Notes under the pieces: model-generated
What the model was told of the DNA's origin: nothing
The model's database searches: none
What the model saw: the letters and a program-made list of their open reading frames with translations, nothing else
Shown: one piece after another, positions 1 through 64,000 of the stretch
Numbering within the stretch: position 1 is the first letter of the stretch
How the letters are laid out: every line of letters starts with the position of its first letter
IMG/VR virus record: IMGVR_UViG_3300024352_000020
Location: 1 to 64,000 of that record
From: a virus
Reading direction: 5' to 3' (one strand)
DNA length: 64,000 nt
Made by a program: the position numbers and the translations under genes

Positions 1-353
1 TCATTATTAGAATTTTGTATTTCTCTATATGAATCATAAATCCAATCTTCCATATTATTTACATAATTATTTATTTGTACAACTTTTACATTACTTAAAA
101 GATTTAAACTGTAAATAAAGCCTTTAAATAAATCTATAGCATTTGGTTGCCATTGAGAATAACTAATACTTCCTGTATTGTCTATTATAATAATTATTTC
201 TAATTTTAAATTTTTTGCTATAAGATTTCTGTTTGTTGCTACTGTAGTAGATTTATTATATAAATTTAAAAAAAGTAATTTTAAATCACAAAATGTAATT
301 CTTGCTGTAGTTGGACCGCAACAACCACAACCATCAATTATTTCTATTGACAT
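1..353 (-). CDS. von Willebrand A-like virion protein, 3' end outside window
   Basis: The first 117 codons of a gene are visible, starting at ATG 353 and running off the left edge without a stop. The N-terminus is cysteine-rich (DGCGCCGPT, residues 7-15). A run of five isoleucines (53-57) follows, ending in DNTGS at 58-62. A hydrophobic strand followed by D-x-[ST]-G-S is the signature of the first strand and metal-site (MIDAS) loop of vWA domains; here Thr60 replaces the usual Ser. The family binds protein or glycan ligands through a divalent metal. The gene starts 2 bases past the stop of the upstream tail gene, so it belongs to the tail-tip operon and may be an adhesin on the virion. The remaining MIDAS residues are outside the window, so the domain call is provisional. 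Confidence 0.6.
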   Translation of the reverse strand, partial: MSIEIIDGCGCCGPTTARITFCDLKLLFLNLYNKSTTVATNRNLIAKNLKLEIIIIIDNTGSISYSQWQPNAIDLFKGFIYSLNLLSNVKVVQINNYVNNMEDWIYDSYREIQNSNN

Positions 354-355
354 TA

Positions 356-3300
356 TTAAACGCTCGGCGTTGTCGTGGTTGGGGATAAAGTAGTTGTTTG
401 TGTTTCAGCACCGCTTCCACTAGCAACAACTTCTTTTAAAATTCCATTTTTAAATTTCATAACTTTCTTTTGTATCACCAAACTATTTCCACTACAAGAT
501 ACACTATGTACATAAGGAACATCTTCTGTTTCACCACTAGGATCTATATCTATAGGCAAACCAAACCATGTATTTAAATTAGCGTCAAATAATCCCAATA
601 CATTATTAATTGAATTACTAGTTCTGTCATTCCACTCTCTTCCAGATCCATTAAATATTTTTACTTTAACATATTCATTACCTTTAGTTACTAAACTTTG
701 CAAGTCATTTATATAAATATATCCAGAGCCAAACTCGCCAGCTTTAATAGGGTCATCTTCTGGATCTATATAAAATGTGGCTATACTATTATTTGTCCAA
801 ACACCTCTGGCTTCATCCCAAACTAAATCTACTGGTCCTGTTTTAAATGAATTAGCTTGTTGAACGGTTGATTCTTTATCATCGTTTTCATTTGGATATG
901 GTTCACTAATTCTATCATTAGTAACTTTTGGAACTGCTTGCAATGTATATCTATCAAATCCCCATCCAGATAACATTAAAGGGCCACGCAAAGCAAAAGG
1001 TTTGATATTTTCAGTATCCGCACTTTCTTTCAAGTGACATTGCCCATCATTAAAAGAATTTGCAAATATACTTTGAACATCAGAGTATACATTAAATGGA
1101 TTTAAATTAATTGAATTTAACATAGCCATTTCATTTTCTGGTGCTGTTAAAACCGGCATATATATTTCTTGGGCTTCAAGTGATGCTGGTATATCACCCA
1201 CAGAACCATAATAATTATAAAACGGCCTAATTAAACCATCTAATGACATAGCTGCCATATTTGGTGCTTTTATACCATAATAACCAACTGAAAATCTTGA
1301 TGCATCATCCTGATCGCCTGTTTCAATATTATTTGCAATAACTGGATTACCTTTGTCAGTTATTGAAGCACTGGTTTCTGAAAGAAAATATATATGAGGA
1401 CTTTGCTTTTTTTTGTTAAGTTTGTTTGTCTGTTTTTTTGCACGAACAATAGCATCTCTTCCTGCTCTTGCAGATAAACCAAGTTCAGCTACTGAATAAT
1501 CTGTCTGAGAAGATACTTCTAATATTCTTGATCTAGTATCTTTTAAGCCATCACTAAATGATTTTAACTGATTTATTCTAGTCTGATTTAAAGTTCCAAA
1601 CTTTGGAGAAAATCTTCTAAATCTATATGTAGTTTGAAAACCAGATTTTGAATCAATATTAATGTTAATAGAACTTATAGAAACTCCAACAAACTGCATT
1701 ATATTGCCAAACTCAGTATTAGGTAATCCAGTAACTGTAATATCGCCCTCTTCATTAAATTGCAAAAAACTCAAATTACTAGCAACCTTTTGTTGTCCAT
1801 ATAAATTCATTAACTCTGTACTTCCCCAATTCCAAGGAGTTAAAGAACTATCTAATTCAACTTCAGTTTTTCCTGCACGACCTATAACTGACCAAGGACC
1901 ATAACTTAATAAATAATCTCTTACTGGAATACCAGCTGCAACTGGATTATTGGGTGTATCCATAAATCTAGAAGCTCTGTCTTTAGCACCAATTGGAGTT
2001 TTTAACTTTACTGTTTTTTGACCAGCATCCATGGTGTCTGATTTTAAAACAGCCATCAATGTGTTCCATATTGGATATGGATATTTTTGGAACTCCATTC
2101 CATATGTATATACAGTTAGATCATTAGTTACAAAAGCTGGTGAATTTGTATATGGAATTCCTTGATTTCCTTGGTTAGCTGGAACTGCCAAAACCATTTC
2201 TGCTGCACCATCAGTTGGAACAACATATCCACCTAAATTCCAAGCTACAGAATTAGAAACTGGTTTATCAGATACTAAAAATGGTTTAAATCTAAGGTCG
2301 CTCGCATTAATAAATTTATTGTTTTGAAAACCTCCAGCAAATTGAATTTGTCCAGCTTCAAATTCTGGAAACCAAGCAGAAGAAACTGATTCTCTGCTAA
2401 ATTGCCATTTATTACCTTCATTGCGAACATATATTTGATCACCAATAGAAAAAGCAAAACCCATTTCAGAATATGTTTCATTTAATGCGTCTAATAATAA
2501 AGTTCTGTTTTCTTCGTATTCTGATATACCAGAAACACCGCCTCTTTCAGCAGCAAGAACTTTTCCAAATCCTGTATCACGATGAAGACCATTATTTCCT
2601 GGGTCACCACCCAAAACTAAATATAAATCATATCTAAACTTTTTTAAATATTCATCAAAGTCATTACCATCGTCATTAATTCCAACTTTAGCCTCATGAG
2701 CTATTTCTATTTCAAATAAAGTCGAAACTAAAACTGTAGTGCCTAATAAATAAGCCAGCTTATTATTTTTTATTAATACAGGAACAACATCTGTATAAAC
2801 TTCATAAGTTAACCATTGATCTGATCTTCTAAGCCAACCATTATTTTCTTCTTCAGTAGAAGGTGAAAGTTTTCCATTATTTAATGCTCTTTTATGCAAA
2901 ATAACTTTAGTGGGTTGTCCAAATATTGGATTACCGTTAAAATCTTTTCCGTAATACCTAGAACCTTTATTAGTTAATAAAATTTGTTCTAAGTTTGGAC
3001 CAACTAACATCTTTGAAGTAACATTTTCTTTTGCCAGACTTATTCCTCTACTATAACTAGAAACATTATTTCCAAATCCACTGGTAACTAAATTTTGCAA
3101 TGCTGTTACAGGAAATTGATTATAAGTAGAAACAACTCTTACAGTTATTACAAAACCATTTAATTCTACAAAAAAGTCTAAAGCCAATTGAGAACATACA
3201 CTACTAATCATAGATAATAAATCTGTTTGAAAATCTGGTATAGTTATACCAGTAAAGAATGGTATTTGACTTAAATCTACTGCATATCTAATGCCATTAA

Positions 3301-3796
3301 AAACCATAGGCCCACCATACATAGATGAACCAGAAGCTGGATTATTTGTAAATCTAGCTATAGCAAGACGAACTACATCAAAATACATTCCATTCGCTGT
3401 CATTTTTGAATCTGTAAATCCAAGAGCACCATAAGCATTTAAAACATTTGGTGCTCCAACAGGACCGGGATAATCTTTACAGATGATAGAATAATTAGCC
3501 AATATAAATCTTGGATCTATGATTTTCGCTTCAAATAATGGATATCCACTTTGACTGCCTGTTTGATTAAAGCTTTCTAATACGCCTTGAAAAGAAAAAC
3601 CAGTTGGTAAAGAAAAAATTCCTGGTGTTCCAACAATTGCGGATAAATCAGGTGCAGCATCTGGACTAACACCTAAAGGAATATTGCCTGGATCTGCGAC
3701 AAGATTAAATGTCATCGAGGATTCTTGAGATCCCCAACCACAATCAGATTTAATGCTAGTTACTGAATATCCACCAAATTGTATAGATCCTGACAA
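356..3796 (-). CDS. tail-tip/hub-like structural protein, 1146 aa
   Basis: This large protein is encoded in the tail-tip position, two genes after the tape measure gene's immediate neighbour. Its start is TTG 3796, chosen because an AGGAG Shine-Dalgarno sits 7 bases upstream (3804-3808) and no ATG is near. The N-terminal region (residues 1-110: GWGSQESSMTFNLV, then FSFQGVLESF and FEAKIIDPRFIL) is beta-rich and recalls the hub modules of phage tail tips; that is an impression, not a domain hit. A lysine-rich helical stretch lies about residue 800. The extreme C-terminus ends in a short Thr/Pro tail (TTTLSPTTTTPSV) resembling the linkers of the big fibres. The most likely role is hub or tail-associated protein; a baseplate-like spike is the alternative. 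Confidence 0.5.
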   Translation of the reverse strand: MSGSIQFGGYSVTSIKSDCGWGSQESSMTFNLVADPGNIPLGVSPDAAPDLSAIVGTPGIFSLPTGFSFQGVLESFNQTGSQSGYPLFEAKIIDPRFILANYSIICKDYPGPVGAPNVLNAYGALGFTDSKMTANGMYFDVVRLAIARFTNNPASGSSMYGGPMVFNGIRYAVDLSQIPFFTGITIPDFQTDLLSMISSVCSQLALDFFVELNGFVITVRVVSTYNQFPVTALQNLVTSGFGNNVSSYSRGISLAKENVTSKMLVGPNLEQILLTNKGSRYYGKDFNGNPIFGQPTKVILHKRALNNGKLSPSTEEENNGWLRRSDQWLTYEVYTDVVPVLIKNNKLAYLLGTTVLVSTLFEIEIAHEAKVGINDDGNDFDEYLKKFRYDLYLVLGGDPGNNGLHRDTGFGKVLAAERGGVSGISEYEENRTLLLDALNETYSEMGFAFSIGDQIYVRNEGNKWQFSRESVSSAWFPEFEAGQIQFAGGFQNNKFINASDLRFKPFLVSDKPVSNSVAWNLGGYVVPTDGAAEMVLAVPANQGNQGIPYTNSPAFVTNDLTVYTYGMEFQKYPYPIWNTLMAVLKSDTMDAGQKTVKLKTPIGAKDRASRFMDTPNNPVAAGIPVRDYLLSYGPWSVIGRAGKTEVELDSSLTPWNWGSTELMNLYGQQKVASNLSFLQFNEEGDITVTGLPNTEFGNIMQFVGVSISSININIDSKSGFQTTYRFRRFSPKFGTLNQTRINQLKSFSDGLKDTRSRILEVSSQTDYSVAELGLSARAGRDAIVRAKKQTNKLNKKKQSPHIYFLSETSASITDKGNPVIANNIETGDQDDASRFSVGYYGIKAPNMAAMSLDGLIRPFYNYYGSVGDIPASLEAQEIYMPVLTAPENEMAMLNSINLNPFNVYSDVQSIFANSFNDGQCHLKESADTENIKPFALRGPLMLSGWGFDRYTLQAVPKVTNDRISEPYPNENDDKESTVQQANSFKTGPVDLVWDEARGVWTNNSIATFYIDPEDDPIKAGEFGSGYIYINDLQSLVTKGNEYVKVKIFNGSGREWNDRTSNSINNVLGLFDANLNTWFGLPIDIDPSGETEDVPYVHSVSCSGNSLVIQKKVMKFKNGILKEVVASGSGAETQTTTLSPTTTTPSV

Positions 3797-3806
3797 TTTA
3801 TTACTC

Positions 3807-5312
3807 CTATGTAGCTACTATATATTTTGCTGTAGCCGAATATCTTCCAGATGTATAACTGAAAGAATCCTCAAAAGATGTAAGCGTCGTTAATCCACCA
3901 GCTAAAGCTTGCATTATTCCATAAACAGTAGCTGCATCTGGAGGAATATATCTGTTAGGTTGCTGCCTAATAAAATCTATTTGTACTGTACCCCCTCTTT
4001 CTGGAGCAGAATTAAGTGCTTGAACAACAGGACCAGCAACTCTTCCTAATACTGGAATAACAGCATACTGTCTTGGTGCACCAATATCTACTGGATTAGT
4101 TCTAGTTACAGTAGTATTAAAAGTTATAAAATCTTCAACATTAACTCCAGCTGGCAAAGATCTTTCTTGATATTCATATGCATATGTTATAGTTCCATTG
4201 TTTGTATTAATGCCAACACTTCTGCTGGTAGCTGATCTTTCTGGGTCTGATCCTGGAATGCTATTAGATGAACCGAGTTGAGTTATATAATTTTTAACAC
4301 GATTCATTAAATTTGGTTTAACTTCATTCCACTTTGCTTTTGCGTTATCAATTCTACTATTTGGGTCTGATGTTTTTAAACCTTTTATAGTACCGTTTAT
4401 TTTTGCACTAAAAGGATTTTCTCCGCCAATTGATATATCTACATTAAATTCTTCTGTTGCAGCACTTGTTCCTACTGGATCTGCTGTATTTTGAGTGTCA
4501 TAAAGAATCCATGTTTCAGTAGCAGATACTTTACCACCGCCTTCATCAGAAATAATGCTTACGCCATAGTCATATAGTTTAATATTAGGCCCAAATATAT
4601 TTCCTTTAAAATAAGTATCTAAGTCTTCATTCTCATCTGGACCAAGATCAGTTATTGTATCTCCATCTCCTTTTAATTTTGTTTCTATAGCTTTTTTAGC
4701 TTGGTCATATCCTTCTTTCCATTTATTTTCATTAATATCAAAAAATCTTTTTGCAGAAAGACTAAGTGAGTGAGTTAGCTTAAATGTTCTTCCTGTGTCA
4801 TCACCTTGATCAACTTGCCAACTTTCTTGAATTTGTTTTTCTAAAGCACTTTGAGTAGGTTGTTCACCTATAATTTTTGAACCTATACTAATAACATCAG
4901 CTTCTAATTGAACTGTATAGTCTACATAATCTGACCAAGCACCTTCTTTAAAATCTATAGATCTAAATCTTGGTTTAAATTTGATTACAGATGGGCCACC
5001 ATCCCAACCTTCTACTTCCATCCAACCTGGATCAGTATCTGATTTACCAGCATCTTGTTTAAAAAAATCTAATAACTCGCCCTGCTTTTCTTGTATTTTA
5101 TTCTGTCTTTCATCTGGTTCTATGCCAGTATCTCTGGTTCTTCCCTCAGTACCACTATTCATTAAACCGCCCATATAAGAAAACAACTTGCCAGTAAGAG
5201 TAATGGCAAATGTAGTTCTTAATAGTGAGCCATCTTCTGCATAATCCTTGTTAGTAACTATACTTACTAATGGTGCTGGAACTATAGCTTTATCTTTATA
5301 AATAACTGGCAT
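3807..5312 (-). CDS. tail protein of unknown function, 501 aa
   Basis: The start is ATG 5312 with AGAGGAAG upstream; the stop of the preceding gene is one base away, so the two are probably translationally coupled. I recognise no domain. The protein has an N-terminal beta-rich segment (PLVSIVTNKDYAEDGSLLR), a charged stretch around residues 60-85, a central part with an aromatic SATETWILYDT strand, and a C-terminal IRQQPNRYIPPDAATVYGIM followed by FEDSFSYTSGRYSATAKYIV. No membrane segment is visible. Its place between the LamG-containing tail protein and the hub candidate suggests a distal tail or baseplate component. Confidence 0.5.
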   Translation of the reverse strand: MPVIYKDKAIVPAPLVSIVTNKDYAEDGSLLRTTFAITLTGKLFSYMGGLMNSGTEGRTRDTGIEPDERQNKIQEKQGELLDFFKQDAGKSDTDPGWMEVEGWDGGPSVIKFKPRFRSIDFKEGAWSDYVDYTVQLEADVISIGSKIIGEQPTQSALEKQIQESWQVDQGDDTGRTFKLTHSLSLSAKRFFDINENKWKEGYDQAKKAIETKLKGDGDTITDLGPDENEDLDTYFKGNIFGPNIKLYDYGVSIISDEGGGKVSATETWILYDTQNTADPVGTSAATEEFNVDISIGGENPFSAKINGTIKGLKTSDPNSRIDNAKAKWNEVKPNLMNRVKNYITQLGSSNSIPGSDPERSATSRSVGINTNNGTITYAYEYQERSLPAGVNVEDFITFNTTVTRTNPVDIGAPRQYAVIPVLGRVAGPVVQALNSAPERGGTVQIDFIRQQPNRYIPPDAATVYGIMQALAGGLTTLTSFEDSFSYTSGRYSATAKYIVAT

Positions 5313-5313
5313 T

Positions 5314-8298
5314 TTATCTTCCTCTTACATACATAGTTATGCTACCGTTTTTTACACCTTCGGTAAATGGTATAGCCAAAAAGATATTGTTATTTAACTC
5401 AAGGTTATTAGCTGTATACAGTGTAAAAGGAGTTGCTGTAGAATAAGTGGTATAACCGCTTATATACATAGGTAAGGTTTTATCTAATCCAGGAACTTTT
5501 TCTATAAAAAGATTAATTCCTGAATTTATTGGCATAGCACCAGTAAATGTCTCATCAGTTTTCATACTAAGTGTTAAAGTATTTGATTTTAATTCATAGC
5601 TATTCTTTAAAAACAATGATCTTGATGCATTTGAGCTAGGAAGATCTGACTTTAAAAACATGTTAACATTAGAGCTATATTTAAATGTGTCGTTTATTTT
5701 TATAAACAAGTTCATCACTTTATTAAATACAGTTCCATCTATATACAAACTCTTTCCTGCTATTATTTGAGATATTCCAATTCCGGCAGAATTGATAAAT
5801 AAAGGTAAAGAATTAATTACACTGACTGGTTCTTGAGCTTTTAAAAATAGTGGAATTTTTATATTTCTTGGTTCGCCACTTATATATAAATCTTTAGCAT
5901 TATTAATACTATTATAGCCCCTAACAAATAATGTTCTTGTTGGACTTGAACTTGGATTTAATTGAGTTGAATGACCAGTAACAAATAAGGTTGTATCTAC
6001 ATTAATAGCACCATAAACAAATAATGTTTTAGAGCCAACTATGTCTGGTGGCAATTGAGCAATTAATGCAAGTCCAGGATTCGGATTAGTGTTTATAGCT
6101 GGGGTTTTATAAATATCGTAACCTTTTATAAATAAAGTTGTGCTATTTATAGTTCTTGTATCTTCAACAATAGTAATTGGAGATGTATAAACTTTTAAAT
6201 AAAAAGGAGTATTTTCATTACTTACTGAAACTAAATCCCAATATACATTGTTTAATGCATAAGCTGCTGCTGGCTGTGAACCATAACCAGTTGCTAATCT
6301 AAAAAATGTAAACTTTGCAGTTCCAGATCCAGTTGATGTTAAATCTAAATTTGGATTTCCGCCAACAAGTCTTGCTTTTGAAAATCTTGGTTTTGAAGAT
6401 GTATAAGGATTTGATAATTGTCTATAAATTCCTTCACGCCATGCTATAGAATTTAATCTTGGATCATTACTTACATTAGATTTAATCATAGATGTATAAT
6501 AAACACCGTCTATTTTTGCTGTGTCAAAAAGTTCATATTCTATATCCTCAGACCAAATTGCTGGATCTGACGATCCAACATTTTTTAAGTCAATTAATCC
6601 ATTCGGCAAATCATTGCCTTCAATTTTTACTATAGTGGAAGACTGTGTTAAATAATTATCTATAACAAATTTATTGCTTGCGATTTCTATTGCGTTATTT
6701 GCTATGTCTACAGATTCATTTAAATTAATTGTTACTTCAAAATTAACTGGATACTCATTAACAGTTTCTCTTTTCGCTTGAATGAAAACATCTGACTGAC
6801 CCCATTGAACTGGATAATCATCATTAAATCCAAAATATTGAATTCTATATGGATAATCAAATGTAGTTTTTACAATATCGTTTTTATAATATGTAGTTGA
6901 TATATCAAATATATATTCATAAAAAGGCTCTAAGGTTTGTGCAGTAACCCAATATAAAGGAAATAAATCTGGTTGTTTTGGTTCTGAAGATGTGCTTGGA
7001 CTTATAGCTATATAACTAATGCCGTCATAAAAAACTATATCACGAATTGAATAATTAGAAGAAGATGACCAATCACCTTTCCAAGATGATAAATCAGAAC
7101 TAAAAGAAGAAGAAAAAATCAATCTTATATCAAGTGATTCGCCTGTTGTTAGCGTACTCGATGTAAAATAAATATCTAAAGTGGCTTCTCCATTTACATA
7201 ATTATATGTTGTTCTTGAATTGGTTGGAACAACAGAAATAGATTCTTGAGAAGATGGATTAACTTTTTGCCAAGATAGTATATAATTTAAATTATTTTGA
7301 TATGCTAATTGAGAATCTACATCGTAACATCTAATACCTTCGGCATCCAACAAAGTTATTTTTATAGGTGGTTCTAAAAGAGGCACTTGTTGATAATTTT
7401 TAAGAAAGTAAGCTTGATTAGGAACATTATTTACTTTGATAAATTTTGGAGAAGAATAATTTCTGCCATTACCGTTATTGTATATTTTTGATAATTCTTC
7501 ATCTGGTATATATACATTATAAATTCTTAACTCATCTATGTTTAGATCAAATACAATATCATCATCTATACCTCCAAAATAAAATCTATCAATATAAGCA
7601 TTTAATATTCCTGAATAAGAATAAAATGAATTGTCTATTAAACTTTCAAATTTATAATAAGTAAAACCGTAATATGTGTAAGAAAATTTAACAGGTGAGT
7701 ATTCGCCAAATTTATTTCCATTTAAATAAAACTCTGTTTTGTAATAAATGCCAGCTTGTGCATCAGAAAATTGTTTTTGTCTTATAGTAAATAAATTCCA
7801 AGTGTTAGGCAAACAACTGTTAATACCACTGTTTAATTCTATATCATTTAGTTTAGTTACTTGCCATGACCCATTTTCTAATGGCGTTCCTCTATAATGT
7901 TGTAAAATAACAAGAATAGAGTTATTTTCAGAGTCTTTTTGAATATAAATTGGATAATCTAGTGCTGATCCAGATGAGTATAATCTACCTATAACCGGAG
8001 ATGATATTTCATCTTCCGTTAAGGTTTGAAACCAAAAAGATAATGTATACTCTTGTGCATATGCGTTCTGTTGAGAACCATATGGATTATACAAATAAAA
8101 GCCGAGAGATTGTCTGTCATATCTTGATCTAAAACATCTATTTAAATTAGTTAAGCCATCTTCAAAAGAAAAAGTTGGATCTGTAGTTGGAGATTGATAA
8201 TTATATTGATATGTTCCATTATATGAAAGAACTCTAGATGCTAGAGGACCAGTATTAAATAAATTATCTTCACAAGCAAATCTATCTGTTAGTGCCAT
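5314..8298 (-). CDS. LamG-like tail protein with beta-ladder repeats, 994 aa
   Basis: Three parts are visible. Residues about 25-290 look like a laminin-G/concanavalin-type jelly roll: YTLSFWFQT, a central strand set, and the characteristic ending DELRIYNVYIPDEELSKIYNNG-like segment (LSKIYNNG). These folds often bind glycans. Around 405-450 is a chitin-binding-like (CBM5/12-type) module: SWKGDWSSSSNYS, DIVFYDGISYIAI, and LFPLYW. From about 690 to the end runs a series of roughly 16 short repeats of the form [LIM]-[FY]-[IVL]-x-[GS] (TTLFIKGYD, KTLFVYGAI, TTLFVTGHS, RTLFVRGYN, KDLYISGEP). The start ATG 8298 overlaps the tape-measure stop by one base (TAATG). A distal-tail or receptor-contact role is likely. 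Confidence 0.65.
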   Translation of the reverse strand: MALTDRFACEDNLFNTGPLASRVLSYNGTYQYNYQSPTTDPTFSFEDGLTNLNRCFRSRYDRQSLGFYLYNPYGSQQNAYAQEYTLSFWFQTLTEDEISSPVIGRLYSSGSALDYPIYIQKDSENNSILVILQHYRGTPLENGSWQVTKLNDIELNSGINSCLPNTWNLFTIRQKQFSDAQAGIYYKTEFYLNGNKFGEYSPVKFSYTYYGFTYYKFESLIDNSFYSYSGILNAYIDRFYFGGIDDDIVFDLNIDELRIYNVYIPDEELSKIYNNGNGRNYSSPKFIKVNNVPNQAYFLKNYQQVPLLEPPIKITLLDAEGIRCYDVDSQLAYQNNLNYILSWQKVNPSSQESISVVPTNSRTTYNYVNGEATLDIYFTSSTLTTGESLDIRLIFSSSFSSDLSSWKGDWSSSSNYSIRDIVFYDGISYIAISPSTSSEPKQPDLFPLYWVTAQTLEPFYEYIFDISTTYYKNDIVKTTFDYPYRIQYFGFNDDYPVQWGQSDVFIQAKRETVNEYPVNFEVTINLNESVDIANNAIEIASNKFVIDNYLTQSSTIVKIEGNDLPNGLIDLKNVGSSDPAIWSEDIEYELFDTAKIDGVYYTSMIKSNVSNDPRLNSIAWREGIYRQLSNPYTSSKPRFSKARLVGGNPNLDLTSTGSGTAKFTFFRLATGYGSQPAAAYALNNVYWDLVSVSNENTPFYLKVYTSPITIVEDTRTINSTTLFIKGYDIYKTPAINTNPNPGLALIAQLPPDIVGSKTLFVYGAINVDTTLFVTGHSTQLNPSSSPTRTLFVRGYNSINNAKDLYISGEPRNIKIPLFLKAQEPVSVINSLPLFINSAGIGISQIIAGKSLYIDGTVFNKVMNLFIKINDTFKYSSNVNMFLKSDLPSSNASRSLFLKNSYELKSNTLTLSMKTDETFTGAMPINSGINLFIEKVPGLDKTLPMYISGYTTYSTATPFTLYTANNLELNNNIFLAIPFTEGVKNGSITMYVRGR

Positions 8299-11200
8299 TA
8301 TGCTGTTCCTATATCTCTGAATATATCAGCTTGAGATATCGCTCCGCCAGTAGTACTTTCTAAAGCCTTAACAATTTTAGACATAGTATTAGAAACAACT
8401 GTATTAACTTCACCAGCAAAATTAGGAGAATCTATCTTAATATTAGCATTATTTTCAACGGTTATATTACCATTAATTTCTTCAGGAATATTTATTTTCG
8501 CCAAATCATTAATCGCTGATTGTAACCTAGTTATTGATTCTCCCATAGACTTAATACTACTATCAAATTTATTTACTCCGCCATCAAACATTTTTACAGA
8601 ATCCGAGAAAGACTTTGTATCTATTTGATCTAACTTTTGTGCAGAAGAAGATTTAGTGACTTTATCAAATAACCTATCTCCTCCAGCTATTCCACCGTCA
8701 AAAAATCTTTGTTCATTTATGGCGTTTAAATTGCCATATCCAATTGACTGAGCAGCTTGTGGATTTAATACAAACTCACCAGCACGAAGACGAGCCGGTA
8801 TCATATCTCCATAACTAGCACCATTTACATATCCGCCAAAAGCAAAACCTTTTGGTTTATTTGCTGGATCTAACGAGTTTAAGAAAAATCTTTGATTAAA
8901 ACCCAATCCTTGCTCTTCAGCTTGTCCGGCAGCCTGAAATGCTATGTCCGATCCTGGCAATGCATTAGCCATTTCGTCTGGAGTTAAATCTGGCATAAAT
9001 CCCTTTCCTCTTATAAAATCGCCAGATATTTGCTTGTCCGTTATATCGCCAATAATATTTAGTCTATTTTTATTTTCTCTTCCGGCTGCTTCTTGAATAG
9101 AATCAACATCGCTACGCCTTAAAAAGATGGTTTGCGTTCCTATTTTGTTAAAAACAGTATCATCAAATCCTGTAACTCTTTGGAAATCATCGCTACCATA
9201 AAATCCTTTAATTTTTCTATTTTTCATATAATTAATTATCGATGCTTTTATTTTTTCTGGAATAACTACATTGCCTTTAATTCCAACAATGTCTTTAAAA
9301 TAACTTGGATCTATATCCTTTCTGTCTTTTAAGGCAGCTGGTTTATTCTTTTCATCTGCAAATGCTTTGATTTCAGCAAGATCAAAGTACTTTTCCGCTT
9401 CTTTAAAACTGTCTCCTTTATTTCTTTTTCCAAATCTATCAAGGCTAACTAAACCACTTACAATTCCTGTATATCTCTTTTCTGCATTCACTAATCTTTG
9501 AATATCTCTAGCTTTTTCTATATTTTTTCTAGCTTCTTCTGGGGTTGTTTCAAAATCTTTGGCCATTCCTAAGTCAAGTTTATTATTATCGTTTGTTGGT
9601 AATCTCAACATTAATTTAAATATATCTACTTCTCTATCTATAAGCTGAGGTCTAAACTGACTCCTTCTATCTTTTTCTTGTTTAACAACATTGAATCGTT
9701 CCATAGCTTTTTCATCTTTAACATTGTTAGCTTGTATTGCATCTATATAATCCTTAAAAATATCAAATTCAGTATTAAATTGTTCTGATTTCACTATTCG
9801 TAAATTATCAAAACTCCACGAGTAAATATCAGTTTCCTCAAGTCTGTCTTTCTTTTCCTTGAATTTATTTGCAGCAACAGCTGTTAAGCCAGCTATATTT
9901 AAACCTGATTCAAGTGGATTAAAAGAAAAACCAGCAGCCACATCGCCACCTTCTGCACGATAAATAAGACCTCCATTTGCTCTAAAGCCAGCACCTAACC
10001 TTCTCTTTATGTCTTCCTCTTCTTCTTTTTTAGCCTGTTCTTTTTCTAATTTTTTAAAAGCATCATTTAATAAATCAAACTGATTTTTTTCTAAACCTTT
10101 TCCTCTGTTGCCAAAAGGTGGTTTTTGAGACTGCTCAGTTAATTGTTGCTGCTTTCTTGCTTGATTAGCTATCCATTCTCTTGTAAGTTGATCGCCAACC
10201 TCTTCATTAGTCATTCTTTGTTGACTAGGTGCTTTACCACTAAATAAAGCATTTAATCTATCTTGTTGTTCCTTAGATTGTTCTTGCTCAAGAAATTTTT
10301 TACCGCCTTCAATTAATAATTGAAATTGATCTCTTGTTAATCTTTTATTTTTATCAAGTTCTTTATTTTTAGCTTCTCTTTCATAAAACCCTATTGGCAA
10401 AGAATAAGCTAAATCTCTTCCAATGGTTGGATCATTTGCATACTGTTCTCTTAGTGTATAAGCTCTAAATAAAGGATGAAACGGACTATTTAATATATTT
10501 TGATCTTCTCTAGCTTGGAAGGCTTGTGCTAATAACCCACCACCCTGACGATAAACTACTCCTCCAGCACTCAAACTCTTTAACAACCCCATATTCTTTT
10601 CTGTAGATGCTCTATTAACTACATATGAACCAGCTTCTAAATATTGAAATTCAGTGTCCGTTCCTCTACTTAATGGATGAGATTTTCCACTAGATTTAAC
10701 AATGTTAACTCCACCGCCACCTTTTCTATAATTAATATCATTCAAAAGAGATAGATTGTTTTTAGCAATTTGTGGTGGAATGACTGCTTCGCCTGGCGTA
10801 AGCATGGTTGGAATCATACCTCCGCCATTTCTTAATAAGAGATTATTTCTAAATTTCTCCCGAAATCCATTATCATCAAGGTATTTTAAATAAGATCTAA
10901 GCCTCAAGCGTTCTTTTGAAACAAGATCTTTTTGTTCAAGTTCATTCAAAACATCTATACCACTAACACCGTTATGTCTTTCAGCTAGAAATTCTTTATG
11001 TTCTTTTGATTGTATCCAAGCTTCTTTAAGTTCATAAATCTTGTCATACATTTCTTGTGAGTTTTGCGGAGCTTTCCATTCAAAAACTTCATCAACCTTT
11101 GGCTTTTCTTGTTGAATAGCAGCTGCGTTTGCTTTTTCTTTTGCTAATTCTGGTGGAATTTTAAGTTTAAATGGTTCGGGTGGAACCGAAGGTGTTATCA

Positions 11201-14200
11201 ATTGTTGTGGAGCTTGAAGTTTGTCTTCAACAACTGGTTTTGGTTTGATTTGTACCTGTGCAGCATTTGCTTGATTTTTTCTAAAATTCTTTACTACTTC
11301 AGATCTAATAAAATTATTAATTTCAGAATTCATTTGTGAAATTAATTCATCTGCATCCTTTTTAGTTGCATCAAAATAAGGACGAGCATAACTAACCTTA
11401 TCTGCATGTTTATAAATATTTGAATAATCACCAACTAGTTTATAAGACTTTTCATAGTATGGGAATAACTTATCTTTTAACTTTGTAAGTCTTATATATT
11501 CTGGATTATTTTCGTCTAAACCATTATCGCTCATAAAGTCATTTAGACCTATTTGAGAAAATGGAATAGGCAAATCATTACGAAGATTTTTTAATTCATA
11601 ATCATTTATTGTATAGTCAGTGTTTTTAAAACCCTTTTTAAGTGGATCTTCACCTTTTGATAAAGCATCACTAAAAGAATAATACTGCCTATAATTTCTT
11701 ATAAGTTTTTCTAATTCTTTTGATACTAACTCTTCTCCAACTGGCATAGCCCCATCTTTTTTAACAGCTTCCGGTTTAGCTAATTCAGCCTTGTTTAAAA
11801 CTCTCATCGCTATTAAATTAGTAGCTTCAGCAGTTAATTCAGAAGCTAATTTATCTCTACCCTGAAAAGATGTTAATGGATCATTTGGATCTTTAAAACG
11901 AAGTGCATTTCTAAATTGATAGTATTTACGCAAAACACCAAGGGATGGAATTATAGAATCAATACCTTCTTTTTTATATTCATCTATAGATTTTTCGTTA
12001 AGATCAAATTTATCAAACTCCGCATAAATTCTTGGATCATCTATGTCAGAACCTTTTTTCTTAACAGAAGCTATTGTTTTTGCTAATTCAACATGAAATC
12101 TTTGAGACAAAGTGTTTAAATTATCAGCACTTGGATCTTTTGCTATTTGACTAATTTTCGTAGATAATTTAGCTCTATCTTCAACTATTTTTTCAGCATC
12201 ATTTCTAGCTTCTTGATCTGCTATTCTCCTAGCTCTCTTCTCTTCAATTTCTTTTCTTTGTGCTTCCACTTTCGCTCTAGAAGGAATAACGAATTGACTT
12301 CTATCAACTTCTTCTATTCTGCCGGTTTTTGGGTCAACTTCAACAGCTGTAAGTTCTCCTAAATCACTAAAACTTTGATCGTAAATCGGGCCTATATTAG
12401 TAGTTCTACCTGTAAATTTTTTTGGTTTGCCATTCTCATCTATTACTATTTTACCATTCTTATCTTTTTCTATGTATTCTCTTTTTATGACAGATGGAGT
12501 ATTTCCAGTTCTAGCATTTTCATCTAAGTGAAAATTGCCATCTTTATCTTTTCTGGCAAATTGCACTTTTGGTTTTAATTGCTTTTTTTGAAAAGCTAAA
12601 TTCTCATTTTCTCTAGCTCTAGCTAAAGGAATATTCATCAATGGCATTTGTCTTGTTGCATTTGGATCATTATGAAAAGCTATTTCATTTTCTGCATAAG
12701 TAGTTGTACCAGTAAGAATTTCATTAAAAACTTGTTGCTGTTTATTTTTAAAAAATTCTCTGTATTTTAAAGTTTGCTCAATTAAAGCTTTTGCTTCTTT
12801 ATTTGGATCATTATTAAAATTATCAGCTTGAATGTCGGCGAGAAATCCAGATGCATTTTTATCTCTTGGACTTAAATTCATCATTTCTGCTTGCCACCGA
12901 TTAACTCTTCTGCGATTCATTAACCAAAGATAAGCAGCGTCTTTATTTAAATCATTAAGATTAACTTTTGTAGATGAGAATGGATATCTTGGTGCAAAAG
13001 AATCTATTTTTAAAATATTATTTTTTTCTGAATTACTAAGACCATTAAATACATCATTAATATTTTTAGCTGATGGTAAGTTATCGAATTTTTCAGAAGC
13101 ACGAACATATAATTCCATCATGTATTCGTTTAGTAAGTCTTTATTATTGAAAACTTCATTAGCACTTAAATAATCAGAAACGGATCTCTCAAACTCATCT
13201 CTAAAATCTATTAATCCATACCTAACAGAATTTTTTAATTCAACATCTTTACTTGTTATACGATTTAAATAAGCTTTAAATTCAAAGTCTTTATATAATT
13301 CTGGATTTATTCTTTTAATGTTATACGGTGTTTTACTTTCAGAAGTTGTTTTTTTACCTTTATCAATATAAAATGCCACTTCATTTTCAACGCCACCCAT
13401 AGATCTGATAAGCGGATCTATTCTAGGATCGTTTCGTTCTGCCTTCTTGGGTCTTAATTGTATTCCTCCTTCAGCCTTATAATTAACTCCGCTATTAATA
13501 GCATTTAATAAAGGAAGATTATTACGAGTTGCATTTGCATTAACAATAAATTCATCATTAGCAATCATTGCTATGTTATCTTTACCTTTTGCCAGTCCTC
13601 CTTCTGAAAAATAACTTACTAATCCGCCAAAAGCTTTTTCTTCTGGTTGAATGGTTATTTTTTTAATTTTTTTGTTTATTTCTTCTAATTGATTAACTAA
13701 ATTAATAAGTTCTTGCCCTATTCTTCCAAATGGAATTTTTATATCTTTTAATTTTTCTAAATCATTAATAACCGATTCCATTTGATCGCTATCGCCAAAA
13801 CCTGACTTCCTAGCCTCTCTTAAAATAGATTGTCTAATTCTATCTGGTATATTTTGTAACCCCAAAGAAGATTGCAAATTTTCTAAAGCTCTTATTTGTT
13901 CTGGGGATTTAAATTCTTCTTTTGTGCGATTTTGTATGTTTCCAAAATCTCGTATGTCTGCTAGTGCTTTTTCAAATAAATTTTTATCAAAATAACGATT
14001 TGTTATTCGCAAATCCTTATCATATTTAGATGATATTAATGAACTTTGTAATTTATTTAAGGCATCGATTACTCCTCCATCTTTAAAACCAGCTTTTTTT
14101 ATAGATTCTTTATCAAATTCTTTAACTTCTAATAAATTTTTCGCTCCAGATTGAGCATTTAATGCAGTTTGAAGATTTGGCCCTCTTTTAAATAAAGAAG

Positions 14201-17200
14201 CAAAATATCCCTGTTCTGTTTCACTCATGCGATCAGCTTGAACATTAAAAGCATCTTTATTTGATAAACCTAATTCTTTATATACATCTTCTAAATTTTT
14301 TACTGCTGTTAAATTTTCTCCGGCTCGAATATCTGCAAAATCTTTTCCTTTGTCTTTTCCTGCTATAATACCAATTTGATTTTCTAGCGAAGCTCTTTGT
14401 GCTTCTAATGGCTTTCTTTGTTCTACAGAAAATGTTTCTTTTAAATCTTTAATAAATTTATCAGCTATCTCCTGCATCCTTTTCGTAGAATCTTGACCAT
14501 TTTTGATTGCGTCAGAATATAACTTAGCTGCCTCTTCTTGTCTTTTGGCTATAGCAAGCATATCGGCTCTTGCTTGATTTGACTTTTCTTCTTCTGTTTG
14601 AATGTTTAGTTGTGGATAAGCTCTTTTTAAAGCCAAATTTTGAATTTGTTCGCCTGTCTTTCCTCCAAACTCTGGAAGTCTTACATTTTTAAATGTTTCT
14701 GTAAATTGAACAAACTCTTTTCTTCTTTTTAAACTCAATCCAGATATATCAGCACCAGCAGCAACATCTTGTGCTATGCCTCTTCCACGCTCTAGTTCCT
14801 TAAGCTGTCTCTTGTCCATAGTAAACATAGATCTTGCAGCACTTAACTTAGCCTCTCTTTGCTGCTCTGCATCGGCTAACCTTCCTTGTGCCTCTGTCAT
14901 AGAAATTGTTTCATCTCTTAGATTCTTTAAAGCATCAGATAAATTAGAAATTCTATCTCTGATATTTTGATTGGCTAAAGCTAATTCCTGTGCTTTTTTT
15001 CTAGCGTTTTCATCAGCATTTGCCAAATCAGTAAAACTACCTTTTAATTCTTCGTCAGACTTTTTCAATTCATCTCTGGCAACCATTAAATCTTTGAAAA
15101 TTGCCTGTGGATCTAATATATCTGCCTTATTAACATTGGTATTTTCTAAAAGTTGTCTTTGTCTAATCAATAAAGGCTGATTAATATCTTCAGTTTTTAG
15201 AAAATCGCTAATAGGTCTTCCTGTTTGTGCTGATTGTATTTCAGCTTCTATCTTTTTAACATTTAAAGATTTTTCATTTAAAACCACTAATTCATTCAAA
15301 TATCTATTTTGTTCATCGGATATTCTTTTTAAACCGTTGATGTATTCTTGACCAACAGAATTAACAGCATTGGCTAATTGCTGATTTGTTTGATTAAATT
15401 GATTAGCGTACTGATCTAAAGCTTTTTTAGTTAATGCAAAAGGATCAAAATCTTTGCTTTGTCGTGTTAGTGATTGTCTACTTTTTTCTAATAAATCTTC
15501 TATATTAGCTGCAAATCCTGAAAACTCTGGTGCTTTAAGATCTATTTTTTGTTCTTTTAATATTGCCTGTAGTTCTTTAAACATTCCTTCGCCAGCTATT
15601 GTGCCAAAATCTTTATCTCTAGCTACTTGCAATGCAGCTGGAAGTGCTGTGTATAACTTATTTAGATTTAAAGCATTATTTTTTTGTTCTTTTCCAGCAT
15701 CTCCCAATATTCCAAAAGTTTGATCTAAAGCTGATCCAAATAAATTTCCTGGAGTTCCAATTTTTAATCTTTCTGAAATAACAGGTGCTCTAAATTCAGA
15801 TCTTCTATCCATAGCATCAACAAAATTTGTTGTGGCCCTGCTCATATTTTCAAAGTCTTGAACTGATAAAGCGACGGCATTACCAAAAAATTCTAAAGAC
15901 AAAGCTAATTTTTCTACTGATGCAACTGCATTTCTTTGCACTTCAGCTAATCTATCTGATTCAATCTTTCCTTTTACTAAGTTAAAAGCAAATTTATTTA
16001 ACTCATCTCCAGATTTTCTAGAAGCAGCACCCAATATTTCAAAAAATGCAACATCCTTCTTTAAATCGGCAAATATTTTTTCTGCATTGAACTCGCCCCC
16101 AACAGTTCTTTGTTCAACCCTAGATAACAAAATTTGTGTAAGTGGTTGTAATGCAGCACCAAATCTTTCACTTAATTTGTCAGCAACTATTTTATTTACA
16201 TCTCCGCCTTCTGCTTTTGCTTGCTCTCTAGCTCTTGACTGAAGGACTTTAAAATCAGCAAGAACTCTTATTAAATCTGCTTCTGATCTAGCAGTAAATC
16301 TTCCTGCTTCAGCCACATCTCTTAAACTGTCATTAACTTTGTCTGCCGATTTTTGAAAATTTAATTTTTCAATTTCAGCAGCTGCTTTTTTAGAAGCACT
16401 GATAAAACTGGCTATTCCAGCACCGGCTATAATTAAGCCAGAAGCTAATTGACCAAGACCTGGTATAACATTAACAGCTATTGCTGCTGTGGCTGCTGCA
16501 CCTAAACCAGCTGAAATACCAGAGCCAATAATATTTGTTGTCCTAGAAGTTCTTCCAGCACTAACATCTTCGGCAGTTCCAGCTGCATTTTCTAAATAAT
16601 TAGCACCAAATGAAGCAGCGACAGAGGCAGCACCGATGATGCCTCTTCCGAGACTAGATCTTTGAAAACCTGCAAATGTTCCCCTTAAACCACCTCCAGC
16701 ATTTCTAATTTCATCTCTTAAATTGGCAAAAGCACTTTTAATAGATTCAGCAGCGGAGTTAAATGAAACTCTAAATCTTCCAAAAAACCCTTTACCCTGA
16801 GTTAAGTCTGTTGATATACCACGAAGATCATCTGAAACTTTTTTGCCAGATGTATTCATTTTTTGAATAACATCTTGCTCTAAAGACTCAAGACCAAATA
16901 CACGGCCTTGTTTTTCTACGAAATTTGCATTTTGTTGAACTGCTTGTGCATATTTTTGAGTAGCAGCTTCTATCAAAATTTCTTTATCATTAATGCCAGT
17001 TATAATTTTAAGTTGATTGGCTATGGCTAATACGGCCTGTTGTTTAAACTTATTTTCTTCTTCTGTCAAAAGTCTTTGTTGTGTATATGTACCTATTGCT
17101 TGTTGTGCTTCTCTTGATGGAGCAATTTTGCCCAATCTTTCTTCTGTTCTTGTGCTTAAAATATTGGCTAAGGACTCAGAACCTCTTCTGCCTTCTCCAA

Positions 17201-20200
17201 CATTAAGAGGGGCTTTTTCTGCTGGTAAAAATCTATAAACCTGTTCTCCAGTTGGTAATGCTTGAGCTTCTAATGTAGATGCTAAATTTGTTCTTTGAGT
17301 TTTTAATTCTTCCAATCTTTTTTCAGCAGTAATAACGGCTGGATCTAAATTAGGATCTGCAAATGTAGAAGAAGTTCTTGCGGTTGCAACGGCAGAAGTT
17401 GTTGTTAATATTTTTTCATTTAATTTTTCGTACTTTCTCATTGTGGAAGTAGCAATGCCTTGTGCAGCTGACATAGCCTGAGAAGCACTGATATCTACTC
17501 TTTTTGCTCTTATTTGCTCATAAATAATATCTGTCAATATTTTAGTAGCTGCACTATACTGATCTTCTTCAGAGCCTGTTTGTGCAGAAACAAGTGTGCT
17601 TAAATCAAATTTTCTATTCTTAAAAATCTGACCTTGTTGTTGGGCGGTTATTAAAAGTCTAGGATCTATATCTCCACCAGCAGCAAATCCAACTCTTCCT
17701 CCTAATGCAAATTTTCCAAACTTATTCATTCTATCTAAGTTAGAAGAACCGATTGAAGAAGCAGAACTTGGGCTAAATACAAATTCGCCTGGAGTTAATA
17801 AAGAAGGAACTCTTCCTCCAGAAGCAAATCCTTTTCTTGCCATATTAGATAAATTATCTGCACCAATCTTTGATACAGAAGATTTTCTAATTACAAAAGA
17901 ACCTTCTTCCAAATCCATTGGAACACTATCACTGTTACCAACTCCTGGAACTATGAATCCGCCATCAGCTTTTTTTCTTTTTTTAGGAAATGTAATAATA
18001 TCAGAATTTTTTTCAAAATCGGCTGGTCTATTAACTTTTGCTATATTAGCTATATCTTTTGCATAAACTCTTGATTCCTTATTTATAATATCAGCTGCTG
18101 AAACAACACTTCTTTTTAGTTCTACATAAACGCTTTTTTTATTTCCTAAAATTTTATTAATAGCTTCCTGATTAGGTTTTCCATTTTCATCTTTTATAAA
18201 TTTTGATAAATTTTCAGATGTTGAAAAAGAATCAATTGGGAAATTGGCTTCTGTAGATGCTTCTTTTGATTTTGTTCTTTTATTATAATAATATTCAAAT
18301 ATATATCCTTCTAATTGATTTTGTCCATTTGTGTCACTATTAATTATTCCTTTTACTATTTCTGGACCTCTTGTTTTTCCGTATCTATCATTTATTTTTT
18401 TTCTATTTACAATATCTTTTGATTCATTAATTAAATTTGTAGCTTCATTTTTAATCTTTTCACTTAACTTTGAATCGCCTATGCCTGGATTATAAGTAAA
18501 AACTGGTATATCAGTATCTTTGATAGAAATTTCTTGTCCATAAACATAAGCTTTAATAGCACTATCACTTTGAATTCTTCCATCTTTGACAGTTGCTTTT
18601 GGACTTTTTACTCCTTCTCCTGGTTTAAGTAATGTTACTTGTATTACATTTCTTAAATTTGGACTTTTTTTTCCAGACTGATAATCTTCTAAATTTATAA
18701 CTCCACCAGCTGCAAATCTTTTTGGTATTACAACTTCACCTGGTTCAAGTAGTGCAGGAACAATATCTCCACTACCAGTTCCTGGTACTACTCCACCTCT
18801 TTTCATTTTTACAACGCCACCATCAGCAAATCTATTTTGATTAAATATCTTTGGGTTTGGACTTGCCGTGATACCAGTGCTAAAGCCCTTTACAAACTGG
18901 CCTATTCCAGTAGCAACTTTTACAGCTGCCAAAGCACCAACTAATGGTATCAATGGCTTTAAAGCATCTGCCAATTGAATTGCAGCACTAGCACCAGAAA
19001 TAAATGTATCAAATAGTTTTTGAAAACCGGTAGACTGAGTTATAGATCTAATTAAAGCATTAAATTCTTCCTTTAATTTTTGTAATTTAACCGCATAAGC
19101 TAATTGAGCCTGACCAGCATTTTGAGTTAATGATCCAGCACCAGCAATCGCCACATTAACAGCTTTTTGACTAACAGCAAATTCTTGAATAAGAGGTATG
19201 ACTTTAGAAATTTGTCTATAACCACCAAGCTCTTCAACTATCTGTGCGAATTTTGGATCTGTAGTTGGAAGTCCAGATAAAGCAGCAGAGAGTCTTCGTA
19301 TGGCTTCGTAAGGACCAACAAATTGCTGTTCTAAGTTAGCATTTCCTAAAGCTAAAGCTTCTTCTCTTGTATATCTAAGTTGAACACCAACTTCTTTAAG
19401 GGCATTTACAGTATTTCCACGCTGTATTCTTGTAAATATAGTTCTAAGACCAGTACTGATAGTTTCAGCACTTTCTCTTGTTGTCTGCCTTACTGATGTA
19501 AATAAGCCTAGTAATTCATTAAGATCACCACCAGCAGCCTTAAAAGCACCACCAGTTTTACGAATGGCTTCTACAATGTCTCCAGCTTCAACAGCGAATT
19601 CGCCAGCAACTGCATTAACAGCACCTAAAGCTCCTTCTAAATTACTTGCACCAATTTTAAACTGATTGAGAATTGCAATTGCACCTTCAGTCGTATTAGT
19701 GAAATTTTCAAAGTTAGGAGCCAATGCTGCTTTAGCCAAAGCTTCCAAAGCAATTCTAGTATCTGCGATTGATAAGTTAGCTTGTTTTAATGTTACAGCT
19801 GCTTGAATTAAATCTTTGCTTGAAACGCCTAAAGATGTAGATAGTCTAGTTACTTCATCAACAACACCTTGAATGGCAGAACCAGTATCTCCAGAAACCT
19901 GAACCAACTTAACCATCTGGCGATCAAAATCTATAGCCTCTTCTGTACCTTTTCTAATGGCATTAGATAATGAAATCATAGATCCAGCAGCTAAACTAAA
20001 AGCACCAAACCTTTTTGCTGCCAAACCAGCTTGACGACCAAAGCTTTCTACGGATGTGATTGCACCTTCAATGTCAGCTTTAATTCTTTTGATTGAATCG
20101 GCATTAGCCATATTCAAATCAATATTGACCTTTTTATTTCCTAATTGTTTATTTAAATCGTTAGATATCTTAGTAGCTGCCCCAGAAGCTAGGGCAACAT

Positions 20201-20228
20201 TCATTATAGCTGTAATATTAAAGGCCAT
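8298..20228 (-). CDS. tail tape measure protein, TP901-1-like, 3976 aa
   Basis: The tape measure sets tail length, is packed in the tube lumen and is ejected with DNA. Residues about 60-300 match the TP901-1 type N-terminal domain (FDRQMVKLVQVSGDTGSAI, ALAAL-like helices, SAETISTGLRTIFTRI). An alanine/glycine-rich hydrophobic zone near 1200-1280 (IIGSGISAGLGAAATAAIAV, GLGQLASGLIIAGAGIASF) could insert into the host membrane. Long lysine/glutamate helices fill most of the rest. Short GGxVPxxLxPGEFV-type segments recur near 466-500, 759-836, 2198-2252, 3131-3171, 3189-3232 and 3793-3846, a motif common in very long tape measures. At 1.5 angstrom per helical residue the length predicts a tail near 600 nm. 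ATG 20228 has AGAGGAT upstream, and a terminator precedes it. Confidence 0.95.
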   Translation of the reverse strand: MAFNITAIMNVALASGAATKISNDLNKQLGNKKVNIDLNMANADSIKRIKADIEGAITSVESFGRQAGLAAKRFGAFSLAAGSMISLSNAIRKGTEEAIDFDRQMVKLVQVSGDTGSAIQGVVDEVTRLSTSLGVSSKDLIQAAVTLKQANLSIADTRIALEALAKAALAPNFENFTNTTEGAIAILNQFKIGASNLEGALGAVNAVAGEFAVEAGDIVEAIRKTGGAFKAAGGDLNELLGLFTSVRQTTRESAETISTGLRTIFTRIQRGNTVNALKEVGVQLRYTREEALALGNANLEQQFVGPYEAIRRLSAALSGLPTTDPKFAQIVEELGGYRQISKVIPLIQEFAVSQKAVNVAIAGAGSLTQNAGQAQLAYAVKLQKLKEEFNALIRSITQSTGFQKLFDTFISGASAAIQLADALKPLIPLVGALAAVKVATGIGQFVKGFSTGITASPNPKIFNQNRFADGGVVKMKRGGVVPGTGSGDIVPALLEPGEVVIPKRFAAGGVINLEDYQSGKKSPNLRNVIQVTLLKPGEGVKSPKATVKDGRIQSDSAIKAYVYGQEISIKDTDIPVFTYNPGIGDSKLSEKIKNEATNLINESKDIVNRKKINDRYGKTRGPEIVKGIINSDTNGQNQLEGYIFEYYYNKRTKSKEASTEANFPIDSFSTSENLSKFIKDENGKPNQEAINKILGNKKSVYVELKRSVVSAADIINKESRVYAKDIANIAKVNRPADFEKNSDIITFPKKRKKADGGFIVPGVGNSDSVPMDLEEGSFVIRKSSVSKIGADNLSNMARKGFASGGRVPSLLTPGEFVFSPSSASSIGSSNLDRMNKFGKFALGGRVGFAAGGDIDPRLLITAQQQGQIFKNRKFDLSTLVSAQTGSEEDQYSAATKILTDIIYEQIRAKRVDISASQAMSAAQGIATSTMRKYEKLNEKILTTTSAVATARTSSTFADPNLDPAVITAEKRLEELKTQRTNLASTLEAQALPTGEQVYRFLPAEKAPLNVGEGRRGSESLANILSTRTEERLGKIAPSREAQQAIGTYTQQRLLTEEENKFKQQAVLAIANQLKIITGINDKEILIEAATQKYAQAVQQNANFVEKQGRVFGLESLEQDVIQKMNTSGKKVSDDLRGISTDLTQGKGFFGRFRVSFNSAAESIKSAFANLRDEIRNAGGGLRGTFAGFQRSSLGRGIIGAASVAASFGANYLENAAGTAEDVSAGRTSRTTNIIGSGISAGLGAAATAAIAVNVIPGLGQLASGLIIAGAGIASFISASKKAAAEIEKLNFQKSADKVNDSLRDVAEAGRFTARSEADLIRVLADFKVLQSRAREQAKAEGGDVNKIVADKLSERFGAALQPLTQILLSRVEQRTVGGEFNAEKIFADLKKDVAFFEILGAASRKSGDELNKFAFNLVKGKIESDRLAEVQRNAVASVEKLALSLEFFGNAVALSVQDFENMSRATTNFVDAMDRRSEFRAPVISERLKIGTPGNLFGSALDQTFGILGDAGKEQKNNALNLNKLYTALPAALQVARDKDFGTIAGEGMFKELQAILKEQKIDLKAPEFSGFAANIEDLLEKSRQSLTRQSKDFDPFALTKKALDQYANQFNQTNQQLANAVNSVGQEYINGLKRISDEQNRYLNELVVLNEKSLNVKKIEAEIQSAQTGRPISDFLKTEDINQPLLIRQRQLLENTNVNKADILDPQAIFKDLMVARDELKKSDEELKGSFTDLANADENARKKAQELALANQNIRDRISNLSDALKNLRDETISMTEAQGRLADAEQQREAKLSAARSMFTMDKRQLKELERGRGIAQDVAAGADISGLSLKRRKEFVQFTETFKNVRLPEFGGKTGEQIQNLALKRAYPQLNIQTEEEKSNQARADMLAIAKRQEEAAKLYSDAIKNGQDSTKRMQEIADKFIKDLKETFSVEQRKPLEAQRASLENQIGIIAGKDKGKDFADIRAGENLTAVKNLEDVYKELGLSNKDAFNVQADRMSETEQGYFASLFKRGPNLQTALNAQSGAKNLLEVKEFDKESIKKAGFKDGGVIDALNKLQSSLISSKYDKDLRITNRYFDKNLFEKALADIRDFGNIQNRTKEEFKSPEQIRALENLQSSLGLQNIPDRIRQSILREARKSGFGDSDQMESVINDLEKLKDIKIPFGRIGQELINLVNQLEEINKKIKKITIQPEEKAFGGLVSYFSEGGLAKGKDNIAMIANDEFIVNANATRNNLPLLNAINSGVNYKAEGGIQLRPKKAERNDPRIDPLIRSMGGVENEVAFYIDKGKKTTSESKTPYNIKRINPELYKDFEFKAYLNRITSKDVELKNSVRYGLIDFRDEFERSVSDYLSANEVFNNKDLLNEYMMELYVRASEKFDNLPSAKNINDVFNGLSNSEKNNILKIDSFAPRYPFSSTKVNLNDLNKDAAYLWLMNRRRVNRWQAEMMNLSPRDKNASGFLADIQADNFNNDPNKEAKALIEQTLKYREFFKNKQQQVFNEILTGTTTYAENEIAFHNDPNATRQMPLMNIPLARARENENLAFQKKQLKPKVQFARKDKDGNFHLDENARTGNTPSVIKREYIEKDKNGKIVIDENGKPKKFTGRTTNIGPIYDQSFSDLGELTAVEVDPKTGRIEEVDRSQFVIPSRAKVEAQRKEIEEKRARRIADQEARNDAEKIVEDRAKLSTKISQIAKDPSADNLNTLSQRFHVELAKTIASVKKKGSDIDDPRIYAEFDKFDLNEKSIDEYKKEGIDSIIPSLGVLRKYYQFRNALRFKDPNDPLTSFQGRDKLASELTAEATNLIAMRVLNKAELAKPEAVKKDGAMPVGEELVSKELEKLIRNYRQYYSFSDALSKGEDPLKKGFKNTDYTINDYELKNLRNDLPIPFSQIGLNDFMSDNGLDENNPEYIRLTKLKDKLFPYYEKSYKLVGDYSNIYKHADKVSYARPYFDATKKDADELISQMNSEINNFIRSEVVKNFRKNQANAAQVQIKPKPVVEDKLQAPQQLITPSVPPEPFKLKIPPELAKEKANAAAIQQEKPKVDEVFEWKAPQNSQEMYDKIYELKEAWIQSKEHKEFLAERHNGVSGIDVLNELEQKDLVSKERLRLRSYLKYLDDNGFREKFRNNLLLRNGGGMIPTMLTPGEAVIPPQIAKNNLSLLNDINYRKGGGGVNIVKSSGKSHPLSRGTDTEFQYLEAGSYVVNRASTEKNMGLLKSLSAGGVVYRQGGGLLAQAFQAREDQNILNSPFHPLFRAYTLREQYANDPTIGRDLAYSLPIGFYEREAKNKELDKNKRLTRDQFQLLIEGGKKFLEQEQSKEQQDRLNALFSGKAPSQQRMTNEEVGDQLTREWIANQARKQQQLTEQSQKPPFGNRGKGLEKNQFDLLNDAFKKLEKEQAKKEEEEDIKRRLGAGFRANGGLIYRAEGGDVAAGFSFNPLESGLNIAGLTAVAANKFKEKKDRLEETDIYSWSFDNLRIVKSEQFNTEFDIFKDYIDAIQANNVKDEKAMERFNVVKQEKDRRSQFRPQLIDREVDIFKLMLRLPTNDNNKLDLGMAKDFETTPEEARKNIEKARDIQRLVNAEKRYTGIVSGLVSLDRFGKRNKGDSFKEAEKYFDLAEIKAFADEKNKPAALKDRKDIDPSYFKDIVGIKGNVVIPEKIKASIINYMKNRKIKGFYGSDDFQRVTGFDDTVFNKIGTQTIFLRRSDVDSIQEAAGRENKNRLNIIGDITDKQISGDFIRGKGFMPDLTPDEMANALPGSDIAFQAAGQAEEQGLGFNQRFFLNSLDPANKPKGFAFGGYVNGASYGDMIPARLRAGEFVLNPQAAQSIGYGNLNAINEQRFFDGGIAGGDRLFDKVTKSSSAQKLDQIDTKSFSDSVKMFDGGVNKFDSSIKSMGESITRLQSAINDLAKINIPEEINGNITVENNANIKIDSPNFAGEVNTVVSNTMSKIVKALESTTGGAISQADIFRDIGTA

Positions 20229-20240
20229 TGCTATCCTCTA

Positions 20241-20286
20241 TAAAAAGAAAGGGAGCAATCTCTTATTTTAAGAAAAGACTGCTCCC
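20241..20286 (-). terminator. rho-independent terminator before the tape measure gene
   Basis: On the minus strand GGGAGCA (20286-20280) pairs with TGCTCCC (20257-20251). The stem continues inward for seven more pairs, including G-U wobbles, to a short loop, and is followed by TTTCTTTTTA. It lies between the stop of the 271-aa chaperone-region gene and the tape measure start, so it should attenuate read-through into the tail-tip operon. Confidence 0.85.
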
Positions 20287-20307
20287 ATTAGACTATCCTA
20301 TTAAATA

Positions 20308-20315
20308 TTACACCA
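20308..20315 (-). promoter_or_regulatory. TGGTGTAA motif upstream of tape measure
   Basis: The octamer TGGTGTAA (minus strand) lies 5 bases after the stop of the 271-aa gene and is followed by TATTTAATAGG. The same octamer occurs in the gaps before the portal and tail tube genes and just before the scaffold start. A promoter or RNA-level signal is inferred; the terminator lies between this copy and the tape measure start. Confidence 0.35.
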
Positions 20316-20320
20316 ATTTT

Positions 20321-21136
20321 TTATTCTTTATCTTCCTCAATTGGCTTGCCTTCATCATCCAAAAATGGAGTGAATTCAACAATATAATTACCTTCTTCAT
20401 CCACTAAATTTCCTTCAATATCAACAAGTTTTCCGTCTTCGTTGATATATCGACCATCTTCATTAACAAGACGGCCTTCAGAGTCAACTCTACGGCCCTT
20501 CTTATCAATATAATTTAGCTGATCATCAACAAACTTATACTTCTTCAAGAATTCGTTTTCTGGAAGACGCTTTTCATAATCTGGGTCAATTCCATAAAGC
20601 ATCATAGCCAAGTTAGAAGCTGCTGGCCCGATAGCTGGATCAATTTCTTTTGCAAGAAAGTCCTCATAAGACTTAAAGTATGGCTTGCCAGTATCATTAA
20701 ATACAGTGCATGCCGAAACAAAGAAATTAAACTGGGCGTTGTCTGCCTGACCTTCAGCCGTATTATTATCAAGGCCAATACGGTCAGAATTAAGTGTGCG
20801 TAGTTCGGCCCTATAACGCTTCATCTGTAGGGCTACTTCTTTTGCCTCACTAAGCTTAATACCGCCAGACTTAATTTTTCGCTCAGACTCGGCGATCTTT
20901 TCCTGTAGATCACGAAGTTGTTTTTGCTTATTATCATCCCAAAGCTTCTGCTCTCGCATAACGCTTTCTACTTTAGCACGAAGAATACCGCCGGACTCAA
21001 CGGCATCACGAAAGGCTTTATTATAAACCTTTTGTCCTTCTTGCTTTTGCTTGACAGTTGGACGCTGAACTGCAAGTTCAACTTCCTTATTATCAAGCGT
21101 TACTTTAAAAGTCCTCTTATTGTCAGGTGCACTCAT
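20321..21136 (-). CDS. tail assembly chaperone candidate with heptad-repeat tail, 271 aa
   Basis: It is encoded just before the tape measure gene, the classical place of tail assembly chaperones that hold the tape measure before tube polymerisation. Its start ATG 21136 overlaps the previous stop as ATGA and has a very strong AAAGGAGGA site. Residues 50-130 are charged coiled coil including EQKLWDDNKQKQLRDLQEKI, which resembles EHGIWNDEKEELLEKLNKEI in the 341-aa gene two genes upstream, so the two look paralogous. Residues about 212-254 are six consecutive seven-residue repeats, [KED]G[RKN]x[VIL][ND]x, for example EGRLVNE, DGRYINE, DGKLVDI, EGNLVDE. GC content is higher than in the fibre genes, as expected for strong expression. 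Chaperone function is inferred from position and paralogy. Confidence 0.6.
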   Translation of the reverse strand: MSAPDNKRTFKVTLDNKEVELAVQRPTVKQKQEGQKVYNKAFRDAVESGGILRAKVESVMREQKLWDDNKQKQLRDLQEKIAESERKIKSGGIKLSEAKEVALQMKRYRAELRTLNSDRIGLDNNTAEGQADNAQFNFFVSACTVFNDTGKPYFKSYEDFLAKEIDPAIGPAASNLAMMLYGIDPDYEKRLPENEFLKKYKFVDDQLNYIDKKGRRVDSEGRLVNEDGRYINEDGKLVDIEGNLVDEEGNYIVEFTPFLDDEGKPIEEDKE

Positions 21137-21504
21137 GACGATCCTCCTTTAGAAAAATTTCGAGTGTAACCATCCCAAGAAACAGAGTATTGGTCTATCT
21201 CAGCTTCCATAGCCCTAAGCTGATTATTTCCGTTATTTAATATTTCTGCTCTACACAATTCCCAAACATTTTTCCAGAACTTTTTATCAGCAATTAAATC
21301 TTCTTCATCGTCTGGGAAAATCTCCCAAAGTTCACTGAAATGTTTTTCTACAGCAGAAAGAGCACCTATAAACGATGTTCGCATTTTTGTTTTAGAGACT
21401 TTTTTTAATTTATCCTTAGACAAAAAATAATGTTTTTGAGTTAACTTTTTTTCGTCTTCCTTATTGATCTTAGACGCTTTTTCAAAATTATCGTAAACTC
21501 CCAT
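21133..21504 (-). CDS. conserved small tail-region protein, 123 aa
   Basis: The start ATG 21504 has GAGAGGA upstream. The protein is lysine-rich at the N-terminus, then has SFIGALSAVEKHFSELWEIF and a C-terminal KNVWELCRAEILNNGNNQLR helix. I recognise it only as the kind of conserved small protein found in the chaperone region of large phage genomes. Its stop overlaps the 271-aa gene start by four bases, and the strong ribosome-binding site for that gene lies inside its last codons. A role in tail assembly with its two neighbours is inferred from position alone. Confidence 0.6.
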   Translation of the reverse strand: MGVYDNFEKASKINKEDEKKLTQKHYFLSKDKLKKVSKTKMRTSFIGALSAVEKHFSELWEIFPDDEEDLIADKKFWKNVWELCRAEILNNGNNQLRAMEAEIDQYSVSWDGYTRNFSKGGSS

Positions 21505-21513
21505 GTTTTCCTC

Positions 21514-22539
21514 TCACATTGAGTTTTTCTTTAATTGAACATCACGCCTAACATCGGCAAATTCAAGATCTGTAACTTCTCCCTTTTCCAAAATCGTCTT
21601 TTGCCTAGATCTTTTAATTGCCATAACTTCAGGAGTATTCATAGATTCTATCCGCTCTCTTTCTTTTTGTGAATGAGCAACTATGAAAATTTCTGAAGAA
21701 TTTTTAACTTTGTCACTTAATGAACTATCTACTGAATTTTGACCCTTCTTTAAATCTCTTTCTTTCTTTTGAGATATCATCCATCCATCTAAAGCATCAT
21801 CATCTTGAACTAAATCATCTGGTGGAACTTCTGGATGTTCAGCTATATTATCGTACAATTGACTCCAAGTTATTAAGGATCTCCGTTCGTCATCTAGATC
21901 AATGATAGGTATTCCAAAAATGGAACTTTCAGATTTTTTAACATTCCAATAACTTTTCCAAACAGAACTTTTAGCTAGTTGTCTTAGTTTTTCATCACCC
22001 AATTTACTTTGATTATAAAAAACAACCGCCTCATCTAATAAATCACTTCTGTTTTTCCAAAAAGAAGACTTGGTAAAAACCCTATCTCCATATTGATGAT
22101 ATAAACTACTGCCAACTAAATATTTAGTTTTTAAAGTAGATGCATAACCAGTAGCACTTATATGTATGTACGAATATTTTTCTGAAAATAAATTAACACG
22201 ATCTATTTTTGCAACAAGAAGCACTTTCCTAATGACAGCACTTTCTTTGTCTTTATAAAAATTTTTATATAAATTAACTTTTAGTTCTTCTATTTCCTTA
22301 TTTAGTTTTTCAAGAAGTTCTTCTTTTTCATCATTCCAAATACCATGTTCTATTAACATATCATTAATTTCATGATCTGTATAAAGACCTTCTACACTAG
22401 CATCAACTAATGCTTCTTGATATATCTCTTCTGCTATATATCTATCGTGTCTTTCTGGATGTTTAATTAAATAAATTTTATCTTTGTAATTAAATCTTAT
22501 AAATCCAGCTATAATCCTAGCTATTAATAGTTCGTCCAA
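21514..22539 (-). CDS. tail chaperone-region protein, 341 aa, paralogue of the 271-aa gene
   Basis: The start is TTG 22539, supported by a perfect AGGAGG four bases upstream (22544-22549); no nearby ATG has such a site. Residues 30-110 contain ERHDRYIAEEIYQEALVDAS, then EHGIWNDEKEELLEKLNKEI and a helical stretch, matching the arrangement in the 271-aa gene (EQKLWDDNKQKQLRDLQEKI). The remainder is a mostly helical domain with SSFWKNRSDLLDEAVVFY and a polar C-terminus rich in charged residues. It is the first gene after the tail-tube terminator, so expression must come from read-through or a local promoter. Tail assembly function is inferred from position. Confidence 0.55.
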   Translation of the reverse strand: MDELLIARIIAGFIRFNYKDKIYLIKHPERHDRYIAEEIYQEALVDASVEGLYTDHEINDMLIEHGIWNDEKEELLEKLNKEIEELKVNLYKNFYKDKESAVIRKVLLVAKIDRVNLFSEKYSYIHISATGYASTLKTKYLVGSSLYHQYGDRVFTKSSFWKNRSDLLDEAVVFYNQSKLGDEKLRQLAKSSVWKSYWNVKKSESSIFGIPIIDLDDERRSLITWSQLYDNIAEHPEVPPDDLVQDDDALDGWMISQKKERDLKKGQNSVDSSLSDKVKNSSEIFIVAHSQKERERIESMNTPEVMAIKRSRQKTILEKGEVTDLEFADVRRDVQLKKNSM

Positions 22540-22552
22540 AAGTCCTCCTAAA

Positions 22553-22586
22553 ATAAAAAAACCAAGAGGATTTTAACCCCCTTGGT
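22553..22586 (-). terminator. rho-independent terminator after the tail tube gene
   Basis: On the minus strand ACCAAGGGGG (22586-22577) pairs over ten positions, two of them G-U, with TCCTCTTGGT (22570-22561) around a TTAAAA loop. It is followed by a run of seven T. It sits 27 bases after the tube stop and would cap a tube-dominated transcript. Confidence 0.88.
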
Positions 22587-22612
22587 TTTATTATAATCAG
22601 TTTTCCAAATTA

Positions 22613-23668
22613 TTACATAGGATCTGATGGATGTGTTACAGTAAAATCATTGAAGGTACGATAGCTATAAGTAACAGTTCCGTTACCGCCATCAGCACCA
22701 CCGCCAGCATTGTTTACTGAAGTCAACTTACAGCTAGTTCCAAGATCTACTGCAAGACCTTCTTCAAATACAAGCTTAATAGATTGATCAGTAATGTTAT
22801 CTTCAATTTCGTCGGCTTCTACTAAGTCACCAACTTTGTTCATAACTTCAAACTCAGCGGTAACTTCAACAGGGAACTTGACATAGCGGAAGTAAGGAGC
22901 CTTACGACCCAATTCAAGCATCTGTTCACGACCAAGATTTGCACTAACGCTAACAGATTGAACACTAGCTCTAAAGCAACCAAGAGCAGTATCAATTTCA
23001 TTAACGCCATTGCTGCTAACACCTGGAATACCACCTTTTTTGGTAGCACCACTGTTGCAAGGAAGCAAGCTAGAAGCAAAAACAATATGCTGCCTACGAT
23101 TAACACCACTGGCATTATTGTCAGTAGCTTTTTCTTCTGCACCAAGACCAGTTCCATCAGCAGTTGTTTGTGTATAACCTGTAAAATAACTTGCGTCACT
23201 AGCAGTGATTCTATGCCACTTCTTGTTATTAGCCACTAAAGTCACGCTTTCGGTAGCATTTCCTTCAGTTGCAAGCTTATAAGAAATCTGGCTTACGAAT
23301 GCACCAGAAACAATAACTTCAGAAAGTGGAGTACCACTAGCTAAACCCTGAGTGTCATTATAAAACTGCATAGCAACTTTACACTTGGCATTGGATCGAC
23401 CAACCAAAGTTGAGTCAGCACCTTCTTGAGTTGCCAAGCAATAAACTGGAGCAGTTCCATCAAGAACACGCTCAACAGTGATCTCAATATCAGGAACATT
23501 TTCAACGATTTGATAAAGAGCAAGTTGGCCAAGTTCAAAAATGTTTTCAAGATTAAAAGTGGTATTCATACCAACGCTTTGAACGCCATGTACGAATGCG
23601 TAATTGTCAGTTGCATCTGGAGAGATGCTGAGTGCTTCTACAGCATAAAACATTCTTCTATTTGCCAC
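22613..23668 (-). CDS. major tail tube protein candidate, 351 aa
   Basis: The start is GTG 23668 with AGAGGAG upstream. The N-terminal part (FELGQLALYQIVENVPDIEI, then VERVLDG, VYCLAT) is a pattern I associate with tube-type beta-sandwich proteins of large phages. The rest is beta-rich without charged coiled coil, ending in SYRTFNDFTVTHP. Position fits: it is followed by its own strong terminator, then the chaperone region and tape measure. Codon use is GC-richer than the fibres, consistent with a major virion protein. Its upstream gap holds a TGGTGTAA motif and a 14-bp perfect palindrome. No sheath gene precedes it, which argues for a non-contractile tail. Confidence 0.7.
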   Translation of the reverse strand: MANRRMFYAVEALSISPDATDNYAFVHGVQSVGMNTTFNLENIFELGQLALYQIVENVPDIEITVERVLDGTAPVYCLATQEGADSTLVGRSNAKCKVAMQFYNDTQGLASGTPLSEVIVSGAFVSQISYKLATEGNATESVTLVANNKKWHRITASDASYFTGYTQTTADGTGLGAEEKATDNNASGVNRRQHIVFASSLLPCNSGATKKGGIPGVSSNGVNEIDTALGCFRASVQSVSVSANLGREQMLELGRKAPYFRYVKFPVEVTAEFEVMNKVGDLVEADEIEDNITDQSIKLVFEEGLAVDLGTSCKLTSVNNAGGGADGGNGTVTYSYRTFNDFTVTHPSDPM

Positions 23669-23690
23669 GGTTATTCTCCTCTAAGCAGTT

Positions 23691-23704
23691 TAGGTAATTA
23701 CCTA
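23691..23704. promoter_or_regulatory. 14-bp perfect palindrome before the tail tube gene
   Basis: TAGGTAATTACCTA is its own reverse complement. It lies between the TGGTGTAA motif (23713-23720) and the tube ribosome-binding site. Symmetry of this kind suits a dimeric repressor operator; as RNA the hairpin would have almost no loop, so a DNA-level role is more plausible. Confidence 0.35.
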
Positions 23705-23712
23705 TATAAAAG

Positions 23713-23720
23713 TTACACCA
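23713..23720 (-). promoter_or_regulatory. TGGTGTAA motif upstream of tail tube
   Basis: The octamer TGGTGTAA (minus strand) is followed by CTTTTATATAGG and lies 45 bases before the tube start codon. It is one of five related motifs. A promoter or RNA signal role is inferred. Confidence 0.4.
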
Positions 23721-23731
23721 AAATTGACATT

Positions 23732-24685
23732 TTAAGGCAAATCACTTTCACAAGTTAATCTTATCTCACATCCAACTAATGGATATGGCAAAAGAACCTC
23801 TCTAGACTTAACATTTTCAAATCTAATCTGTTTCCAAGCATAATCGCCACTAACCATAGCTGGATATTGAATTCCGCTACTAGAAACAGAACCGTCATAA
23901 TTTAATGGGTATTTCTTATCATTTACCAATTTATACCTATCAACGCCCATAATTCGTTTTTGCCATTGATATGTAACTATGTCATGTATTTGATTACGAT
24001 CATAAGATGTTTCGCTCAATATAGTTATAATTACTTCTTGTTGATGTTTTCTGCTTAAATTGCCCAATTCTAATGGATAAAAGTTAACTTTTGGCATTGC
24101 CTCAATAATCATAGCTGGCAATTGCACTCTATTTTGAGACAAAACATCCCAAGTTCCAGATCCATTTTGTAAGAATTGAGGATCAGCTGCATTATAACTA
24201 TTAAAAACTAATTGATTAAACCAAGGTTGATTTCCTTTTAAAATCTTAACGCTTCTATTAGAGTACTCACACTGGACTTTACTTCCAGAAGCTACTGGTG
24301 AATTAAAGATAATTTTTCCTTCTGGATATGATATTTTGTAACCAGAAGCACCAGTTTGACTGACTGGTATAAAATTATTATTTACATAAACACCGCTTAT
24401 ATTAATTGGCTGATTTGTATAACTAATACCTGTTTCCCAAACCCAATCAGATCTAACGCCTTCCCAAACTCTTCCAGAAGCATATCTTGGATCTCTAGCC
24501 ATTCTTAATCTAGAAGGATCTGCCGAATGAGAAGCTATGCCACTAGGATTATTATTAATTCTATTATTAGAGAAAGCTCCAATATTTAACATCGCCCATT
24601 GTGCAAAAAAAGTGAGGGATGTTTCTAAATTTTCAGATGCTAATGGCTGGCCATAATGATTTACGCCATTAAATTCAGTTATCAT
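23732..24685 (-). CDS. neck/tail-completion-like structural protein, 317 aa
   Basis: The start ATG 24685 overlaps the previous stop as ATGA. The N-terminus has VNHYGQPLASENLETSLTFF and the body has DPRYASGRVWEGVRSDWVWE, followed by beta-rich segments (GYKISYPEGKIIFNSPVASG) and, near residue 215, SRKHQQEVIITILSETSYDR. I know similar unnamed proteins in the neck region of marine and freshwater phages but no proven function. Directly upstream of the tail tube gene, it is most likely a neck or tail-terminator component. Confidence 0.5.
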   Translation of the reverse strand: MITEFNGVNHYGQPLASENLETSLTFFAQWAMLNIGAFSNNRINNNPSGIASHSADPSRLRMARDPRYASGRVWEGVRSDWVWETGISYTNQPINISGVYVNNNFIPVSQTGASGYKISYPEGKIIFNSPVASGSKVQCEYSNRSVKILKGNQPWFNQLVFNSYNAADPQFLQNGSGTWDVLSQNRVQLPAMIIEAMPKVNFYPLELGNLSRKHQQEVIITILSETSYDRNQIHDIVTYQWQKRIMGVDRYKLVNDKKYPLNYDGSVSSSGIQYPAMVSGDYAWKQIRFENVKSREVLLPYPLVGCEIRLTCESDLP

Positions 24686-25383
24686 GAAAATCTACCCTCT
24701 CTATTAATAATTTCATTTATCTGAGGTATAGCCCGATCAAAAGACCTAGTTATCCAATTATCTTCTTCTGTTCCGCTAAACTCTGGGCTAATATTAAAAC
24801 CATCTACACCTTTAAAGTATCCGCCATCGTAAAATTTTGAATATTTAACTCTAGCTGCTATAGTTGTCGGTTGAACCATAAGGGCAAATCTACTTCGTGA
24901 GTTTTTCTGTATAGAGTTATAATATCTAACTTCATAATTCTGTATAAGTATGCCAGAACCTTCTAATAATAACCACCTCAACCAAGGTATTGTTCCTGCT
25001 TTAGACTCATAACTTCCCAATGGATGATCTGCTACTCCTTGTATACCTTCTCTGCGTAATAAATAAAGTGCCATTCCGCCCAAAGAATTTGCAGTAGCAT
25101 CTTTTTTAACAAAGTTAATTTTACTAGTTATATAACTGGCTATAGTAGGAATAATACTTTCTGGGTTTTCGACACCAAGATCTAATCTTAATCGCCCCCT
25201 AAGATCAGTTAAAGATTCAGCTTCTGGAGCAGTTTTAATGTAATAATCTATTATGCTAACTATAGAAGGTCTTATTCTTTTAATTAAATCACTTATATAC
25301 TTAGATGTGATTTTTCTAAGTTCTTCTTTTAATCCTTTTTCAAGTTCTTTGCCGTCTAATGATATAGACCATTTATATTCCAT
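24682..25383 (-). CDS. neck/completion-like protein, 233 aa
   Basis: The start ATG 25383 lies 5 bases beyond the preceding stop. The N-terminal 60 residues are helical and charged (LDGKELEKGLKEELRKITSK, followed by a long helix). A short Gly/Leu segment (NSLGGMALYLLRREG) follows, then WLRWLLLEGSGILIQNYEVR and a C-terminal EDNWITRSFDRAIPQINEII. Size, position and a helical-then-beta layout are compatible with the head-closure or tail-completion proteins between connector and tube. No catalytic motif or membrane span is visible. Confidence 0.5.
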   Translation of the reverse strand: MEYKWSISLDGKELEKGLKEELRKITSKYISDLIKRIRPSIVSIIDYYIKTAPEAESLTDLRGRLRLDLGVENPESIIPTIASYITSKINFVKKDATANSLGGMALYLLRREGIQGVADHPLGSYESKAGTIPWLRWLLLEGSGILIQNYEVRYYNSIQKNSRSRFALMVQPTTIAARVKYSKFYDGGYFKGVDGFNISPEFSGTEEDNWITRSFDRAIPQINEIINREGRFS

Positions 25384-25385
25384 AA

Positions 25386-25907
25386 CTAAGCACCAACTCT
25401 TGTCCAGTTAGCAACCCAGTATTTGCCTTGCACTATATTACCTTGATCTATAGGTTCGCCCAAAAGTTCATATGTATATCTAATTAAGCCTTCAATATCT
25501 AACTGAAAGACCATCTTTCTTGTTTGCAAAACATCAGGAAGATCTTTCATGTAGCCTTTTGTTTGTATACTTCCGTCTGGCAATTGAATATGTGCTGGAA
25601 GTTTTTGAAAAAAATCTTTAGGAGAGTTAGCTACTAAAACTTTTATATCCTTAGTCATTGAATTAAAATGCAAACCGCTGCCATCACACATTGGACATGT
25701 AGATCCATTTTCAAACGGTATTGGGCCACCATTAGTCCATGTATTGGAAGATTTATTTCCTATTGGGTCGAATAGACAGTTTACGCAAGGAGAAGCAATA
25801 GGTGGATATATAAGTCTACAAGTTTTTCCAAGTTGATCTATAAGATCATCTATGGCGAATTCCGCTATTTGTTTAATATCATCAGTTAATGAAAATATTT
25901 TTGCCAT
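25386..25907 (-). CDS. zinc-ribbon-like neck-region protein, 173 aa
   Basis: Two cysteine pairs, CVNC at about residues 43-46 and CPMC at about 75-78, are separated by a Gly/Asn-rich loop. The second pair continues into DGSG, which recalls half of a DnaJ-type CxxCxGxG zinc motif. The protein probably binds one zinc ion for fold stability. The N-terminus is a short helix (DDIKQIAEFAIDDLIDQLGK). The start ATG 25907 overlaps the preceding stop by one base (TAATG). The position with neck genes suggests a head-tail joining component; enzymatic function is not indicated. Confidence 0.55.
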   Translation of the reverse strand: MAKIFSLTDDIKQIAEFAIDDLIDQLGKTCRLIYPPIASPCVNCLFDPIGNKSSNTWTNGGPIPFENGSTCPMCDGSGLHFNSMTKDIKVLVANSPKDFFQKLPAHIQLPDGSIQTKGYMKDLPDVLQTRKMVFQLDIEGLIRYTYELLGEPIDQGNIVQGKYWVANWTRVGA

Positions 25908-27160
25908 TATTTTGTCCAGTATATTTTAATGGGTCTTGATCTAAATCTAGTGTCAGTAGAAGTTACACTTAAATTTGCTACAGCTATTTGATTTGGATTT
26001 ATTCCATAATTACCAGATAAACTCAAAGATAAATCTTTAAACACTGCTATGCCATCGGTTGGAGTAACGGTAGTTGTTCCATTAAGAGAAACCGTTGGAT
26101 TACCATAAATATTTTCAACTCCAGCAACACTGATTGATATTGTTCCTGTAATATTTTGATATGTCATATTGGCTTGACCATCAGCAGGAACATTAACTAT
26201 AGATCCTGTAAAATTATCTCCATTGTCATAAACATTGTCATATCCAGTTACAGCTTCTATAACTATTGGAATAGTAAATTGTTCGCCAGCTTTTTGTATT
26301 TGTGAGTTTTGTGGATAAATAACGGCATTAAGTCTGGCTGGTATACTTCTAGCTCTTGTATTTGTATAACCAAATATTCCTGTCGGAGAAGCTCTAAATG
26401 GGTGATGTGCAGCTGGAATACTATTCATTATGCTTAAATTATTAATGCTATTGTGAGAAATTAAAATATTGAATGTGGATGGATTTAAATAAGATTCCTG
26501 TGGTAATATTTTAAAATAACCAGATGATCCTAAATTATCATACTGTAATGTTAAATAATAAACTTTATCAGCAGCTGGTATTCCCCATTTGTTTGCAGAA
26601 GTAACAGCACCAAAAGATGTGTATAATGTTGGTTTAAAAGTAGCACTATTATTTGATGAGTGCCAAGAACAGCTGAAACTGGTATTGCTTAATGAAATAA
26701 CATTGTCTTCTTTATCAAAAAATTGAAAAAAGTAAGTTATAAATCCTTCGGTTGGATAATTAGCTGGCCCATTTATTTCTACTTCGTACTCTGAAGGAAT
26801 CCTTCCGTTAATAGGTCTTTCATAAGGTAAACTATTAATGGTTTTTGGTAAAACCTTAGTGACTAAATCTGTATAATTACTATGATAAAGTTTCATATAA
26901 GATGGATATATTACATTAGATAACTGGCAATTTGGGAGAATTGGAATCCACTTACTTAAATTATCACGCCAAATATAGATAATATTATTTAATGTGTTTT
27001 GCCACAACCCTCCTTGTTTATCGGCTAATGTTGGTGCTGTTGGTGCTCTAAATATTCTTTCTCTTTCAATTCTTTTCCACCCATTAAAATTACTAAAAAT
27101 AAATAGATTGTTATCTACTTCATAAACTTCATTTTCTTGTGGATTAATTGGAAAAGGCAT
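25907..27160 (-). CDS. virion protein with MPFPINP terminal module, 417 aa
   Basis: I place the start at ATG 27160, not at the TTG 84 bases upstream: a GAGG site lies 5 bases before the ATG, and the resulting N-terminus MPFPINP exactly matches the start of the next gene upstream. Residues 1-75 form the shared module (MPFPINPxE, GWKRIE, APTAPT, GGLWQNTLNNIIYIWRDN, WIPI). The rest is beta-rich with EVEINGPANYPTEGFITYFF, and the last 170 residues look like two immunoglobulin-like strands sets (TGSIVNVPADGQANMTYQNI; NPTVSLNGTTTVTPTDGIAV). It is probably a minor fibre or decoration protein attached through its terminal module. Confidence 0.55.
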   Translation of the reverse strand: MPFPINPQENEVYEVDNNLFIFSNFNGWKRIERERIFRAPTAPTLADKQGGLWQNTLNNIIYIWRDNLSKWIPILPNCQLSNVIYPSYMKLYHSNYTDLVTKVLPKTINSLPYERPINGRIPSEYEVEINGPANYPTEGFITYFFQFFDKEDNVISLSNTSFSCSWHSSNNSATFKPTLYTSFGAVTSANKWGIPAADKVYYLTLQYDNLGSSGYFKILPQESYLNPSTFNILISHNSINNLSIMNSIPAAHHPFRASPTGIFGYTNTRARSIPARLNAVIYPQNSQIQKAGEQFTIPIVIEAVTGYDNVYDNGDNFTGSIVNVPADGQANMTYQNITGTISISVAGVENIYGNPTVSLNGTTTVTPTDGIAVFKDLSLSLSGNYGINPNQIAVANLSVTSTDTRFRSRPIKIYWTK

Positions 27161-27167
27161 TTTAACC

Positions 27168-27410
27168 TCATGTACATTTAGTCGAAAAGTATGGTATCCA
27201 ATTATTGTTTTCCCAAAAATAAATAACACCACCGTCTTCGTCAAACCAAATTGCTATTCTTGAAGAATCTATATTTTGAGTTGGTCGATCTGGTTGTGCA
27301 AAAAAATTGGTAGGTTCTTCTTGTACCCAGCCAATATCTTGTTTGTATCTAAAATATTTGTTTCCAATTACATGTATATCATCATTAACTGGATTTATAG
27401 GAAAAGGCAT
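27168..27410 (-). CDS. small stand-alone terminal-module protein, 80 aa
   Basis: The whole protein is one copy of the module seen at the N-terminus of the 417-aa protein: MPFPINP, GWVQEE, AQPDRPT, AIWFDEDGGVIYFWENNNWIP. The start ATG 27410 has AGGGGAAC upstream. It appears to be a duplicate that either lost or never had a downstream domain. Such a small protein could cap or anchor a fibre. The stop TGA overlaps the region of the ribosome-binding site of the next gene, so the two are likely coupled. Confidence 0.6.
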   Translation of the reverse strand: MPFPINPVNDDIHVIGNKYFRYKQDIGWVQEEPTNFFAQPDRPTQNIDSSRIAIWFDEDGGVIYFWENNNWIPYFSTKCT

Positions 27411-27411
27411 A

Positions 27412-28221
27412 TTAGTTCCCCTTTAAATCGCTTAATATAGTTCCTGGAGGTTCATAATTTGCAAAAACATAAAAATATCTAGGTCCAGTGTTTTGATAAG
27501 ACAATTCATGATCAGCAAACCCAAAATTTTGAACTCTTGTTTCTGGTAATTGTGCAGTTTCTAAATAACTCCATTTCGGCCCTTTTTCCATTCCGTTAAA
27601 AATAGCTGCGTCAAAATTTATTGGGTTTCTTACTTCTAGGTTTCTTTTGTCAATTGAACCTGTATAACAATTATGTGCACCCAAAGGAATTCCCTCTGGT
27701 AGTTCAAACTTTAAATAGTTTACATTTGTTAAATCGGTCAAACTTTTCCATCTATCAAAAGGAAAACCATTAGTTGAAGCACTAATAAATTTTTCTAAAC
27801 TTGGATCTCCTAATGTATAATAGTACTGTTTACTTTTTGGATCTTTTCCTGCGTTACATTCATATAAAAATGATATGTATAAAAAAGGTTTTTCTTCTAA
27901 ATAATAAAATTTAAAATAAATACTTGTTTTAAATCCGACTTCCTTAACTAATTCCTCTGGACAACAACCAATAGGATGTCCTGATGAAAAATTTTGATCG
28001 TAAATCATAATATCGACATTTGATTTTCCATAATTTGAATTTTTTATATACTGTTTTGTCTGTGGAAACTCGTAGTAAAATTGATGATTAAAATCTCTTG
28101 GGTTAAAATTTAAATTTTTATTTTTTAAAAAAAGCCAAGATGGACTTTGTGATCTCCAATTGAATCTTGGATCTGTAAAGAAAAATCCAGCTGTTAAATT
28201 ATAAACTTTGTTGTTTAACAT
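27412..28221 (-). CDS. virion protein of unknown function, 269 aa
   Basis: The start ATG 28221 overlaps the stop of the 2,647-aa gene by one base. It is aromatic-rich and beta-rich without catalytic motif. Its C-terminal part (FADHELSYQNTGPRYFYVFA) resembles a segment of the 2,647-aa protein near residue 1680 (FYVHESTLTRQNSNPIFYVA): spaced Glu, Gln-Asn, Pro, then FYV and Ala. The two may derive from one domain. It has CCPEE near residue 90 and a few other cysteines. A fibre-associated role is inferred from the neighbours. Confidence 0.5.
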   Translation of the reverse strand: MLNNKVYNLTAGFFFTDPRFNWRSQSPSWLFLKNKNLNFNPRDFNHQFYYEFPQTKQYIKNSNYGKSNVDIMIYDQNFSSGHPIGCCPEELVKEVGFKTSIYFKFYYLEEKPFLYISFLYECNAGKDPKSKQYYYTLGDPSLEKFISASTNGFPFDRWKSLTDLTNVNYLKFELPEGIPLGAHNCYTGSIDKRNLEVRNPINFDAAIFNGMEKGPKWSYLETAQLPETRVQNFGFADHELSYQNTGPRYFYVFANYEPPGTILSDLKGN

Positions 28222-31200
28222 TATTTTCGTCCTGCTGCAACATAAGGTGGTTTATTTGGCTTGCCATTAAACTCTCCAGTTGCCCAATCTAAATAAGCTT
28301 GTTCTGCCGTAAGGTTTTTGCCTGGTATACTATAAAAACAAATATCTTTAGAGATGTTTTGCTCTCCGGTTACTTGATATTGTTTTTGCTCTCCTTTGAC
28401 ATTTACATTAACTGTATCTAATGAATTTCCTGGAATAGATTGCAAGCATCCATCTTCATCTATGTATGTTTTGTATTTAATAGTCATTTGTGCACAAAAA
28501 CCAACTTCTTTTGGTTGTTGTACAACTTCACCATTAACCAAAGCATTTTTAACATTTGATTTACAAAAATTACAAGGTTCAAGTTTGCCTCCAAAATTAT
28601 CTATGTTTGTATCTGTGTAAGGAGGAGTTGCAAATTTTTGTCCATTATAATCTCTTTGAACACAAGGAGGTTTTGGTTCATTACCACGCCTTAAATTATC
28701 TACAACTACAGCTGGATTGCCTGGTTGTGGTACTCCAGCTATACCTCCACCACCACCAAAACCACCACCACCTAAACCAAGACCTCCTAAACCACCTAAT
28801 CCGCCTAAACCGCCTGGATAACCATATCCACCGCCAAAACCTCCTGGTCCTGGTCCTGGAGGCAAACAGTCTAAAAGACCTGGAGTTCCTCCATAAATAG
28901 CATGTTCACATATTTTTTTAATTCCACAAGCTGTATTTATAAGTATAGATTTACAACATTTATTAACTATATTAGTTATAATTCCATAAACACCTCTTAT
29001 ATAAAAAGTATATACTTCTTCTCCTGGTGGACATGATCCATTAACAGGATTAGTTCCGGTTGGTAATGGATTTGGTGGTTGTGGGCGTGTAGGACCAGTA
29101 ACAGGATTTGTAGAATTAGTACCAATAACACCTGGGCCAACAGCATATGGTTCTGGTTTAACCAAAGGACTGTCTGGGTTAATAGCTAAAGCAGAAGAAT
29201 TAAAATTATCATCTGGATCTTCAGCACCTTCTGGATTTGCTAAATCTTGCGAAGGAACTATTTCTCCAGTAGGATTTCCATCTTCATCTACATAAGGTCT
29301 TCCAGTCGCAGGATCTATTTGTAAGTTATAAGTTAAATTATTAAAATTTGAAACAGTTGTACATTTTCCATAAGAAAGCATGAATGGATCAACATTTTTA
29401 ATGTTTGCTGACCAATGAGACATAATGTCAGCTTGCGTAACTGGTGCTATATTAGATAAAGATGTTAATAATTCTCCCCATTGAGCAGCACTAATAACCA
29501 TGCCCTGACCTTCTGCCATAGCTGAAGGAGAACCATTAAATCCAATAAGATTTTCACCACAAGGACCATTCTTTTCTAGAATAGCTTGTTGTAATGAACC
29601 ACTCATATTTGAACTACTGAATGGGCCTACAAGCGGAACATAATCGCCTTCGTTATATAATTCATTTGGCTTATTTATTGAAAAATATTTTTTAGGATCT
29701 GTTTCTTTTCCATGAAAGTAAGAAGAACATGCTTGTCCAACTAAACTAGCAGCACTATCAATAAACTTGCTTCCGTTATTTCTATTTAACCAAAGACCTT
29801 TTAACAAACACGGTCCAAAACCAAAGTTAACAGCTGAATTAGTTCCATTTAACATATTTCCTATTTCAAGCGTGTTATGATTACCTATAAGTGCTATAGT
29901 TCCATTTTTAAATCTATGTAAACCAACTTCTGATTCTGGATCTGGATAATAAACCTCACATCTTGGATTACAAATTGCACCAGCTACGAAATTTGGTAAC
30001 CAACCAGTATCTCCAGATATATTTACAGAACCTCTATAGTATGGGTCTGGTCCATAAAGAAAACCACGCTCATATGGATCGTTATAAAAACCAATAGTAT
30101 TAAAAGTTACAACTAAGAAATTAGAATAACCATCTTCTTCATTACCTCTTCTTGTAAAAGCAGGACTTAATATAAAATAAGCTGTTTGTGCAGAAAATGT
30201 GTAGCCTTCTGGGGTTGTATATTTACTTGTTTTACAACCAGTTTTTATGTGTTCATCAATTTTTATATTTAATGAATCAGTGATTGGATAAGAAGGTTTT
30301 CTACAATTTGTAGCATCTAAATGAGGAACTGGAAAAACATTGCTATTAGCTAAAACATTTGTTAACGCAAAATAATTTCTTTGTGCCTCTAATAATCCCA
30401 TTGCAGACGCAGATATTGATGGTAACACAACGCCAAAATCTGGATTATTTTGTGCTGGAAAATCACCGCAATTAAAAAGATAAGATGTATCACTTCTGTC
30501 GGGACTTCTAATATCGTGAATATTTGTTCCATGAACTGAATGTTTTAACTGAGTAAATCTTAACCAAGATCTTCCAATTCTACCCTTTTCTTTTTGTGAG
30601 TAGTTCCAATAACAAACGGTATTCGACATAACTGGACCACCAGAATTATTTACTGGATCGCCAATGTCATTTTCAATAACTTTTCTTACATAACCACCAA
30701 CAGTTATATAGATTTTACCATTTCTAAATGTAATTCCATCGGGCATTTTAAGAGCAGTACCAGAAGGACCAACGGTTGTAGTTGTTCCTCCCGGCCCTGT
30801 AGTTGTTGTAGTAGCTGTAGTCGTGGTTGTAGTTACAACAGGAGGTAATGGAGGACGATTAATACTTATTTTTGTTGTTGTTGTTTGAGTATTTGGTGTT
30901 GTTGTAGTAGTTGTTATTAAACCTGTGCAATCTGGTTCTAATGTAATTCTTGTGGTATTATTATATTCAATATTTGTTCCGCCTATATGCCTTATTTCTT
31001 TTAACATACCTCTGATATTATATATATTTCCTATAGAGTATGCATCTAATGTTTGGTATATAGAAAGAGGGTTTTTAGGATTATAACTTGCAGCAACATA
31101 GAAAATCGGATTTGAATTTTGTCTTGTCAAAGTTGATTCATGAACATAAAATTCTGGTTGAATATAACCATATTTTAAAAGCGATCTTCCATAAGGTAAT

Positions 31201-34200
31201 TGTTTAAAAGAACATTCCCACCTAGATATAAAAGCTTTTTGTTGTTCTTCATTTTGATAAGGAACAATTTCTTTTATATTTTTATCATAAAATACTATAC
31301 CAACTAAACAACCATGACTTGCATGCCAAGGATCTCTATTCAATACGACAGAATTAAGATATTGTTTTTGACTTGGATTTCTAATTATTATAGGAACAAA
31401 TCTTTCATCTTTAAATATAGAGCCTGTTCCTGAAAGTTGATCGATTATTTGTTTTTGTGAATCATTTAATTGTGGATATGATTTTTTCCAAAAATAAAAT
31501 GTTGTTCCTCCAGATTGATATTCTTCCTGTGTATCAAACCAAAGTTGTAATTGCCAAGTTATATAATGAAGACCTATATTTATATTTGATCTAGAAGAAA
31601 AACCTCTTAAAATAATACTTGTGTTTATAAATCTTTTTGTGTTTAAGTTGAAAAGACACTTTCTTGGAATGTTACAACTTTTTAAAAAGTCATAATATGG
31701 ACCAGTTTCTTCAGGTGGATATTCATTGGTTAATGGATCTGTTAAAATAGAAATTGGTTTATAAGCAAAATAATATAAAGTTGGATCATTATTAGTAATA
31801 AAATCATTAGATGTTAATTTTTCAAATCTTCCATCTGGCAAATCTGTTACATAAATTCCAGTATAAGGACTAGTACTATATTGTTTATAATAATTTAAAA
31901 ATAAATTTAATTCAGGACAACAATTATTTGCTGGTTTAGATAAATTATTTAAATTAAAACAATATTGAAAAGTTGATGTCAATTCTGCTTTAGCTAAATC
32001 GCATGGTGTAGGAGGTGCACTTGTAGTAGTGGTTGTAGTAGTGGTAGTGGTAGTTGTACAGATAGCTAAAGAAGCTGCCTGTAAAGCAGTTTCACATTCT
32101 TCCTGAGATGTGTATATTCCACTTCCATCAACTTCACAAACACAATCAAAACAATCTAAAGCTTCGTTATAAACAGATTTCCAACTTGGACATGGAGTTG
32201 TACTAGTGGTAGTTGTTGTGGTTGTTGTAGTAGTCGTAGTCGGAGGAGTAATACTACTACATTCAACATGGTGAACATGAGCATTGCCATTAAAGAAACT
32301 GGTTATTACAAATTTATCGGTATCGGTGTTTTCATTTTTTGGAAAGAATTCTATGTTATGAAATAAATAGTCTTCACCGAGATCATATTCATGCCAATTA
32401 AAACTATCAAATGTAAAATATATATATCTTTTATCAGTTAATGCTATCGCACCTATTCCATTTGAAACTACATCTATAAATTTTACTGGGGCATTAGCAT
32501 TAATATTATTTATTATTACTGATTGCCACTGAGTAAAATTATTTGGATATGAAACTTTAAGATTACCATTATTATCTATTGCTAAATAATGCAAAGAATC
32601 AAAATCTATTCTTTTGTAAGTGGATTTGAGTGTTATGCCTTGGTTTTGAGCTATTATAAATGTATTTGAATTTCCTTTTTTAACATAAACATCATCCGAT
32701 GAACTTGTTGATAATATAAAAATATCACTATTATTTGTAATTGGTTCTAAATAAGCATCTCCATTAAATGTACCTTCAAAAATTTTACCACTTCCAAAAT
32801 AACACTTATATACATTGTTGTTTTTAGTTAAAAAATAGTTTTTTGTAACAGAAACTACATATTCTTCAGAAGTTTCAAAAATTAATTGTTCTGGAGGTAA
32901 AATACTTGGAGCAATAATCATAGAAGAATCTGTGTTTAAAACAGCTTCTATATTAAAATTAATATCAATAGGCGTATTAAAACTAGAATTATTTGGTGTG
33001 TTTATTAAGTTATAACCTAAATTATCAAAAAGATCATATCTAATTTCTGTATCAAATAAATTAATGTCATTTGTTTTATAAAATGTCTCTAAATTTCCAA
33101 GTATATAAATAATGGCTGTTTTATTTGTATTATTACCAATAGAAGATAAATAACCTTTTTTAATATATGGACTTGGAGAAGTAGCTTTTTCAACTTTTAC
33201 TGTTTTCCAAGTTCCAAAACACTCTGGAGGTGCTTGAGTAGTTGTTGTAGTCGTTGTTGTGGTTGTTGTCGTTGTTGTCGTAGTAGTTGTGGTGGTATTT
33301 AAACTAGTAGTTGTTGTAGTTGTATTAAAATTATTTTGTAATACATGCACATCGCAAGAACATGATTCTGTTAAAAATTCAAAATTTGGAATTGACTGAA
33401 ATTTATTGAAAGTTGTAACAAATTTAGGTTCTATTATTGAAGTGTTATTTTTATTAGTTGGACTATTAAAACTTCTATACATAAAAGGAAATTTTTGATC
33501 ATCAGTATTTCCAAAATAAACCGGAAGAGTTTGATAAAGCAAAACAGTTTCTATGCCGGTTTTTAATGGAACAGAAAAATTATTTGAAACAAGAGATATT
33601 TTAAAGTTATCTAATCCTAGATCACCAAGTTCTGTTAAATTAGGTTCAAAAAGTTTTATATATGGTATTTTTATAATATTTAAACATTCAACTGGAGAAC
33701 CAAAAAAAAGCACATCATTTAACTGATCGGTTAAGCTTTTTCCGGCTTCGCCAGGTTCATAAAATTCATAACATTGTTTTCGCAAAACAATATACAAACT
33801 GTGCCAATCAGCATCAGATGCAACATATTCCAAATTACATTTATTATAATCGGTATCCAAAAGTATTTTATAATCTGTAGCGTTGTCATCGCCTTGCTCA
33901 AGAATAAATTTAGAAATACTTGGTGCAGTTCCTGATGGAAGACCGTTATTTTGTAATAAATATTTAAATGTATAAAATTCAAATGGTGTAGCTACAAAGA
34001 AATTTGAAACAAAGGTTGTGTTTCCATTTATAATTTCGGTAGTACGATTTTCATGAATAAAAATAGAACCTTTAATGTCATATTTATCTTCAAATATTTT
34101 TACAAAGTTATAAGTTATAAAACCAGAAGCATTTTGTGTTAAAGTTCTGCATTTTGTTTGTGCTTCTTCTATTTCTTCAGTATTGGATTTAAAACCAACA

Positions 34201-36164
34201 AATGTTCCTGTATTAACTAGTCCTAATGACGCAGAAGGATTTGATGTAGAAAAATAACCTGTTAAAAATTCATTGTTATTAAATAATTTACCAGATAATA
34301 CACATTGACCATCCCAAGCACCTTCTACTTGTTCTTGTGACCATCCAAAAATATCTGTCTGAACACTCTTATTTGCAAAAAAGTTTGGTATAAAAACTGA
34401 TTTAATTGAGTTGTATAAATTTGGATCGTATTGTGGAGCGGTTGCGATTATATGCGTTCCATCGGCATATGTATTAGAAGATGTTTTTCTACCACCTGAT
34501 AAAACATAAAATCTTGAATTAGAAGATACTATATTACTGTAATAATCATTTATTTTTGAAGTATTTAAAGTAAATTTTGAATTAAAAGAACTAGGGGCAG
34601 CACTATCAGAATATAAATTAGATAAAAATCTATTTTGTATATATAACTGTCTTTCGTTCTGTGGAAAGATAGTATTTTTTAGATCATATTTATCTAATCG
34701 AACAAAGCCTATTGATGGAGGTCCAAAATAATTATTTTCTATAATACTAGAAAATGTTAAAATTATACCGTTTCCAAACTTGCCTACAATAATATCAAAA
34801 TCCCAATTGAAATTTCTATTAGAATTGTCTTTATGAGGAATGTAATAACTAGATGTTTTAAAGTTATGTCTAGTGTCATAAGTTGAAGCATTGAGATGTA
34901 AATTAAATCTATAGTCATTTAATTTTAATACTGCTGAATTACTTGTATAGTTTAAATCTTCAGATGTTATAAATACCGCAAATTCATTATTTTGTGGTGG
35001 ATTATTAGGTCTTACAGTTGTTGTTGTAGTGGTTGTAGTTGTAGTGGTCGTGGTAGTTGTGGTTGTAGCAGTCGTAGTCGTTGGTGCTGTCTTTACATTA
35101 ATTGGTATATTATGAATAATGTCTTGCAATGAATTGAATATAGAACCGTTTTGCCTAAGTTTTATAGAAGTTTTTACTGTGTCTAGTAAATAAGATCTTA
35201 AAATATATCCTAATGTTAATTTAAATGATGGTATTGAAGACACGCCATTAGTTACATCTCTAGAACCAAACGAAAATGTTTCAACAAAATCATTTTGGCC
35301 ATTATCTATTACTTGTATAATTATTCCAGTAACTGCATTAGAAGCAGACATATTAAAATTATTAGCAAGTACTCCATTTTCATCTAAAAAAGATATATAA
35401 ATATTATTTGTATTAACAAATGTTTCATATGCTTCTAAACTTAATTGATCATGTTGTGTGCTTGAATTTGCGATTGTAGCTGGATTAGTCATACTAGCTA
35501 CAATTTGAGAAGCGACAGAACCTGGTCTTAAAACAGTAACTGGTGACCAATCTGGATCACTATTAGATATTTGTGCTGCATTATCTAAAGTCAAAGTAAA
35601 TGTTAAATATACTATAATATTAGCATTATTCGCAAAAATAGATGGATCTGTTCCTATCCATTCTAATCTTAAAGAATTAGCATCTATAGTATAAGTAGAA
35701 TTTGTGGATATAGATTTAGAAAATGTTCCACCAGAAGAATTTTTAATTAAAAAATTATTATTAGAAGAAGTAACTGTTAATGTGCCTACTGCTTTTATTG
35801 GTGATAAAGGTAATCCAGAATTTGTAAAAGTTAATACTATATTTTCTGAAATAAGAGATTTTCCAGAAGAATCTAAACTAATAGATGTGGGAATTCCAGC
35901 TGTTACACGAAGAGTATCTGGGTATACAGCAGTAGGACTTAATGTCGTTGTGGTAGTTGTTGTAGTAGTCGGAGCGGAATTAATAGATTTAATAGGAATC
36001 CACTGTTGTGAGTTTGGATTCCAAAAAAATGTAGCATTGCTTGCTGTATTATACCAAAAAGCAGGTCTTTTTCTTTCAACTATTTTTGGTTCATTGGGCT
36101 GTCTATATACTAAAGAATCTCTAGAAGGATTAGAAATTCCTGGCAATTCGTTAGGATTAGGCAT
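28221..36164 (-). CDS. giant multidomain fibre with seven poly-Thr linkers, 2647 aa
   Basis: Start ATG 36164 has AGGAAA upstream. Residues 1-60 carry the terminal module (RPAFWYNTASNATFFW, WIPI). Threonine tracts ending in proline-containing spacers lie near residues 65-75, 357-381, 946-976, 1306-1322, 1370-1383, 1748-1762 and 1775-1797, and split the chain into beta-rich globular domains. The segment around 980-1300 has spaced aspartate/aromatic blade-like strands (LAIDNNGNLKVS; ALTDKRYIYFTFDSFNW) suggestive of a beta-propeller. Between tracts four and five is a 45-residue six-cysteine mini-domain. The last 330 residues are cysteine-rich and contain a Gly/Leu-rich run (GGLGGLGGLGGLGLGGGG). 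This is a virion fibre or collar appendage; I recognise no enzyme in it. The tracts resemble mucin-type PTS linkers. Confidence 0.7.
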   Translation of the reverse strand: MPNPNELPGISNPSRDSLVYRQPNEPKIVERKRPAFWYNTASNATFFWNPNSQQWIPIKSINSAPTTTTTTTTTLSPTAVYPDTLRVTAGIPTSISLDSSGKSLISENIVLTFTNSGLPLSPIKAVGTLTVTSSNNNFLIKNSSGGTFSKSISTNSTYTIDANSLRLEWIGTDPSIFANNANIIVYLTFTLTLDNAAQISNSDPDWSPVTVLRPGSVASQIVASMTNPATIANSSTQHDQLSLEAYETFVNTNNIYISFLDENGVLANNFNMSASNAVTGIIIQVIDNGQNDFVETFSFGSRDVTNGVSSIPSFKLTLGYILRSYLLDTVKTSIKLRQNGSIFNSLQDIIHNIPINVKTAPTTTTATTTTTTTTTTTTTTTTTVRPNNPPQNNEFAVFITSEDLNYTSNSAVLKLNDYRFNLHLNASTYDTRHNFKTSSYYIPHKDNSNRNFNWDFDIIVGKFGNGIILTFSSIIENNYFGPPSIGFVRLDKYDLKNTIFPQNERQLYIQNRFLSNLYSDSAAPSSFNSKFTLNTSKINDYYSNIVSSNSRFYVLSGGRKTSSNTYADGTHIIATAPQYDPNLYNSIKSVFIPNFFANKSVQTDIFGWSQEQVEGAWDGQCVLSGKLFNNNEFLTGYFSTSNPSASLGLVNTGTFVGFKSNTEEIEEAQTKCRTLTQNASGFITYNFVKIFEDKYDIKGSIFIHENRTTEIINGNTTFVSNFFVATPFEFYTFKYLLQNNGLPSGTAPSISKFILEQGDDNATDYKILLDTDYNKCNLEYVASDADWHSLYIVLRKQCYEFYEPGEAGKSLTDQLNDVLFFGSPVECLNIIKIPYIKLFEPNLTELGDLGLDNFKISLVSNNFSVPLKTGIETVLLYQTLPVYFGNTDDQKFPFMYRSFNSPTNKNNTSIIEPKFVTTFNKFQSIPNFEFLTESCSCDVHVLQNNFNTTTTTTSLNTTTTTTTTTTTTTTTTTTTTQAPPECFGTWKTVKVEKATSPSPYIKKGYLSSIGNNTNKTAIIYILGNLETFYKTNDINLFDTEIRYDLFDNLGYNLINTPNNSSFNTPIDINFNIEAVLNTDSSMIIAPSILPPEQLIFETSEEYVVSVTKNYFLTKNNNVYKCYFGSGKIFEGTFNGDAYLEPITNNSDIFILSTSSSDDVYVKKGNSNTFIIAQNQGITLKSTYKRIDFDSLHYLAIDNNGNLKVSYPNNFTQWQSVIINNINANAPVKFIDVVSNGIGAIALTDKRYIYFTFDSFNWHEYDLGEDYLFHNIEFFPKNENTDTDKFVITSFFNGNAHVHHVECSSITPPTTTTTTTTTTTTSTTPCPSWKSVYNEALDCFDCVCEVDGSGIYTSQEECETALQAASLAICTTTTTTTTTTTTSAPPTPCDLAKAELTSTFQYCFNLNNLSKPANNCCPELNLFLNYYKQYSTSPYTGIYVTDLPDGRFEKLTSNDFITNNDPTLYYFAYKPISILTDPLTNEYPPEETGPYYDFLKSCNIPRKCLFNLNTKRFINTSIILRGFSSRSNINIGLHYITWQLQLWFDTQEEYQSGGTTFYFWKKSYPQLNDSQKQIIDQLSGTGSIFKDERFVPIIIRNPSQKQYLNSVVLNRDPWHASHGCLVGIVFYDKNIKEIVPYQNEEQQKAFISRWECSFKQLPYGRSLLKYGYIQPEFYVHESTLTRQNSNPIFYVAASYNPKNPLSIYQTLDAYSIGNIYNIRGMLKEIRHIGGTNIEYNNTTRITLEPDCTGLITTTTTTPNTQTTTTKISINRPPLPPVVTTTTTTATTTTTGPGGTTTTVGPSGTALKMPDGITFRNGKIYITVGGYVRKVIENDIGDPVNNSGGPVMSNTVCYWNYSQKEKGRIGRSWLRFTQLKHSVHGTNIHDIRSPDRSDTSYLFNCGDFPAQNNPDFGVVLPSISASAMGLLEAQRNYFALTNVLANSNVFPVPHLDATNCRKPSYPITDSLNIKIDEHIKTGCKTSKYTTPEGYTFSAQTAYFILSPAFTRRGNEEDGYSNFLVVTFNTIGFYNDPYERGFLYGPDPYYRGSVNISGDTGWLPNFVAGAICNPRCEVYYPDPESEVGLHRFKNGTIALIGNHNTLEIGNMLNGTNSAVNFGFGPCLLKGLWLNRNNGSKFIDSAASLVGQACSSYFHGKETDPKKYFSINKPNELYNEGDYVPLVGPFSSSNMSGSLQQAILEKNGPCGENLIGFNGSPSAMAEGQGMVISAAQWGELLTSLSNIAPVTQADIMSHWSANIKNVDPFMLSYGKCTTVSNFNNLTYNLQIDPATGRPYVDEDGNPTGEIVPSQDLANPEGAEDPDDNFNSSALAINPDSPLVKPEPYAVGPGVIGTNSTNPVTGPTRPQPPNPLPTGTNPVNGSCPPGEEVYTFYIRGVYGIITNIVNKCCKSILINTACGIKKICEHAIYGGTPGLLDCLPPGPGPGGFGGGYGYPGGLGGLGGLGGLGLGGGGFGGGGGIAGVPQPGNPAVVVDNLRRGNEPKPPCVQRDYNGQKFATPPYTDTNIDNFGGKLEPCNFCKSNVKNALVNGEVVQQPKEVGFCAQMTIKYKTYIDEDGCLQSIPGNSLDTVNVNVKGEQKQYQVTGEQNISKDICFYSIPGKNLTAEQAYLDWATGEFNGKPNKPPYVAAGRK
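30772..30920 (-). repeat. poly-Thr codon tracts 6 and 7 of the giant fibre
   Basis: Two threonine-rich stretches are split by a KISINRPPLPP-type proline spacer, and the second includes GPGG and VGPSG breaks. All four ACN codons occur in irregular order, so the DNA is not a simple triplet repeat. This suggests that the amino acid run, rather than replication slippage, is what is maintained. Confidence 0.85.
32014..32245 (-). repeat. poly-Thr tracts 4 and 5 flanking a cysteine mini-domain
   Basis: Threonine runs at about 32198-32245 and 32014-32055 bracket a short domain with cysteines near both ends (CPSW, CFDCVC, EEC, AIC). Codons are mixed ACA/ACT/ACC/ACG. Confidence 0.85.
33236..33325 (-). 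repeat. poly-Thr tract 3, the longest linker
   Basis: About 29 codons, almost all threonine with one SLN break, end in QAPPEC before the putative propeller domain. Codon order is irregular. Confidence 0.88.
35020..35092 (-). repeat. poly-Thr tract 2 of the giant fibre
   Basis: About 24 codons encode threonine with one alanine interruption, ending in VRPNNPP. Mixed synonymous codons are used throughout. Confidence 0.88.
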
Positions 36165-39102
36165 ATGCGTTTCCTGAGAATGATACCCAATTAGAACCGT
36201 TATTATCAGTTATCCAAAAATATAATACAGAATTAGTAGTGTCATACCAAACAGCAAAAGAATTGCTTGGTGGATTTGACGGCCTACTAGGCTGTTGATA
36301 AAAGTTTACCACAGCTAGTCCTGGAGTTCCAGCAGATCCTTGATAACCTTGAAATCCTTGTGGGCCAGTTGGGCCAGTAGGACCATTTTGGCCAGCTTGA
36401 CCGGTTGGACCAGTTGGACCAACAGGACCAGATGAACCATTAGATCCTGGAGTTCCTGGAGTTCCATTAGAACCATTAGCACCAAAAATATCACGCAAAG
36501 TAAAGGTTCTATTTTTTGAAGATTGTGTAGATTCAAGTATCAAAGTTGTAGAAGATTCATTTATAGGAATATCCCAAACAACTATGTTTTTAGTTCCTGC
36601 TAATGGGTCATTATTTTGAGTTGTAGCTACAGTAGAATTTGATCCTGTCGCTGTTCTAATAGCTAATAATTCTGGAGAAGATGTGAAATCAAAGAAGTAT
36701 CTTTGACCCCTTATAATTGTGATCGGTTCTGTATTACCAAGACCTTGTATTTCAATTAATGAAGAATTATTTGTTACTGTATATAAAGTTCCGCCTCTAT
36801 CTCCTTGATAACCTTGAAAACCTTGAAAACCTCTTGGGCCAGCAGAGCCAATTAAGCCTTGTCTTCCTTGAGAACCTTGTGACCCAGCACCACCTTGAAA
36901 ACCTTGAAAACCTTGTGGACCAGTAGAACCATTAGATCCAGCATTACCTTGAAAACCTTGTGATCCTGTAGTTCCAACATTTCCTTGAAAACCTTGCGGA
37001 CCAGTAGAACCAGAACTTCCAGATAAACCAGTAGAACCTTGAAAACCTTGTGGGCCTGTAGAACCAGATGTTCCAGTAGACCCCTGAAATCCTTGAGGAC
37101 CAGTAGATCCATTTGTACCATTTGTTCCAGCAGATCCTTGGAAACCTTGACTTCCTTGGTTACCTTGAAAACCTTGATCTCCCTGAAAACCTCTAGATCC
37201 AGACGAGCCAACAAGTCCTTGTCTACCCTGAGATCCTTGCGGACCAGTTAAGCCAGTTAATCCTTGAAAACCCTGAAATCCTTGGGGTCCATTAGAACCA
37301 CCGGTAGCACCAGCTTGTGCAACAGTAGCCCAATATAAAGGATTTAAATCTGGCTGTTTTGGAGAAGAACTAGTACTTGCAAGTATAGCTATATAACTAG
37401 TGCCACCATAATAAACTACATCGTTAAGAGAGTAATTAGTAGAAGATGACCAATCACCCTTCCAAGATATACCAGTATTACCTTGGATACCTTGAAAACC
37501 TTGAGATCCTTGAGGACCAGCAGCACCTTGAGAACCTTGGGAACCATTATTTCCAGCAGCACCTTGAGAACCTTGAGATCCTTGGGAACCATTATTTCCA
37601 GAAGCACCTTGAGAACCTTGAGATCCTTGAGGGCCAGAAGATCCAGCAGCACCTTGACTGCCTTGACTGCCTTGTGAACCATTACTACCGGCAGAACCTT
37701 GTGCACCTTGAGAACCAGTAACTCCTACTGGACCTTGAGATCCTTGAGAACCTTGTGATCCAGAAGAACCAGTAGATCCTTGAGATCCTTGTGGACCAGA
37801 AGAACCTTGAAAACCTTGAGAACCTTGAGTTCCGGCAGATCCTTGATTTCCTTGAGATCCAGTAGATCCTTGATCTCCTTGAGAGCCTTGAGAACCTTGA
37901 TTACCAGTAGACCCTTGATTTCCTTGAGATCCTTGTGGTCCAGTAGAACCAGTAAAACCTTGATTGCCTTGACTACCAGAAGAACCTTGTAAACCTTGAG
38001 ATCCAGTAGAACCCTGTGGTCCAATGACACCAACTACACCCTGAGAACCCTGAGAACCTTGAAAACCTTGAGTACCAGTAGATCCTTGAACACCTTGGAC
38101 TCCGTTACCACCCTGCAAACCTTGCAAACCCTGAGAGCCTTGTGATCCTTGAGATCCTTGTAAACCTTGAACACCTTGATTGCCTTGAGGACCAGTATAA
38201 TCGGTAACGGAAATAGATCTTATAATTGCAGGATTAGTTATTGATTGAACAACTATACCGCTAGAAGGAGCATCTAAAGGTATTTCATAAGTAATGATTT
38301 GACCTGTACTTCCAGAAGATTCATTATTATTAGAACTAGTTCCAGCAACATTAGTAGTTAAACCATCTCCATTTCTAATAGCTACAAAGTTAGATGTTAA
38401 TGCGGAAAAATCGAAAAAGAATTTTTGTCCACGACAAACAGTTATTGGATCTGAATTGTTAGAAATGCCTTCAACGGCAAATTGATTACTTACTATAGAA
38501 AAAATAAATTTGGTTCCACCACTTATACCTTCAGAACCCTGATATCCTTGTAGACCTTGAGATCCAGCCGAGCCTTGACCTCCTTGACTACCTTGACGAC
38601 CTTGACTTCCTTGAGAACCTTGTGATCCTTGTGAACCCTGCGTTCCTTGAGATCCTTGCGATCCCTGTGTTCCTTGTGATCCCTGAGATCCCTGACTACC
38701 TTGAACACCTTGCGAACCGGTATAACCTCTGTCTCCCTGAGAACCTTGTGATCCTTGAGAACCCTGAGATCCTTGCGAACCTTGTGAACCCTGAGAACCT
38801 TGATTACCTTGCGAACCTTGAGATCCAGAAGTTCCAGTTGATCCTTGGGAACCTTGTGATCCTTGAGATCCCTGAAAACCCTGACGACCTTGTGCTCCTT
38901 GTGCTCCTTGTGCACCAGTAGCACCGTCTCCAAAAGCTGCCCAATAAGTAGAAGCCGTTTCTGGATTTTGATTAGTAGATGACTGAATGGCTATATAAGT
39001 AGATGAATTATATTCAACTATATCGTTTGCAGTATATGATGCAGAAGAAGACCAAGTGCCCTTATAAAGAACACCTATAGAACCAGTATTAATTAACGGC
39101 AT
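36157..39102 (-). CDS. collagen-like fibre with CBM-like modules and paired globular domains, 981 aa
   Basis: Start ATG 39102 has AGAGGGA upstream. Residues about 10-55 are a CBM5/12-like module (YKGTWSSSASYTANDIVEYN). Gly-X-Y repeats, mostly G-S-Q, run from about 60 to 195 and again in long blocks afterwards. A globular domain of about 95 residues occurs twice, near 205-300 and 770-870, sharing PIT-RGQ-FFDF, an AIR strand and a late RT/RSI...D ending. A second CBM-like module sits near 545-590. The C-terminus is Pro-richer collagen (GPTGPTGQAGQNGPTGPTG) plus the terminal module AVWYDTTNSVLYFW. Collagen triplets imply a trimeric fibre. The chain overlaps the next gene start by 8 bases. Confidence 0.8.
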   Translation of the reverse strand: MPLINTGSIGVLYKGTWSSSASYTANDIVEYNSSTYIAIQSSTNQNPETASTYWAAFGDGATGAQGAQGAQGRQGFQGSQGSQGSQGSTGTSGSQGSQGNQGSQGSQGSQGSQGSQGSQGSQGDRGYTGSQGVQGSQGSQGSQGTQGSQGSQGTQGSQGSQGSQGSQGRQGSQGGQGSAGSQGLQGYQGSEGISGGTKFIFSIVSNQFAVEGISNNSDPITVCRGQKFFFDFSALTSNFVAIRNGDGLTTNVAGTSSNNNESSGSTGQIITYEIPLDAPSSGIVVQSITNPAIIRSISVTDYTGPQGNQGVQGLQGSQGSQGSQGLQGLQGGNGVQGVQGSTGTQGFQGSQGSQGVVGVIGPQGSTGSQGLQGSSGSQGNQGFTGSTGPQGSQGNQGSTGNQGSQGSQGDQGSTGSQGNQGSAGTQGSQGFQGSSGPQGSQGSTGSSGSQGSQGSQGPVGVTGSQGAQGSAGSNGSQGSQGSQGAAGSSGPQGSQGSQGASGNNGSQGSQGSQGAAGNNGSQGSQGAAGPQGSQGFQGIQGNTGISWKGDWSSSTNYSLNDVVYYGGTSYIAILASTSSSPKQPDLNPLYWATVAQAGATGGSNGPQGFQGFQGLTGLTGPQGSQGRQGLVGSSGSRGFQGDQGFQGNQGSQGFQGSAGTNGTNGSTGPQGFQGSTGTSGSTGPQGFQGSTGLSGSSGSTGPQGFQGNVGTTGSQGFQGNAGSNGSTGPQGFQGFQGGAGSQGSQGRQGLIGSAGPRGFQGFQGYQGDRGGTLYTVTNNSSLIEIQGLGNTEPITIIRGQRYFFDFTSSPELLAIRTATGSNSTVATTQNNDPLAGTKNIVVWDIPINESSTTLILESTQSSKNRTFTLRDIFGANGSNGTPGTPGSNGSSGPVGPTGPTGQAGQNGPTGPTGPQGFQGYQGSAGTPGLAVVNFYQQPSRPSNPPSNSFAVWYDTTNSVLYFWITDNNGSNWVSFSGNAYA
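36790..38935 (-). repeat. Gly-X-Gln coding repeats of the 981-aa fibre
   Basis: Blocks at about 36800-37290, 37480-38190 and 38540-38930 have a strict 9-base periodicity, read as G-x-Q triplets on the minus strand. They generate many overlapping false reading frames on both strands (long runs of KVLKVLK or TLRTLRS type). Confidence 0.85.
37328..37469 (-). repeat. CBM-like module copy, DNA-level duplicate of 6947-7088
   Basis: This segment aligns without a gap to 6947-7088 in the LamG-like tail gene, at about 80 % identity by hand count. It includes an exact 17-base match (37441-37457 with 7060-7076). It encodes SWKGDWSSSTNYS through LNPLYW. Confidence 0.85.
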
Positions 39103-39105
39103 TTC

Positions 39106-39564
39106 TTATCCCTCTTTTGCAACAAATTCTTTTCCAGAAGATGCACATATTACACTAACAGCCCCATTTGGAATAAAACCACTTTCAAAACTTAATTGAC
39201 CACCAGTAAGAACTGGGTATGAATTTGTATCTGTAGCAACACCATCTATATTTACATACATAACTGTATCGGACAAATTAACAAATAATAAATAATTTCT
39301 TTGTGGTCTTGCAGCAAAAACAGTTTGAGCCACATTGGCTTGAGTTATAGTTCCAGAGCCATCTGTTAAAGTACCAAAAGTTGAAGCGTCTACATAATTA
39401 ATGCCAAAAGTTTCTTCTATGGCTGGTTGTGGTAAGTCTTGATATATTTTTGCACCACCAAGATAAGTTCCTCTATCAGTACTTTCAACTCCTGGTGGAG
39501 TTTGAATATAAGCACCGCCATAAACAAAATTTCCACTACCATCAATCCTATTTAAATCTGCCAT
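39106..39564 (-). CDS. small beta-rich virion protein, 152 aa
   Basis: Start ATG 39564 follows GAGGTGAGAA. The C-terminal half (ANVAQTVFAARPQRNYLLFV, NLSDTVMYVNIDG, GFIPNGAVSVICASSGKEF) is a pattern I know from many short phage virion proteins: a beta-barrel-like module in which a lysine near the end follows a Ser/Thr-Gly turn. The family has no proven function; capsid/neck decoration or fibre anchoring are the usual proposals. It sits between a connector candidate and a collagen fibre, which favours an attachment point at the neck. Confidence 0.55.
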   Translation of the reverse strand: MADLNRIDGSGNFVYGGAYIQTPPGVESTDRGTYLGGAKIYQDLPQPAIEETFGINYVDASTFGTLTDGSGTITQANVAQTVFAARPQRNYLLFVNLSDTVMYVNIDGVATDTNSYPVLTGGQLSFESGFIPNGAVSVICASSGKEFVAKEG

Positions 39565-39572
39565 TTCTCACC

Positions 39573-40103
39573 TCATCTAAAATATGAATTTCCACCTTGA
39601 TTATTTGGATAGTATGTCTGATCACTGTAACCAGCAAATACTCTAAATGGTGCTATGATAGCTGCTCCAGCTATAACGCCACTTCTACCAGTTTGATAGT
39701 CTAATTTAGCTTCGTCATAAACGGCACACCAACCTTTTTCAATAAGTTTTAGTCTGCCGTCCATTGATCCACGCAAATCTATAGAAGAACTACCATCTCT
39801 AATAGCTATGCCTTGACGAACACTTGTTCTTGCTTCAGATCTTTCAATAATGCAAGCTGCTTTAAAACATACTAAATTTATAAAGTTTTCATCTCTAGAT
39901 ACATTACGAACAGTAGGATCTGGACTTATTGTTAGTCCTTGAATATCAACACTATAGTTTACAGGAAAGTCTATATCTGTAATAACAATTTGTGCAGCAA
40001 CTGCTAATGTCTGAACTAATCTACCATCAGTATAATTTGGATTTGCTGAAAGATCATCTATCAAAACTCGCAGCAAAGTTGTCATTTCTGACTGCCACAA
40101 CAT
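39573..40103 (-). CDS. head-tail connector candidate, 176 aa
   Basis: I choose ATG 40103, with GAGG six bases upstream, over the TTG at 40115 that would overlap the preceding stop. The N-terminal helix (MLWQSEMTTLLRVLIDDLSA) is followed by QTLAVAAQIVITDIDF and the conserved-looking ISPDPT, then ENFINLVCFKAACIIERSEA and DLRGSMDGRLKLIEKGWCAV. A helix-turn-DGS-RG layout in a small protein is reminiscent of adaptor proteins that dock under the portal, but this is by resemblance only. No membrane span is visible. Confidence 0.45.
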   Translation of the reverse strand: MLWQSEMTTLLRVLIDDLSANPNYTDGRLVQTLAVAAQIVITDIDFPVNYSVDIQGLTISPDPTVRNVSRDENFINLVCFKAACIIERSEARTSVRQGIAIRDGSSSIDLRGSMDGRLKLIEKGWCAVYDEAKLDYQTGRSGVIAGAAIIAPFRVFAGYSDQTYYPNNQGGNSYFR

Positions 40104-40111
40104 AGATAACC

Positions 40112-40432
40112 TCAAGCAAAAGGAGTAATCTTTATCGTACCAACAAATAAAGTAGAAATATGGTTGTTAGGAAATAAAGCTCTTATTTCAAAAAACCATC
40201 TTCCATAACCCATTTGTTGTAATTGATTTTCAGTCAAAACTAACGAAAGTTCTGTTGGAGAAACAACCGTCATATTTACTGAAATATCTCTTACAATAAA
40301 TATTACACCAGCATTAGTTATATATGTGCTTTCATCTAATGTAAAAGTATCTGTAATCGGAATGTAATTGGAATCTAATATTTTTTGCAAAAAAACATTT
40401 TTAATTATAGTTTTATTTAATAAATTTGCCAT
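40112..40432 (-). CDS. beta-sandwich virion protein, 106 aa
   Basis: I use ATG 40432, immediately after the preceding stop; a TTG at 40456 would add eight residues without a ribosome-binding site. The protein parallels the C-terminal half of the 215-aa gene upstream: both have a strand, then ELSLVLTENQLQQMGYGRWF here against RLELSSAELAIIGAGRWSYE there, and end in a Thr/Val-rich strand followed by PF. The pair look like tandem-duplicated beta-sandwich units, perhaps for receptor or fibre docking. Confidence 0.55.
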   Translation of the reverse strand: MANLLNKTIIKNVFLQKILDSNYIPITDTFTLDESTYITNAGVIFIVRDISVNMTVVSPTELSLVLTENQLQQMGYGRWFFEIRALFPNNHISTLFVGTIKITPFA

Positions 40433-40433
40433 T

Positions 40434-41081
40434 TTAGTCGCCAAAAGGTGGAACAATTATCATATTTGCCACCAATAGCGTTAATACATGACCATTATAT
40501 AAAGTGGCTTTAACTTCATAAGACCAACGACCAGCACCTATAATAGCAAGTTCAGCAGAAGAAAGTTCTAGTCTAAGAACAGTATCATTTATAATAGTGA
40601 AGTTTTTAGTAAATGTTTCTTTGCCAGCAATAATAAACTGAACAATAGCACCTGATAAAGTAGGCCATTGAGAAGATGTTAAATCTATAGACCTTCCTTC
40701 AGCAGCAAAATAATCATCTATTAATCTTAACTCTATTGGTTCTGTTATGTCTGCTGGAACAGGACTCTGTTGGGTTATAACAGAAACACCACCAGCACCA
40801 GCCCTAGTACTTACTTTGACATCTACATATTCTAATTCTTCTGGATTTATAGCTAAAAAACCAATTATTTCAGTTCCAGATTTAAACTTAACGCCACCTC
40901 TAAAGTTTTGTGGATAAGCTGAATATGTCCATAAATAATTACCATTTCCTATTTCAACAAAACCTATTGATATAGGTAATGTTATATCTGTTCCATTAGT
41001 ATCTACTAAAGTGGCTGTTAAATTAGTCAAGCCAATATATCTTTTGCCTAAATCTAAAGATATAGAAGCTTGATAAGACAT
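40434..41081 (-). CDS. two-domain beta-sandwich virion protein, 215 aa
   Basis: Start ATG 41081 overlaps a small gene's stop (TAATG). The first domain (residues 1-85) has SISLDLGKRYIGLTNLTATL and NGNYLWTYSAYPQNFRGGVK; the second (115-215) ends GAGRWSYEVKATLYNGHVLT. The second domain is homologous to the 106-aa gene immediately downstream. This alternation of short strands with a Gly-rich bend is typical of immunoglobulin-like virion modules (BppU-type N-terminal domains have a similar look, an unproven comparison). It is probably part of the neck or fibre attachment complex. Confidence 0.55.
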   Translation of the reverse strand: MSYQASISLDLGKRYIGLTNLTATLVDTNGTDITLPISIGFVEIGNGNYLWTYSAYPQNFRGGVKFKSGTEIIGFLAINPEELEYVDVKVSTRAGAGGVSVITQQSPVPADITEPIELRLIDDYFAAEGRSIDLTSSQWPTLSGAIVQFIIAGKETFTKNFTIINDTVLRLELSSAELAIIGAGRWSYEVKATLYNGHVLTLLVANMIIVPPFGD

Positions 41082-41242
41082 TAAACAACCTCATAATTTA
41101 TTTTTTGTTCTGATTCACTTGAAATAGTAGAATCAGAATACACATGACCAAATACAATATATTCATTAAGCATTAAGCTTTCTGAAATTTGTACAATGCC
41201 ACTGTTTGCTAAAATCTCAAAATTAACTTCTTGCTGGCTCAT
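41081..41242 (-). CDS. small conserved-context protein, 53 aa
   Basis: The frame begins at ATG 41242, preceded by AGGGA, and ends in a TAA that shares a base with the start of the 215-aa gene. It overlaps the end of the holin candidate by 20 bases. The product begins MSQQEVNFEILANSG and ends EQKINYEVV, acidic and beta-prone without hydrophobic helix. Tight coupling on both sides and a good ribosome site argue that it is translated. Function unknown. Confidence 0.6.
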   Translation of the reverse strand: MSQQEVNFEILANSGIVQISESLMLNEYIVFGHVYSDSTISSESEQKINYEVV

Positions 41243-41513
41243 TTTCTTCCCTTATTTGTCTTTTTAAAGCTTGTATCTCTCTTGTATTTAAAAGAACTTG
41301 ATTAAGAATTTCAAGGCTTTTATTCTGAGTATTTACTACAGTTTCTATTCCAGCTTCAAGTTTATCTAAAAACTCCAAATGCCTTTCCTGCATTGGTAAA
41401 ATAACTTTTTCACCCAACCACATGCCTGATTTATATGCACACCATACAAAAAACACTAAAAATGAGAAAGAAACGCCAAATCTTTCAACTAACTGAATAA
41501 ATTGGTCGCTCAT
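41223..41513 (-). CDS. single-span membrane protein, holin candidate, 96 aa
   Basis: Residues about 12-33 (FGVSFSFLVFFVWCAYKSGM) form one clear transmembrane helix. It is followed by a short amphipathic segment and a charged coiled coil of about 55 residues (HLEFLDKLEAGIETVVNTQN onward) ending in a basic, then acidic tail. Small phage proteins with one N-terminal span and a coiled coil include BhlA-like holins. Start ATG 41513 has AAGAGGA upstream. No endolysin is adjacent in this window, so lysis is an inference; a membrane-anchored virion or spanin-like role remains possible. Confidence 0.5.
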   Translation of the reverse strand: MSDQFIQLVERFGVSFSFLVFFVWCAYKSGMWLGEKVILPMQERHLEFLDKLEAGIETVVNTQNKSLEILNQVLLNTREIQALKRQIREENEPARS

Positions 41514-41546
41514 TTGATTATCCTCTTAAGAAGTTGTGCAAATTTA

Positions 41547-41555
41547 TATACACCA
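41547..41555 (-). promoter_or_regulatory. TGGTGTATA motif upstream of holin candidate
   Basis: This motif directly follows the stop codon of the 39-aa frame (TAA then TGGTGTATA) and continues as TAAATTTGC. It is 34 bases before the holin-candidate start and is a one-base variant of the other four motifs. Confidence 0.35.
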
Positions 41556-41675
41556 TTATAGAATACCTTTATTTTTACCTATCTTATCAATTGCATATAA
41601 AAACATACCTACAGATTGAGCCACTTCTGGATCAGCAGCAGCTTCTGCATAAATATCATCTATATTTTTATACAC
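41556..41675 (-). CDS. putative 39-aa protein starting inside the preceding stop region
   Basis: A GTG at 41675 lies within the last codons of the 170-aa gene (8-base overlap). It opens a frame whose product reads like a real helical peptide: YKNIDDIYAEAAADPEVAQ, then SVGMFLYAIDKIGKNKGIL. A TTG two codons earlier is the alternative start. The ribosome site is weak, so re-initiation after the upstream stop would be needed. The frame fills what would otherwise be a 150-base gap in a very compact genome, which favours it being genuine. Function unknown. Confidence 0.4.
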   Translation of the reverse strand: MYKNIDDIYAEAAADPEVAQSVGMFLYAIDKIGKNKGIL

Positions 41676-42180
41676 CGTCAATTTCTTCTATACTTGTGGC
41701 ATTTTCAACAGCTTTTCTTCTACTTGCAAACACACTTGACAGTTGTGCCCTAGCAGAACCATACTGTAATAATAATTGTACCATTTCGTTTATAGAAGTA
41801 AAACTTATAGCTGTATTATCTAAGGCTATAATTTGAGGTAGTGGCAAATTTAAAGCAGCAGCTTCTTTTGCAAGAGCGAATACGCCAGATATAAGAGCCA
41901 CATCATTGGCTGATAAACCAAGACTAAATCCTTGATTAGAATTCCAACCTTGAGCAATGGCAGCTTCCCATTCCTCATCAATCTTGGCCAATTTTTCAAG
42001 TTTCTTTTCTTGTAGTGGCCATTCACTAATAACTTGTTGTGCAGCTTGTTTTTGCTGGTCTGTGGAAATATCTGGGTCTTTATAAACTATTCCTATAAGT
42101 CCATCTTCTTGAAAATAAACATTTTCAATAGGGCAAACTGCCATTACTTTTTCGTTCAAAATTTGCATATTGTTATTCAT
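41668..42180 (-). CDS. fibre-assembly-like protein (DUF4376-type C-terminus), 170 aa
   Basis: Start ATG 42180 has AGGTGA upstream and lies 7 bases after the giant fibre's stop. The C-terminal region (NEMVQLLLQYGSARAQLSSV, followed by FASRRKAVENA) matches a pattern I associate with DUF4376-type domains of tail-fibre assembly or hinge proteins. The N-terminal half is mixed and charged (EWPLQEKKLEKLAKIDEEWE). A gene placed immediately after a long fibre gene is often its trimerisation chaperone; that is the proposed role here. Confidence 0.5.
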   Translation of the reverse strand: MNNNMQILNEKVMAVCPIENVYFQEDGLIGIVYKDPDISTDQQKQAAQQVISEWPLQEKKLEKLAKIDEEWEAAIAQGWNSNQGFSLGLSANDVALISGVFALAKEAAALNLPLPQIIALDNTAISFTSINEMVQLLLQYGSARAQLSSVFASRRKAVENATSIEEIDGV

Positions 42181-42187
42181 GTTTCAC

Positions 42188-45100
42188 CTAGCACCACAAA
42201 ACAATTCCACAATTCACTCCATACCAATTTGCTGTTGATGATGCGTTTTGAATAGGGGTTACATAATGGTAACCAATACTGCTGGTATATCCATGTGTTG
42301 AAATAGTTCTTACAACATATCCTGAGATTTGCGAATCAGTATAAGCTGTTCCAAAAAATGATGTTGTAGAATCCAATCCGAAACCAGCTTGAGCAGTTGA
42401 TCCGGCAGCACCGGTTCCAACAGCCAATACCCCAGTTATTAAAACTGGAGACTCATTAAGTCCATTAATAAAATTAAGTCTGGTAACGCTTGCTCCACCA
42501 TTCCATTCTCTACTTGCACCACTCCATGCAAAATTAAGTGAAAAAGCGGTAACAAAACCATGCCTTAAAATTCTGTTGTGATTGTTCCATAGGTAACGAT
42601 TGGCAGCAGAATCTTCAGTTGTAGTTGCAGCAGTTGCCCTAAATGTTCCAAGATACCTTCTGCTTAAATCTGTTGTTTTTACATAAACACCATTTTGAAA
42701 AGATATTGCAGAACTTCTTGAAGAAGTAGTACCCCATGCTACTGGAGGGTCTAATGCTAATGTTCCAGAACTTAAATAACCAAATACATCATACAATGTT
42801 CCAGAAGATAATCCTGAAAGTGCTAATGTTTTTTCTGTGAAAGAACAATTTACCCAAGAAGAAGATGATGTGTTATATAAACTTATTTTATCACCATTAT
42901 AAGGTGTGTAGTAGACATTAGATGCTGATGTGACATCAGAAGTTGTTACTGGTGTACCAGATGTTAATGTCAATCTTCCACCTGAAAATAATCCTTGTAC
43001 TTCCCAACTAGGTGCTGCTGTTCCGTTAGAACGCAAGACCTGACCAGATGTTCCAGCAGCAAGAAATGAAGTCGCTCCTGAACCTGTGTTGTAGGGAATC
43101 TGTCCTGCACCACCGCCAAGCAAATTGGTAATTCCGTTTGTCCAGCTTAAGTTTCCGCTACCATCTGTTTTTAAAACATAGTTGTTGGTTCCAGCAGTAG
43201 TAGGCAATGTTAATGTGTAATTGGTGGCTATAGTTGCTGGAGATTGCATGGCAACATAATTGCTGCTATCAGCGTCTGCAAATCTTATGTCTGTCTGTGC
43301 ATTTAGGTAAAGATTTCCGGTGGCATCAAAATAACTGTATACAGTAGTTCCTAGATAATCTCTGAACTCTAGTAATGGGTATGTCTGACCACTTGCACCA
43401 AAAATTCCAAAAACACCAAATGCAGCATTATTGCTGTAAAGAGCTAATTGATCATAAGCTGATGAGCCATATGAAAAGGAGGAAGTAGCTGTAAAACCAG
43501 CAGAACCATCATTGTATTGAATATCTCCAGTAGAGCCAGCAGCACTTGCACCAGCAGCACTAGTCCAAGATAATGTTCCTGCACCATTAGTTGATAAAAC
43601 TTGTCCAGATGTTCCATCGGCTGTTGGATAAGATAATCCAGCAGCAACAAGAGTACCAATAGTAGCTTGTCCAGCTATTCCAGCACCACCAGCAACAATT
43701 AATGATCCAGTACCAGTAGTTGTACTAGCAGTAGTATCATTGATAGTAGTAGCACCAGTTGGACCGATAGAAAACAGAGTTGCTGTTGTACTATCTTTTA
43801 ATATAACTAAATTTCCAGTTTGTGATGCAACAGCATTTATCGTTAAAGTATTGTCTGTTGTTACAGTTTCAGTAATCGTTAATCCACTTAAAGTTCCAAC
43901 ACTAGTTATAGAACTAGTATTCATCCAACTTGGTGCTGAAGTTCCATTGCTTTTTAAAATTTGACCACTTGTGCCAGCAGCAAGAAATGATGTAGCACCA
44001 GAGCCAGTATTATATGGAAGTTGTCCTGCACCACCGCCAGCAATATTTGTTGCAGATGTAGCATTACCGCTTAATGAAGCAGTTATAGTTCCAGCCGAAA
44101 AATTTCCCGAAGCATCTCTTTGTACTACATATGAAGCAGTATTTGTTGAACTGGAATTAATTCCTATTGTTCCAGTTGATGTAATAGTTCCACCAGTAAT
44201 TGGCGAATTTGTGGCAATCGAAGTTACTGTTCCATTACCTGTACCAGCACCGATAGAAGTTCTAAATGTAGATGCAGACTCTGCTGTAACAGTATTGTCT
44301 GCATTAACTTTTAAAAATGTTACTGCTGAAGGATTTGTTAGCGTAAATAAATTACTTCCTACTGTTGTACCACCAAGACTAGTTCTTCCTGTAGCAGCTA
44401 CTAAATTTGTTGAGCCACCATCCCATTGACGGCGTTCAGAATATGCGGAATCCCAGTTGGTCTGACTTGCCGAAGTTGGTAGTGCATAGCCAGTATCCAT
44501 CGCAATAGCGATTGTTCCACTAGATGTAATCGGAGAATTTGTAACTTTCATTCCTGTTGGAACAGATACGCCAACAGATGTTACAGTTCCACCTGAAGAT
44601 GGAGACGAGTTAGTAATTGTAAACGAAGGGTAAGTACCAGTAACCGATATGCCAGTTCCAGCAGTCAATGTTACAGTCTGATCTGGTGAACTATTGGTAA
44701 TAGTGAAATTTGGATAAGTACCGGAAGTAGAAATTCCTGTTCCAGCAGTCAAAACAACAGTTTGATCTGGTGATGAATTAGTTATCACACCAGTCGTATT
44801 ATTGTATGAAATACCAGTTCCAGCAGAAAGAGCGGACCTAGCCCTAGTATCTGTGTAATAAAGATTTGAGCCTTCACTTATACTAGATGTTGATCCAGCT
44901 ACATTTTCCCAAACTTTAGAAGAACTATTGTATTGAATAATATCATTATCAGCTAAAGTTCCACTATTAATGCTGACATTATGTAATTCTTCTAACTCAT
45001 AACCATTTTGTATATTTACTAATATAGAACCTTGATTAACACTTACATTTACTACAGTTCCAATAAATACAGCATGATCTGGAGCAGTTGGTTTAGTAGT

Positions 45101-48100
45101 AGTTAAACCACCAGCAGTAGTTGGCGATAACCACAATGTATTTCCAGCAGAAAAGCTAGAAGTGTTTACATTTTCTAAAAGTCCTTGAGCTACAACAAAA
45201 CCATCAGCATTATGATTTATTGTTTCTGCAACAAGGGCATATGTTTTACTAGAATCAGTCTCTGTATTTGCTTGTGCTAATGCTACTGTTGGTGTGCTAC
45301 CACTTGCACCGTTTACATAAACAACTTGTTTTGGACTTAATGTAGATCCAGTAGAATTTTTAACTTTAGTTCTAAAATTTAATACTTCTTTAAATTCTAA
45401 TTCACCAAAACCATCTGTGCTTAAAAACTGTCCACCTATTCCATCAGAAGGTGGTAATGTCCAAATTGTGTTTGCAGAAATTGAATCAGGAGCTTTAAAT
45501 CCAACATAATTACTTCCATTAGCCACCAACTCTAAAAAACGAAGTTCGCTAGTATTTCCAGCAGAAGAACCATATGGGGCGATGCTTATTTGACCAGAGC
45601 TATATGTGAATTCAGCAGTTCCATCAAATGATCCTGCGTTATTATATTGTAATTCTCCAGAACTTCCTCCTGGCGTAACAGTAGCTGGATCGCCTTGAAA
45701 CCCTTGGTTACCCTGATCACCTTGGAAACCCTGATTACCTTGGTCACCTTGGAACCCTTGGAACCCTTGGTCACCTTGGAAACCCTGATCACCTTGATCA
45801 CCTTGGAACCCTTGGTTACCCTGATCACCTTGGAAACCCTGATTACCTTGGTCACCTTGGAACCCTTGGAACCCTTGGTCACCTTGGAATCCTTGGTTAC
45901 CTTGGTCACCTTGGTTACCCTGATCGCCTTGAAACCCTTGGTTACCCTGATAACCTTGGAACCCTTGGTTACCTTGGTCACCTTGGAAACCCTGATTACC
46001 TTGGTCACCTTGGAAACCTTGATTACCTTGGTCACCTTGAAACCCTTGGTTACCCTGATCACCTTGGAATCCTTGGTTACCTTGGTCACCTTGGTCACCT
46101 TGGAAACCTTGACTACCTTGGTTACCTTGTAATCCTTGATTGCCTTGGAAACCTTGGTTACCAGTATCGCCTTTATCACCAGTTCTAGCGAAAGTTAATA
46201 AAACTTCATCTTGATCAGAAAAAGAACCACTACCAGAAAGATAAGAAACATCTATATCAAAATAACTTGGACTAGAATCAGATAAAGAATTTATTGCGTA
46301 TATAGCAAAAACATTTGGTGAAAACTTTTTAGATATCTTTACATGACCTTTAATAGTACTTGTTGAATCATCTATTGTATTTAAATAGATAGACAAATCT
46401 ATATTTGCATTGTTTGGATTATCATCAATTAATAAATGTGTTGCAGAAGAAATATCAGAATTATTAAATCTTATATAATTATCGCCTGGATCGCTTATAG
46501 ATGTATTTAATCCATCAAATTTATACTCAACAGTTACACCGCCGAAATTTCCATCATTACCTTGTGAGCCTTGCGATCCTTGAATTCCTTGTAAACCTTG
46601 TAATCCCTGATTACCCTGTAAGCCTTGAGTGCCTTGATAACCTTGAGATCCACGATCAACAATCATATCCCAAAAATATTCTTCTGGTGCATTTCCAGCA
46701 GAACCAATCGTAATCATCATTACCCATAATTGGCCGTTATAGGAAACTGCATCTCCAGCATTATAAACTATGCCACTATTATAAGTACCAACATAATTAA
46801 ATGGTTGTGATCCTTGATAACCTTGATTGCCTTGGTAACCTTGAAAACCTTGATCACCCTGAAAACCTTGTTCGCCTTGATAGCCTTGAAACCCTTGGTT
46901 ACCTTGATCACCCTTGCTTAATACTAAATCCCAATTGCCTGGATAAGCAGGAGGAATGTATCCTGCTGCACCAATGTAATTACTCATTACATAAAGAGAA
47001 CCATCATAAGTTACTGCTTGACCAACAGAATATGTGACTCCATTATTATAAGCACCAAGATAATTAAAAGGTTGAGAACCTTGATCGCCTTGGAACCCTT
47101 GGTTACCCTGATCACCTTGGAACCCTTGATTACCTTGGTCACCTTGAAAACCTTGGTTACCCTGATCACCTTGGAACCCTTGATTACCTTGGTCACCTTG
47201 AGAACCTTGGTTACCCTGATCACCTTGGAACCCTTGGTTGCCTTGGTCACCTTGAGAACCTTGGTTACCTTGATCACCTTGGAACCCTTGATTACCTTGG
47301 TTACCTTGGAACCCTTGGTTGCCTTGGTTACCTTGAAAACCTTGTCTACCTTGAAAACCTTGGAACCCTTGGTTGCCTTGGTTACCTTGAAAACCTTGTC
47401 TACCTTGAAAACCTTGAAAACCCTGTATACCTTGAAAACCCTGCGGTCCTTGATTACCAGCATTATTTGGTTCAAAAATAGTATGTATAATTCCATTACT
47501 GTCTAAAACAAAACCTTTCTTATCTACAACATTTATAGCAAATTCATTTATTTGCATATCGCCAGAATTTGGTATAGATCCAGCTATGTAAGATCTTTTT
47601 GGTTTTATTGCTATATAAGGATCTTGTGTTGTATGCGTAGGTGCTACTGTTGTAGTAGTAGTCGTTGTAGTTGTGGTTGTGGTCGTAGTAGTTGTAGTTG
47701 TAGTAGATTGATTATATGCAGTTATTGATACATTAAAATTAACATTACTAATCCAAGAACTTGAATAAAAATCAAAATAAAAAGTAGATCCAGTAGGAAC
47801 AACAAAACTTTCATTAAAACTTAAATTTATTGGATATACATATGGTTCTGGAGGTTGACTAAAATTTGTATATGTACTATCTGAAATTGGATAATTAAAA
47901 CTACCTTTATAAACTAAACCACTACCAGATATATTTAATGTTACGAATGGTGGATATGCATCTCCTGTTTCTGGATCATAAGAAAGTATCTCTATAGTTA
48001 CATTTGAAGATGGCGTTATTGGAGGTTCAAGTGGAGAATGAATTGGACCTGGTCCAGATGGAGAAAGAACCATAGAAAATGAATCAGAACTAGCATATGG

Positions 48101-48934
48101 CCAATCTGTACTTGGACCACCAATAGAACTAAATGATGTTTGATAATTTAAATAAGATCTAAACTTAACAACAGATTGTTGAGGTGATTGCGTTGTAGTT
48201 GTGGTTGTTGTAGTAGGATTTGGATTGATATAGCAATCAAGTTTTGCAAATTGATCACCGCTAAATGTAATTAATTCAGTTATTATATATGTTCCACTTA
48301 TATCTCCAAAACCACCACTTAAAATAATAAAATCATTAAATGATAATATATCTCCAACTTGTAAATCATAAGTAGTCCATGTAGAACCATTAAAAAAATT
48401 AATTGCCGGACCAACACCAACCATACTAGCTGTCAAAAGTTGATAAGGGCCACCAGTAAAATAAAATCCGTTATTTGAAGTTATTGAAGCTCCACTAGGG
48501 GTATTACTAGCAGAAGAGCTTGAAACATCTATGCTCCAATTGGCAAAACAATCTCCTGAGTTATCTGGAACAAAATAAAAACTACCACTAGAACCCACTT
48601 CAATTCCATTAGCAATAATTGAAATTTGTGATCCAGCATCAATATATATAGGAAAAGAAAAAGAAAAAACATGAGGAAGCATTGAAGCTGTTTCATTAAT
48701 ATAATCTATAGTTCCATTAGGACCATAGACTCTTAATATTAAAGAAGCACCAGTAAATTGAGCAAAAGCTGAGTATTGGGCTAATAAATAACCAGACTCT
48801 GATGCATTAAAAGAAAATACAAAATAACCTGGATTTGGTTGATTGTTTGCCTGATAAACTAAATATGGATCTTGATATGTTCCAGAGCCTGTATATGTAG
48901 CATTTATTATAGATTGATCGATTGTAAATGACAC
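42188..48934 (-). CDS. giant collagen-like tail fibre, 2248 aa
   Basis: I use GTG 48934, nine bases after GGAGG and overlapping the preceding TAG; a TTG at 48940 is only three bases from the site. Order of parts: N-terminal beta-sandwich (1-200), poly-Thr linker (about 238-248), beta domain, longer poly-Thr linker (about 410-430) ending VAPTHTT, then G-F-Q/G-N-Q/G-D-Q collagen blocks. Two CBM-like modules interrupt these (YNNGVTYSVGQAVTYDGSLY; YNSGIVYNAGDAVSYNGQLW). The C-terminal 1,100 residues are repetitive beta fibre (GTGISVTGTYPSFTITNSSP type) and a compact tip ending WYGVNCGIVLWC. This is the best candidate for a host-recognition fibre. Confidence 0.8.
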   Translation of the reverse strand: MSFTIDQSIINATYTGSGTYQDPYLVYQANNQPNPGYFVFSFNASESGYLLAQYSAFAQFTGASLILRVYGPNGTIDYINETASMLPHVFSFSFPIYIDAGSQISIIANGIEVGSSGSFYFVPDNSGDCFANWSIDVSSSSASNTPSGASITSNNGFYFTGGPYQLLTASMVGVGPAINFFNGSTWTTYDLQVGDILSFNDFIILSGGFGDISGTYIITELITFSGDQFAKLDCYINPNPTTTTTTTTQSPQQSVVKFRSYLNYQTSFSSIGGPSTDWPYASSDSFSMVLSPSGPGPIHSPLEPPITPSSNVTIEILSYDPETGDAYPPFVTLNISGSGLVYKGSFNYPISDSTYTNFSQPPEPYVYPINLSFNESFVVPTGSTFYFDFYSSSWISNVNFNVSITAYNQSTTTTTTTTTTTTTTTTTTTVAPTHTTQDPYIAIKPKRSYIAGSIPNSGDMQINEFAINVVDKKGFVLDSNGIIHTIFEPNNAGNQGPQGFQGIQGFQGFQGRQGFQGNQGNQGFQGFQGRQGFQGNQGNQGFQGNQGNQGFQGDQGNQGSQGDQGNQGFQGDQGNQGSQGDQGNQGFQGDQGNQGFQGDQGNQGFQGDQGNQGFQGDQGSQPFNYLGAYNNGVTYSVGQAVTYDGSLYVMSNYIGAAGYIPPAYPGNWDLVLSKGDQGNQGFQGYQGEQGFQGDQGFQGYQGNQGYQGSQPFNYVGTYNSGIVYNAGDAVSYNGQLWVMMITIGSAGNAPEEYFWDMIVDRGSQGYQGTQGLQGNQGLQGLQGIQGSQGSQGNDGNFGGVTVEYKFDGLNTSISDPGDNYIRFNNSDISSATHLLIDDNPNNANIDLSIYLNTIDDSTSTIKGHVKISKKFSPNVFAIYAINSLSDSSPSYFDIDVSYLSGSGSFSDQDEVLLTFARTGDKGDTGNQGFQGNQGLQGNQGSQGFQGDQGDQGNQGFQGDQGNQGFQGDQGNQGFQGDQGNQGFQGDQGNQGFQGYQGNQGFQGDQGNQGDQGNQGFQGDQGFQGFQGDQGNQGFQGDQGNQGFQGDQGDQGFQGDQGFQGFQGDQGNQGFQGDQGNQGFQGDPATVTPGGSSGELQYNNAGSFDGTAEFTYSSGQISIAPYGSSAGNTSELRFLELVANGSNYVGFKAPDSISANTIWTLPPSDGIGGQFLSTDGFGELEFKEVLNFRTKVKNSTGSTLSPKQVVYVNGASGSTPTVALAQANTETDSSKTYALVAETINHNADGFVVAQGLLENVNTSSFSAGNTLWLSPTTAGGLTTTKPTAPDHAVFIGTVVNVSVNQGSILVNIQNGYELEELHNVSINSGTLADNDIIQYNSSSKVWENVAGSTSSISEGSNLYYTDTRARSALSAGTGISYNNTTGVITNSSPDQTVVLTAGTGISTSGTYPNFTITNSSPDQTVTLTAGTGISVTGTYPSFTITNSSPSSGGTVTSVGVSVPTGMKVTNSPITSSGTIAIAMDTGYALPTSASQTNWDSAYSERRQWDGGSTNLVAATGRTSLGGTTVGSNLFTLTNPSAVTFLKVNADNTVTAESASTFRTSIGAGTGNGTVTSIATNSPITGGTITSTGTIGINSSSTNTASYVVQRDASGNFSAGTITASLSGNATSATNIAGGGAGQLPYNTGSGATSFLAAGTSGQILKSNGTSAPSWMNTSSITSVGTLSGLTITETVTTDNTLTINAVASQTGNLVILKDSTTATLFSIGPTGATTINDTTASTTTGTGSLIVAGGAGIAGQATIGTLVAAGLSYPTADGTSGQVLSTNGAGTLSWTSAAGASAAGSTGDIQYNDGSAGFTATSSFSYGSSAYDQLALYSNNAAFGVFGIFGASGQTYPLLEFRDYLGTTVYSYFDATGNLYLNAQTDIRFADADSSNYVAMQSPATIATNYTLTLPTTAGTNNYVLKTDGSGNLSWTNGITNLLGGGAGQIPYNTGSGATSFLAAGTSGQVLRSNGTAAPSWEVQGLFSGGRLTLTSGTPVTTSDVTSASNVYYTPYNGDKISLYNTSSSSWVNCSFTEKTLALSGLSSGTLYDVFGYLSSGTLALDPPVAWGTTSSRSSAISFQNGVYVKTTDLSRRYLGTFRATAATTTEDSAANRYLWNNHNRILRHGFVTAFSLNFAWSGASREWNGGASVTRLNFINGLNESPVLITGVLAVGTGAAGSTAQAGFGLDSTTSFFGTAYTDSQISGYVVRTISTHGYTSSIGYHYVTPIQNASSTANWYGVNCGIVLWC
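45690..46165 (-). repeat. Gly-X-Gln coding repeat block, C-terminal set
   Basis: The block has 9-base periodicity with higher-order 18- and 27-base units encoding G-N-Q-G-F-Q-G-D-Q. Many units are identical at DNA level with the block at 47080-47450 of the same gene, giving substrate for unequal recombination. Confidence 0.88.
47080..47455 (-). repeat. Gly-X-Gln coding repeat block, N-terminal set
   Basis: Same repeat units as 45690-46165 in direct orientation, separated by the CBM-like modules and a globular domain. Confidence 0.88.
47645..47705 (-). repeat. poly-Thr linker of the 2248-aa fibre
   Basis: About 20 threonine codons in mixed synonymous use precede VAPTHTTQDP, just before the collagen region. 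A shorter tract lies at about 48190-48220. Confidence 0.88.
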
Positions 48935-50994
48935 TACCAAGTTCCTCCATCTACATCAACCCAAACAAGTTGATTAGAACTATTGTATGTTAATATTTGT
49001 CCGGTAGATCCACCAGATGGAAAACTTGCTTCACTGCCTTGAAATCCTTGATCTCCTTGATAACCCTGATCACCTTGATAACCCTGTTCTCCTTGATAAC
49101 CCTGATAACCTTGTTCTCCTTGGTATCCCTGAAACCCTTGTGAGCCAGCAGTAAGAATTATATCTTCTTTTGCCCAATGATTTATAGAATTTGGATCATA
49201 TCTATATACCCATAAAATTAATGGATCTGTGTCATCTGGAGCAAATGCCCATTGATAAACTTCTGGAGGACCACTCGGATAAGTTGTTAAAAGATGAGTT
49301 TCGTTTTCAAAAGTTCCTATAAATTCTGAATAATGACCATCAATACCTTGATAACCTTGAGAGCCTTGATAACCTTGTGTTCCTTGAAATCCTTGATTAC
49401 CTTGAAGACCTTGATTACCCTGTAAACCTTGATTTCCCTGCAATCCTTGATTACCTTGAAGTCCTTGGTTGCCTTGATTACCTTGATGACCTTGAAAACC
49501 AATAGAGCCAACAAGACCTTGTCTACCTTGACTGCCTTGAAGACCTTGATATCCTTGTAAGCCCTGATAACCTTGTGGTCCACGAATCGGGCCAACATTA
49601 TCCCAATAAACAGGGCTAGTGCCTGTGTATACAACTCCGTCTCCAATAGCAGCAGTTCCATTGTCTGGATTAGGACAAGATTGACTAGCAGATCCTTGTG
49701 CTGTAGATGTAAGTAACCACATATCTCCAATAGTGGCAGTTCCAGTTTGATTATTGAAAATATTTTGCCAAGTATCAGAACCTTTTATTTCAACTCCAGC
49801 ACCTGTTTGTCCTTGATTGCCTTGACTTCCTTGATAACCTTGTAAACCTTGACTACCTTGATTACCTTGCAAACCTTGATTGCCCTGTAATCCTTGATTA
49901 CCTTGAAAACCTTGATTACCCTGAAAGCCTTGACTACCTTGAAGTCCTTGATTTCCCTGAAGTCCTTGATTACCTTGAAGACCTTGATTTCCTTGAAATC
50001 CTTGTAAACCTTGATTACCTTGAAGACCTTGAAAACCTTGACGACCCTGAAGACCTTGTAAACCTTGATTTCCTTGTAAGCCTTGATGACCTTGTGTTCC
50101 TTGATTACCAATATCACCAACAAGGAGTAAAGATATTGTAATTTGTTGGTTGTTACTTAGTGAAAACCCAGAAGATGTATTAACATGTTCTATGTTAAAC
50201 GAAGCATAAGTACTATTAACTGTATTTGAAGATGTTATTTTAAAAATAGAAAATTTAGAATTATCATTAATTGGTTGAATAACTATATATGATTTTACAA
50301 AATTAGTAGAATCATCTAATAAAGAATAAATAGAACTAATATTATTAGAATTTATATCTAGACCACTAAATAAGGCTATTGTCGCAAGAGAAAAATTAGA
50401 GTTATTTAATCTAAACTGTTCTGGAGTTGGAACACCAGATGTTAATGTACTAAATAAATAATTTATATGTAATGAACTAACGCCTTGATAGCCTTGAGAT
50501 CCAACTTGTCCAGTTATATTAACATCCCAAACATTACTACTTCCAGTGCCAACTACATAATCCACATCAACAACTATGCTCGATGTGTTTGGATCAGTAG
50601 ATAATATAAGACCTTCTAAAAAATGAGATGTATTATTATTATCTACTATCCTTACTCTAATACCAGCCCTAATAGCATCTATAGATAATACAGAAAGAGT
50701 TTTTAGTCCAATAGTTTTGGATATAGTTGATAAAGATGATGTAGCACCGAAAGAAATGCCTATTGAACCTTGATCACCTTGAAAACCAATAAAACCTTGG
50801 TTTCCTTGATTACCTTGATTACCTTGATTTCCTTGATTGCCTTGTGAACCCTGAATACCTTGAAGACCTTGAGAACCAGTAACAACTCCTGGAATAAAGT
50901 TAGTGCCATCAAATTTAATGACATTTCCAGAAGAAGGAACACCTACAAAATCGTCTTGATCTTGTATTCTTGATGGTCTTTTGCTGAAATGCAT
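48934..50994 (-). CDS. collagen-like fibre, 686 aa
   Basis: Start ATG 50994 lies 3 bases from the sulfotransferase stop. Short Gly-X-Gln blocks (GNQGNQGNQGNQG; GLQGNQGLQG) alternate with globular segments. One segment near 90-180 has beta strands; another near 180-290 (INYLFSTLTSGVPTPEQFRL) resembles a segment of the 2,248-aa fibre (VTVEYKFDGLNTSISDPGDN through a FD-hS ending). A third near 410-470 carries SQSCPNPDNGTAAIGDGVVY, and a fourth near 555-615 WAFAPDDTDPLILWVYRYDP. The C-terminus (GSTGQILTYNSSNQLVWVDV) is a tip element common in phage fibres. It is probably a side-fibre partner of the next gene. Confidence 0.75.
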   Translation of the reverse strand: MHFSKRPSRIQDQDDFVGVPSSGNVIKFDGTNFIPGVVTGSQGLQGIQGSQGNQGNQGNQGNQGNQGFIGFQGDQGSIGISFGATSSLSTISKTIGLKTLSVLSIDAIRAGIRVRIVDNNNTSHFLEGLILSTDPNTSSIVVDVDYVVGTGSSNVWDVNITGQVGSQGYQGVSSLHINYLFSTLTSGVPTPEQFRLNNSNFSLATIALFSGLDINSNNISSIYSLLDDSTNFVKSYIVIQPINDNSKFSIFKITSSNTVNSTYASFNIEHVNTSSGFSLSNNQQITISLLLVGDIGNQGTQGHQGLQGNQGLQGLQGRQGFQGLQGNQGLQGFQGNQGLQGNQGLQGNQGLQGSQGFQGNQGFQGNQGLQGNQGLQGNQGSQGLQGYQGSQGNQGQTGAGVEIKGSDTWQNIFNNQTGTATIGDMWLLTSTAQGSASQSCPNPDNGTAAIGDGVVYTGTSPVYWDNVGPIRGPQGYQGLQGYQGLQGSQGRQGLVGSIGFQGHQGNQGNQGLQGNQGLQGNQGLQGNQGLQGNQGFQGTQGYQGSQGYQGIDGHYSEFIGTFENETHLLTTYPSGPPEVYQWAFAPDDTDPLILWVYRYDPNSINHWAKEDIILTAGSQGFQGYQGEQGYQGYQGEQGYQGDQGYQGDQGFQGSEASFPSGGSTGQILTYNSSNQLVWVDVDGGTW
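49340..50105 (-). repeat. Gly-X-Gln coding repeats of the 686-aa fibre
   Basis: Two 9-base-period blocks (about 49340-49600 and 49805-50105) encode mostly G-L-Q, G-N-Q and G-F-Q triplets. Shorter blocks lie near 49040-49140 and 50770-50875. Confidence 0.85.
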
Positions 50995-50997
50995 TTT

Positions 50998-51561
50998 TTA
51001 TTCCAAAAATTTTGGTGTTATTCCATTTATACAACCGTCTATATAGAATACACCACAAAAAGCAGCTATTTGTTTTGCTGTAGATTCAGTATTTTGCATT
51101 AAGTCTGAGTAATTAACTATTAATTTTCTGCCTGAAAAATTATTAAAAATATTTTCAGCTGTATTATACTGTTTTTCTATAGTATCTGGAAAAGCTTGAT
51201 CGCCCATAAGCATAGAATATTCAATATTGGCTTTGTTTATATTTCTTTTTGCCCATATTATACTAGTTTGTATTGAAGTTTCTGATATGAACTTATTCCA
51301 TGCATCTTTTTTTAGAAATTCAAATGATCTTGTTCCAATTTTTCCTTGTTGAACTGTTTTTAGTTTTAAATCCCAGTAATTTTTTGGATTTGTATAAATA
51401 TATCTTGTGTACTTATCATTGAAACTTCCTGTTGGATACCAGTCTGGATTATCATTTGCATTCTCTCTTTCTCCCATATTTATGCCAAGAGAGTTTAATA
51501 TTTTGGCTATAACGCTAGTTCCAGATCTATAAGAACCAATTATAATTGTGCAATCTTTCAT
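50998..51561 (-). CDS. sulfotransferase-family protein, 187 aa
   Basis: Sulfotransferases move sulfate from PAPS to hydroxyl groups on glycans, lipids or peptides. The N-terminal P-loop-like 5'-phosphosulfate motif IIIGSYRSGTSVIAK is at residues 6-20. A second motif near 105-120 (WAKRNINKANIEYS) places Arg and Ser as in the 3'-phosphate-binding element. The C-terminal LIVNYSDLMQN strand-loop is also typical. At 187 residues it is shorter than most family members but keeps the core. Start ATG 51561 overlaps the glycosyltransferase stop (ATGA). Its neighbours are fibre genes and a glycosyltransferase, so modification of a virion or host surface glycan is the natural inference. The acceptor is unknown. 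Confidence 0.8.
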   Translation of the reverse strand: MKDCTIIIGSYRSGTSVIAKILNSLGINMGERENANDNPDWYPTGSFNDKYTRYIYTNPKNYWDLKLKTVQQGKIGTRSFEFLKKDAWNKFISETSIQTSIIWAKRNINKANIEYSMLMGDQAFPDTIEKQYNTAENIFNNFSGRKLIVNYSDLMQNTESTAKQIAAFCGVFYIDGCINGITPKFLE

Positions 51562-52493
51562 TCTAAATCCTCGTTTCGTTCTTTGAAATAATTCTCAATT
51601 GATTTTAAAAAGTCTTTATTGTCGCCTACATATCTATACAAACCTTGATCGTTAACTAAGTCTTTAGAAACATTAAAATTAGTATCTTTTAAAATTTTTT
51701 GTCTTTCTATATATTTTCTATTAACTTTATCGCCATGATTTAAATGAAAAATAGGTTGATCTATATAATCAAAATTTATTTCTACATTAGATTTGTTATT
51801 TAGTATATCTTTTAAAAAACAAATAACGCTATCTTGTTTTCTTTTTATAAAAGGTATTTCTATGTCTAGGCTTAAATTAAGCCATTTAAAAAGATTAATA
51901 GTGTCTCCGCCACCTATAATGCATTTATCATATAATGGATTATTCAAAAGTGTTTCTTTCTTTGTAATCCATGCCATTCCTGGGTTACCAAAAGTATAAT
52001 CACTTGAATTAAAAGTTTTAATGTAATTTTCTTTTCCGTCTGATTTAATTATTTGCGATGAAACACTCGGAGTGCTATGACTATAAAAGCCATGATTTCT
52101 ATAATGATTTTTTGGTAAATAATAAACATCAGAAAATGGTTGTATAAATAAATTTTCTTTTTGATCCAATTTATTTTTTGCTTCTTGCACCCAATTATCA
52201 TCACTAAATAAAACATCACCATCAATAAAAGCTATATACTTAATAGAATCTGGCATTTTTTCGGCTAGATAATTTATAACTCTTTCCTTTTGCCAAAGTA
52301 ATTGATCTGACTTTAAAGCAAAAAGACCTTGCATATTTAAGTCAAAACTATTATTTGTAGAAATTTCTATAGGAACAATTACACATTCATATTTAAGCAT
52401 ATGATTATAACAAACATTAAAATTTCTAAATAAAGATATTCTTTTAAAATGATTCCAATAATACATTATTATTGCAGTATCTAAATTTTTCAT
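51558..52493 (-). CDS. GT-A-type glycosyltransferase, 311 aa
   Basis: The protein has a Rossmann-like N-terminus (LDTAIIMYYWNHF), then WQKERVINYLAEKM at about 67-80. The metal-binding DxD motif IAFIDGDVLF follows (Asp91, Asp93), as in nucleotide-sugar transferases of the GT-A fold. Farther on, GNPGMAWITKKE and GGGDTINLFKWL fit the acceptor/second metal region of galactosyltransferase-like families. It begins with ATG 52493 overlapping the previous stop (ATGA) and ends overlapping the sulfotransferase start, so the three genes form one coupled unit. The donor sugar cannot be read from sequence. Confidence 0.75.
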   Translation of the reverse strand: MKNLDTAIIMYYWNHFKRISLFRNFNVCYNHMLKYECVIVPIEISTNNSFDLNMQGLFALKSDQLLWQKERVINYLAEKMPDSIKYIAFIDGDVLFSDDNWVQEAKNKLDQKENLFIQPFSDVYYLPKNHYRNHGFYSHSTPSVSSQIIKSDGKENYIKTFNSSDYTFGNPGMAWITKKETLLNNPLYDKCIIGGGDTINLFKWLNLSLDIEIPFIKRKQDSVICFLKDILNNKSNVEINFDYIDQPIFHLNHGDKVNRKYIERQKILKDTNFNVSKDLVNDQGLYRYVGDNKDFLKSIENYFKERNEDLE

Positions 52494-53494
52494 GCTTTTA
52501 CCTTAATTTCTTGTGAATAAGGAATAAGTTGCATTTGATTTAATTCAGCTTCTTTTGAAGCTATGGATTGACCAAAAAATACTGTGTTTGGAAAATAAGC
52601 TAAATATTTTGTAAACATAAGTTTATCTATATCATCGTATGATGAATAAACAAAACAATAAGATTCATCTTCTGGATTAAATTTTTCTGGATCTACAAAC
52701 TCAACTCTTTTTTCTAATCCAAATCTTTCTAACCAAATTTTTGTGCCAATAAAATTTATTTTAGTTTTAATTGGAAAAGCTATAATTTTACAAGCCGATT
52801 GTGCCAAGACAATAAGTTCTGCTGGAGATGAACCTACATAAACAACTTTTTTTTGATCAGCTAATTGATAAAGTTTTAAATAATCATCGGCTATAAAAGA
52901 TTGATCTATTCCGTCTGGAAGAATTAAAGGAAAATCAAGTTCATCAAAATCAATTTTTTTATTATCAAAAAGTAAATTTAACTTAGGCCAAAAACAAACT
53001 AGGCTATAATAACGCATAAAAGAATTTATGCTTTCTGTTATACTATTTTTTACTTCAAAATTTTTATATAGATCTTTTATGTATCTAGATGAAAATAAAA
53101 ATGGACCAAATGTATTTTTTTCTAAAAAATTTGTAATGTTATAGTCAGGGCTTCTAGATTGAAAAATTGGTCCTACATAAAGTTTTAAAATTGCTACATC
53201 TATTTGATATCTAATTAATGGTTTCCATGTAGACAGATTATTATAAAAAAATTTAGAAAGTTTTTGTTTTCCGTCTAAAAATAAAAAATATTCATAAGAG
53301 TCTAAAGATGAAGCTTCATATAAGAAACTTTCAAACAAATCTCTTCTGTTTTTTCCATTTATATATACTACTTTTCCGCCAAAGTCAGTTTCTTCTAAAT
53401 TGCTTTTGTTTCTTGCGTTGTCAAAAACTACCAAATTGCTAAATGGTTTTGTTCCAACTTTTATTTCTGATACTCTAGGACTGCATATTTCCAT
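52490..53494 (-). CDS. glycan-island protein of unknown function, 334 aa
   Basis: The real start is probably ATG 53494, six bases after AGGAGGA (53501-53507), rather than the ATG 42 bases upstream that lies in the promoter-like region. Strands such as KVVYINGKNRRDLFE and YEYFLFLDGKQKLS near residues 50-95 recall the strand before the DxD motif in GT-A enzymes, though DGK lacks the second aspartate. VVYVGSSPAELIVLAQSACK near 215 and KRVEFVDPEKF are Rossmann-like. A divergent or inactive glycosyltransferase partner is possible; no firm family call is made. Confidence 0.5.
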   Translation of the reverse strand: MEICSPRVSEIKVGTKPFSNLVVFDNARNKSNLEETDFGGKVVYINGKNRRDLFESFLYEASSLDSYEYFLFLDGKQKLSKFFYNNLSTWKPLIRYQIDVAILKLYVGPIFQSRSPDYNITNFLEKNTFGPFLFSSRYIKDLYKNFEVKNSITESINSFMRYYSLVCFWPKLNLLFDNKKIDFDELDFPLILPDGIDQSFIADDYLKLYQLADQKKVVYVGSSPAELIVLAQSACKIIAFPIKTKINFIGTKIWLERFGLEKRVEFVDPEKFNPEDESYCFVYSSYDDIDKLMFTKYLAYFPNTVFFGQSIASKEAELNQMQLIPYSQEIKVKA

Positions 53495-53515
53495 AGTATA
53501 TCCTCCTACTAATAT

Positions 53516-53544
53516 ATTATATAAAAAATCCATCAATGCAACAA
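53516..53544 (-). promoter_or_regulatory. possible sigma70-like promoter before the glycan island
   Basis: On the minus strand TTGTTG (53544-53539), a 17-base spacer and TATAAT (53521-53516) precede the strong AGGAGGA site. The -35 match is weak and the -35 element overlaps the U-tract of the capsid terminator. In AT-rich DNA such hits arise by chance. Confidence 0.3.
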
Positions 53545-53573
53545 AAAAGGGCAGAGCTTTCGCTCCACCCTTT
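53543..53573 (-). terminator. strong rho-independent terminator after the major capsid gene
   Basis: On the minus strand a 12-bp stem (AAAGGGTGGAGC with GCTCTGCCCTTT, two G-U pairs) closes a GAAA tetraloop and runs into TTTTTT. It ends the capsid transcript 26 bases after the stop. Confidence 0.93.
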
Positions 53574-53598
53574 ATTGATTTTTATATTGGAAGCTTTA

Positions 53599-54588
53599 TT
53601 AGAAAGCACCCAAAAGAACACGACGATTATCGAGAACTGCAAAGCCATGTTCGCCGAAACCGTACATGCCCATTCTACGCTGACGATGGAAAGTAGGATC
53701 TTCAAAGATCTCAATTTCCTGACGAACAGGCATTACAAAGCTGTCACGCTTCTCAAGGTCAAGACCAACAACCAACTCGCTCTTGCCAGACAAAGATCCA
53801 GACAAGGTAGAGGTATAGTACAGCTGGTATTCCTGACCAACGCCAAGTTCATCGATCTCATGGAGATTTACGCCAAAGATCTGTGCCAAACCATTTTCTG
53901 GAGATACAAAGATCTCACGGCGGGTAAAGTCGTCAACCTCATCAATATCCCAAGTGCGAATGTCTTCCATCGCCTCTGGAGATACATAAAGGTCAGTCAA
54001 CTTACCACGATTAATCGAGGTGCTGTTACCACCAGCATTTCTACGCATTACGGTCTTCATCAAGGCAATAAGCCTCTTGCTGAAGTATCCAGAGGTAGCA
54101 ACGCTGTCAGTTACAAGCAAGTTGCGACCCTTACCAGCAGCAATGATAACATGCCAGCCATCATTGTTATTCTTGCGGGTAAAAGAAGCTTCGAGAACTT
54201 GCATTGCACGACCTACGATATCCCAACGAGCATCACGAAGATACTTGAGGGAGAAGTCGATGGAAGCACCAACTTCATAAGTCTGAACAGTCAAATAATC
54301 GCCTTCTACATGGCGTTCAGGAATACGACCCTGTGAAGGAATAGTATAAGCGATGAAATCCTTCTCAGAACCAGGAGCCAAGAAATCCAATGGGAATTCT
54401 ACGGAAGTACCTGGTTGGAAAACAACCTGTTCAAAGATGTTTCCAAGAATATCGCCCTTCAAAACGCCCTGACGCAAAGGAAGAGTAAGAGCCTTTGCAA
54501 GTTCTTTCTGAGCAGCTACAGCAACTTCATAATTGTTGCTACCAGCCTGTTCAGCAAGTTTTACCATTTCTGGAGTTGGAGTCTTCAT
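53599..54588 (-). CDS. major capsid protein, HK97-fold, 329 aa
   Basis: This is the shell protein. Position (protease-scaffold, decoration, then this gene, then a strong terminator), length and sequence agree. There is a helical N-terminal arm (residues 1-50), then an E-loop-like strand region (GTSVEFPLDFLAPG, GRIPERHVEGDYLTVQTYEV), a spine-helix region (IVGRAMQVLEASFTRKNN), GKLTDLYVSPEAMEDIRTWD in the peripheral domain, and VRQEIEIFEDPTFHRQRRMG near the C-terminus. Start ATG 54588 follows GAGAGGAG. Codon use is markedly GC-richer than the fibres, as expected for the most abundant virion protein. No long N-terminal delta domain is present, in line with a separate scaffold. Confidence 0.9.
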   Translation of the reverse strand: MKTPTPEMVKLAEQAGSNNYEVAVAAQKELAKALTLPLRQGVLKGDILGNIFEQVVFQPGTSVEFPLDFLAPGSEKDFIAYTIPSQGRIPERHVEGDYLTVQTYEVGASIDFSLKYLRDARWDIVGRAMQVLEASFTRKNNNDGWHVIIAAGKGRNLLVTDSVATSGYFSKRLIALMKTVMRRNAGGNSTSINRGKLTDLYVSPEAMEDIRTWDIDEVDDFTRREIFVSPENGLAQIFGVNLHEIDELGVGQEYQLYYTSTLSGSLSGKSELVVGLDLEKRDSFVMPVRQEIEIFEDPTFHRQRRMGMYGFGEHGFAVLDNRRVLLGAF

Positions 54589-54610
54589 AATTCTATTATC
54601 TCCTCTCTAA

Positions 54611-55072
54611 TTATACGATTGGAAGGTCAATGAATACTTTTGCATACCCATCTGCGTCAACTCCGCCGAGGAACTGACCGACCTTTGGAGTACCAGAGGT
54701 CTGGGTATCGGTAAGATTACCGTTAGAAGTAAGATAAGCTGAGTCACCAGCTGCTGGTGAAACACCAGAAGCAATTTTATTGGTAACAACCCAACCTTTT
54801 GTGAGAAGAGGGAGCTTTTCACCAAGAAGCTGCTCATCTTTGTGCCAATTTCTATGCTGACGAGTAATGTCAATAGAAACCATATCGGCCAAAGAAAGAC
54901 CAGCTGGAACAAGGCCGGAAGGATTAGAAGCCCTAGTTACAGTAGCTACATCATCGTTCAACGCACCGGAACCGGAAACGCTGAAAACGAGTACTTCGCC
55001 CTTTTCGATAGCAATATTGCAGATATTGCTAATATCAGTTACAACAATGTTACGATCTGGTTTAAGAGCCAT
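54611..55072 (-). CDS. capsid decoration/cement protein candidate, 153 aa
   Basis: Located between scaffold and major capsid genes, where decoration proteins are usually encoded. Start ATG 55072 follows AAGGAG. The sequence is small-residue-rich and beta-prone, with GVSPAAGDSAYLTSNGNLTD and a C-terminal KVGQFLGGVDADGYAKVFID that resembles the ending of DUF2190-type decoration proteins (VG-fL--v-adGyv-v-l). Codon use is GC-rich like the capsid gene. A head-stabilising role is likely; direct evidence would be its copy number in the virion. Confidence 0.7.
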   Translation of the reverse strand: MALKPDRNIVVTDISNICNIAIEKGEVLVFSVSGSGALNDDVATVTRASNPSGLVPAGLSLADMVSIDITRQHRNWHKDEQLLGEKLPLLTKGWVVTNKIASGVSPAAGDSAYLTSNGNLTDTQTSGTPKVGQFLGGVDADGYAKVFIDLPIV

Positions 55073-55086
55073 GAGAGTTTTTCTCC

Positions 55087-56529
55087 TTATTCTTCGTTCT
55101 TGCCAAGGTTTTCAATTTCAACACCAAGATATGAAGCAATCTGAGAAGCTACAGTCTGAATTGGATCTACATTATTAAGAGCAGGAGCGTTTAAAGCTAC
55201 CTCTTCCTTAACTTCTGCATTTTCCAAAACTTCTTCGGTAGCAACTACTTCTGCCTTGTCTTCTTCAGCCATAGCTGCTTTTGGACAGGAGCAAGTTTCT
55301 TCTTTCTCATTCATGTCTTCTTTAGGCATCATTTCTGCTGCCTTCTTCAACATCATGAGTTCTTCATTCATCTTCTTGGCAGCTGCTTCATACTCTGCCA
55401 TTTTCTTAGAAAGATAATCACTCTGTTTGGCAACAACGCCAGCAAATGACTCATCTTCAAGGTTGTTAGTAAGAGCGACAATCTCTTCTGCTTCGGTCTT
55501 GGACATGCCAAGCTTTTCTGCAACAAGAGAAATTCGATCACTCTTCTTCTTTTCATCTTTCATCTTCTGCAACTCTTCGGTAGCTTTAGCAAGCTCCTGC
55601 TGCATAAGATTGGCCTTGGCAACAGCTTCAGAAAGTTCAGATTCAAGTTTTACTGTATTTTCAACAGCTACTTCAACCTTCTTTTCCATCTCAGTTGCCT
55701 CAACCTTTTCGACAATCTGTTCAGACATTGAAATATTCTCCTTAACTTCTGGAGTCTCAAGACTTTCATACCCCAAATCGATAGTTTTTGCTTCGGTTTG
55801 GAGTATCACGCTTTCGGGGTTAGCCGGTTTTCGCACAAGTCCTTTTCCAGAAAATATAATATTTCGTAAAACACGACCTATCTTCTGGTTACCGTAAACA
55901 CCAGTACCGCCATACGCCCTTAAATATTTAGTTAAGAATGAAGTGGCTTCATTTCTAGCTATAATTCTAGTTCTTGCTCCATCAGTAACCGCATAATCAA
56001 AATTGCTAAACAAAGCTTCCATGGAAACAAACCAGCCACCTTTCGGTATTTCATTAACTATATTTTGTATTTGTAATTTTTTTTCTGGATTTTCCCATTC
56101 TTTATAAATTACAGCAGAAGTAACAATGTTGTAATCTTCAGGTGCAGATTCAGCATTAATCGGCAATCCATTTTCATCTGCTGGATAACAACCAGTAATA
56201 TGACCAATGATAATATCTTGATTGTGTTCTAAATTAAACGGTTTGTCTTCTGGGGTATTTCTAGCAGTCCACATTTCTTGAGAATCAAAAACATCATCGT
56301 TTTTATTCCAGCCAGTACTAACCAAAATAGACTTTAAATAATATAAGTCTTCTTGGTTTTTGTTTTCTGCTTTTGCTATTTCAGCTACTGTTCTATTAGA
56401 TTTGTTTTTAACAAACTCTTGTTCTTGTGCAGAAGATACAGAAGCCACCATATCAAAAGCAATAGAATTACTTGCTTTAACAAGTTCAGAAACACCGTCT
56501 TCAATTTCTGTTTTATATGCTTCAATCAT
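55087..56529 (-). CDS. prohead protease-scaffold fusion, 480 aa
   Basis: Residues about 60-235 look like a herpes/HK97-type prohead serine protease: strand-rich core, His102 in FNLEHNQDIIIGHI, and Ser169 in GGWFVSMEAL, the expected catalytic pair. Residues about 270-395 are a long charged coiled coil (VEATEMEKKVEVAVENTVKL onwards) typical of internal scaffold, followed by an acidic tail with CSCPK and a final conserved-looking IQTVASQIASYLGVEIENL. The single chain would self-cleave during head maturation. Start ATG 56529 overlaps the preceding stop (ATGA). The C-terminal half is GC-richer than the N-terminal half. Confidence 0.75.
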   Translation of the reverse strand: MIEAYKTEIEDGVSELVKASNSIAFDMVASVSSAQEQEFVKNKSNRTVAEIAKAENKNQEDLYYLKSILVSTGWNKNDDVFDSQEMWTARNTPEDKPFNLEHNQDIIIGHITGCYPADENGLPINAESAPEDYNIVTSAVIYKEWENPEKKLQIQNIVNEIPKGGWFVSMEALFSNFDYAVTDGARTRIIARNEATSFLTKYLRAYGGTGVYGNQKIGRVLRNIIFSGKGLVRKPANPESVILQTEAKTIDLGYESLETPEVKENISMSEQIVEKVEATEMEKKVEVAVENTVKLESELSEAVAKANLMQQELAKATEELQKMKDEKKKSDRISLVAEKLGMSKTEAEEIVALTNNLEDESFAGVVAKQSDYLSKKMAEYEAAAKKMNEELMMLKKAAEMMPKEDMNEKEETCSCPKAAMAEEDKAEVVATEEVLENAEVKEEVALNAPALNNVDPIQTVASQIASYLGVEIENLGKNEE

Positions 56530-57281
56530 GGTTCACCTCTTTTAAAAATTACACCAAACCAATTAAGTATTCTTTTATACCAAGGTATATAACCATTTAT
56601 ATATAAATATGTTGTGTCATTACAGTACTGAGGTTTGTCTTCAAATTCCGGTAAATACTCAGTTGTATTTTTACTTTCAAATAAAATATTATCTGAATAT
56701 TTATTAACTTTTATTTTATTTTTTATATCATAACTTAATGACTTTGGCCAAGCAGATTCTAATACATCTCTATGATTATTGCTTAATACTGGTGGCCAAG
56801 AGTGTTTATTATTTGTTATTGCAAAAACAGCTGTTTTCCAAGCTTCTAAATAGTCATTATTCCATTTAAATACAGATGCTAAAAAACCATCATTAATTTG
56901 TTTTTCAAAAATTTTATAAGCAACTGGACTAACCCTTGTATCTGTAGCATGAACAATGATAAAGCAACTATCTCCGTGTTCTTGAAAAATAATAGGAAAA
57001 GCTTTTCTAAAATTTATACTCTCATAAAAACTGGTATTTCCTACTTTGTCCAAAGTTTCTCTGTAAATAATATCATGAATCAATTTCCTTTTTTTTAAAT
57101 CGTCTAAAATCCATTTTTTAGAAATTTCTGGATCAGCCCACAAAATATAAATAATGGGGCTGTGTTTAAAGAAAATTCTACATCTATAGATATGCTGAAC
57201 ATTATCTATTAGTTCGTGATATCTACGATGCAGAGTTATCAATATTATCGGTCTTTTGTAAGCCGATTGTGTGCATTGCAT
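56526..57281 (-). CDS. head-region protein of unknown function, 251 aa
   Basis: The reading frame overlaps the portal C-terminus by 59 bases. ATG 57281 has no clear ribosome-binding site, so the true start may be a few codons later. RPIILITLHRRYHELIDNVQ and SPIIYILWADPEISKKWILD look like two strands of a Rossmann-type fold, followed by GDSCFIIVHATDTRV. That layout occurs in small glycosyltransferase-like or nucleotide-binding proteins, but no DxD motif is visible. The C-terminus is amphipathic (WYKRILNWFGVIFKRG). Its function in the head module is unknown. Confidence 0.45.
   Translation of the reverse strand: MQCTQSAYKRPIILITLHRRYHELIDNVQHIYRCRIFFKHSPIIYILWADPEISKKWILDDLKKRKLIHDIIYRETLDKVGNTSFYESINFRKAFPIIFQEHGDSCFIIVHATDTRVSPVAYKIFEKQINDGFLASVFKWNNDYLEAWKTAVFAITNNKHSWPPVLSNNHRDVLESAWPKSLSYDIKNKIKVNKYSDNILFESKNTTEYLPEFEDKPQYCNDTTYLYINGYIPWYKRILNWFGVIFKRGEP
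56549..56556 (-). promoter_or_regulatory. TGGTGTAA motif just before the scaffold start
   Basis: TGGTGTAA is followed by TTTTTAAAAGAGG and lies 20 bases before the scaffold start. This copy is inside the end of the 251-aa coding frame (Gly-Val codons), so it is weaker evidence for a signal than the intergenic copies. Confidence 0.25.
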
Positions 57282-59355
57282 ATACAGAAGCTTGTATCTT
57301 TCTTGTTACTTCTGATGTTGGTAAATTTCCAGTTTTTTCTAAGTATTTAGCCATGCAAGTCTTAAAGAAATCTTCTACTTCAAAAGGTATTTCTATTTTT
57401 TCTTTTAATGAATTATGAACAAAAGCTTTTGTTACTTTTTGATCTGGTTCAACTCTGCAAAGCAAAGCAAACTTTATATGTTCAAATTCATTTATTTGAG
57501 CAACAGAAAGATCCCTAAGAGTTTTCTTGTTAACACTTTTTAAATATGCGGGCTGTACAATTTCAGCTATAGTTTTTTGGGTTTGCTCTGCCCAATTAAG
57601 TCTATCTACAAAATCTGATGCCATGGCTGGTTTAATAGTTCTTCTCTTCCTTGGTAGCGTATCTGTCTTTCCTTGAGGTCTGCCTTGTCCAGATTCGCCC
57701 TTTGGTTGCTCTTCTGTATTTTTAGTTGGACTTGTTTGTATAGATAAACTTGCATTTGGATCTTTTATTCCAAAATATTCTGGAGATAACATACCTAATT
57801 GAGCAAATAACTTTTCAACACTTTCTTTGTGCTGTGGACTATGGAATGGTGAAGCTTTAGGAGGAAGCATATCTTGTTTTCTATAATCTCGTTCTCTGCG
57901 TAATCTAACGCTTTCTATTTCTGGTATAAGATTAAATCTTTCCTGAACAGCTTCTTCGCTAATAATATCTCTATCTGCAAGTTCTATTAACAATCTCTTT
58001 TCAGCAGCTTCGTCGGATAAAGTTTGATGATCAAAGACTATTTGGGCTGGTAATTTAAACCCCATAGCCATTTGAACAAGTTTAATTTCTCTTTCCCAAA
58101 ATTCAGTTACAACATCTCTGCCGTACTGAAGTCTTTCAATTAAAGTTCTCAAACTAATGTAGTTATTTGAAAATCCAGAACCTACTGGCAATCCTGTTAA
58201 TGAAGGAGGAATACCAAGTCCTGCATAAATAGAGTTTAAGATAGGTTTATATTTTTCTTCGCCTAAGAAATTTACTAAATCTGTTTTTGTTTCAACAACA
58301 TCTATTTCTGGACCCCAAATAAGATCCATGCTGCCACCACCAACATTGTTCATAAGCATATCAGCAAGTCTGCTTATAGCTTCCTCAGTTGGTAAAATAC
58401 GATGTTCTAACGAACCCAACTTCCAAAGTCTAATGTGACTGATAGCACCGTCTAATGCTGCTAAATCAGCAAGCTTCATTTTTTCTAACATTTGCAAATC
58501 TTTTAGCAAAGCATATAACATCGGCTTTGCCCAAACTTGCCAGTCATCTCTTTTATAATAGAGGGCAACCGTTTTATTAACATCTAGTGGCATTAAAAAA
58601 CCGCCACGAACAGCATAATCATCCATTTGAGTTGGCAATGATTTTATAATTTCTTTTTCAATATCAGACTTGGGATTTTTTAACTTCCTTGAAAAATTTT
58701 CTGTAACCCTAATGCCAAAACGAAAAGCTCTTGGTCCAATAAATGGGGCAATTTCTTCGCCGTATACCTCAATAGAGGTTGGATTATAAATTGTATATTC
58801 CCAAGGTACTTCTGATTGTTTGGGTTTTTTAATAAAATTCTTTTTGGTTTCAGCTGCCATTCCTTTTTGAATAATATCTATTTCTTCTGGTTTTAAAATT
58901 GCTGTTGCTCTTTTAATAATTACATTTCCAGCACGATAAAGTAAATTAAGTATTCTTTCTGTTCTTTCGTTACCACGAATTTTTTTAAACCACTCTTTAT
59001 AAAACTTTTCAATCTTTGGGTTTGGATGTACTAAATCTACTCCTTGACAAGCAAACTCACTCATCATATCTATGGTATTACGAACTATACCTATACGCTC
59101 ATACGCTTGCATACAAGCAGTCATAATATCTTTGTCTTTTACTGGTATTTGTTCATTCGGTCTAAAAAAATCGTAATCCCTACGATCAAAACCTTCACGC
59201 ACAGAAATATTTGGGGATTCAACATTTTTAAAACTGCTAGAAGCAACTGTCTTCTTTACGACATGACCTTGATTATTGCTTTTTGCTATAGCTTTTTCTT
59301 TAGATTCAAGGCTGTTTTCTTCCCAAGTAACAAAAAGATCTTTTTTTTCGCTCAT
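57223..59355 (-). CDS. portal protein, 710 aa
   Basis: The portal is the dodecameric DNA gate at the capsid vertex. The gene follows the large terminase, as is usual. Recognisable parts are NEQIPVKDKDIMTACMQAYE, GIVRNTIDMMSEFACQGVDL (first helical domain, about residues 70-120), a central wing region, and SGFSNNYISLRTLIERLQYG near 385 with the following FWEREIKLVQMAMGF helix, characteristic of portal stem/crown transitions. The C-terminal 200 residues are low-complexity then helical (PKGESGQGRPQGK). Start ATG 59355 has AGGAT upstream. It is longer than the typical 450-550 residues, consistent with a large-genome phage. Confidence 0.85.
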   Translation of the reverse strand: MSEKKDLFVTWEENSLESKEKAIAKSNNQGHVVKKTVASSSFKNVESPNISVREGFDRRDYDFFRPNEQIPVKDKDIMTACMQAYERIGIVRNTIDMMSEFACQGVDLVHPNPKIEKFYKEWFKKIRGNERTERILNLLYRAGNVIIKRATAILKPEEIDIIQKGMAAETKKNFIKKPKQSEVPWEYTIYNPTSIEVYGEEIAPFIGPRAFRFGIRVTENFSRKLKNPKSDIEKEIIKSLPTQMDDYAVRGGFLMPLDVNKTVALYYKRDDWQVWAKPMLYALLKDLQMLEKMKLADLAALDGAISHIRLWKLGSLEHRILPTEEAISRLADMLMNNVGGGSMDLIWGPEIDVVETKTDLVNFLGEEKYKPILNSIYAGLGIPPSLTGLPVGSGFSNNYISLRTLIERLQYGRDVVTEFWEREIKLVQMAMGFKLPAQIVFDHQTLSDEAAEKRLLIELADRDIISEEAVQERFNLIPEIESVRLRRERDYRKQDMLPPKASPFHSPQHKESVEKLFAQLGMLSPEYFGIKDPNASLSIQTSPTKNTEEQPKGESGQGRPQGKTDTLPRKRRTIKPAMASDFVDRLNWAEQTQKTIAEIVQPAYLKSVNKKTLRDLSVAQINEFEHIKFALLCRVEPDQKVTKAFVHNSLKEKIEIPFEVEDFFKTCMAKYLEKTGNLPTSEVTRKIQASVYAMHTIGLQKTDNIDNSAS

Positions 59356-59396
59356 GATAATCCTACTTATTAAATTGTAATTGGATCATAATTGAA

Positions 59397-59404
59397 TTAC
59401 ACCA
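59397..59404 (-). promoter_or_regulatory. TGGTGTAA motif upstream of portal
   Basis: The octamer directly abuts the terminase TAA stop (TAA then TGGTGTAA) and lies 42 bases before the portal start. It is followed by TTCAATTATGATCC. The direct abutment to a stop repeats at the holin candidate. Confidence 0.4.
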
Positions 59405-61531
59405 TTATTCTTCGCCGGTTCTCCTAACTGCTTCTCCATAATTTCCAACTTTTTTAATACCTTGGTTAAACCATTCTGGAGCTATATACATAGACTTGTT
59501 TCCTTTTCTGCCAGATAAAGTATTAGAAAATCCACCCAAAGCTGTATATTCTTGTTGAGTTACAGTTCTTTGAATTTGTCTGGCCGTCATATTAGCCATT
59601 AGCAAAGATGAATATCTATCTTTTCTGGTTTTGCTTCCTCTAATTTGATCCTTAAAATCAGGAGTATCCCAGCGATCTCTACCACCACCAGTTAATGTAT
59701 GCACTATACTGGCAAGTTCGTCTTTCAGTTCTTCTATTTCCATAACACAATCTTCTAGTGTGTCATATAGTTGTATATCTTTTCCTGCTGAATTGTCATA
59801 TACAATACGCCCTTTATCTCTGTCATCTTCAAACGCTAAACCTAAAGAAACGCTATCAAAGAAAGGAAATAAAAGTACTTTATCTTCCATATCTTTGCGA
59901 AGTCCATGATTGGCTTCTACAACCCACTTTCCATCAGCAAAATTAACCATATTAAGAATGTGTTTTCCGGGTTTATCGTCAGAGTCTTTTCTTTTCTTAA
60001 TGTCTGGATCTATAGTTCTCCAAAAAGCCACTTCTCCTGATTGGAGCTTTGAGTCATCGTGTAAAGCTTCTTCTACAGATATACCACCACCCTGACTATC
60101 TATAGCTATCTCTCTACATGGAAATAACTTAGCTAAATCCCTTATTTTTCTTGCACAATAAGAGTAGAAGTTTTGTTCCTTTGTTATGCCTCGTTTTAAT
60201 TTTTCTCTATGTGCTGCCCTATTCGTTGTCCAGCAATAGACAATCCTTCTAGTATTTTGATGTAAAGCCAAAATAATAACGGAAAAGTTATCTCTTTCAG
60301 AAGCTGGATCTACAGCCATCACATGTTCTATTCCTGGCTCACCAACTAAAGAGGCAGAAAAATTAATATCTGACAATGGACCATCAGGTTTTCCTACAAC
60401 GCATGACTCTATCAAACTACGCTTGAAAAATCCTTCTGAATCAGTTGCAAATGTCGCCCCATACTCAATCATGTAATTCGCTCTTGTACTTGTCGCTTTC
60501 GCTGATGATATCTGTTTTTGATCCATGAAACCAATTGGTAGTAACTCTACTGGTATTCTTATAATTGAGTAGTCACGCCAGTTAAAACCAGCAGGTATTG
60601 GTCCTTGGAAAAACTCTTCGAGCTTTTTTGTATCTCCGCCACTATTGATGATTGTGCGATAAGAGTTCCAGTTCTTATAGAAATGATTAAATGAATAGTA
60701 AGCTGTTCCTGAGATTATGTTTTGGTTTGCTCTTAAAGTTCTACTTTCTTCTTTTTCATTTTCTTCACTCCATAATCCAAGTTGTTTCATTAACCTAATT
60801 CTTGCTTGATCTTTAACAGATTGAGCAGGAGAAGCAGCTACTGATGAGAAGCCCCTAACAACATTCTGGTAAATTTCTTCTTTAATAGATGCGAATTCGT
60901 CAGCGATTGTATAGTTTGCTCTTTGACCACGGATCTTATCGCCATTACCTAAAGGAAGTGCAAATCCAACACTATCGCCAACGATCATGTCAAAACGATC
61001 TACTGATCTGCTTGGTCCTTGTTCACGATTGTTTTTGCCACGACCAGTTCCACATAAATCTCTATAGATATGTCCATTTACCCAAAGATTTTCCATGTAT
61101 TCAAAAATAACTTTGGCCTGTCTAAATGCAGCACCAACGATTGCAATTTTACAACCTTGTGTAAATAAAAGTCGTAACATTGCATATAAACCTAAGATAA
61201 AAGACTTTCCACTACCACGACCAGCAATAAGCATAGGGAAGGGGCGATTCCAAAGCTCTTTCAAAATCAAATGCTGGAACGGCATAATTTCAATATCGAA
61301 TAATAATTTACATGTAAAAGGAAAATAATCTGGATTACGCATGATTTTTAAAAGATGCACATGCGGATTCTCTTTGTCATAATGCGTCATCACATTGAAA
61401 GGATGAATAGTTCCGATTGGCAAATCTAAAAGAGACTCTATGTGCGAAATGTCCGCTCCGGGCCGAATGCCCTGAATTTCTTTTTCAGAAAGCATCCAAG
61501 CTTTATCAAGAACTTTCTTTAGTTTGTCCAT
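59405..61531 (-). CDS. terL: terminase large subunit, 708 aa
   Basis: The packaging motor ATPase-nuclease. I choose ATG 61531 over the TTG at 61591. Walker A is AGRGSGKSF (Gly104-Ser110), Walker B IADEF (Asp211, Glu212) preceded by a strand. The C-terminal RNase H-like nuclease starts with HVMAVDPASERDNFSVIILA (first acidic residue), continues with EIAIDSQGGG (second) and a distal LYDTLEDCVMEIEELKDEL region (probable third). The C-terminus has TARQIQRTVTQQEYTALGGF. It overlaps the nuclease gene upstream by 26 bases. Length is at the long end for TerL but usual for large phages. Confidence 0.93.
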   Translation of the reverse strand: MDKLKKVLDKAWMLSEKEIQGIRPGADISHIESLLDLPIGTIHPFNVMTHYDKENPHVHLLKIMRNPDYFPFTCKLLFDIEIMPFQHLILKELWNRPFPMLIAGRGSGKSFILGLYAMLRLLFTQGCKIAIVGAAFRQAKVIFEYMENLWVNGHIYRDLCGTGRGKNNREQGPSRSVDRFDMIVGDSVGFALPLGNGDKIRGQRANYTIADEFASIKEEIYQNVVRGFSSVAASPAQSVKDQARIRLMKQLGLWSEENEKEESRTLRANQNIISGTAYYSFNHFYKNWNSYRTIINSGGDTKKLEEFFQGPIPAGFNWRDYSIIRIPVELLPIGFMDQKQISSAKATSTRANYMIEYGATFATDSEGFFKRSLIESCVVGKPDGPLSDINFSASLVGEPGIEHVMAVDPASERDNFSVIILALHQNTRRIVYCWTTNRAAHREKLKRGITKEQNFYSYCARKIRDLAKLFPCREIAIDSQGGGISVEEALHDDSKLQSGEVAFWRTIDPDIKKRKDSDDKPGKHILNMVNFADGKWVVEANHGLRKDMEDKVLLFPFFDSVSLGLAFEDDRDKGRIVYDNSAGKDIQLYDTLEDCVMEIEELKDELASIVHTLTGGGRDRWDTPDFKDQIRGSKTRKDRYSSLLMANMTARQIQRTVTQQEYTALGGFSNTLSGRKGNKSMYIAPEWFNQGIKKVGNYGEAVRRTGEE

Positions 61532-61988
61532 AGTGCTCACATACTCTCTTGAATAAACTAGATGCAACTTCTTTTCCGTATTTTCCTGCAAGGATAATCT
61601 TGGTCTTATACTTTACTTCTATATCTAAAAGTGCTTTGACAATAAACTGCGGAGTTATTTTTATATACTTATACTTACTTGGCGGAATTTGTGTCGATTG
61701 TGGAAATTTGTAAATGTCTTCCATAGTAAATTCTAAAACTATAAATGGTAATTCAAATTCTTCAAGCCTTAATAACTCGTCGTGAAATCTTTGTTGCGTA
61801 ATGTTGTTTGAAAACTCGCTAAGATCACCTTTGCGTTCTATGACAAATTTATTTTCAAAACCCTCTAATGAATAATCGCCGGTTTTTAGTGTAGCGATAG
61901 TCATTCCATCACAAGATGGACCTGGGTTAAACTCCCAACCAAGCTGTTCTCTAGTGTCTTTGATTACTTTATATTTTTTGCTGTTCAT
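61506..61988 (-). CDS. ERCC4/XPF-type nuclease domain protein, 160 aa
   Basis: The catalytic set is visible: VIKDTREQLGWEF (Asp11, Arg13, Glu14), LKTGDYS (Asp38) and FVIERKGDLSEF (Glu51, Arg52, Lys53). This is the GDxnERK signature of XPF/Mus81-family endonucleases that cut branched or flapped DNA in a metal-dependent way. No HhH tail follows, so it is a minimal nuclease. Encoded between GDP-mannose dehydratase and TerL, with overlaps on both sides, it could resolve branched concatemers before packaging. That placement-based role is inference. Confidence 0.8.
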   Translation of the reverse strand: MNSKKYKVIKDTREQLGWEFNPGPSCDGMTIATLKTGDYSLEGFENKFVIERKGDLSEFSNNITQQRFHDELLRLEEFELPFIVLEFTMEDIYKFPQSTQIPPSKYKYIKITPQFIVKALLDIEVKYKTKIILAGKYGKEVASSLFKRVCEHYGQTKESS

Positions 61989-62964
61989 AAAGTTGATAGT
62001 CAGACATAACCATGTCTTTAACTAACTCTTCAAAGGTGAAGGTGGGTGTCCAACCAGTCACTTCCATGATCTTTGTAGGGTTTCCACGAAGGTGTTTTAC
62101 TTCAGATGGTCTAAAAAGAGACTCATCTATATCAACATATTGCTTGTAGTTGTCAATTCCTGCAACAAGGCAAGCTTCTTCTAGAAAATCTTGAACGGAA
62201 TGGGTGTTACCAGTAGCTACTACATAGTCGTCTGGCTTGTCTTGATCAACAATTAGCTTCATCGCCCTAACATAATCCTTTGCATGACCCCAATCTCTTT
62301 TAGCTTTTAGATTTCCAAGACTTAATTTAGGTAAATGAAGACCTCTTTCATAACAATACATGAACTTTGCTGCCCACAAACTGATTTTTCTGGTCACAAA
62401 GTTGTGTCCTCTGCGTGGACTCTCATGATTAAAGAGAATTCCGCAGCTTGCATGTATGTTATATGAGTTGCGATAGCAGTTTACGAAGTTGTGTGCTGCT
62501 ACTTTTGCTACTGCATAAGGACTTTCTGGTACAAATGGAGTAGTTTCGTCTTGAGTTCCGTCTTCTTCGACCATATTTCCAAATTGTTCGGACGAACTAG
62601 CCTGATAAAACTTCGCCCAAGGAGTAATTTCCTTGAAAGCTTGCAAAACATTGAAGCAACCTAGTGCAACTGAGTCAAAAGTTAGCTTTGGTTGGTCAAA
62701 AGATATGCGAACATGTGATTGTGCAGCTAAATTGAAGACATAGTCGGGCTTTTCAGCAGACAAAATGCTCTCAATCGAGTGATAATCGGTCACATCGCCA
62801 TAAACTAGACTAAAATCGGACGAATTCATCGCATTTCTTATGCGAGAAATGTTTTCAAACGATGTTCTTCGTGTAACACCTACTGTTTTGATGTTATTTT
62901 CAAGCAAATGCTCGGCTAAATACGATCCATCTTGTCCTGTTACGCCAAAAATTACTGCTTTCAT
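61969..62964 (-). CDS. gmd: GDP-mannose 4,6-dehydratase, 331 aa
   Basis: Converts GDP-D-mannose to GDP-4-keto-6-deoxymannose, precursor of GDP-fucose, GDP-rhamnose or GDP-perosamine. The short-chain dehydrogenase NADP motif GVTGQDGSYLAE (7-18), VYGDVTDYHSIE, NLAAQSHVRISF, SSSEQFG (123-129), catalytic YxxxK as Tyr150-Lys154, and LFNHESPRRGHNFVTRKI with LGNLKAKRDWGHAKDYV are all present and diagnostic for the family. Ser replaces the more usual Thr in the SSSE element, a variant seen in active homologues. Start ATG 62964 overlaps the upstream stop (ATGA). No fucose synthase or perosamine synthase gene is visible here, so the final sugar must be completed by the host or elsewhere. Confidence 0.92.
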   Translation of the reverse strand: MKAVIFGVTGQDGSYLAEHLLENNIKTVGVTRRTSFENISRIRNAMNSSDFSLVYGDVTDYHSIESILSAEKPDYVFNLAAQSHVRISFDQPKLTFDSVALGCFNVLQAFKEITPWAKFYQASSSEQFGNMVEEDGTQDETTPFVPESPYAVAKVAAHNFVNCYRNSYNIHASCGILFNHESPRRGHNFVTRKISLWAAKFMYCYERGLHLPKLSLGNLKAKRDWGHAKDYVRAMKLIVDQDKPDDYVVATGNTHSVQDFLEEACLVAGIDNYKQYVDIDESLFRPSEVKHLRGNPTKIMEVTGWTPTFTFEELVKDMVMSDYQLYEQQKI

Positions 62965-63803
62965 GTGCTTTCCTTCTGTTCTTCCATAGTGTCAGCGTTC
63001 AAAATTGGCAAATCGGAGTTCCCATCCTCATAAACATGGGCAGATCCTAGTCTTTCCATCTCCTTAGATGACACATGCTTCATGATTTCCATGTGTCGCC
63101 CCATAAGTTCTCTGTTCTCTTCGTCTTGTAACTGCTTGATAATAGCTAAAAAGCTCTGTTTTGACGACTCAATTCTTGTAACTCTCTGCTCTCTAGTGGC
63201 TTTTAGGTCTTTTAGTAGTGCCTGATGCTTCTCTTCAAGCTTAATGAACTCACTAGATCGTGCTTGCTCTGCCTGTTTTGCTGCCTGAATCTGTGCTTCG
63301 AGCGATAAAACATACTCTCTGTCTTGTTCTGACATTGCAGAACGGTCTGGAAAAGTAGAAAGATAGTCATTTTGCATAGAGACAAGCCTAGCTATCTCTT
63401 GTGCTGCACTGTATTTTGCTTTCGCATTACGGTGCATCATAATTTCAAACTTTATAAGCAGAGAAATTTGAGTTTGTTCGGTCACTAACACATCATCTTT
63501 GAACTGAGCCATATACTGAGCGTACTTTTCTTCATAATAAAGCAACTCATTGGGCGAAAGTTCTTCTGTTAACTGCTGCCAAGTCTTTGTTCTCTTAATA
63601 TCCTTAGCTATTTCAACTTCTTTTTCGTTTAAAGAAGCCAATCGGCGATCAGCCTTGAGCATTAGTTCGCTCTGTTTAATCACTCTCTTTACTTGAGCCT
63701 CGCTCTTATTTAATAGAGTAGCAATTTCTGTAACGCCCATGGTTTTGGACAAGTTAAGAATTTGCTCCTTGTCATCACTCGTTACTGTCGTCTTCCTCGC
63801 CAT
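62961..63803 (-). CDS. putative terminase small subunit, 280 aa
   Basis: N-terminal residues 5-50 form a helix-turn-helix of the type used by small terminases for site recognition (DKEQILNLSKTMGVTEIATL then SEAQVKRVIKQSEL). The rest is an extended helical coiled-coil region (LEAQIQAAKQAEQARSSEFI) with an acidic tail, giving room for oligomerisation. Start ATG 63803. The first gene of the packaging block, it is separated from TerL by two genes. Homologous large-phage TerS proteins are hard to recognise, so the call rests on architecture and place; an unrelated regulator is the alternative. Confidence 0.55.
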   Translation of the reverse strand: MARKTTVTSDDKEQILNLSKTMGVTEIATLLNKSEAQVKRVIKQSELMLKADRRLASLNEKEVEIAKDIKRTKTWQQLTEELSPNELLYYEEKYAQYMAQFKDDVLVTEQTQISLLIKFEIMMHRNAKAKYSAAQEIARLVSMQNDYLSTFPDRSAMSEQDREYVLSLEAQIQAAKQAEQARSSEFIKLEEKHQALLKDLKATREQRVTRIESSKQSFLAIIKQLQDEENRELMGRHMEIMKHVSSKEMERLGSAHVYEDGNSDLPILNADTMEEQKEST

Positions 63804-64000
63804 TAGTTCTCCACTCCGAAAGAATGTCTTTTATATAAATTTCTAATTGTTTTTTCTTGGCCTTACTTATAGAAACACCCGCCCTCAGTTGTAAATATAC
63901 CTGTCTTAATTCTACTGGAAGTTTTTCGTCTATTAATTCTAACATTTCTTGAGTGGCGACATCATTAATAATATCGGAATCTCTTTCTATACTTTTGTCG
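63775..64000 (-). CDS. partial small protein, sigma-like C-terminus possible
   Basis: The 3' end of a gene enters at the right edge and ends with TGA at 63775-63777, overlapping the small-terminase start by 29 bases. The visible 74 residues include QEMLELIDEKLPVELRQVYL, then LRAGVSISKAKKKQLEIYIK and an acidic tail. The layout LP-x-x-[LR]R, a short turn, then a basic helix recalls the C-terminal part of small phage sigma-like factors. The visible part lacks a full DNA-recognition helix, so this is only a suggestion. Confidence 0.4.
   Translation of the reverse strand, partial: DKSIERDSDIINDVATQEMLELIDEKLPVELRQVYLQLRAGVSISKAKKKQLEIYIKDILSEWRTNGEEDDSNE

Follow-up and report, generated by a model that had tools for sequence, protein, structure and literature searches.

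Gene content of the fibre region

The DNA analysed here, termed the window throughout, is a 64,000-nt stretch from an uncultivated phage clade whose largest record spans 221 kb. It carries the following fibre, tail, capsid and putative glycan genes.

3..353, minus strand: p385, a 385-aa ORF truncated at the window edge, which leaves its initial 117 aa
356..3796, minus strand: 1,146-aa tail protein with a short C-terminal Thr tract, first of the set 1,146-aa gene, p385 and DxH GT2
28221..36164, minus strand: fibre-like protein of 2,647 aa whose seven Thr/Pro tracts link other, partly Cys-containing segments
36157..39102, minus strand: collagen-like protein of 981 aa with a CBM5/12-like segment (Pfam Collagen 3.1e-90, CBM_5_12 2e-9)
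42188..48940, minus strand: collagen-like fibre of about 2,250 aa (Pfam Collagen 6.9e-56, CBM_5_12 6.4e-9)
48934..50994, minus strand: collagen-like protein of 686 aa (Pfam Collagen 2.9e-43)
50998..51561, minus strand: ST187, a short sulfotransferase-like protein (PF13469, 31.5 bits)
51558..52493, minus strand: GT311, a GT-A-like glycosyltransferase (Foldseek GT-A matches, low-confidence model)
52490..53536, minus strand: putative glycosyltransferase-like protein of 348 aa (GT-like 348), overlapping GT311 by 4 bases
53599..54588, minus strand: major capsid protein (PHROG major head protein, 1.5e-5), used as the marker for relatives
56526..57281, minus strand: 251-aa protein of predicted GT-A fold adjoining the portal gene (alignment A1, model, Foldseek, VIA-align)
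61969..62964, minus strand: gmd, GDP-mannose 4,6-dehydratase (PF16363, 5.5e-107)

The Thr tracts are real and well beyond chance, with 10 runs of at least six Thr observed against 0.002 expected from composition. In the 2,647-aa protein, for which PHROG and Pfam searches gave no match, the tracts occupy residues 63-74, 359-383, 948-976, 1306-1324, 1370-1387, 1751-1756 and 1778-1789. Two more (243-250 and 412-431) lie N-terminal to the G-x-y repeats of the fibre of about 2,250 aa, and the 1,146-aa protein ends in TQTTTLSPTTTTPSV. The initial annotation of this DNA had described exactly these seven, two and one short C-terminal tracts, along with the spacers LSPT, QAPP, SAPP and VAPT and a gmd gene, and all of them were found. 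The fibres possess the Thr/Ser/Pro-rich tracts of mucin-like proteins. Since the Thr codons are mixed (26 of 105 neighbours identical, against 34 expected), the tracts are not simple ACN microsatellites, and a pure microsatellite origin is not favoured.

Searches with the capsid marker returned 104 relatives. A named cultured relative found no support: the capsid protein matched none of 50,697 phage records, the terminase had 15 distant matches at 21-26% identity, GT311 had one (28%, Xanthomonas phage XaC1), and ST187 and DxH GT2 had none. Comparisons within the clade were made across 26 related records, 12 with T8 runs (eight consecutive ACN codons) and 14 without, a definition that other Thr-rich linkers escape, such as the TTTASP-type tracts of G011. 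These records are not independent, as G000/G003, G004/G005 and G008/G025 are same-species copies, and the T8-free G024 and G026 are, judging from capsid identity, pieces of the tract-bearing group.

A local cassette between capsid and fibre genes

The initial annotation attributed glycosylation and possible sulfation of the tracts to three genes lying between the capsid and fibre genes, and these do form a tight cassette with a 4-base overlap at each junction. Their assignments fared unevenly. ST187 matches PF13469 at a modest 31.5 bits (cut-off 27) over a C-terminal 46-residue stretch only, its sister copies score 15.7 bits, under the cut-off, and a PDB sequence search gave weak unrelated matches only. 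GT311 drew GT-A enzymes in Foldseek from a low-confidence model (mean pLDDT 46.9); Pfam gave no match at 1e-3, with PF00535 sub-threshold only, and the PDB sequence search found one uncharacterized protein at 0.016. GT-like 348 had no match in family searches and turned up, among the loci fetched, in the L002-L022 group and duplicates of its contigs only. A suspicion raised by eye, that it is homologous to the C-terminal half of a 599-aa DxH fusion, was dropped at an hhalign probability of 0.8%.

The distribution of the cassette across related phages, a check that the initial annotation itself proposed, spoke mostly against the enzymes it had named. GT311 and ST187 each occur in 4 of the 26 records (two species, two records each), and although all four are tract-bearing, the pair is absent from 8 of the 12 tract-bearing records, including those with the longest tracts. 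GT311 is likewise missing from 9 of 13 tract-bearing capsid loci (one of the nine, L067, ends too early to judge, and L039/L040/L061 are near-copies). Only one other PF13469 match turned up in the 24 records searched, in G012, a record without T8 runs. The cassette is local and restricted to one sub-lineage, and the link of GT311 and ST187 to the tracts is weak.

A DxH glycosyltransferase beyond the window edge

Mapping the window onto G003, a record of the same species, places a 275-aa glycosyltransferase, DxH GT2, at G003:150748-151575, where it starts 792 bases past the window's left edge. Lying off the edge, the gene was invisible to the reader who made the initial annotation. The order is 1,146-aa gene, p385, DxH GT2, in the closing part of the run of tail genes. 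Synteny of the 1,146-aa gene and DxH GT2 was seen in L257, L258, L255 and L260, and the p385-linked order occurs in a second version (L255, L260) besides that of the window's species.

The D and H of the D-x-H motif are invariant in all 33 members of alignment A8, and a motif search found it in 78 of 80 bacterial homologues. A C-terminal His near the domain end is also invariant (H214 in A8), close to the GALNT10 segment ending GHIYRK. PMC7185993 describes DxH in place of DxD in GT27 and GT60, and a metal-binding role for the C-terminal His of GT27. Profile searches with A8 reached GALNT10 at 0.0026 (residues 37-220), those with A9 gave GALNT10 at 0.12 and GALNT7 at 0.25, below a lectin at 0.076, and with A5 no GALNT was recovered at E values of 1 or less. 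Pfam assigned PF00535 to 33/33 members of A8 and PF02709 weakly to 11/33; the Pfam family of GT60 was absent from the DxH GT2 results.

GT27 polypeptide GalNAc-transferases also carry a C-terminal lectin domain. Neither this domain nor the WGGE[NQ] signature was found in DxH GT2, whose motif is mostly GGEE[GW]Y where the A9 alignments show GGEN for GALNT7 and GGEQ for GALNT10. Most phage copies are stand-alone proteins of 255-299 aa, which leaves no room for a lectin domain, and lectin families were absent from the list for A8 and from the 25 of 32 families shown for A10. Judged by sequence profiles, the case for GT27 membership is weak.

Within the clade, DxH GT2 occurs in 7 of the 26 records, comprising 7/12 with T8 runs and 0/14 without. 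Five of the seven have it within the fibre cluster, and a sixth (G025, locus L273) has tract ORFs at most 10 kb upstream of it. The five T8 records in which it was not detected are all fragments of 24-94 kb, and T8-free G011 has no copy within its 22.8 kb. DxH GT2 fits the tracts better than do the enzymes named by the initial annotation. Of course, the correlation may reflect one evolutionary event, and it does not single out DxH GT2, because the cassette (4/12, 0/14) and the 251-aa protein by the portal gene (10/12, 2/14; 12 of 26 records overall) co-vary with the tracts as well.

The 251-aa protein had gone unmentioned in the initial annotation. Its model (pLDDT 79.5) matches GT-A enzymes in Foldseek, 2p73 and 2p72 among them, and in VIA-align, with Z up to 14.8; alignment A1 shows AxD where DxD is usual, and a PDB sequence search with its profile gave no match at E up to 5. 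Kinship with collagen GT25 was considered and rejected: COLGALT1 was the top Foldseek match, yet VIA-align places many GT-A families within 1.4 Z of one another, and COLGALT1 was not among the 50 VIA-align matches listed. A GT-A fold alone is claimed.

Homologues in unrelated phages and in bacteria

Among distant relatives of DxH GT2, T8 runs were found in 10 of 50 phage records versus 1 of 74 controls (Fisher p 4.7e-4), which leaves 40 of the 50 without. These whole-record counts covered 50 of 57 distant DxH loci (L276, L278-L326), with L327-L333 excluded for their rank and L203, a copy of L280, because of the limit of 50 loci. The controls combined 42 random records (1 with T8) and 32 drawn by another GT2-containing protein (0 with T8), some through short or weak matches; this second alignment was used because a single-protein control had yielded no more than 9 relatives, of which 8 were at 91% identity or above. 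DxH GT2 comes immediately after a tract gene in L309, L326/G119 and G154, and in G139 it is flanked by two. The comparison inside the loci was not significant (4/57 versus 1/42 and 1/32), and viral near:far Thr counts were weak (5:2, p 0.11; 6:1, p 0.02). Runs of 16 Thr codons (T16) are in any case common in viral contigs, with at least 119 stretches, 58 of 80 fetched lying in open frames of at least 200 codons. A test on 50 of the 80 loci, picked for in-frame ORFs, found no DxH GT2 match in 47 of the 50 records.

A stronger neighbourhood bias was seen in bacteria, where 38 Thr-rich frames lay within 3 kb of DxH GT2 homologues versus 3 at 3-10 kb (p 3e-13), or 33 versus 3 counted by locus. In GC-rich loci, Thr frames on the strand opposite to the enzyme may be spurious. 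The enzyme's own strand carries 26 of the 38 near frames, and the same-strand count by locus is 22 near versus 2 far. Thr-tailed peptides of twin-arginine type numbered 30 near and 3 far and came from 21 of 80 loci, and 43 of 80 loci have a Thr-rich frame or Thr-tailed peptide within 3 kb. Gly-, Ala- and Ser-rich ORFs showed no similar bias; Pro-rich ORFs had a tendency to lie near the gene as well (13:8, p 0.03).

Fused domains were surveyed with Pfam in 72 of the 80 homologues, eight second or duplicate copies being dropped. They include GT25 (20), PqqD (9), HPr kinase (9), sulfotransferase (2) and a GDP-mannose-dehydratase-like domain (1). One sulfotransferase fusion, L524, adjoins a Thr-tract gene, and one Thr-tract neighbour of a bacterial homologue has a PqqD-like start.

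Possible roles of the tracts and their enzymes

In virion fibres and tail proteins the tracts could serve as linkers, extended and probably disordered, on which DxH GT2 would place O-glycans, with stiffening and protease shielding as likely benefits. We put this reading, the one we favour, in which the enzyme is a phage-encoded DxH GT-A glycosyltransferase related to GT7, GT27 and GT60, only just short of an even chance. It starts from what was observed, namely the tracts, the gene order, the co-distribution and the motifs, and from these we infer an activity, a sugar, an acceptor and a benefit. The general idea of the initial annotation, that the phage glycosylates its own tracts, keeps some ground through the distribution and neighbours of DxH GT2; for the enzymes it named the case is weak, GT311 and ST187 being absent from 8 of 12 tract records.

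Plain, unmodified linkers, flexible or stiff and of fast-changing length and composition, tolerated as fibre spacers while the glycosyltransferases act elsewhere (on host surface, DNA or capsid), are a somewhat unlikely explanation. The tracts do separate other fibre segments, their composition shifts among T, TP, SP, TS and ASPTTT within the same gene neighbourhood, p215-type proteins sometimes have no linker (G010), and T16 runs are frequent in viral contigs, with no DxH GT2 match in 47 of the 50 records chosen. However, every linker variant seen retains Ser/Thr, and DxH GT2 is tied by position to Thr-rich genes in bacteria and is enriched with tracts in phages. Glycosylation by the 251-aa protein or by a host enzyme, with some other role for DxH GT2, is improbable: the clade fit is closer than that of DxH GT2 and the GT-A model is fair, yet tract-bearing G016 has no 251-aa gene between portal and next gene, and AxD is atypical of an active metal-dependent enzyme.

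The proposal that GT311 and GT-like 348, together with ST187, assemble the O-glycan of the tracts and sulfate it is quite doubtful as well. Their overlapping genes, their site, the tracts in 4/4 cassette records and the bacterial fusions of DxH GT2 to sulfotransferase and GDP-mannose-dehydratase-like domains, with L524 beside a Thr-tract gene, are in its favour; the tract-bearing records and capsid loci that lack the cassette, and the other clade sulfotransferase in T8-free G012, count against it. Sulfation of the fibres and a cassette role in tract glycosylation are unproven. Alternatively, the cassette may glycosylate the capsid and have nothing to do with the fibres, a somewhat unlikely option that is compatible with the DxH GT2 reading. 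GT311 is present in 19 of 80 loci, where the cassette comes immediately after the capsid gene, and capsid and tail-tube glycans are described for mycobacteriophages (PMC12619734, citing Freeman et al. 2023); the local evidence is gene position. If DxH GT2 does glycosylate the tracts, the cassette might extend or sulfate that glycan, or else modify capsid or host glycan.

DxH GT2 is encoded close to Thr-rich proteins in this phage, in many bacteria and in a few phages unrelated to it, a pattern suggesting that the linkers may be sugar-coated in the manner of animal mucins. A broader proposal, that this is a widespread, undescribed prokaryotic system of mucin-type O-glycosylation in which DxH GT2 modifies Tat-exported, Thr/Ser/Pro-tailed bacterial peptides and phages coat their fibre linkers, is held tentatively, at somewhat less than an even chance. 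If these ideas are right, protein O-glycosylation in phages and bacteria would gain a concrete enzyme-substrate pair, the poly-Thr linkers of environmental phages would be easier to account for, and mucin-type O-glycosylation would have a testable prokaryotic counterpart. The short, cloneable acceptor peptides beside the enzyme gene in bacterial loci would bring the question within reach of an ordinary laboratory.

Comparison with known systems

A literature search returned no title or abstract opening describing a pairing of Thr tracts with a glycosyltransferase; Tat-exported Thr-tailed peptides were outside its scope. The closest phage parallel is virion glycosylation in mycobacteriophages, where phage glycosyltransferases act on virion proteins (PMC12619734). 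The glycans described there sit at capsid and tail-tube C-termini, whereas the proposed acceptors here are poly-Thr linkers of fibres and the proposed enzyme is DxH GT2.

Mucin-type O-glycosylation by GT27 and GT60 shares with this system the DxH motif, the C-terminal His and Thr/Pro-rich acceptors or neighbours, but DxH GT2 has no close sequence match to these families, differs in its GGEE motif and belongs to a prokaryotic and phage setting. HPr-rel-A/PqqD-type peptide systems (TIGR04352, TIGR04353) are echoed by the HprK-related or PqqD-like domains on some bacterial homologues; the scores, however, fall below the equivalog cut-offs, and the phage copies are mostly stand-alone. Finally, capsid glycosylation in chlorovirus PBCV-1 likewise involves a virus-encoded GT-A enzyme, A064R, and the Foldseek matches 2p73 and 2p72 connect it to the 251-aa protein. 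PBCV-1 is a eukaryotic algal virus, though, and that likeness is one of fold only.

Threonine tracts and relatives of the phage

Translations of the window, which occupies bases 1–64000 of a 94,518-base virus record, confirmed the Thr/Pro tracts of the initial annotation: seven in the 2,647-aa protein, two in the collagen-like protein of about 2,250 aa, and a short C-terminal one in the 1,146-aa tail protein. The tail, fibre and head genes of the window are carried on the minus strand. Runs of at least six threonines occur 10 times in the window proteins versus 0.002 expected from composition, and the Thr codons within the tracts are mixed, so that a pure DNA microsatellite fails to account for them. 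Collagen repeats (Pfam) are strong in the 2,250-, 981- and 686-aa proteins. Inspection by eye also revealed a recurring W-x-T-x-LYFW-x-N-x-WIPI-type motif in the following proteins, which, judged from sequence, is perhaps a shared virion-attachment module.

25907–27244, minus strand: 445-aa protein, motif near the start
27168–27410, minus strand: 80-aa protein, motif near the start
28221–36164, minus strand: 2,647-aa protein, motif near the start
36157–39102, minus strand: 981-aa protein, motif at the end

Runs of 16 successive ACN (Thr) codons (T16) are frequent in environmental virus contigs. The viral contig collection holds at least 119 stretches; of 80 that were fetched, 58 sit in open frames of at least 200 codons, and several end in APP-type spacers.

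The capsid protein had no match among 50,697 annotated phage records, and searches of annotated phages with it and the terminase found no cultured relative; the terminase shows a distant likeness (~25% identity) to Bacillus phages Staley, Stahl, Slash and Stills and Microcystis phage MaeS. The viral contig collection yielded 104 capsid relatives, 80 of which were kept, and identical copies of the capsid protein occur on records of 206 and 221 kb.

The cassette beside the capsid gene

Glycosylation of the tracts had been attributed to three genes, GT-like 348, GT311 and the sulfotransferase-like ST187, which lie between the capsid gene and the 686-aa collagen-like gene with a 4-base overlap at each junction. 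GT311 is GT-A-like, with a poor model (pLDDT 46.9) and with bacterial GT6, chondroitin synthase and B3GNT2 as its best structure-search matches. It was seen close to the capsid gene in 19 of the 80 loci (L002–L004, L006 and L008–L022), L005 and L007 stopping before its position. A tract is in view in 13 of the 80, four with GT311 and nine without, one of the nine (L067) ending too soon to tell.

Runs of eight ACN codons (T8) were found in 14 of 28 whole records, corresponding to 12 of the 26 used later. Profile searches placed GT311 and ST187 each in 4/26 records, and the four cassette records (two species) all have T8 runs. The expected co-occurrence of these enzymes with tracts across related phages was mostly not borne out, with 8 of the 12 T8 records lacking the cassette. 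Relatives at ~75–77% capsid identity bear much longer linkers (Thr, Thr-Pro, Ser-Pro and Thr-Ser), one ORF having as many as 392 Thr within its tracts, and have neither GT311 nor ST187. Elsewhere in the 24 records searched, the sulfotransferase domain PF13469 appeared only in G012, a record with no T8 run. Given these longest-linker relatives, the eight cassette-free records and the T8-free PF13469 record, the tracts are independent of the cassette, and the enzymes originally named are only weakly linked to them.

In record G008, two fibre-like ORFs (39595–41607 and 44866–48474) have a chymotrypsin-like protease signature (GDSGSALV, seen by eye) and many Cys-rich repeats (CCNGxC...NCGxCGxxC). 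Both have a p215-type C-terminal domain attached via Thr-Pro or Ser-Pro linkers.

A DxH glycosyltransferase beside the tail genes

A GT2-type glycosyltransferase of 275 aa with a DxH motif (the DxH GT2) is encoded just off the left edge of the window. In the 221-kb record, where the window ends at 149956, its gene lies at 150748–151575, after a 385-aa ORF (p385) that succeeds the 1,146-aa protein. The same gene order is seen at two further loci, L255 and L260, with a 77–79% version of the tail protein, and at L259 the enzyme comes after a 60% tail homologue, p385 not being detected there. L255 (positions 1–4229 of the 221-kb record) carries p385, the enzyme and part of the 1,146-aa gene in a 79% version; because these positions open the contig, the segment may have been joined on wrongly from a sister phage, or it may be a duplicate. 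A PF00535 search found two stand-alone 275-aa copies of the DxH GT2 in this record and placed the GT2 domain at the N-terminus of 595–599-aa ORFs in the fibre cluster of tract-rich relatives.

With the narrower profile (A5), the family was found in 7 of the 26 records, all seven with T8 runs, and in 0/14 T8-free records. The other five T8 records, in which it was not found, are fragments 24–94 kb long. T8-free does not mean free of Thr-rich linkers: G011 has TTTASP tracts, and no DxH GT2 over the 22.8 kb that it covers, and G024 and G026 each represent a fragment of the tract-bearing group.

The enzyme is not unique in following the tracts within the clade. A second protein is similarly distributed, occurring in 10/12 T8 records and 2/14 others:

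56526–57281, minus strand: 251-aa GT-A-fold protein, gene between the portal gene and a 480-aa gene

The weight of the argument therefore rests on phages outside the clade and on bacteria. This 251-aa protein, found in 12 of the 26 records, has AxD where DxD is usual, and its GT-A fold comes from a fair model (pLDDT 79.5) with Z up to 14.8; it may serve the same fibres as a second enzyme, or it may be degenerate. Beyond the window, after the tail genes (153000–164500 of the 221-kb record), lie two PF00534 and one PF13524 glycosyltransferases with an NTP-transferase, a cluster that gives the phage a rich predicted sugar toolkit and suggests that it makes its own activated sugars. The same record contains two 84%-identical copies (52001–53251 and 201892–203142) of a 416-aa protein that has a GT2 domain and, by eye, a methyltransferase-like C-terminal half.

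The DxH GT2 in unrelated phages

An A5 scan of viral contigs returned 127 relatives, 80 of which were kept. T8 runs occur in 10/50 records of distant relatives (42–51% identity), as against 1/42 records picked up with a random 15-mer, which was itself made up of ACC codons only, and 0/32 obtained with another GT2-containing protein. The difference from the pooled controls (1/74) has a Fisher p of 4.7e-4, and among records of at least 20 kb the figures are 9/20 vs 1/36 (p 1.7e-4), the records being imperfectly independent because some may come from the same phage (e.g., G103 and G105, with identical enzyme scores). Within 10-kb flanks only, T8 showed no significant contrast (4/57 vs 1/42 and 1/32). 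In L309, L326 (record G119) and G154, the enzyme gene comes immediately after a tract gene of the same strand; in G139, tract genes flank it on both sides, at a distance of two intervening ORFs in one direction and one in the other, and in L280 the enzyme and tract genes have five ORFs between them. In the reverse direction, the enzyme was present in 3/50 chosen T16 records and undetected in most of these poly-Thr records.

The DxH GT2 in bacteria

With the wider A8 profile, 109 relatives came up in contigs of bacterial genomes, spread over many phyla by record titles, and 80 were kept. Thr-rich ORFs number 13 within 3 kb of the enzyme (381 kb searched) vs 0 at 3–10 kb (619 kb), or 14 vs 1 by a second definition; near and far counts for other compositions were 4:3 (Gly-rich), 5:10 (Ala-rich), 3:1 (Ser-rich) and 10:5 (Pro-rich). 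Thr-rich stop-to-stop frames of at least 60 codons number 38 near vs 3 far (p 3e-13 if frames are independent), 33 vs 3 when counted per locus, and 22 vs 2 on the enzyme's strand alone.

Many neighbours of the enzyme are small proteins that combine a twin-arginine-like start and a W.KPVV..V..PAHA-type motif with a Thr/Ser/Pro tail, read from the motif as putative Tat substrates. They amount to 33 copies in 21/80 loci, 30 of these lying within 3 kb of the enzyme, and sometimes 2–4 copies share a locus (L472–L551). A Thr-rich frame or Thr-tailed peptide lies no more than 3 kb away in 43/80 loci. Oricola and Hyphomicrobium are among the bacteria with such a locus and Thr-tailed peptides, and in L545, from Rhizocola hellebori, a short homologue has a Thr-tailed protein as its neighbour. 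Pfam domains in 72 homologues include GT25 (20), PqqD (9), HPr-kinase (9), sulfotransferase (2) and GDP-mannose-dehydratase-like (1), and L524 encodes a sulfotransferase-TPR-GT2-GT25 fusion adjoining a Thr-tract gene. Through such fusions and the Thr-tract neighbour, the functions listed in the initial annotation meet in bacteria around another enzyme. A new bacterial system is possible, in which the DxH GT2, frequently accompanied by GT25, PqqD-like or HPr-kinase-like domains, stands beside twin-arginine-type Thr/Ser/Pro-tailed peptides (L472–L551).

Proposed role and comparison with known systems

We propose that the DxH GT2 would add glycans to the Thr linkers of phage proteins. The wider view, that these linkers bear glycans made by the phage, now runs through a different enzyme, encoded just outside the window; as a reading of sequence, it is a reasonable working hypothesis to which we give slightly less than an even chance. 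A literature search, with Tat-exported Thr peptides outside its questions, found no description of a Thr-tract/glycosyltransferase pairing.

Alignment of 33 sequences shows no variation at the Asp and His of DxH, at an E-E pair or at a later His, and DxH is present in 78/80 bacterial homologues. According to PMC7185993, GT27 and GT60 have DxH instead of DxD, GT27 binds its metal through a C-terminal His, and GT7, chondroitin-type GT2, GT27 and GT60 form one clade. The A8 profile matched GALNT10 at 0.0026 over residues 37–220, better-scoring matches spanning only the first ~120 residues; the second half alone gave GALNT10 at 0.12 and GALNT7 at 0.25, both below a lectin at 0.076, and the narrower A5 profile found no GALNT. 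PF02709 was detected in 11/33 DxH GT2 sequences. The enzyme may work like a GT27/GT60-type enzyme and, because profile agreement is weak, is not filed as a GT27 member. Among phages, PMC12619734 mentions glycosyltransferase core groups in moraphages and describes glycans on the capsid and tail-tube C-termini of mycobacteriophages.
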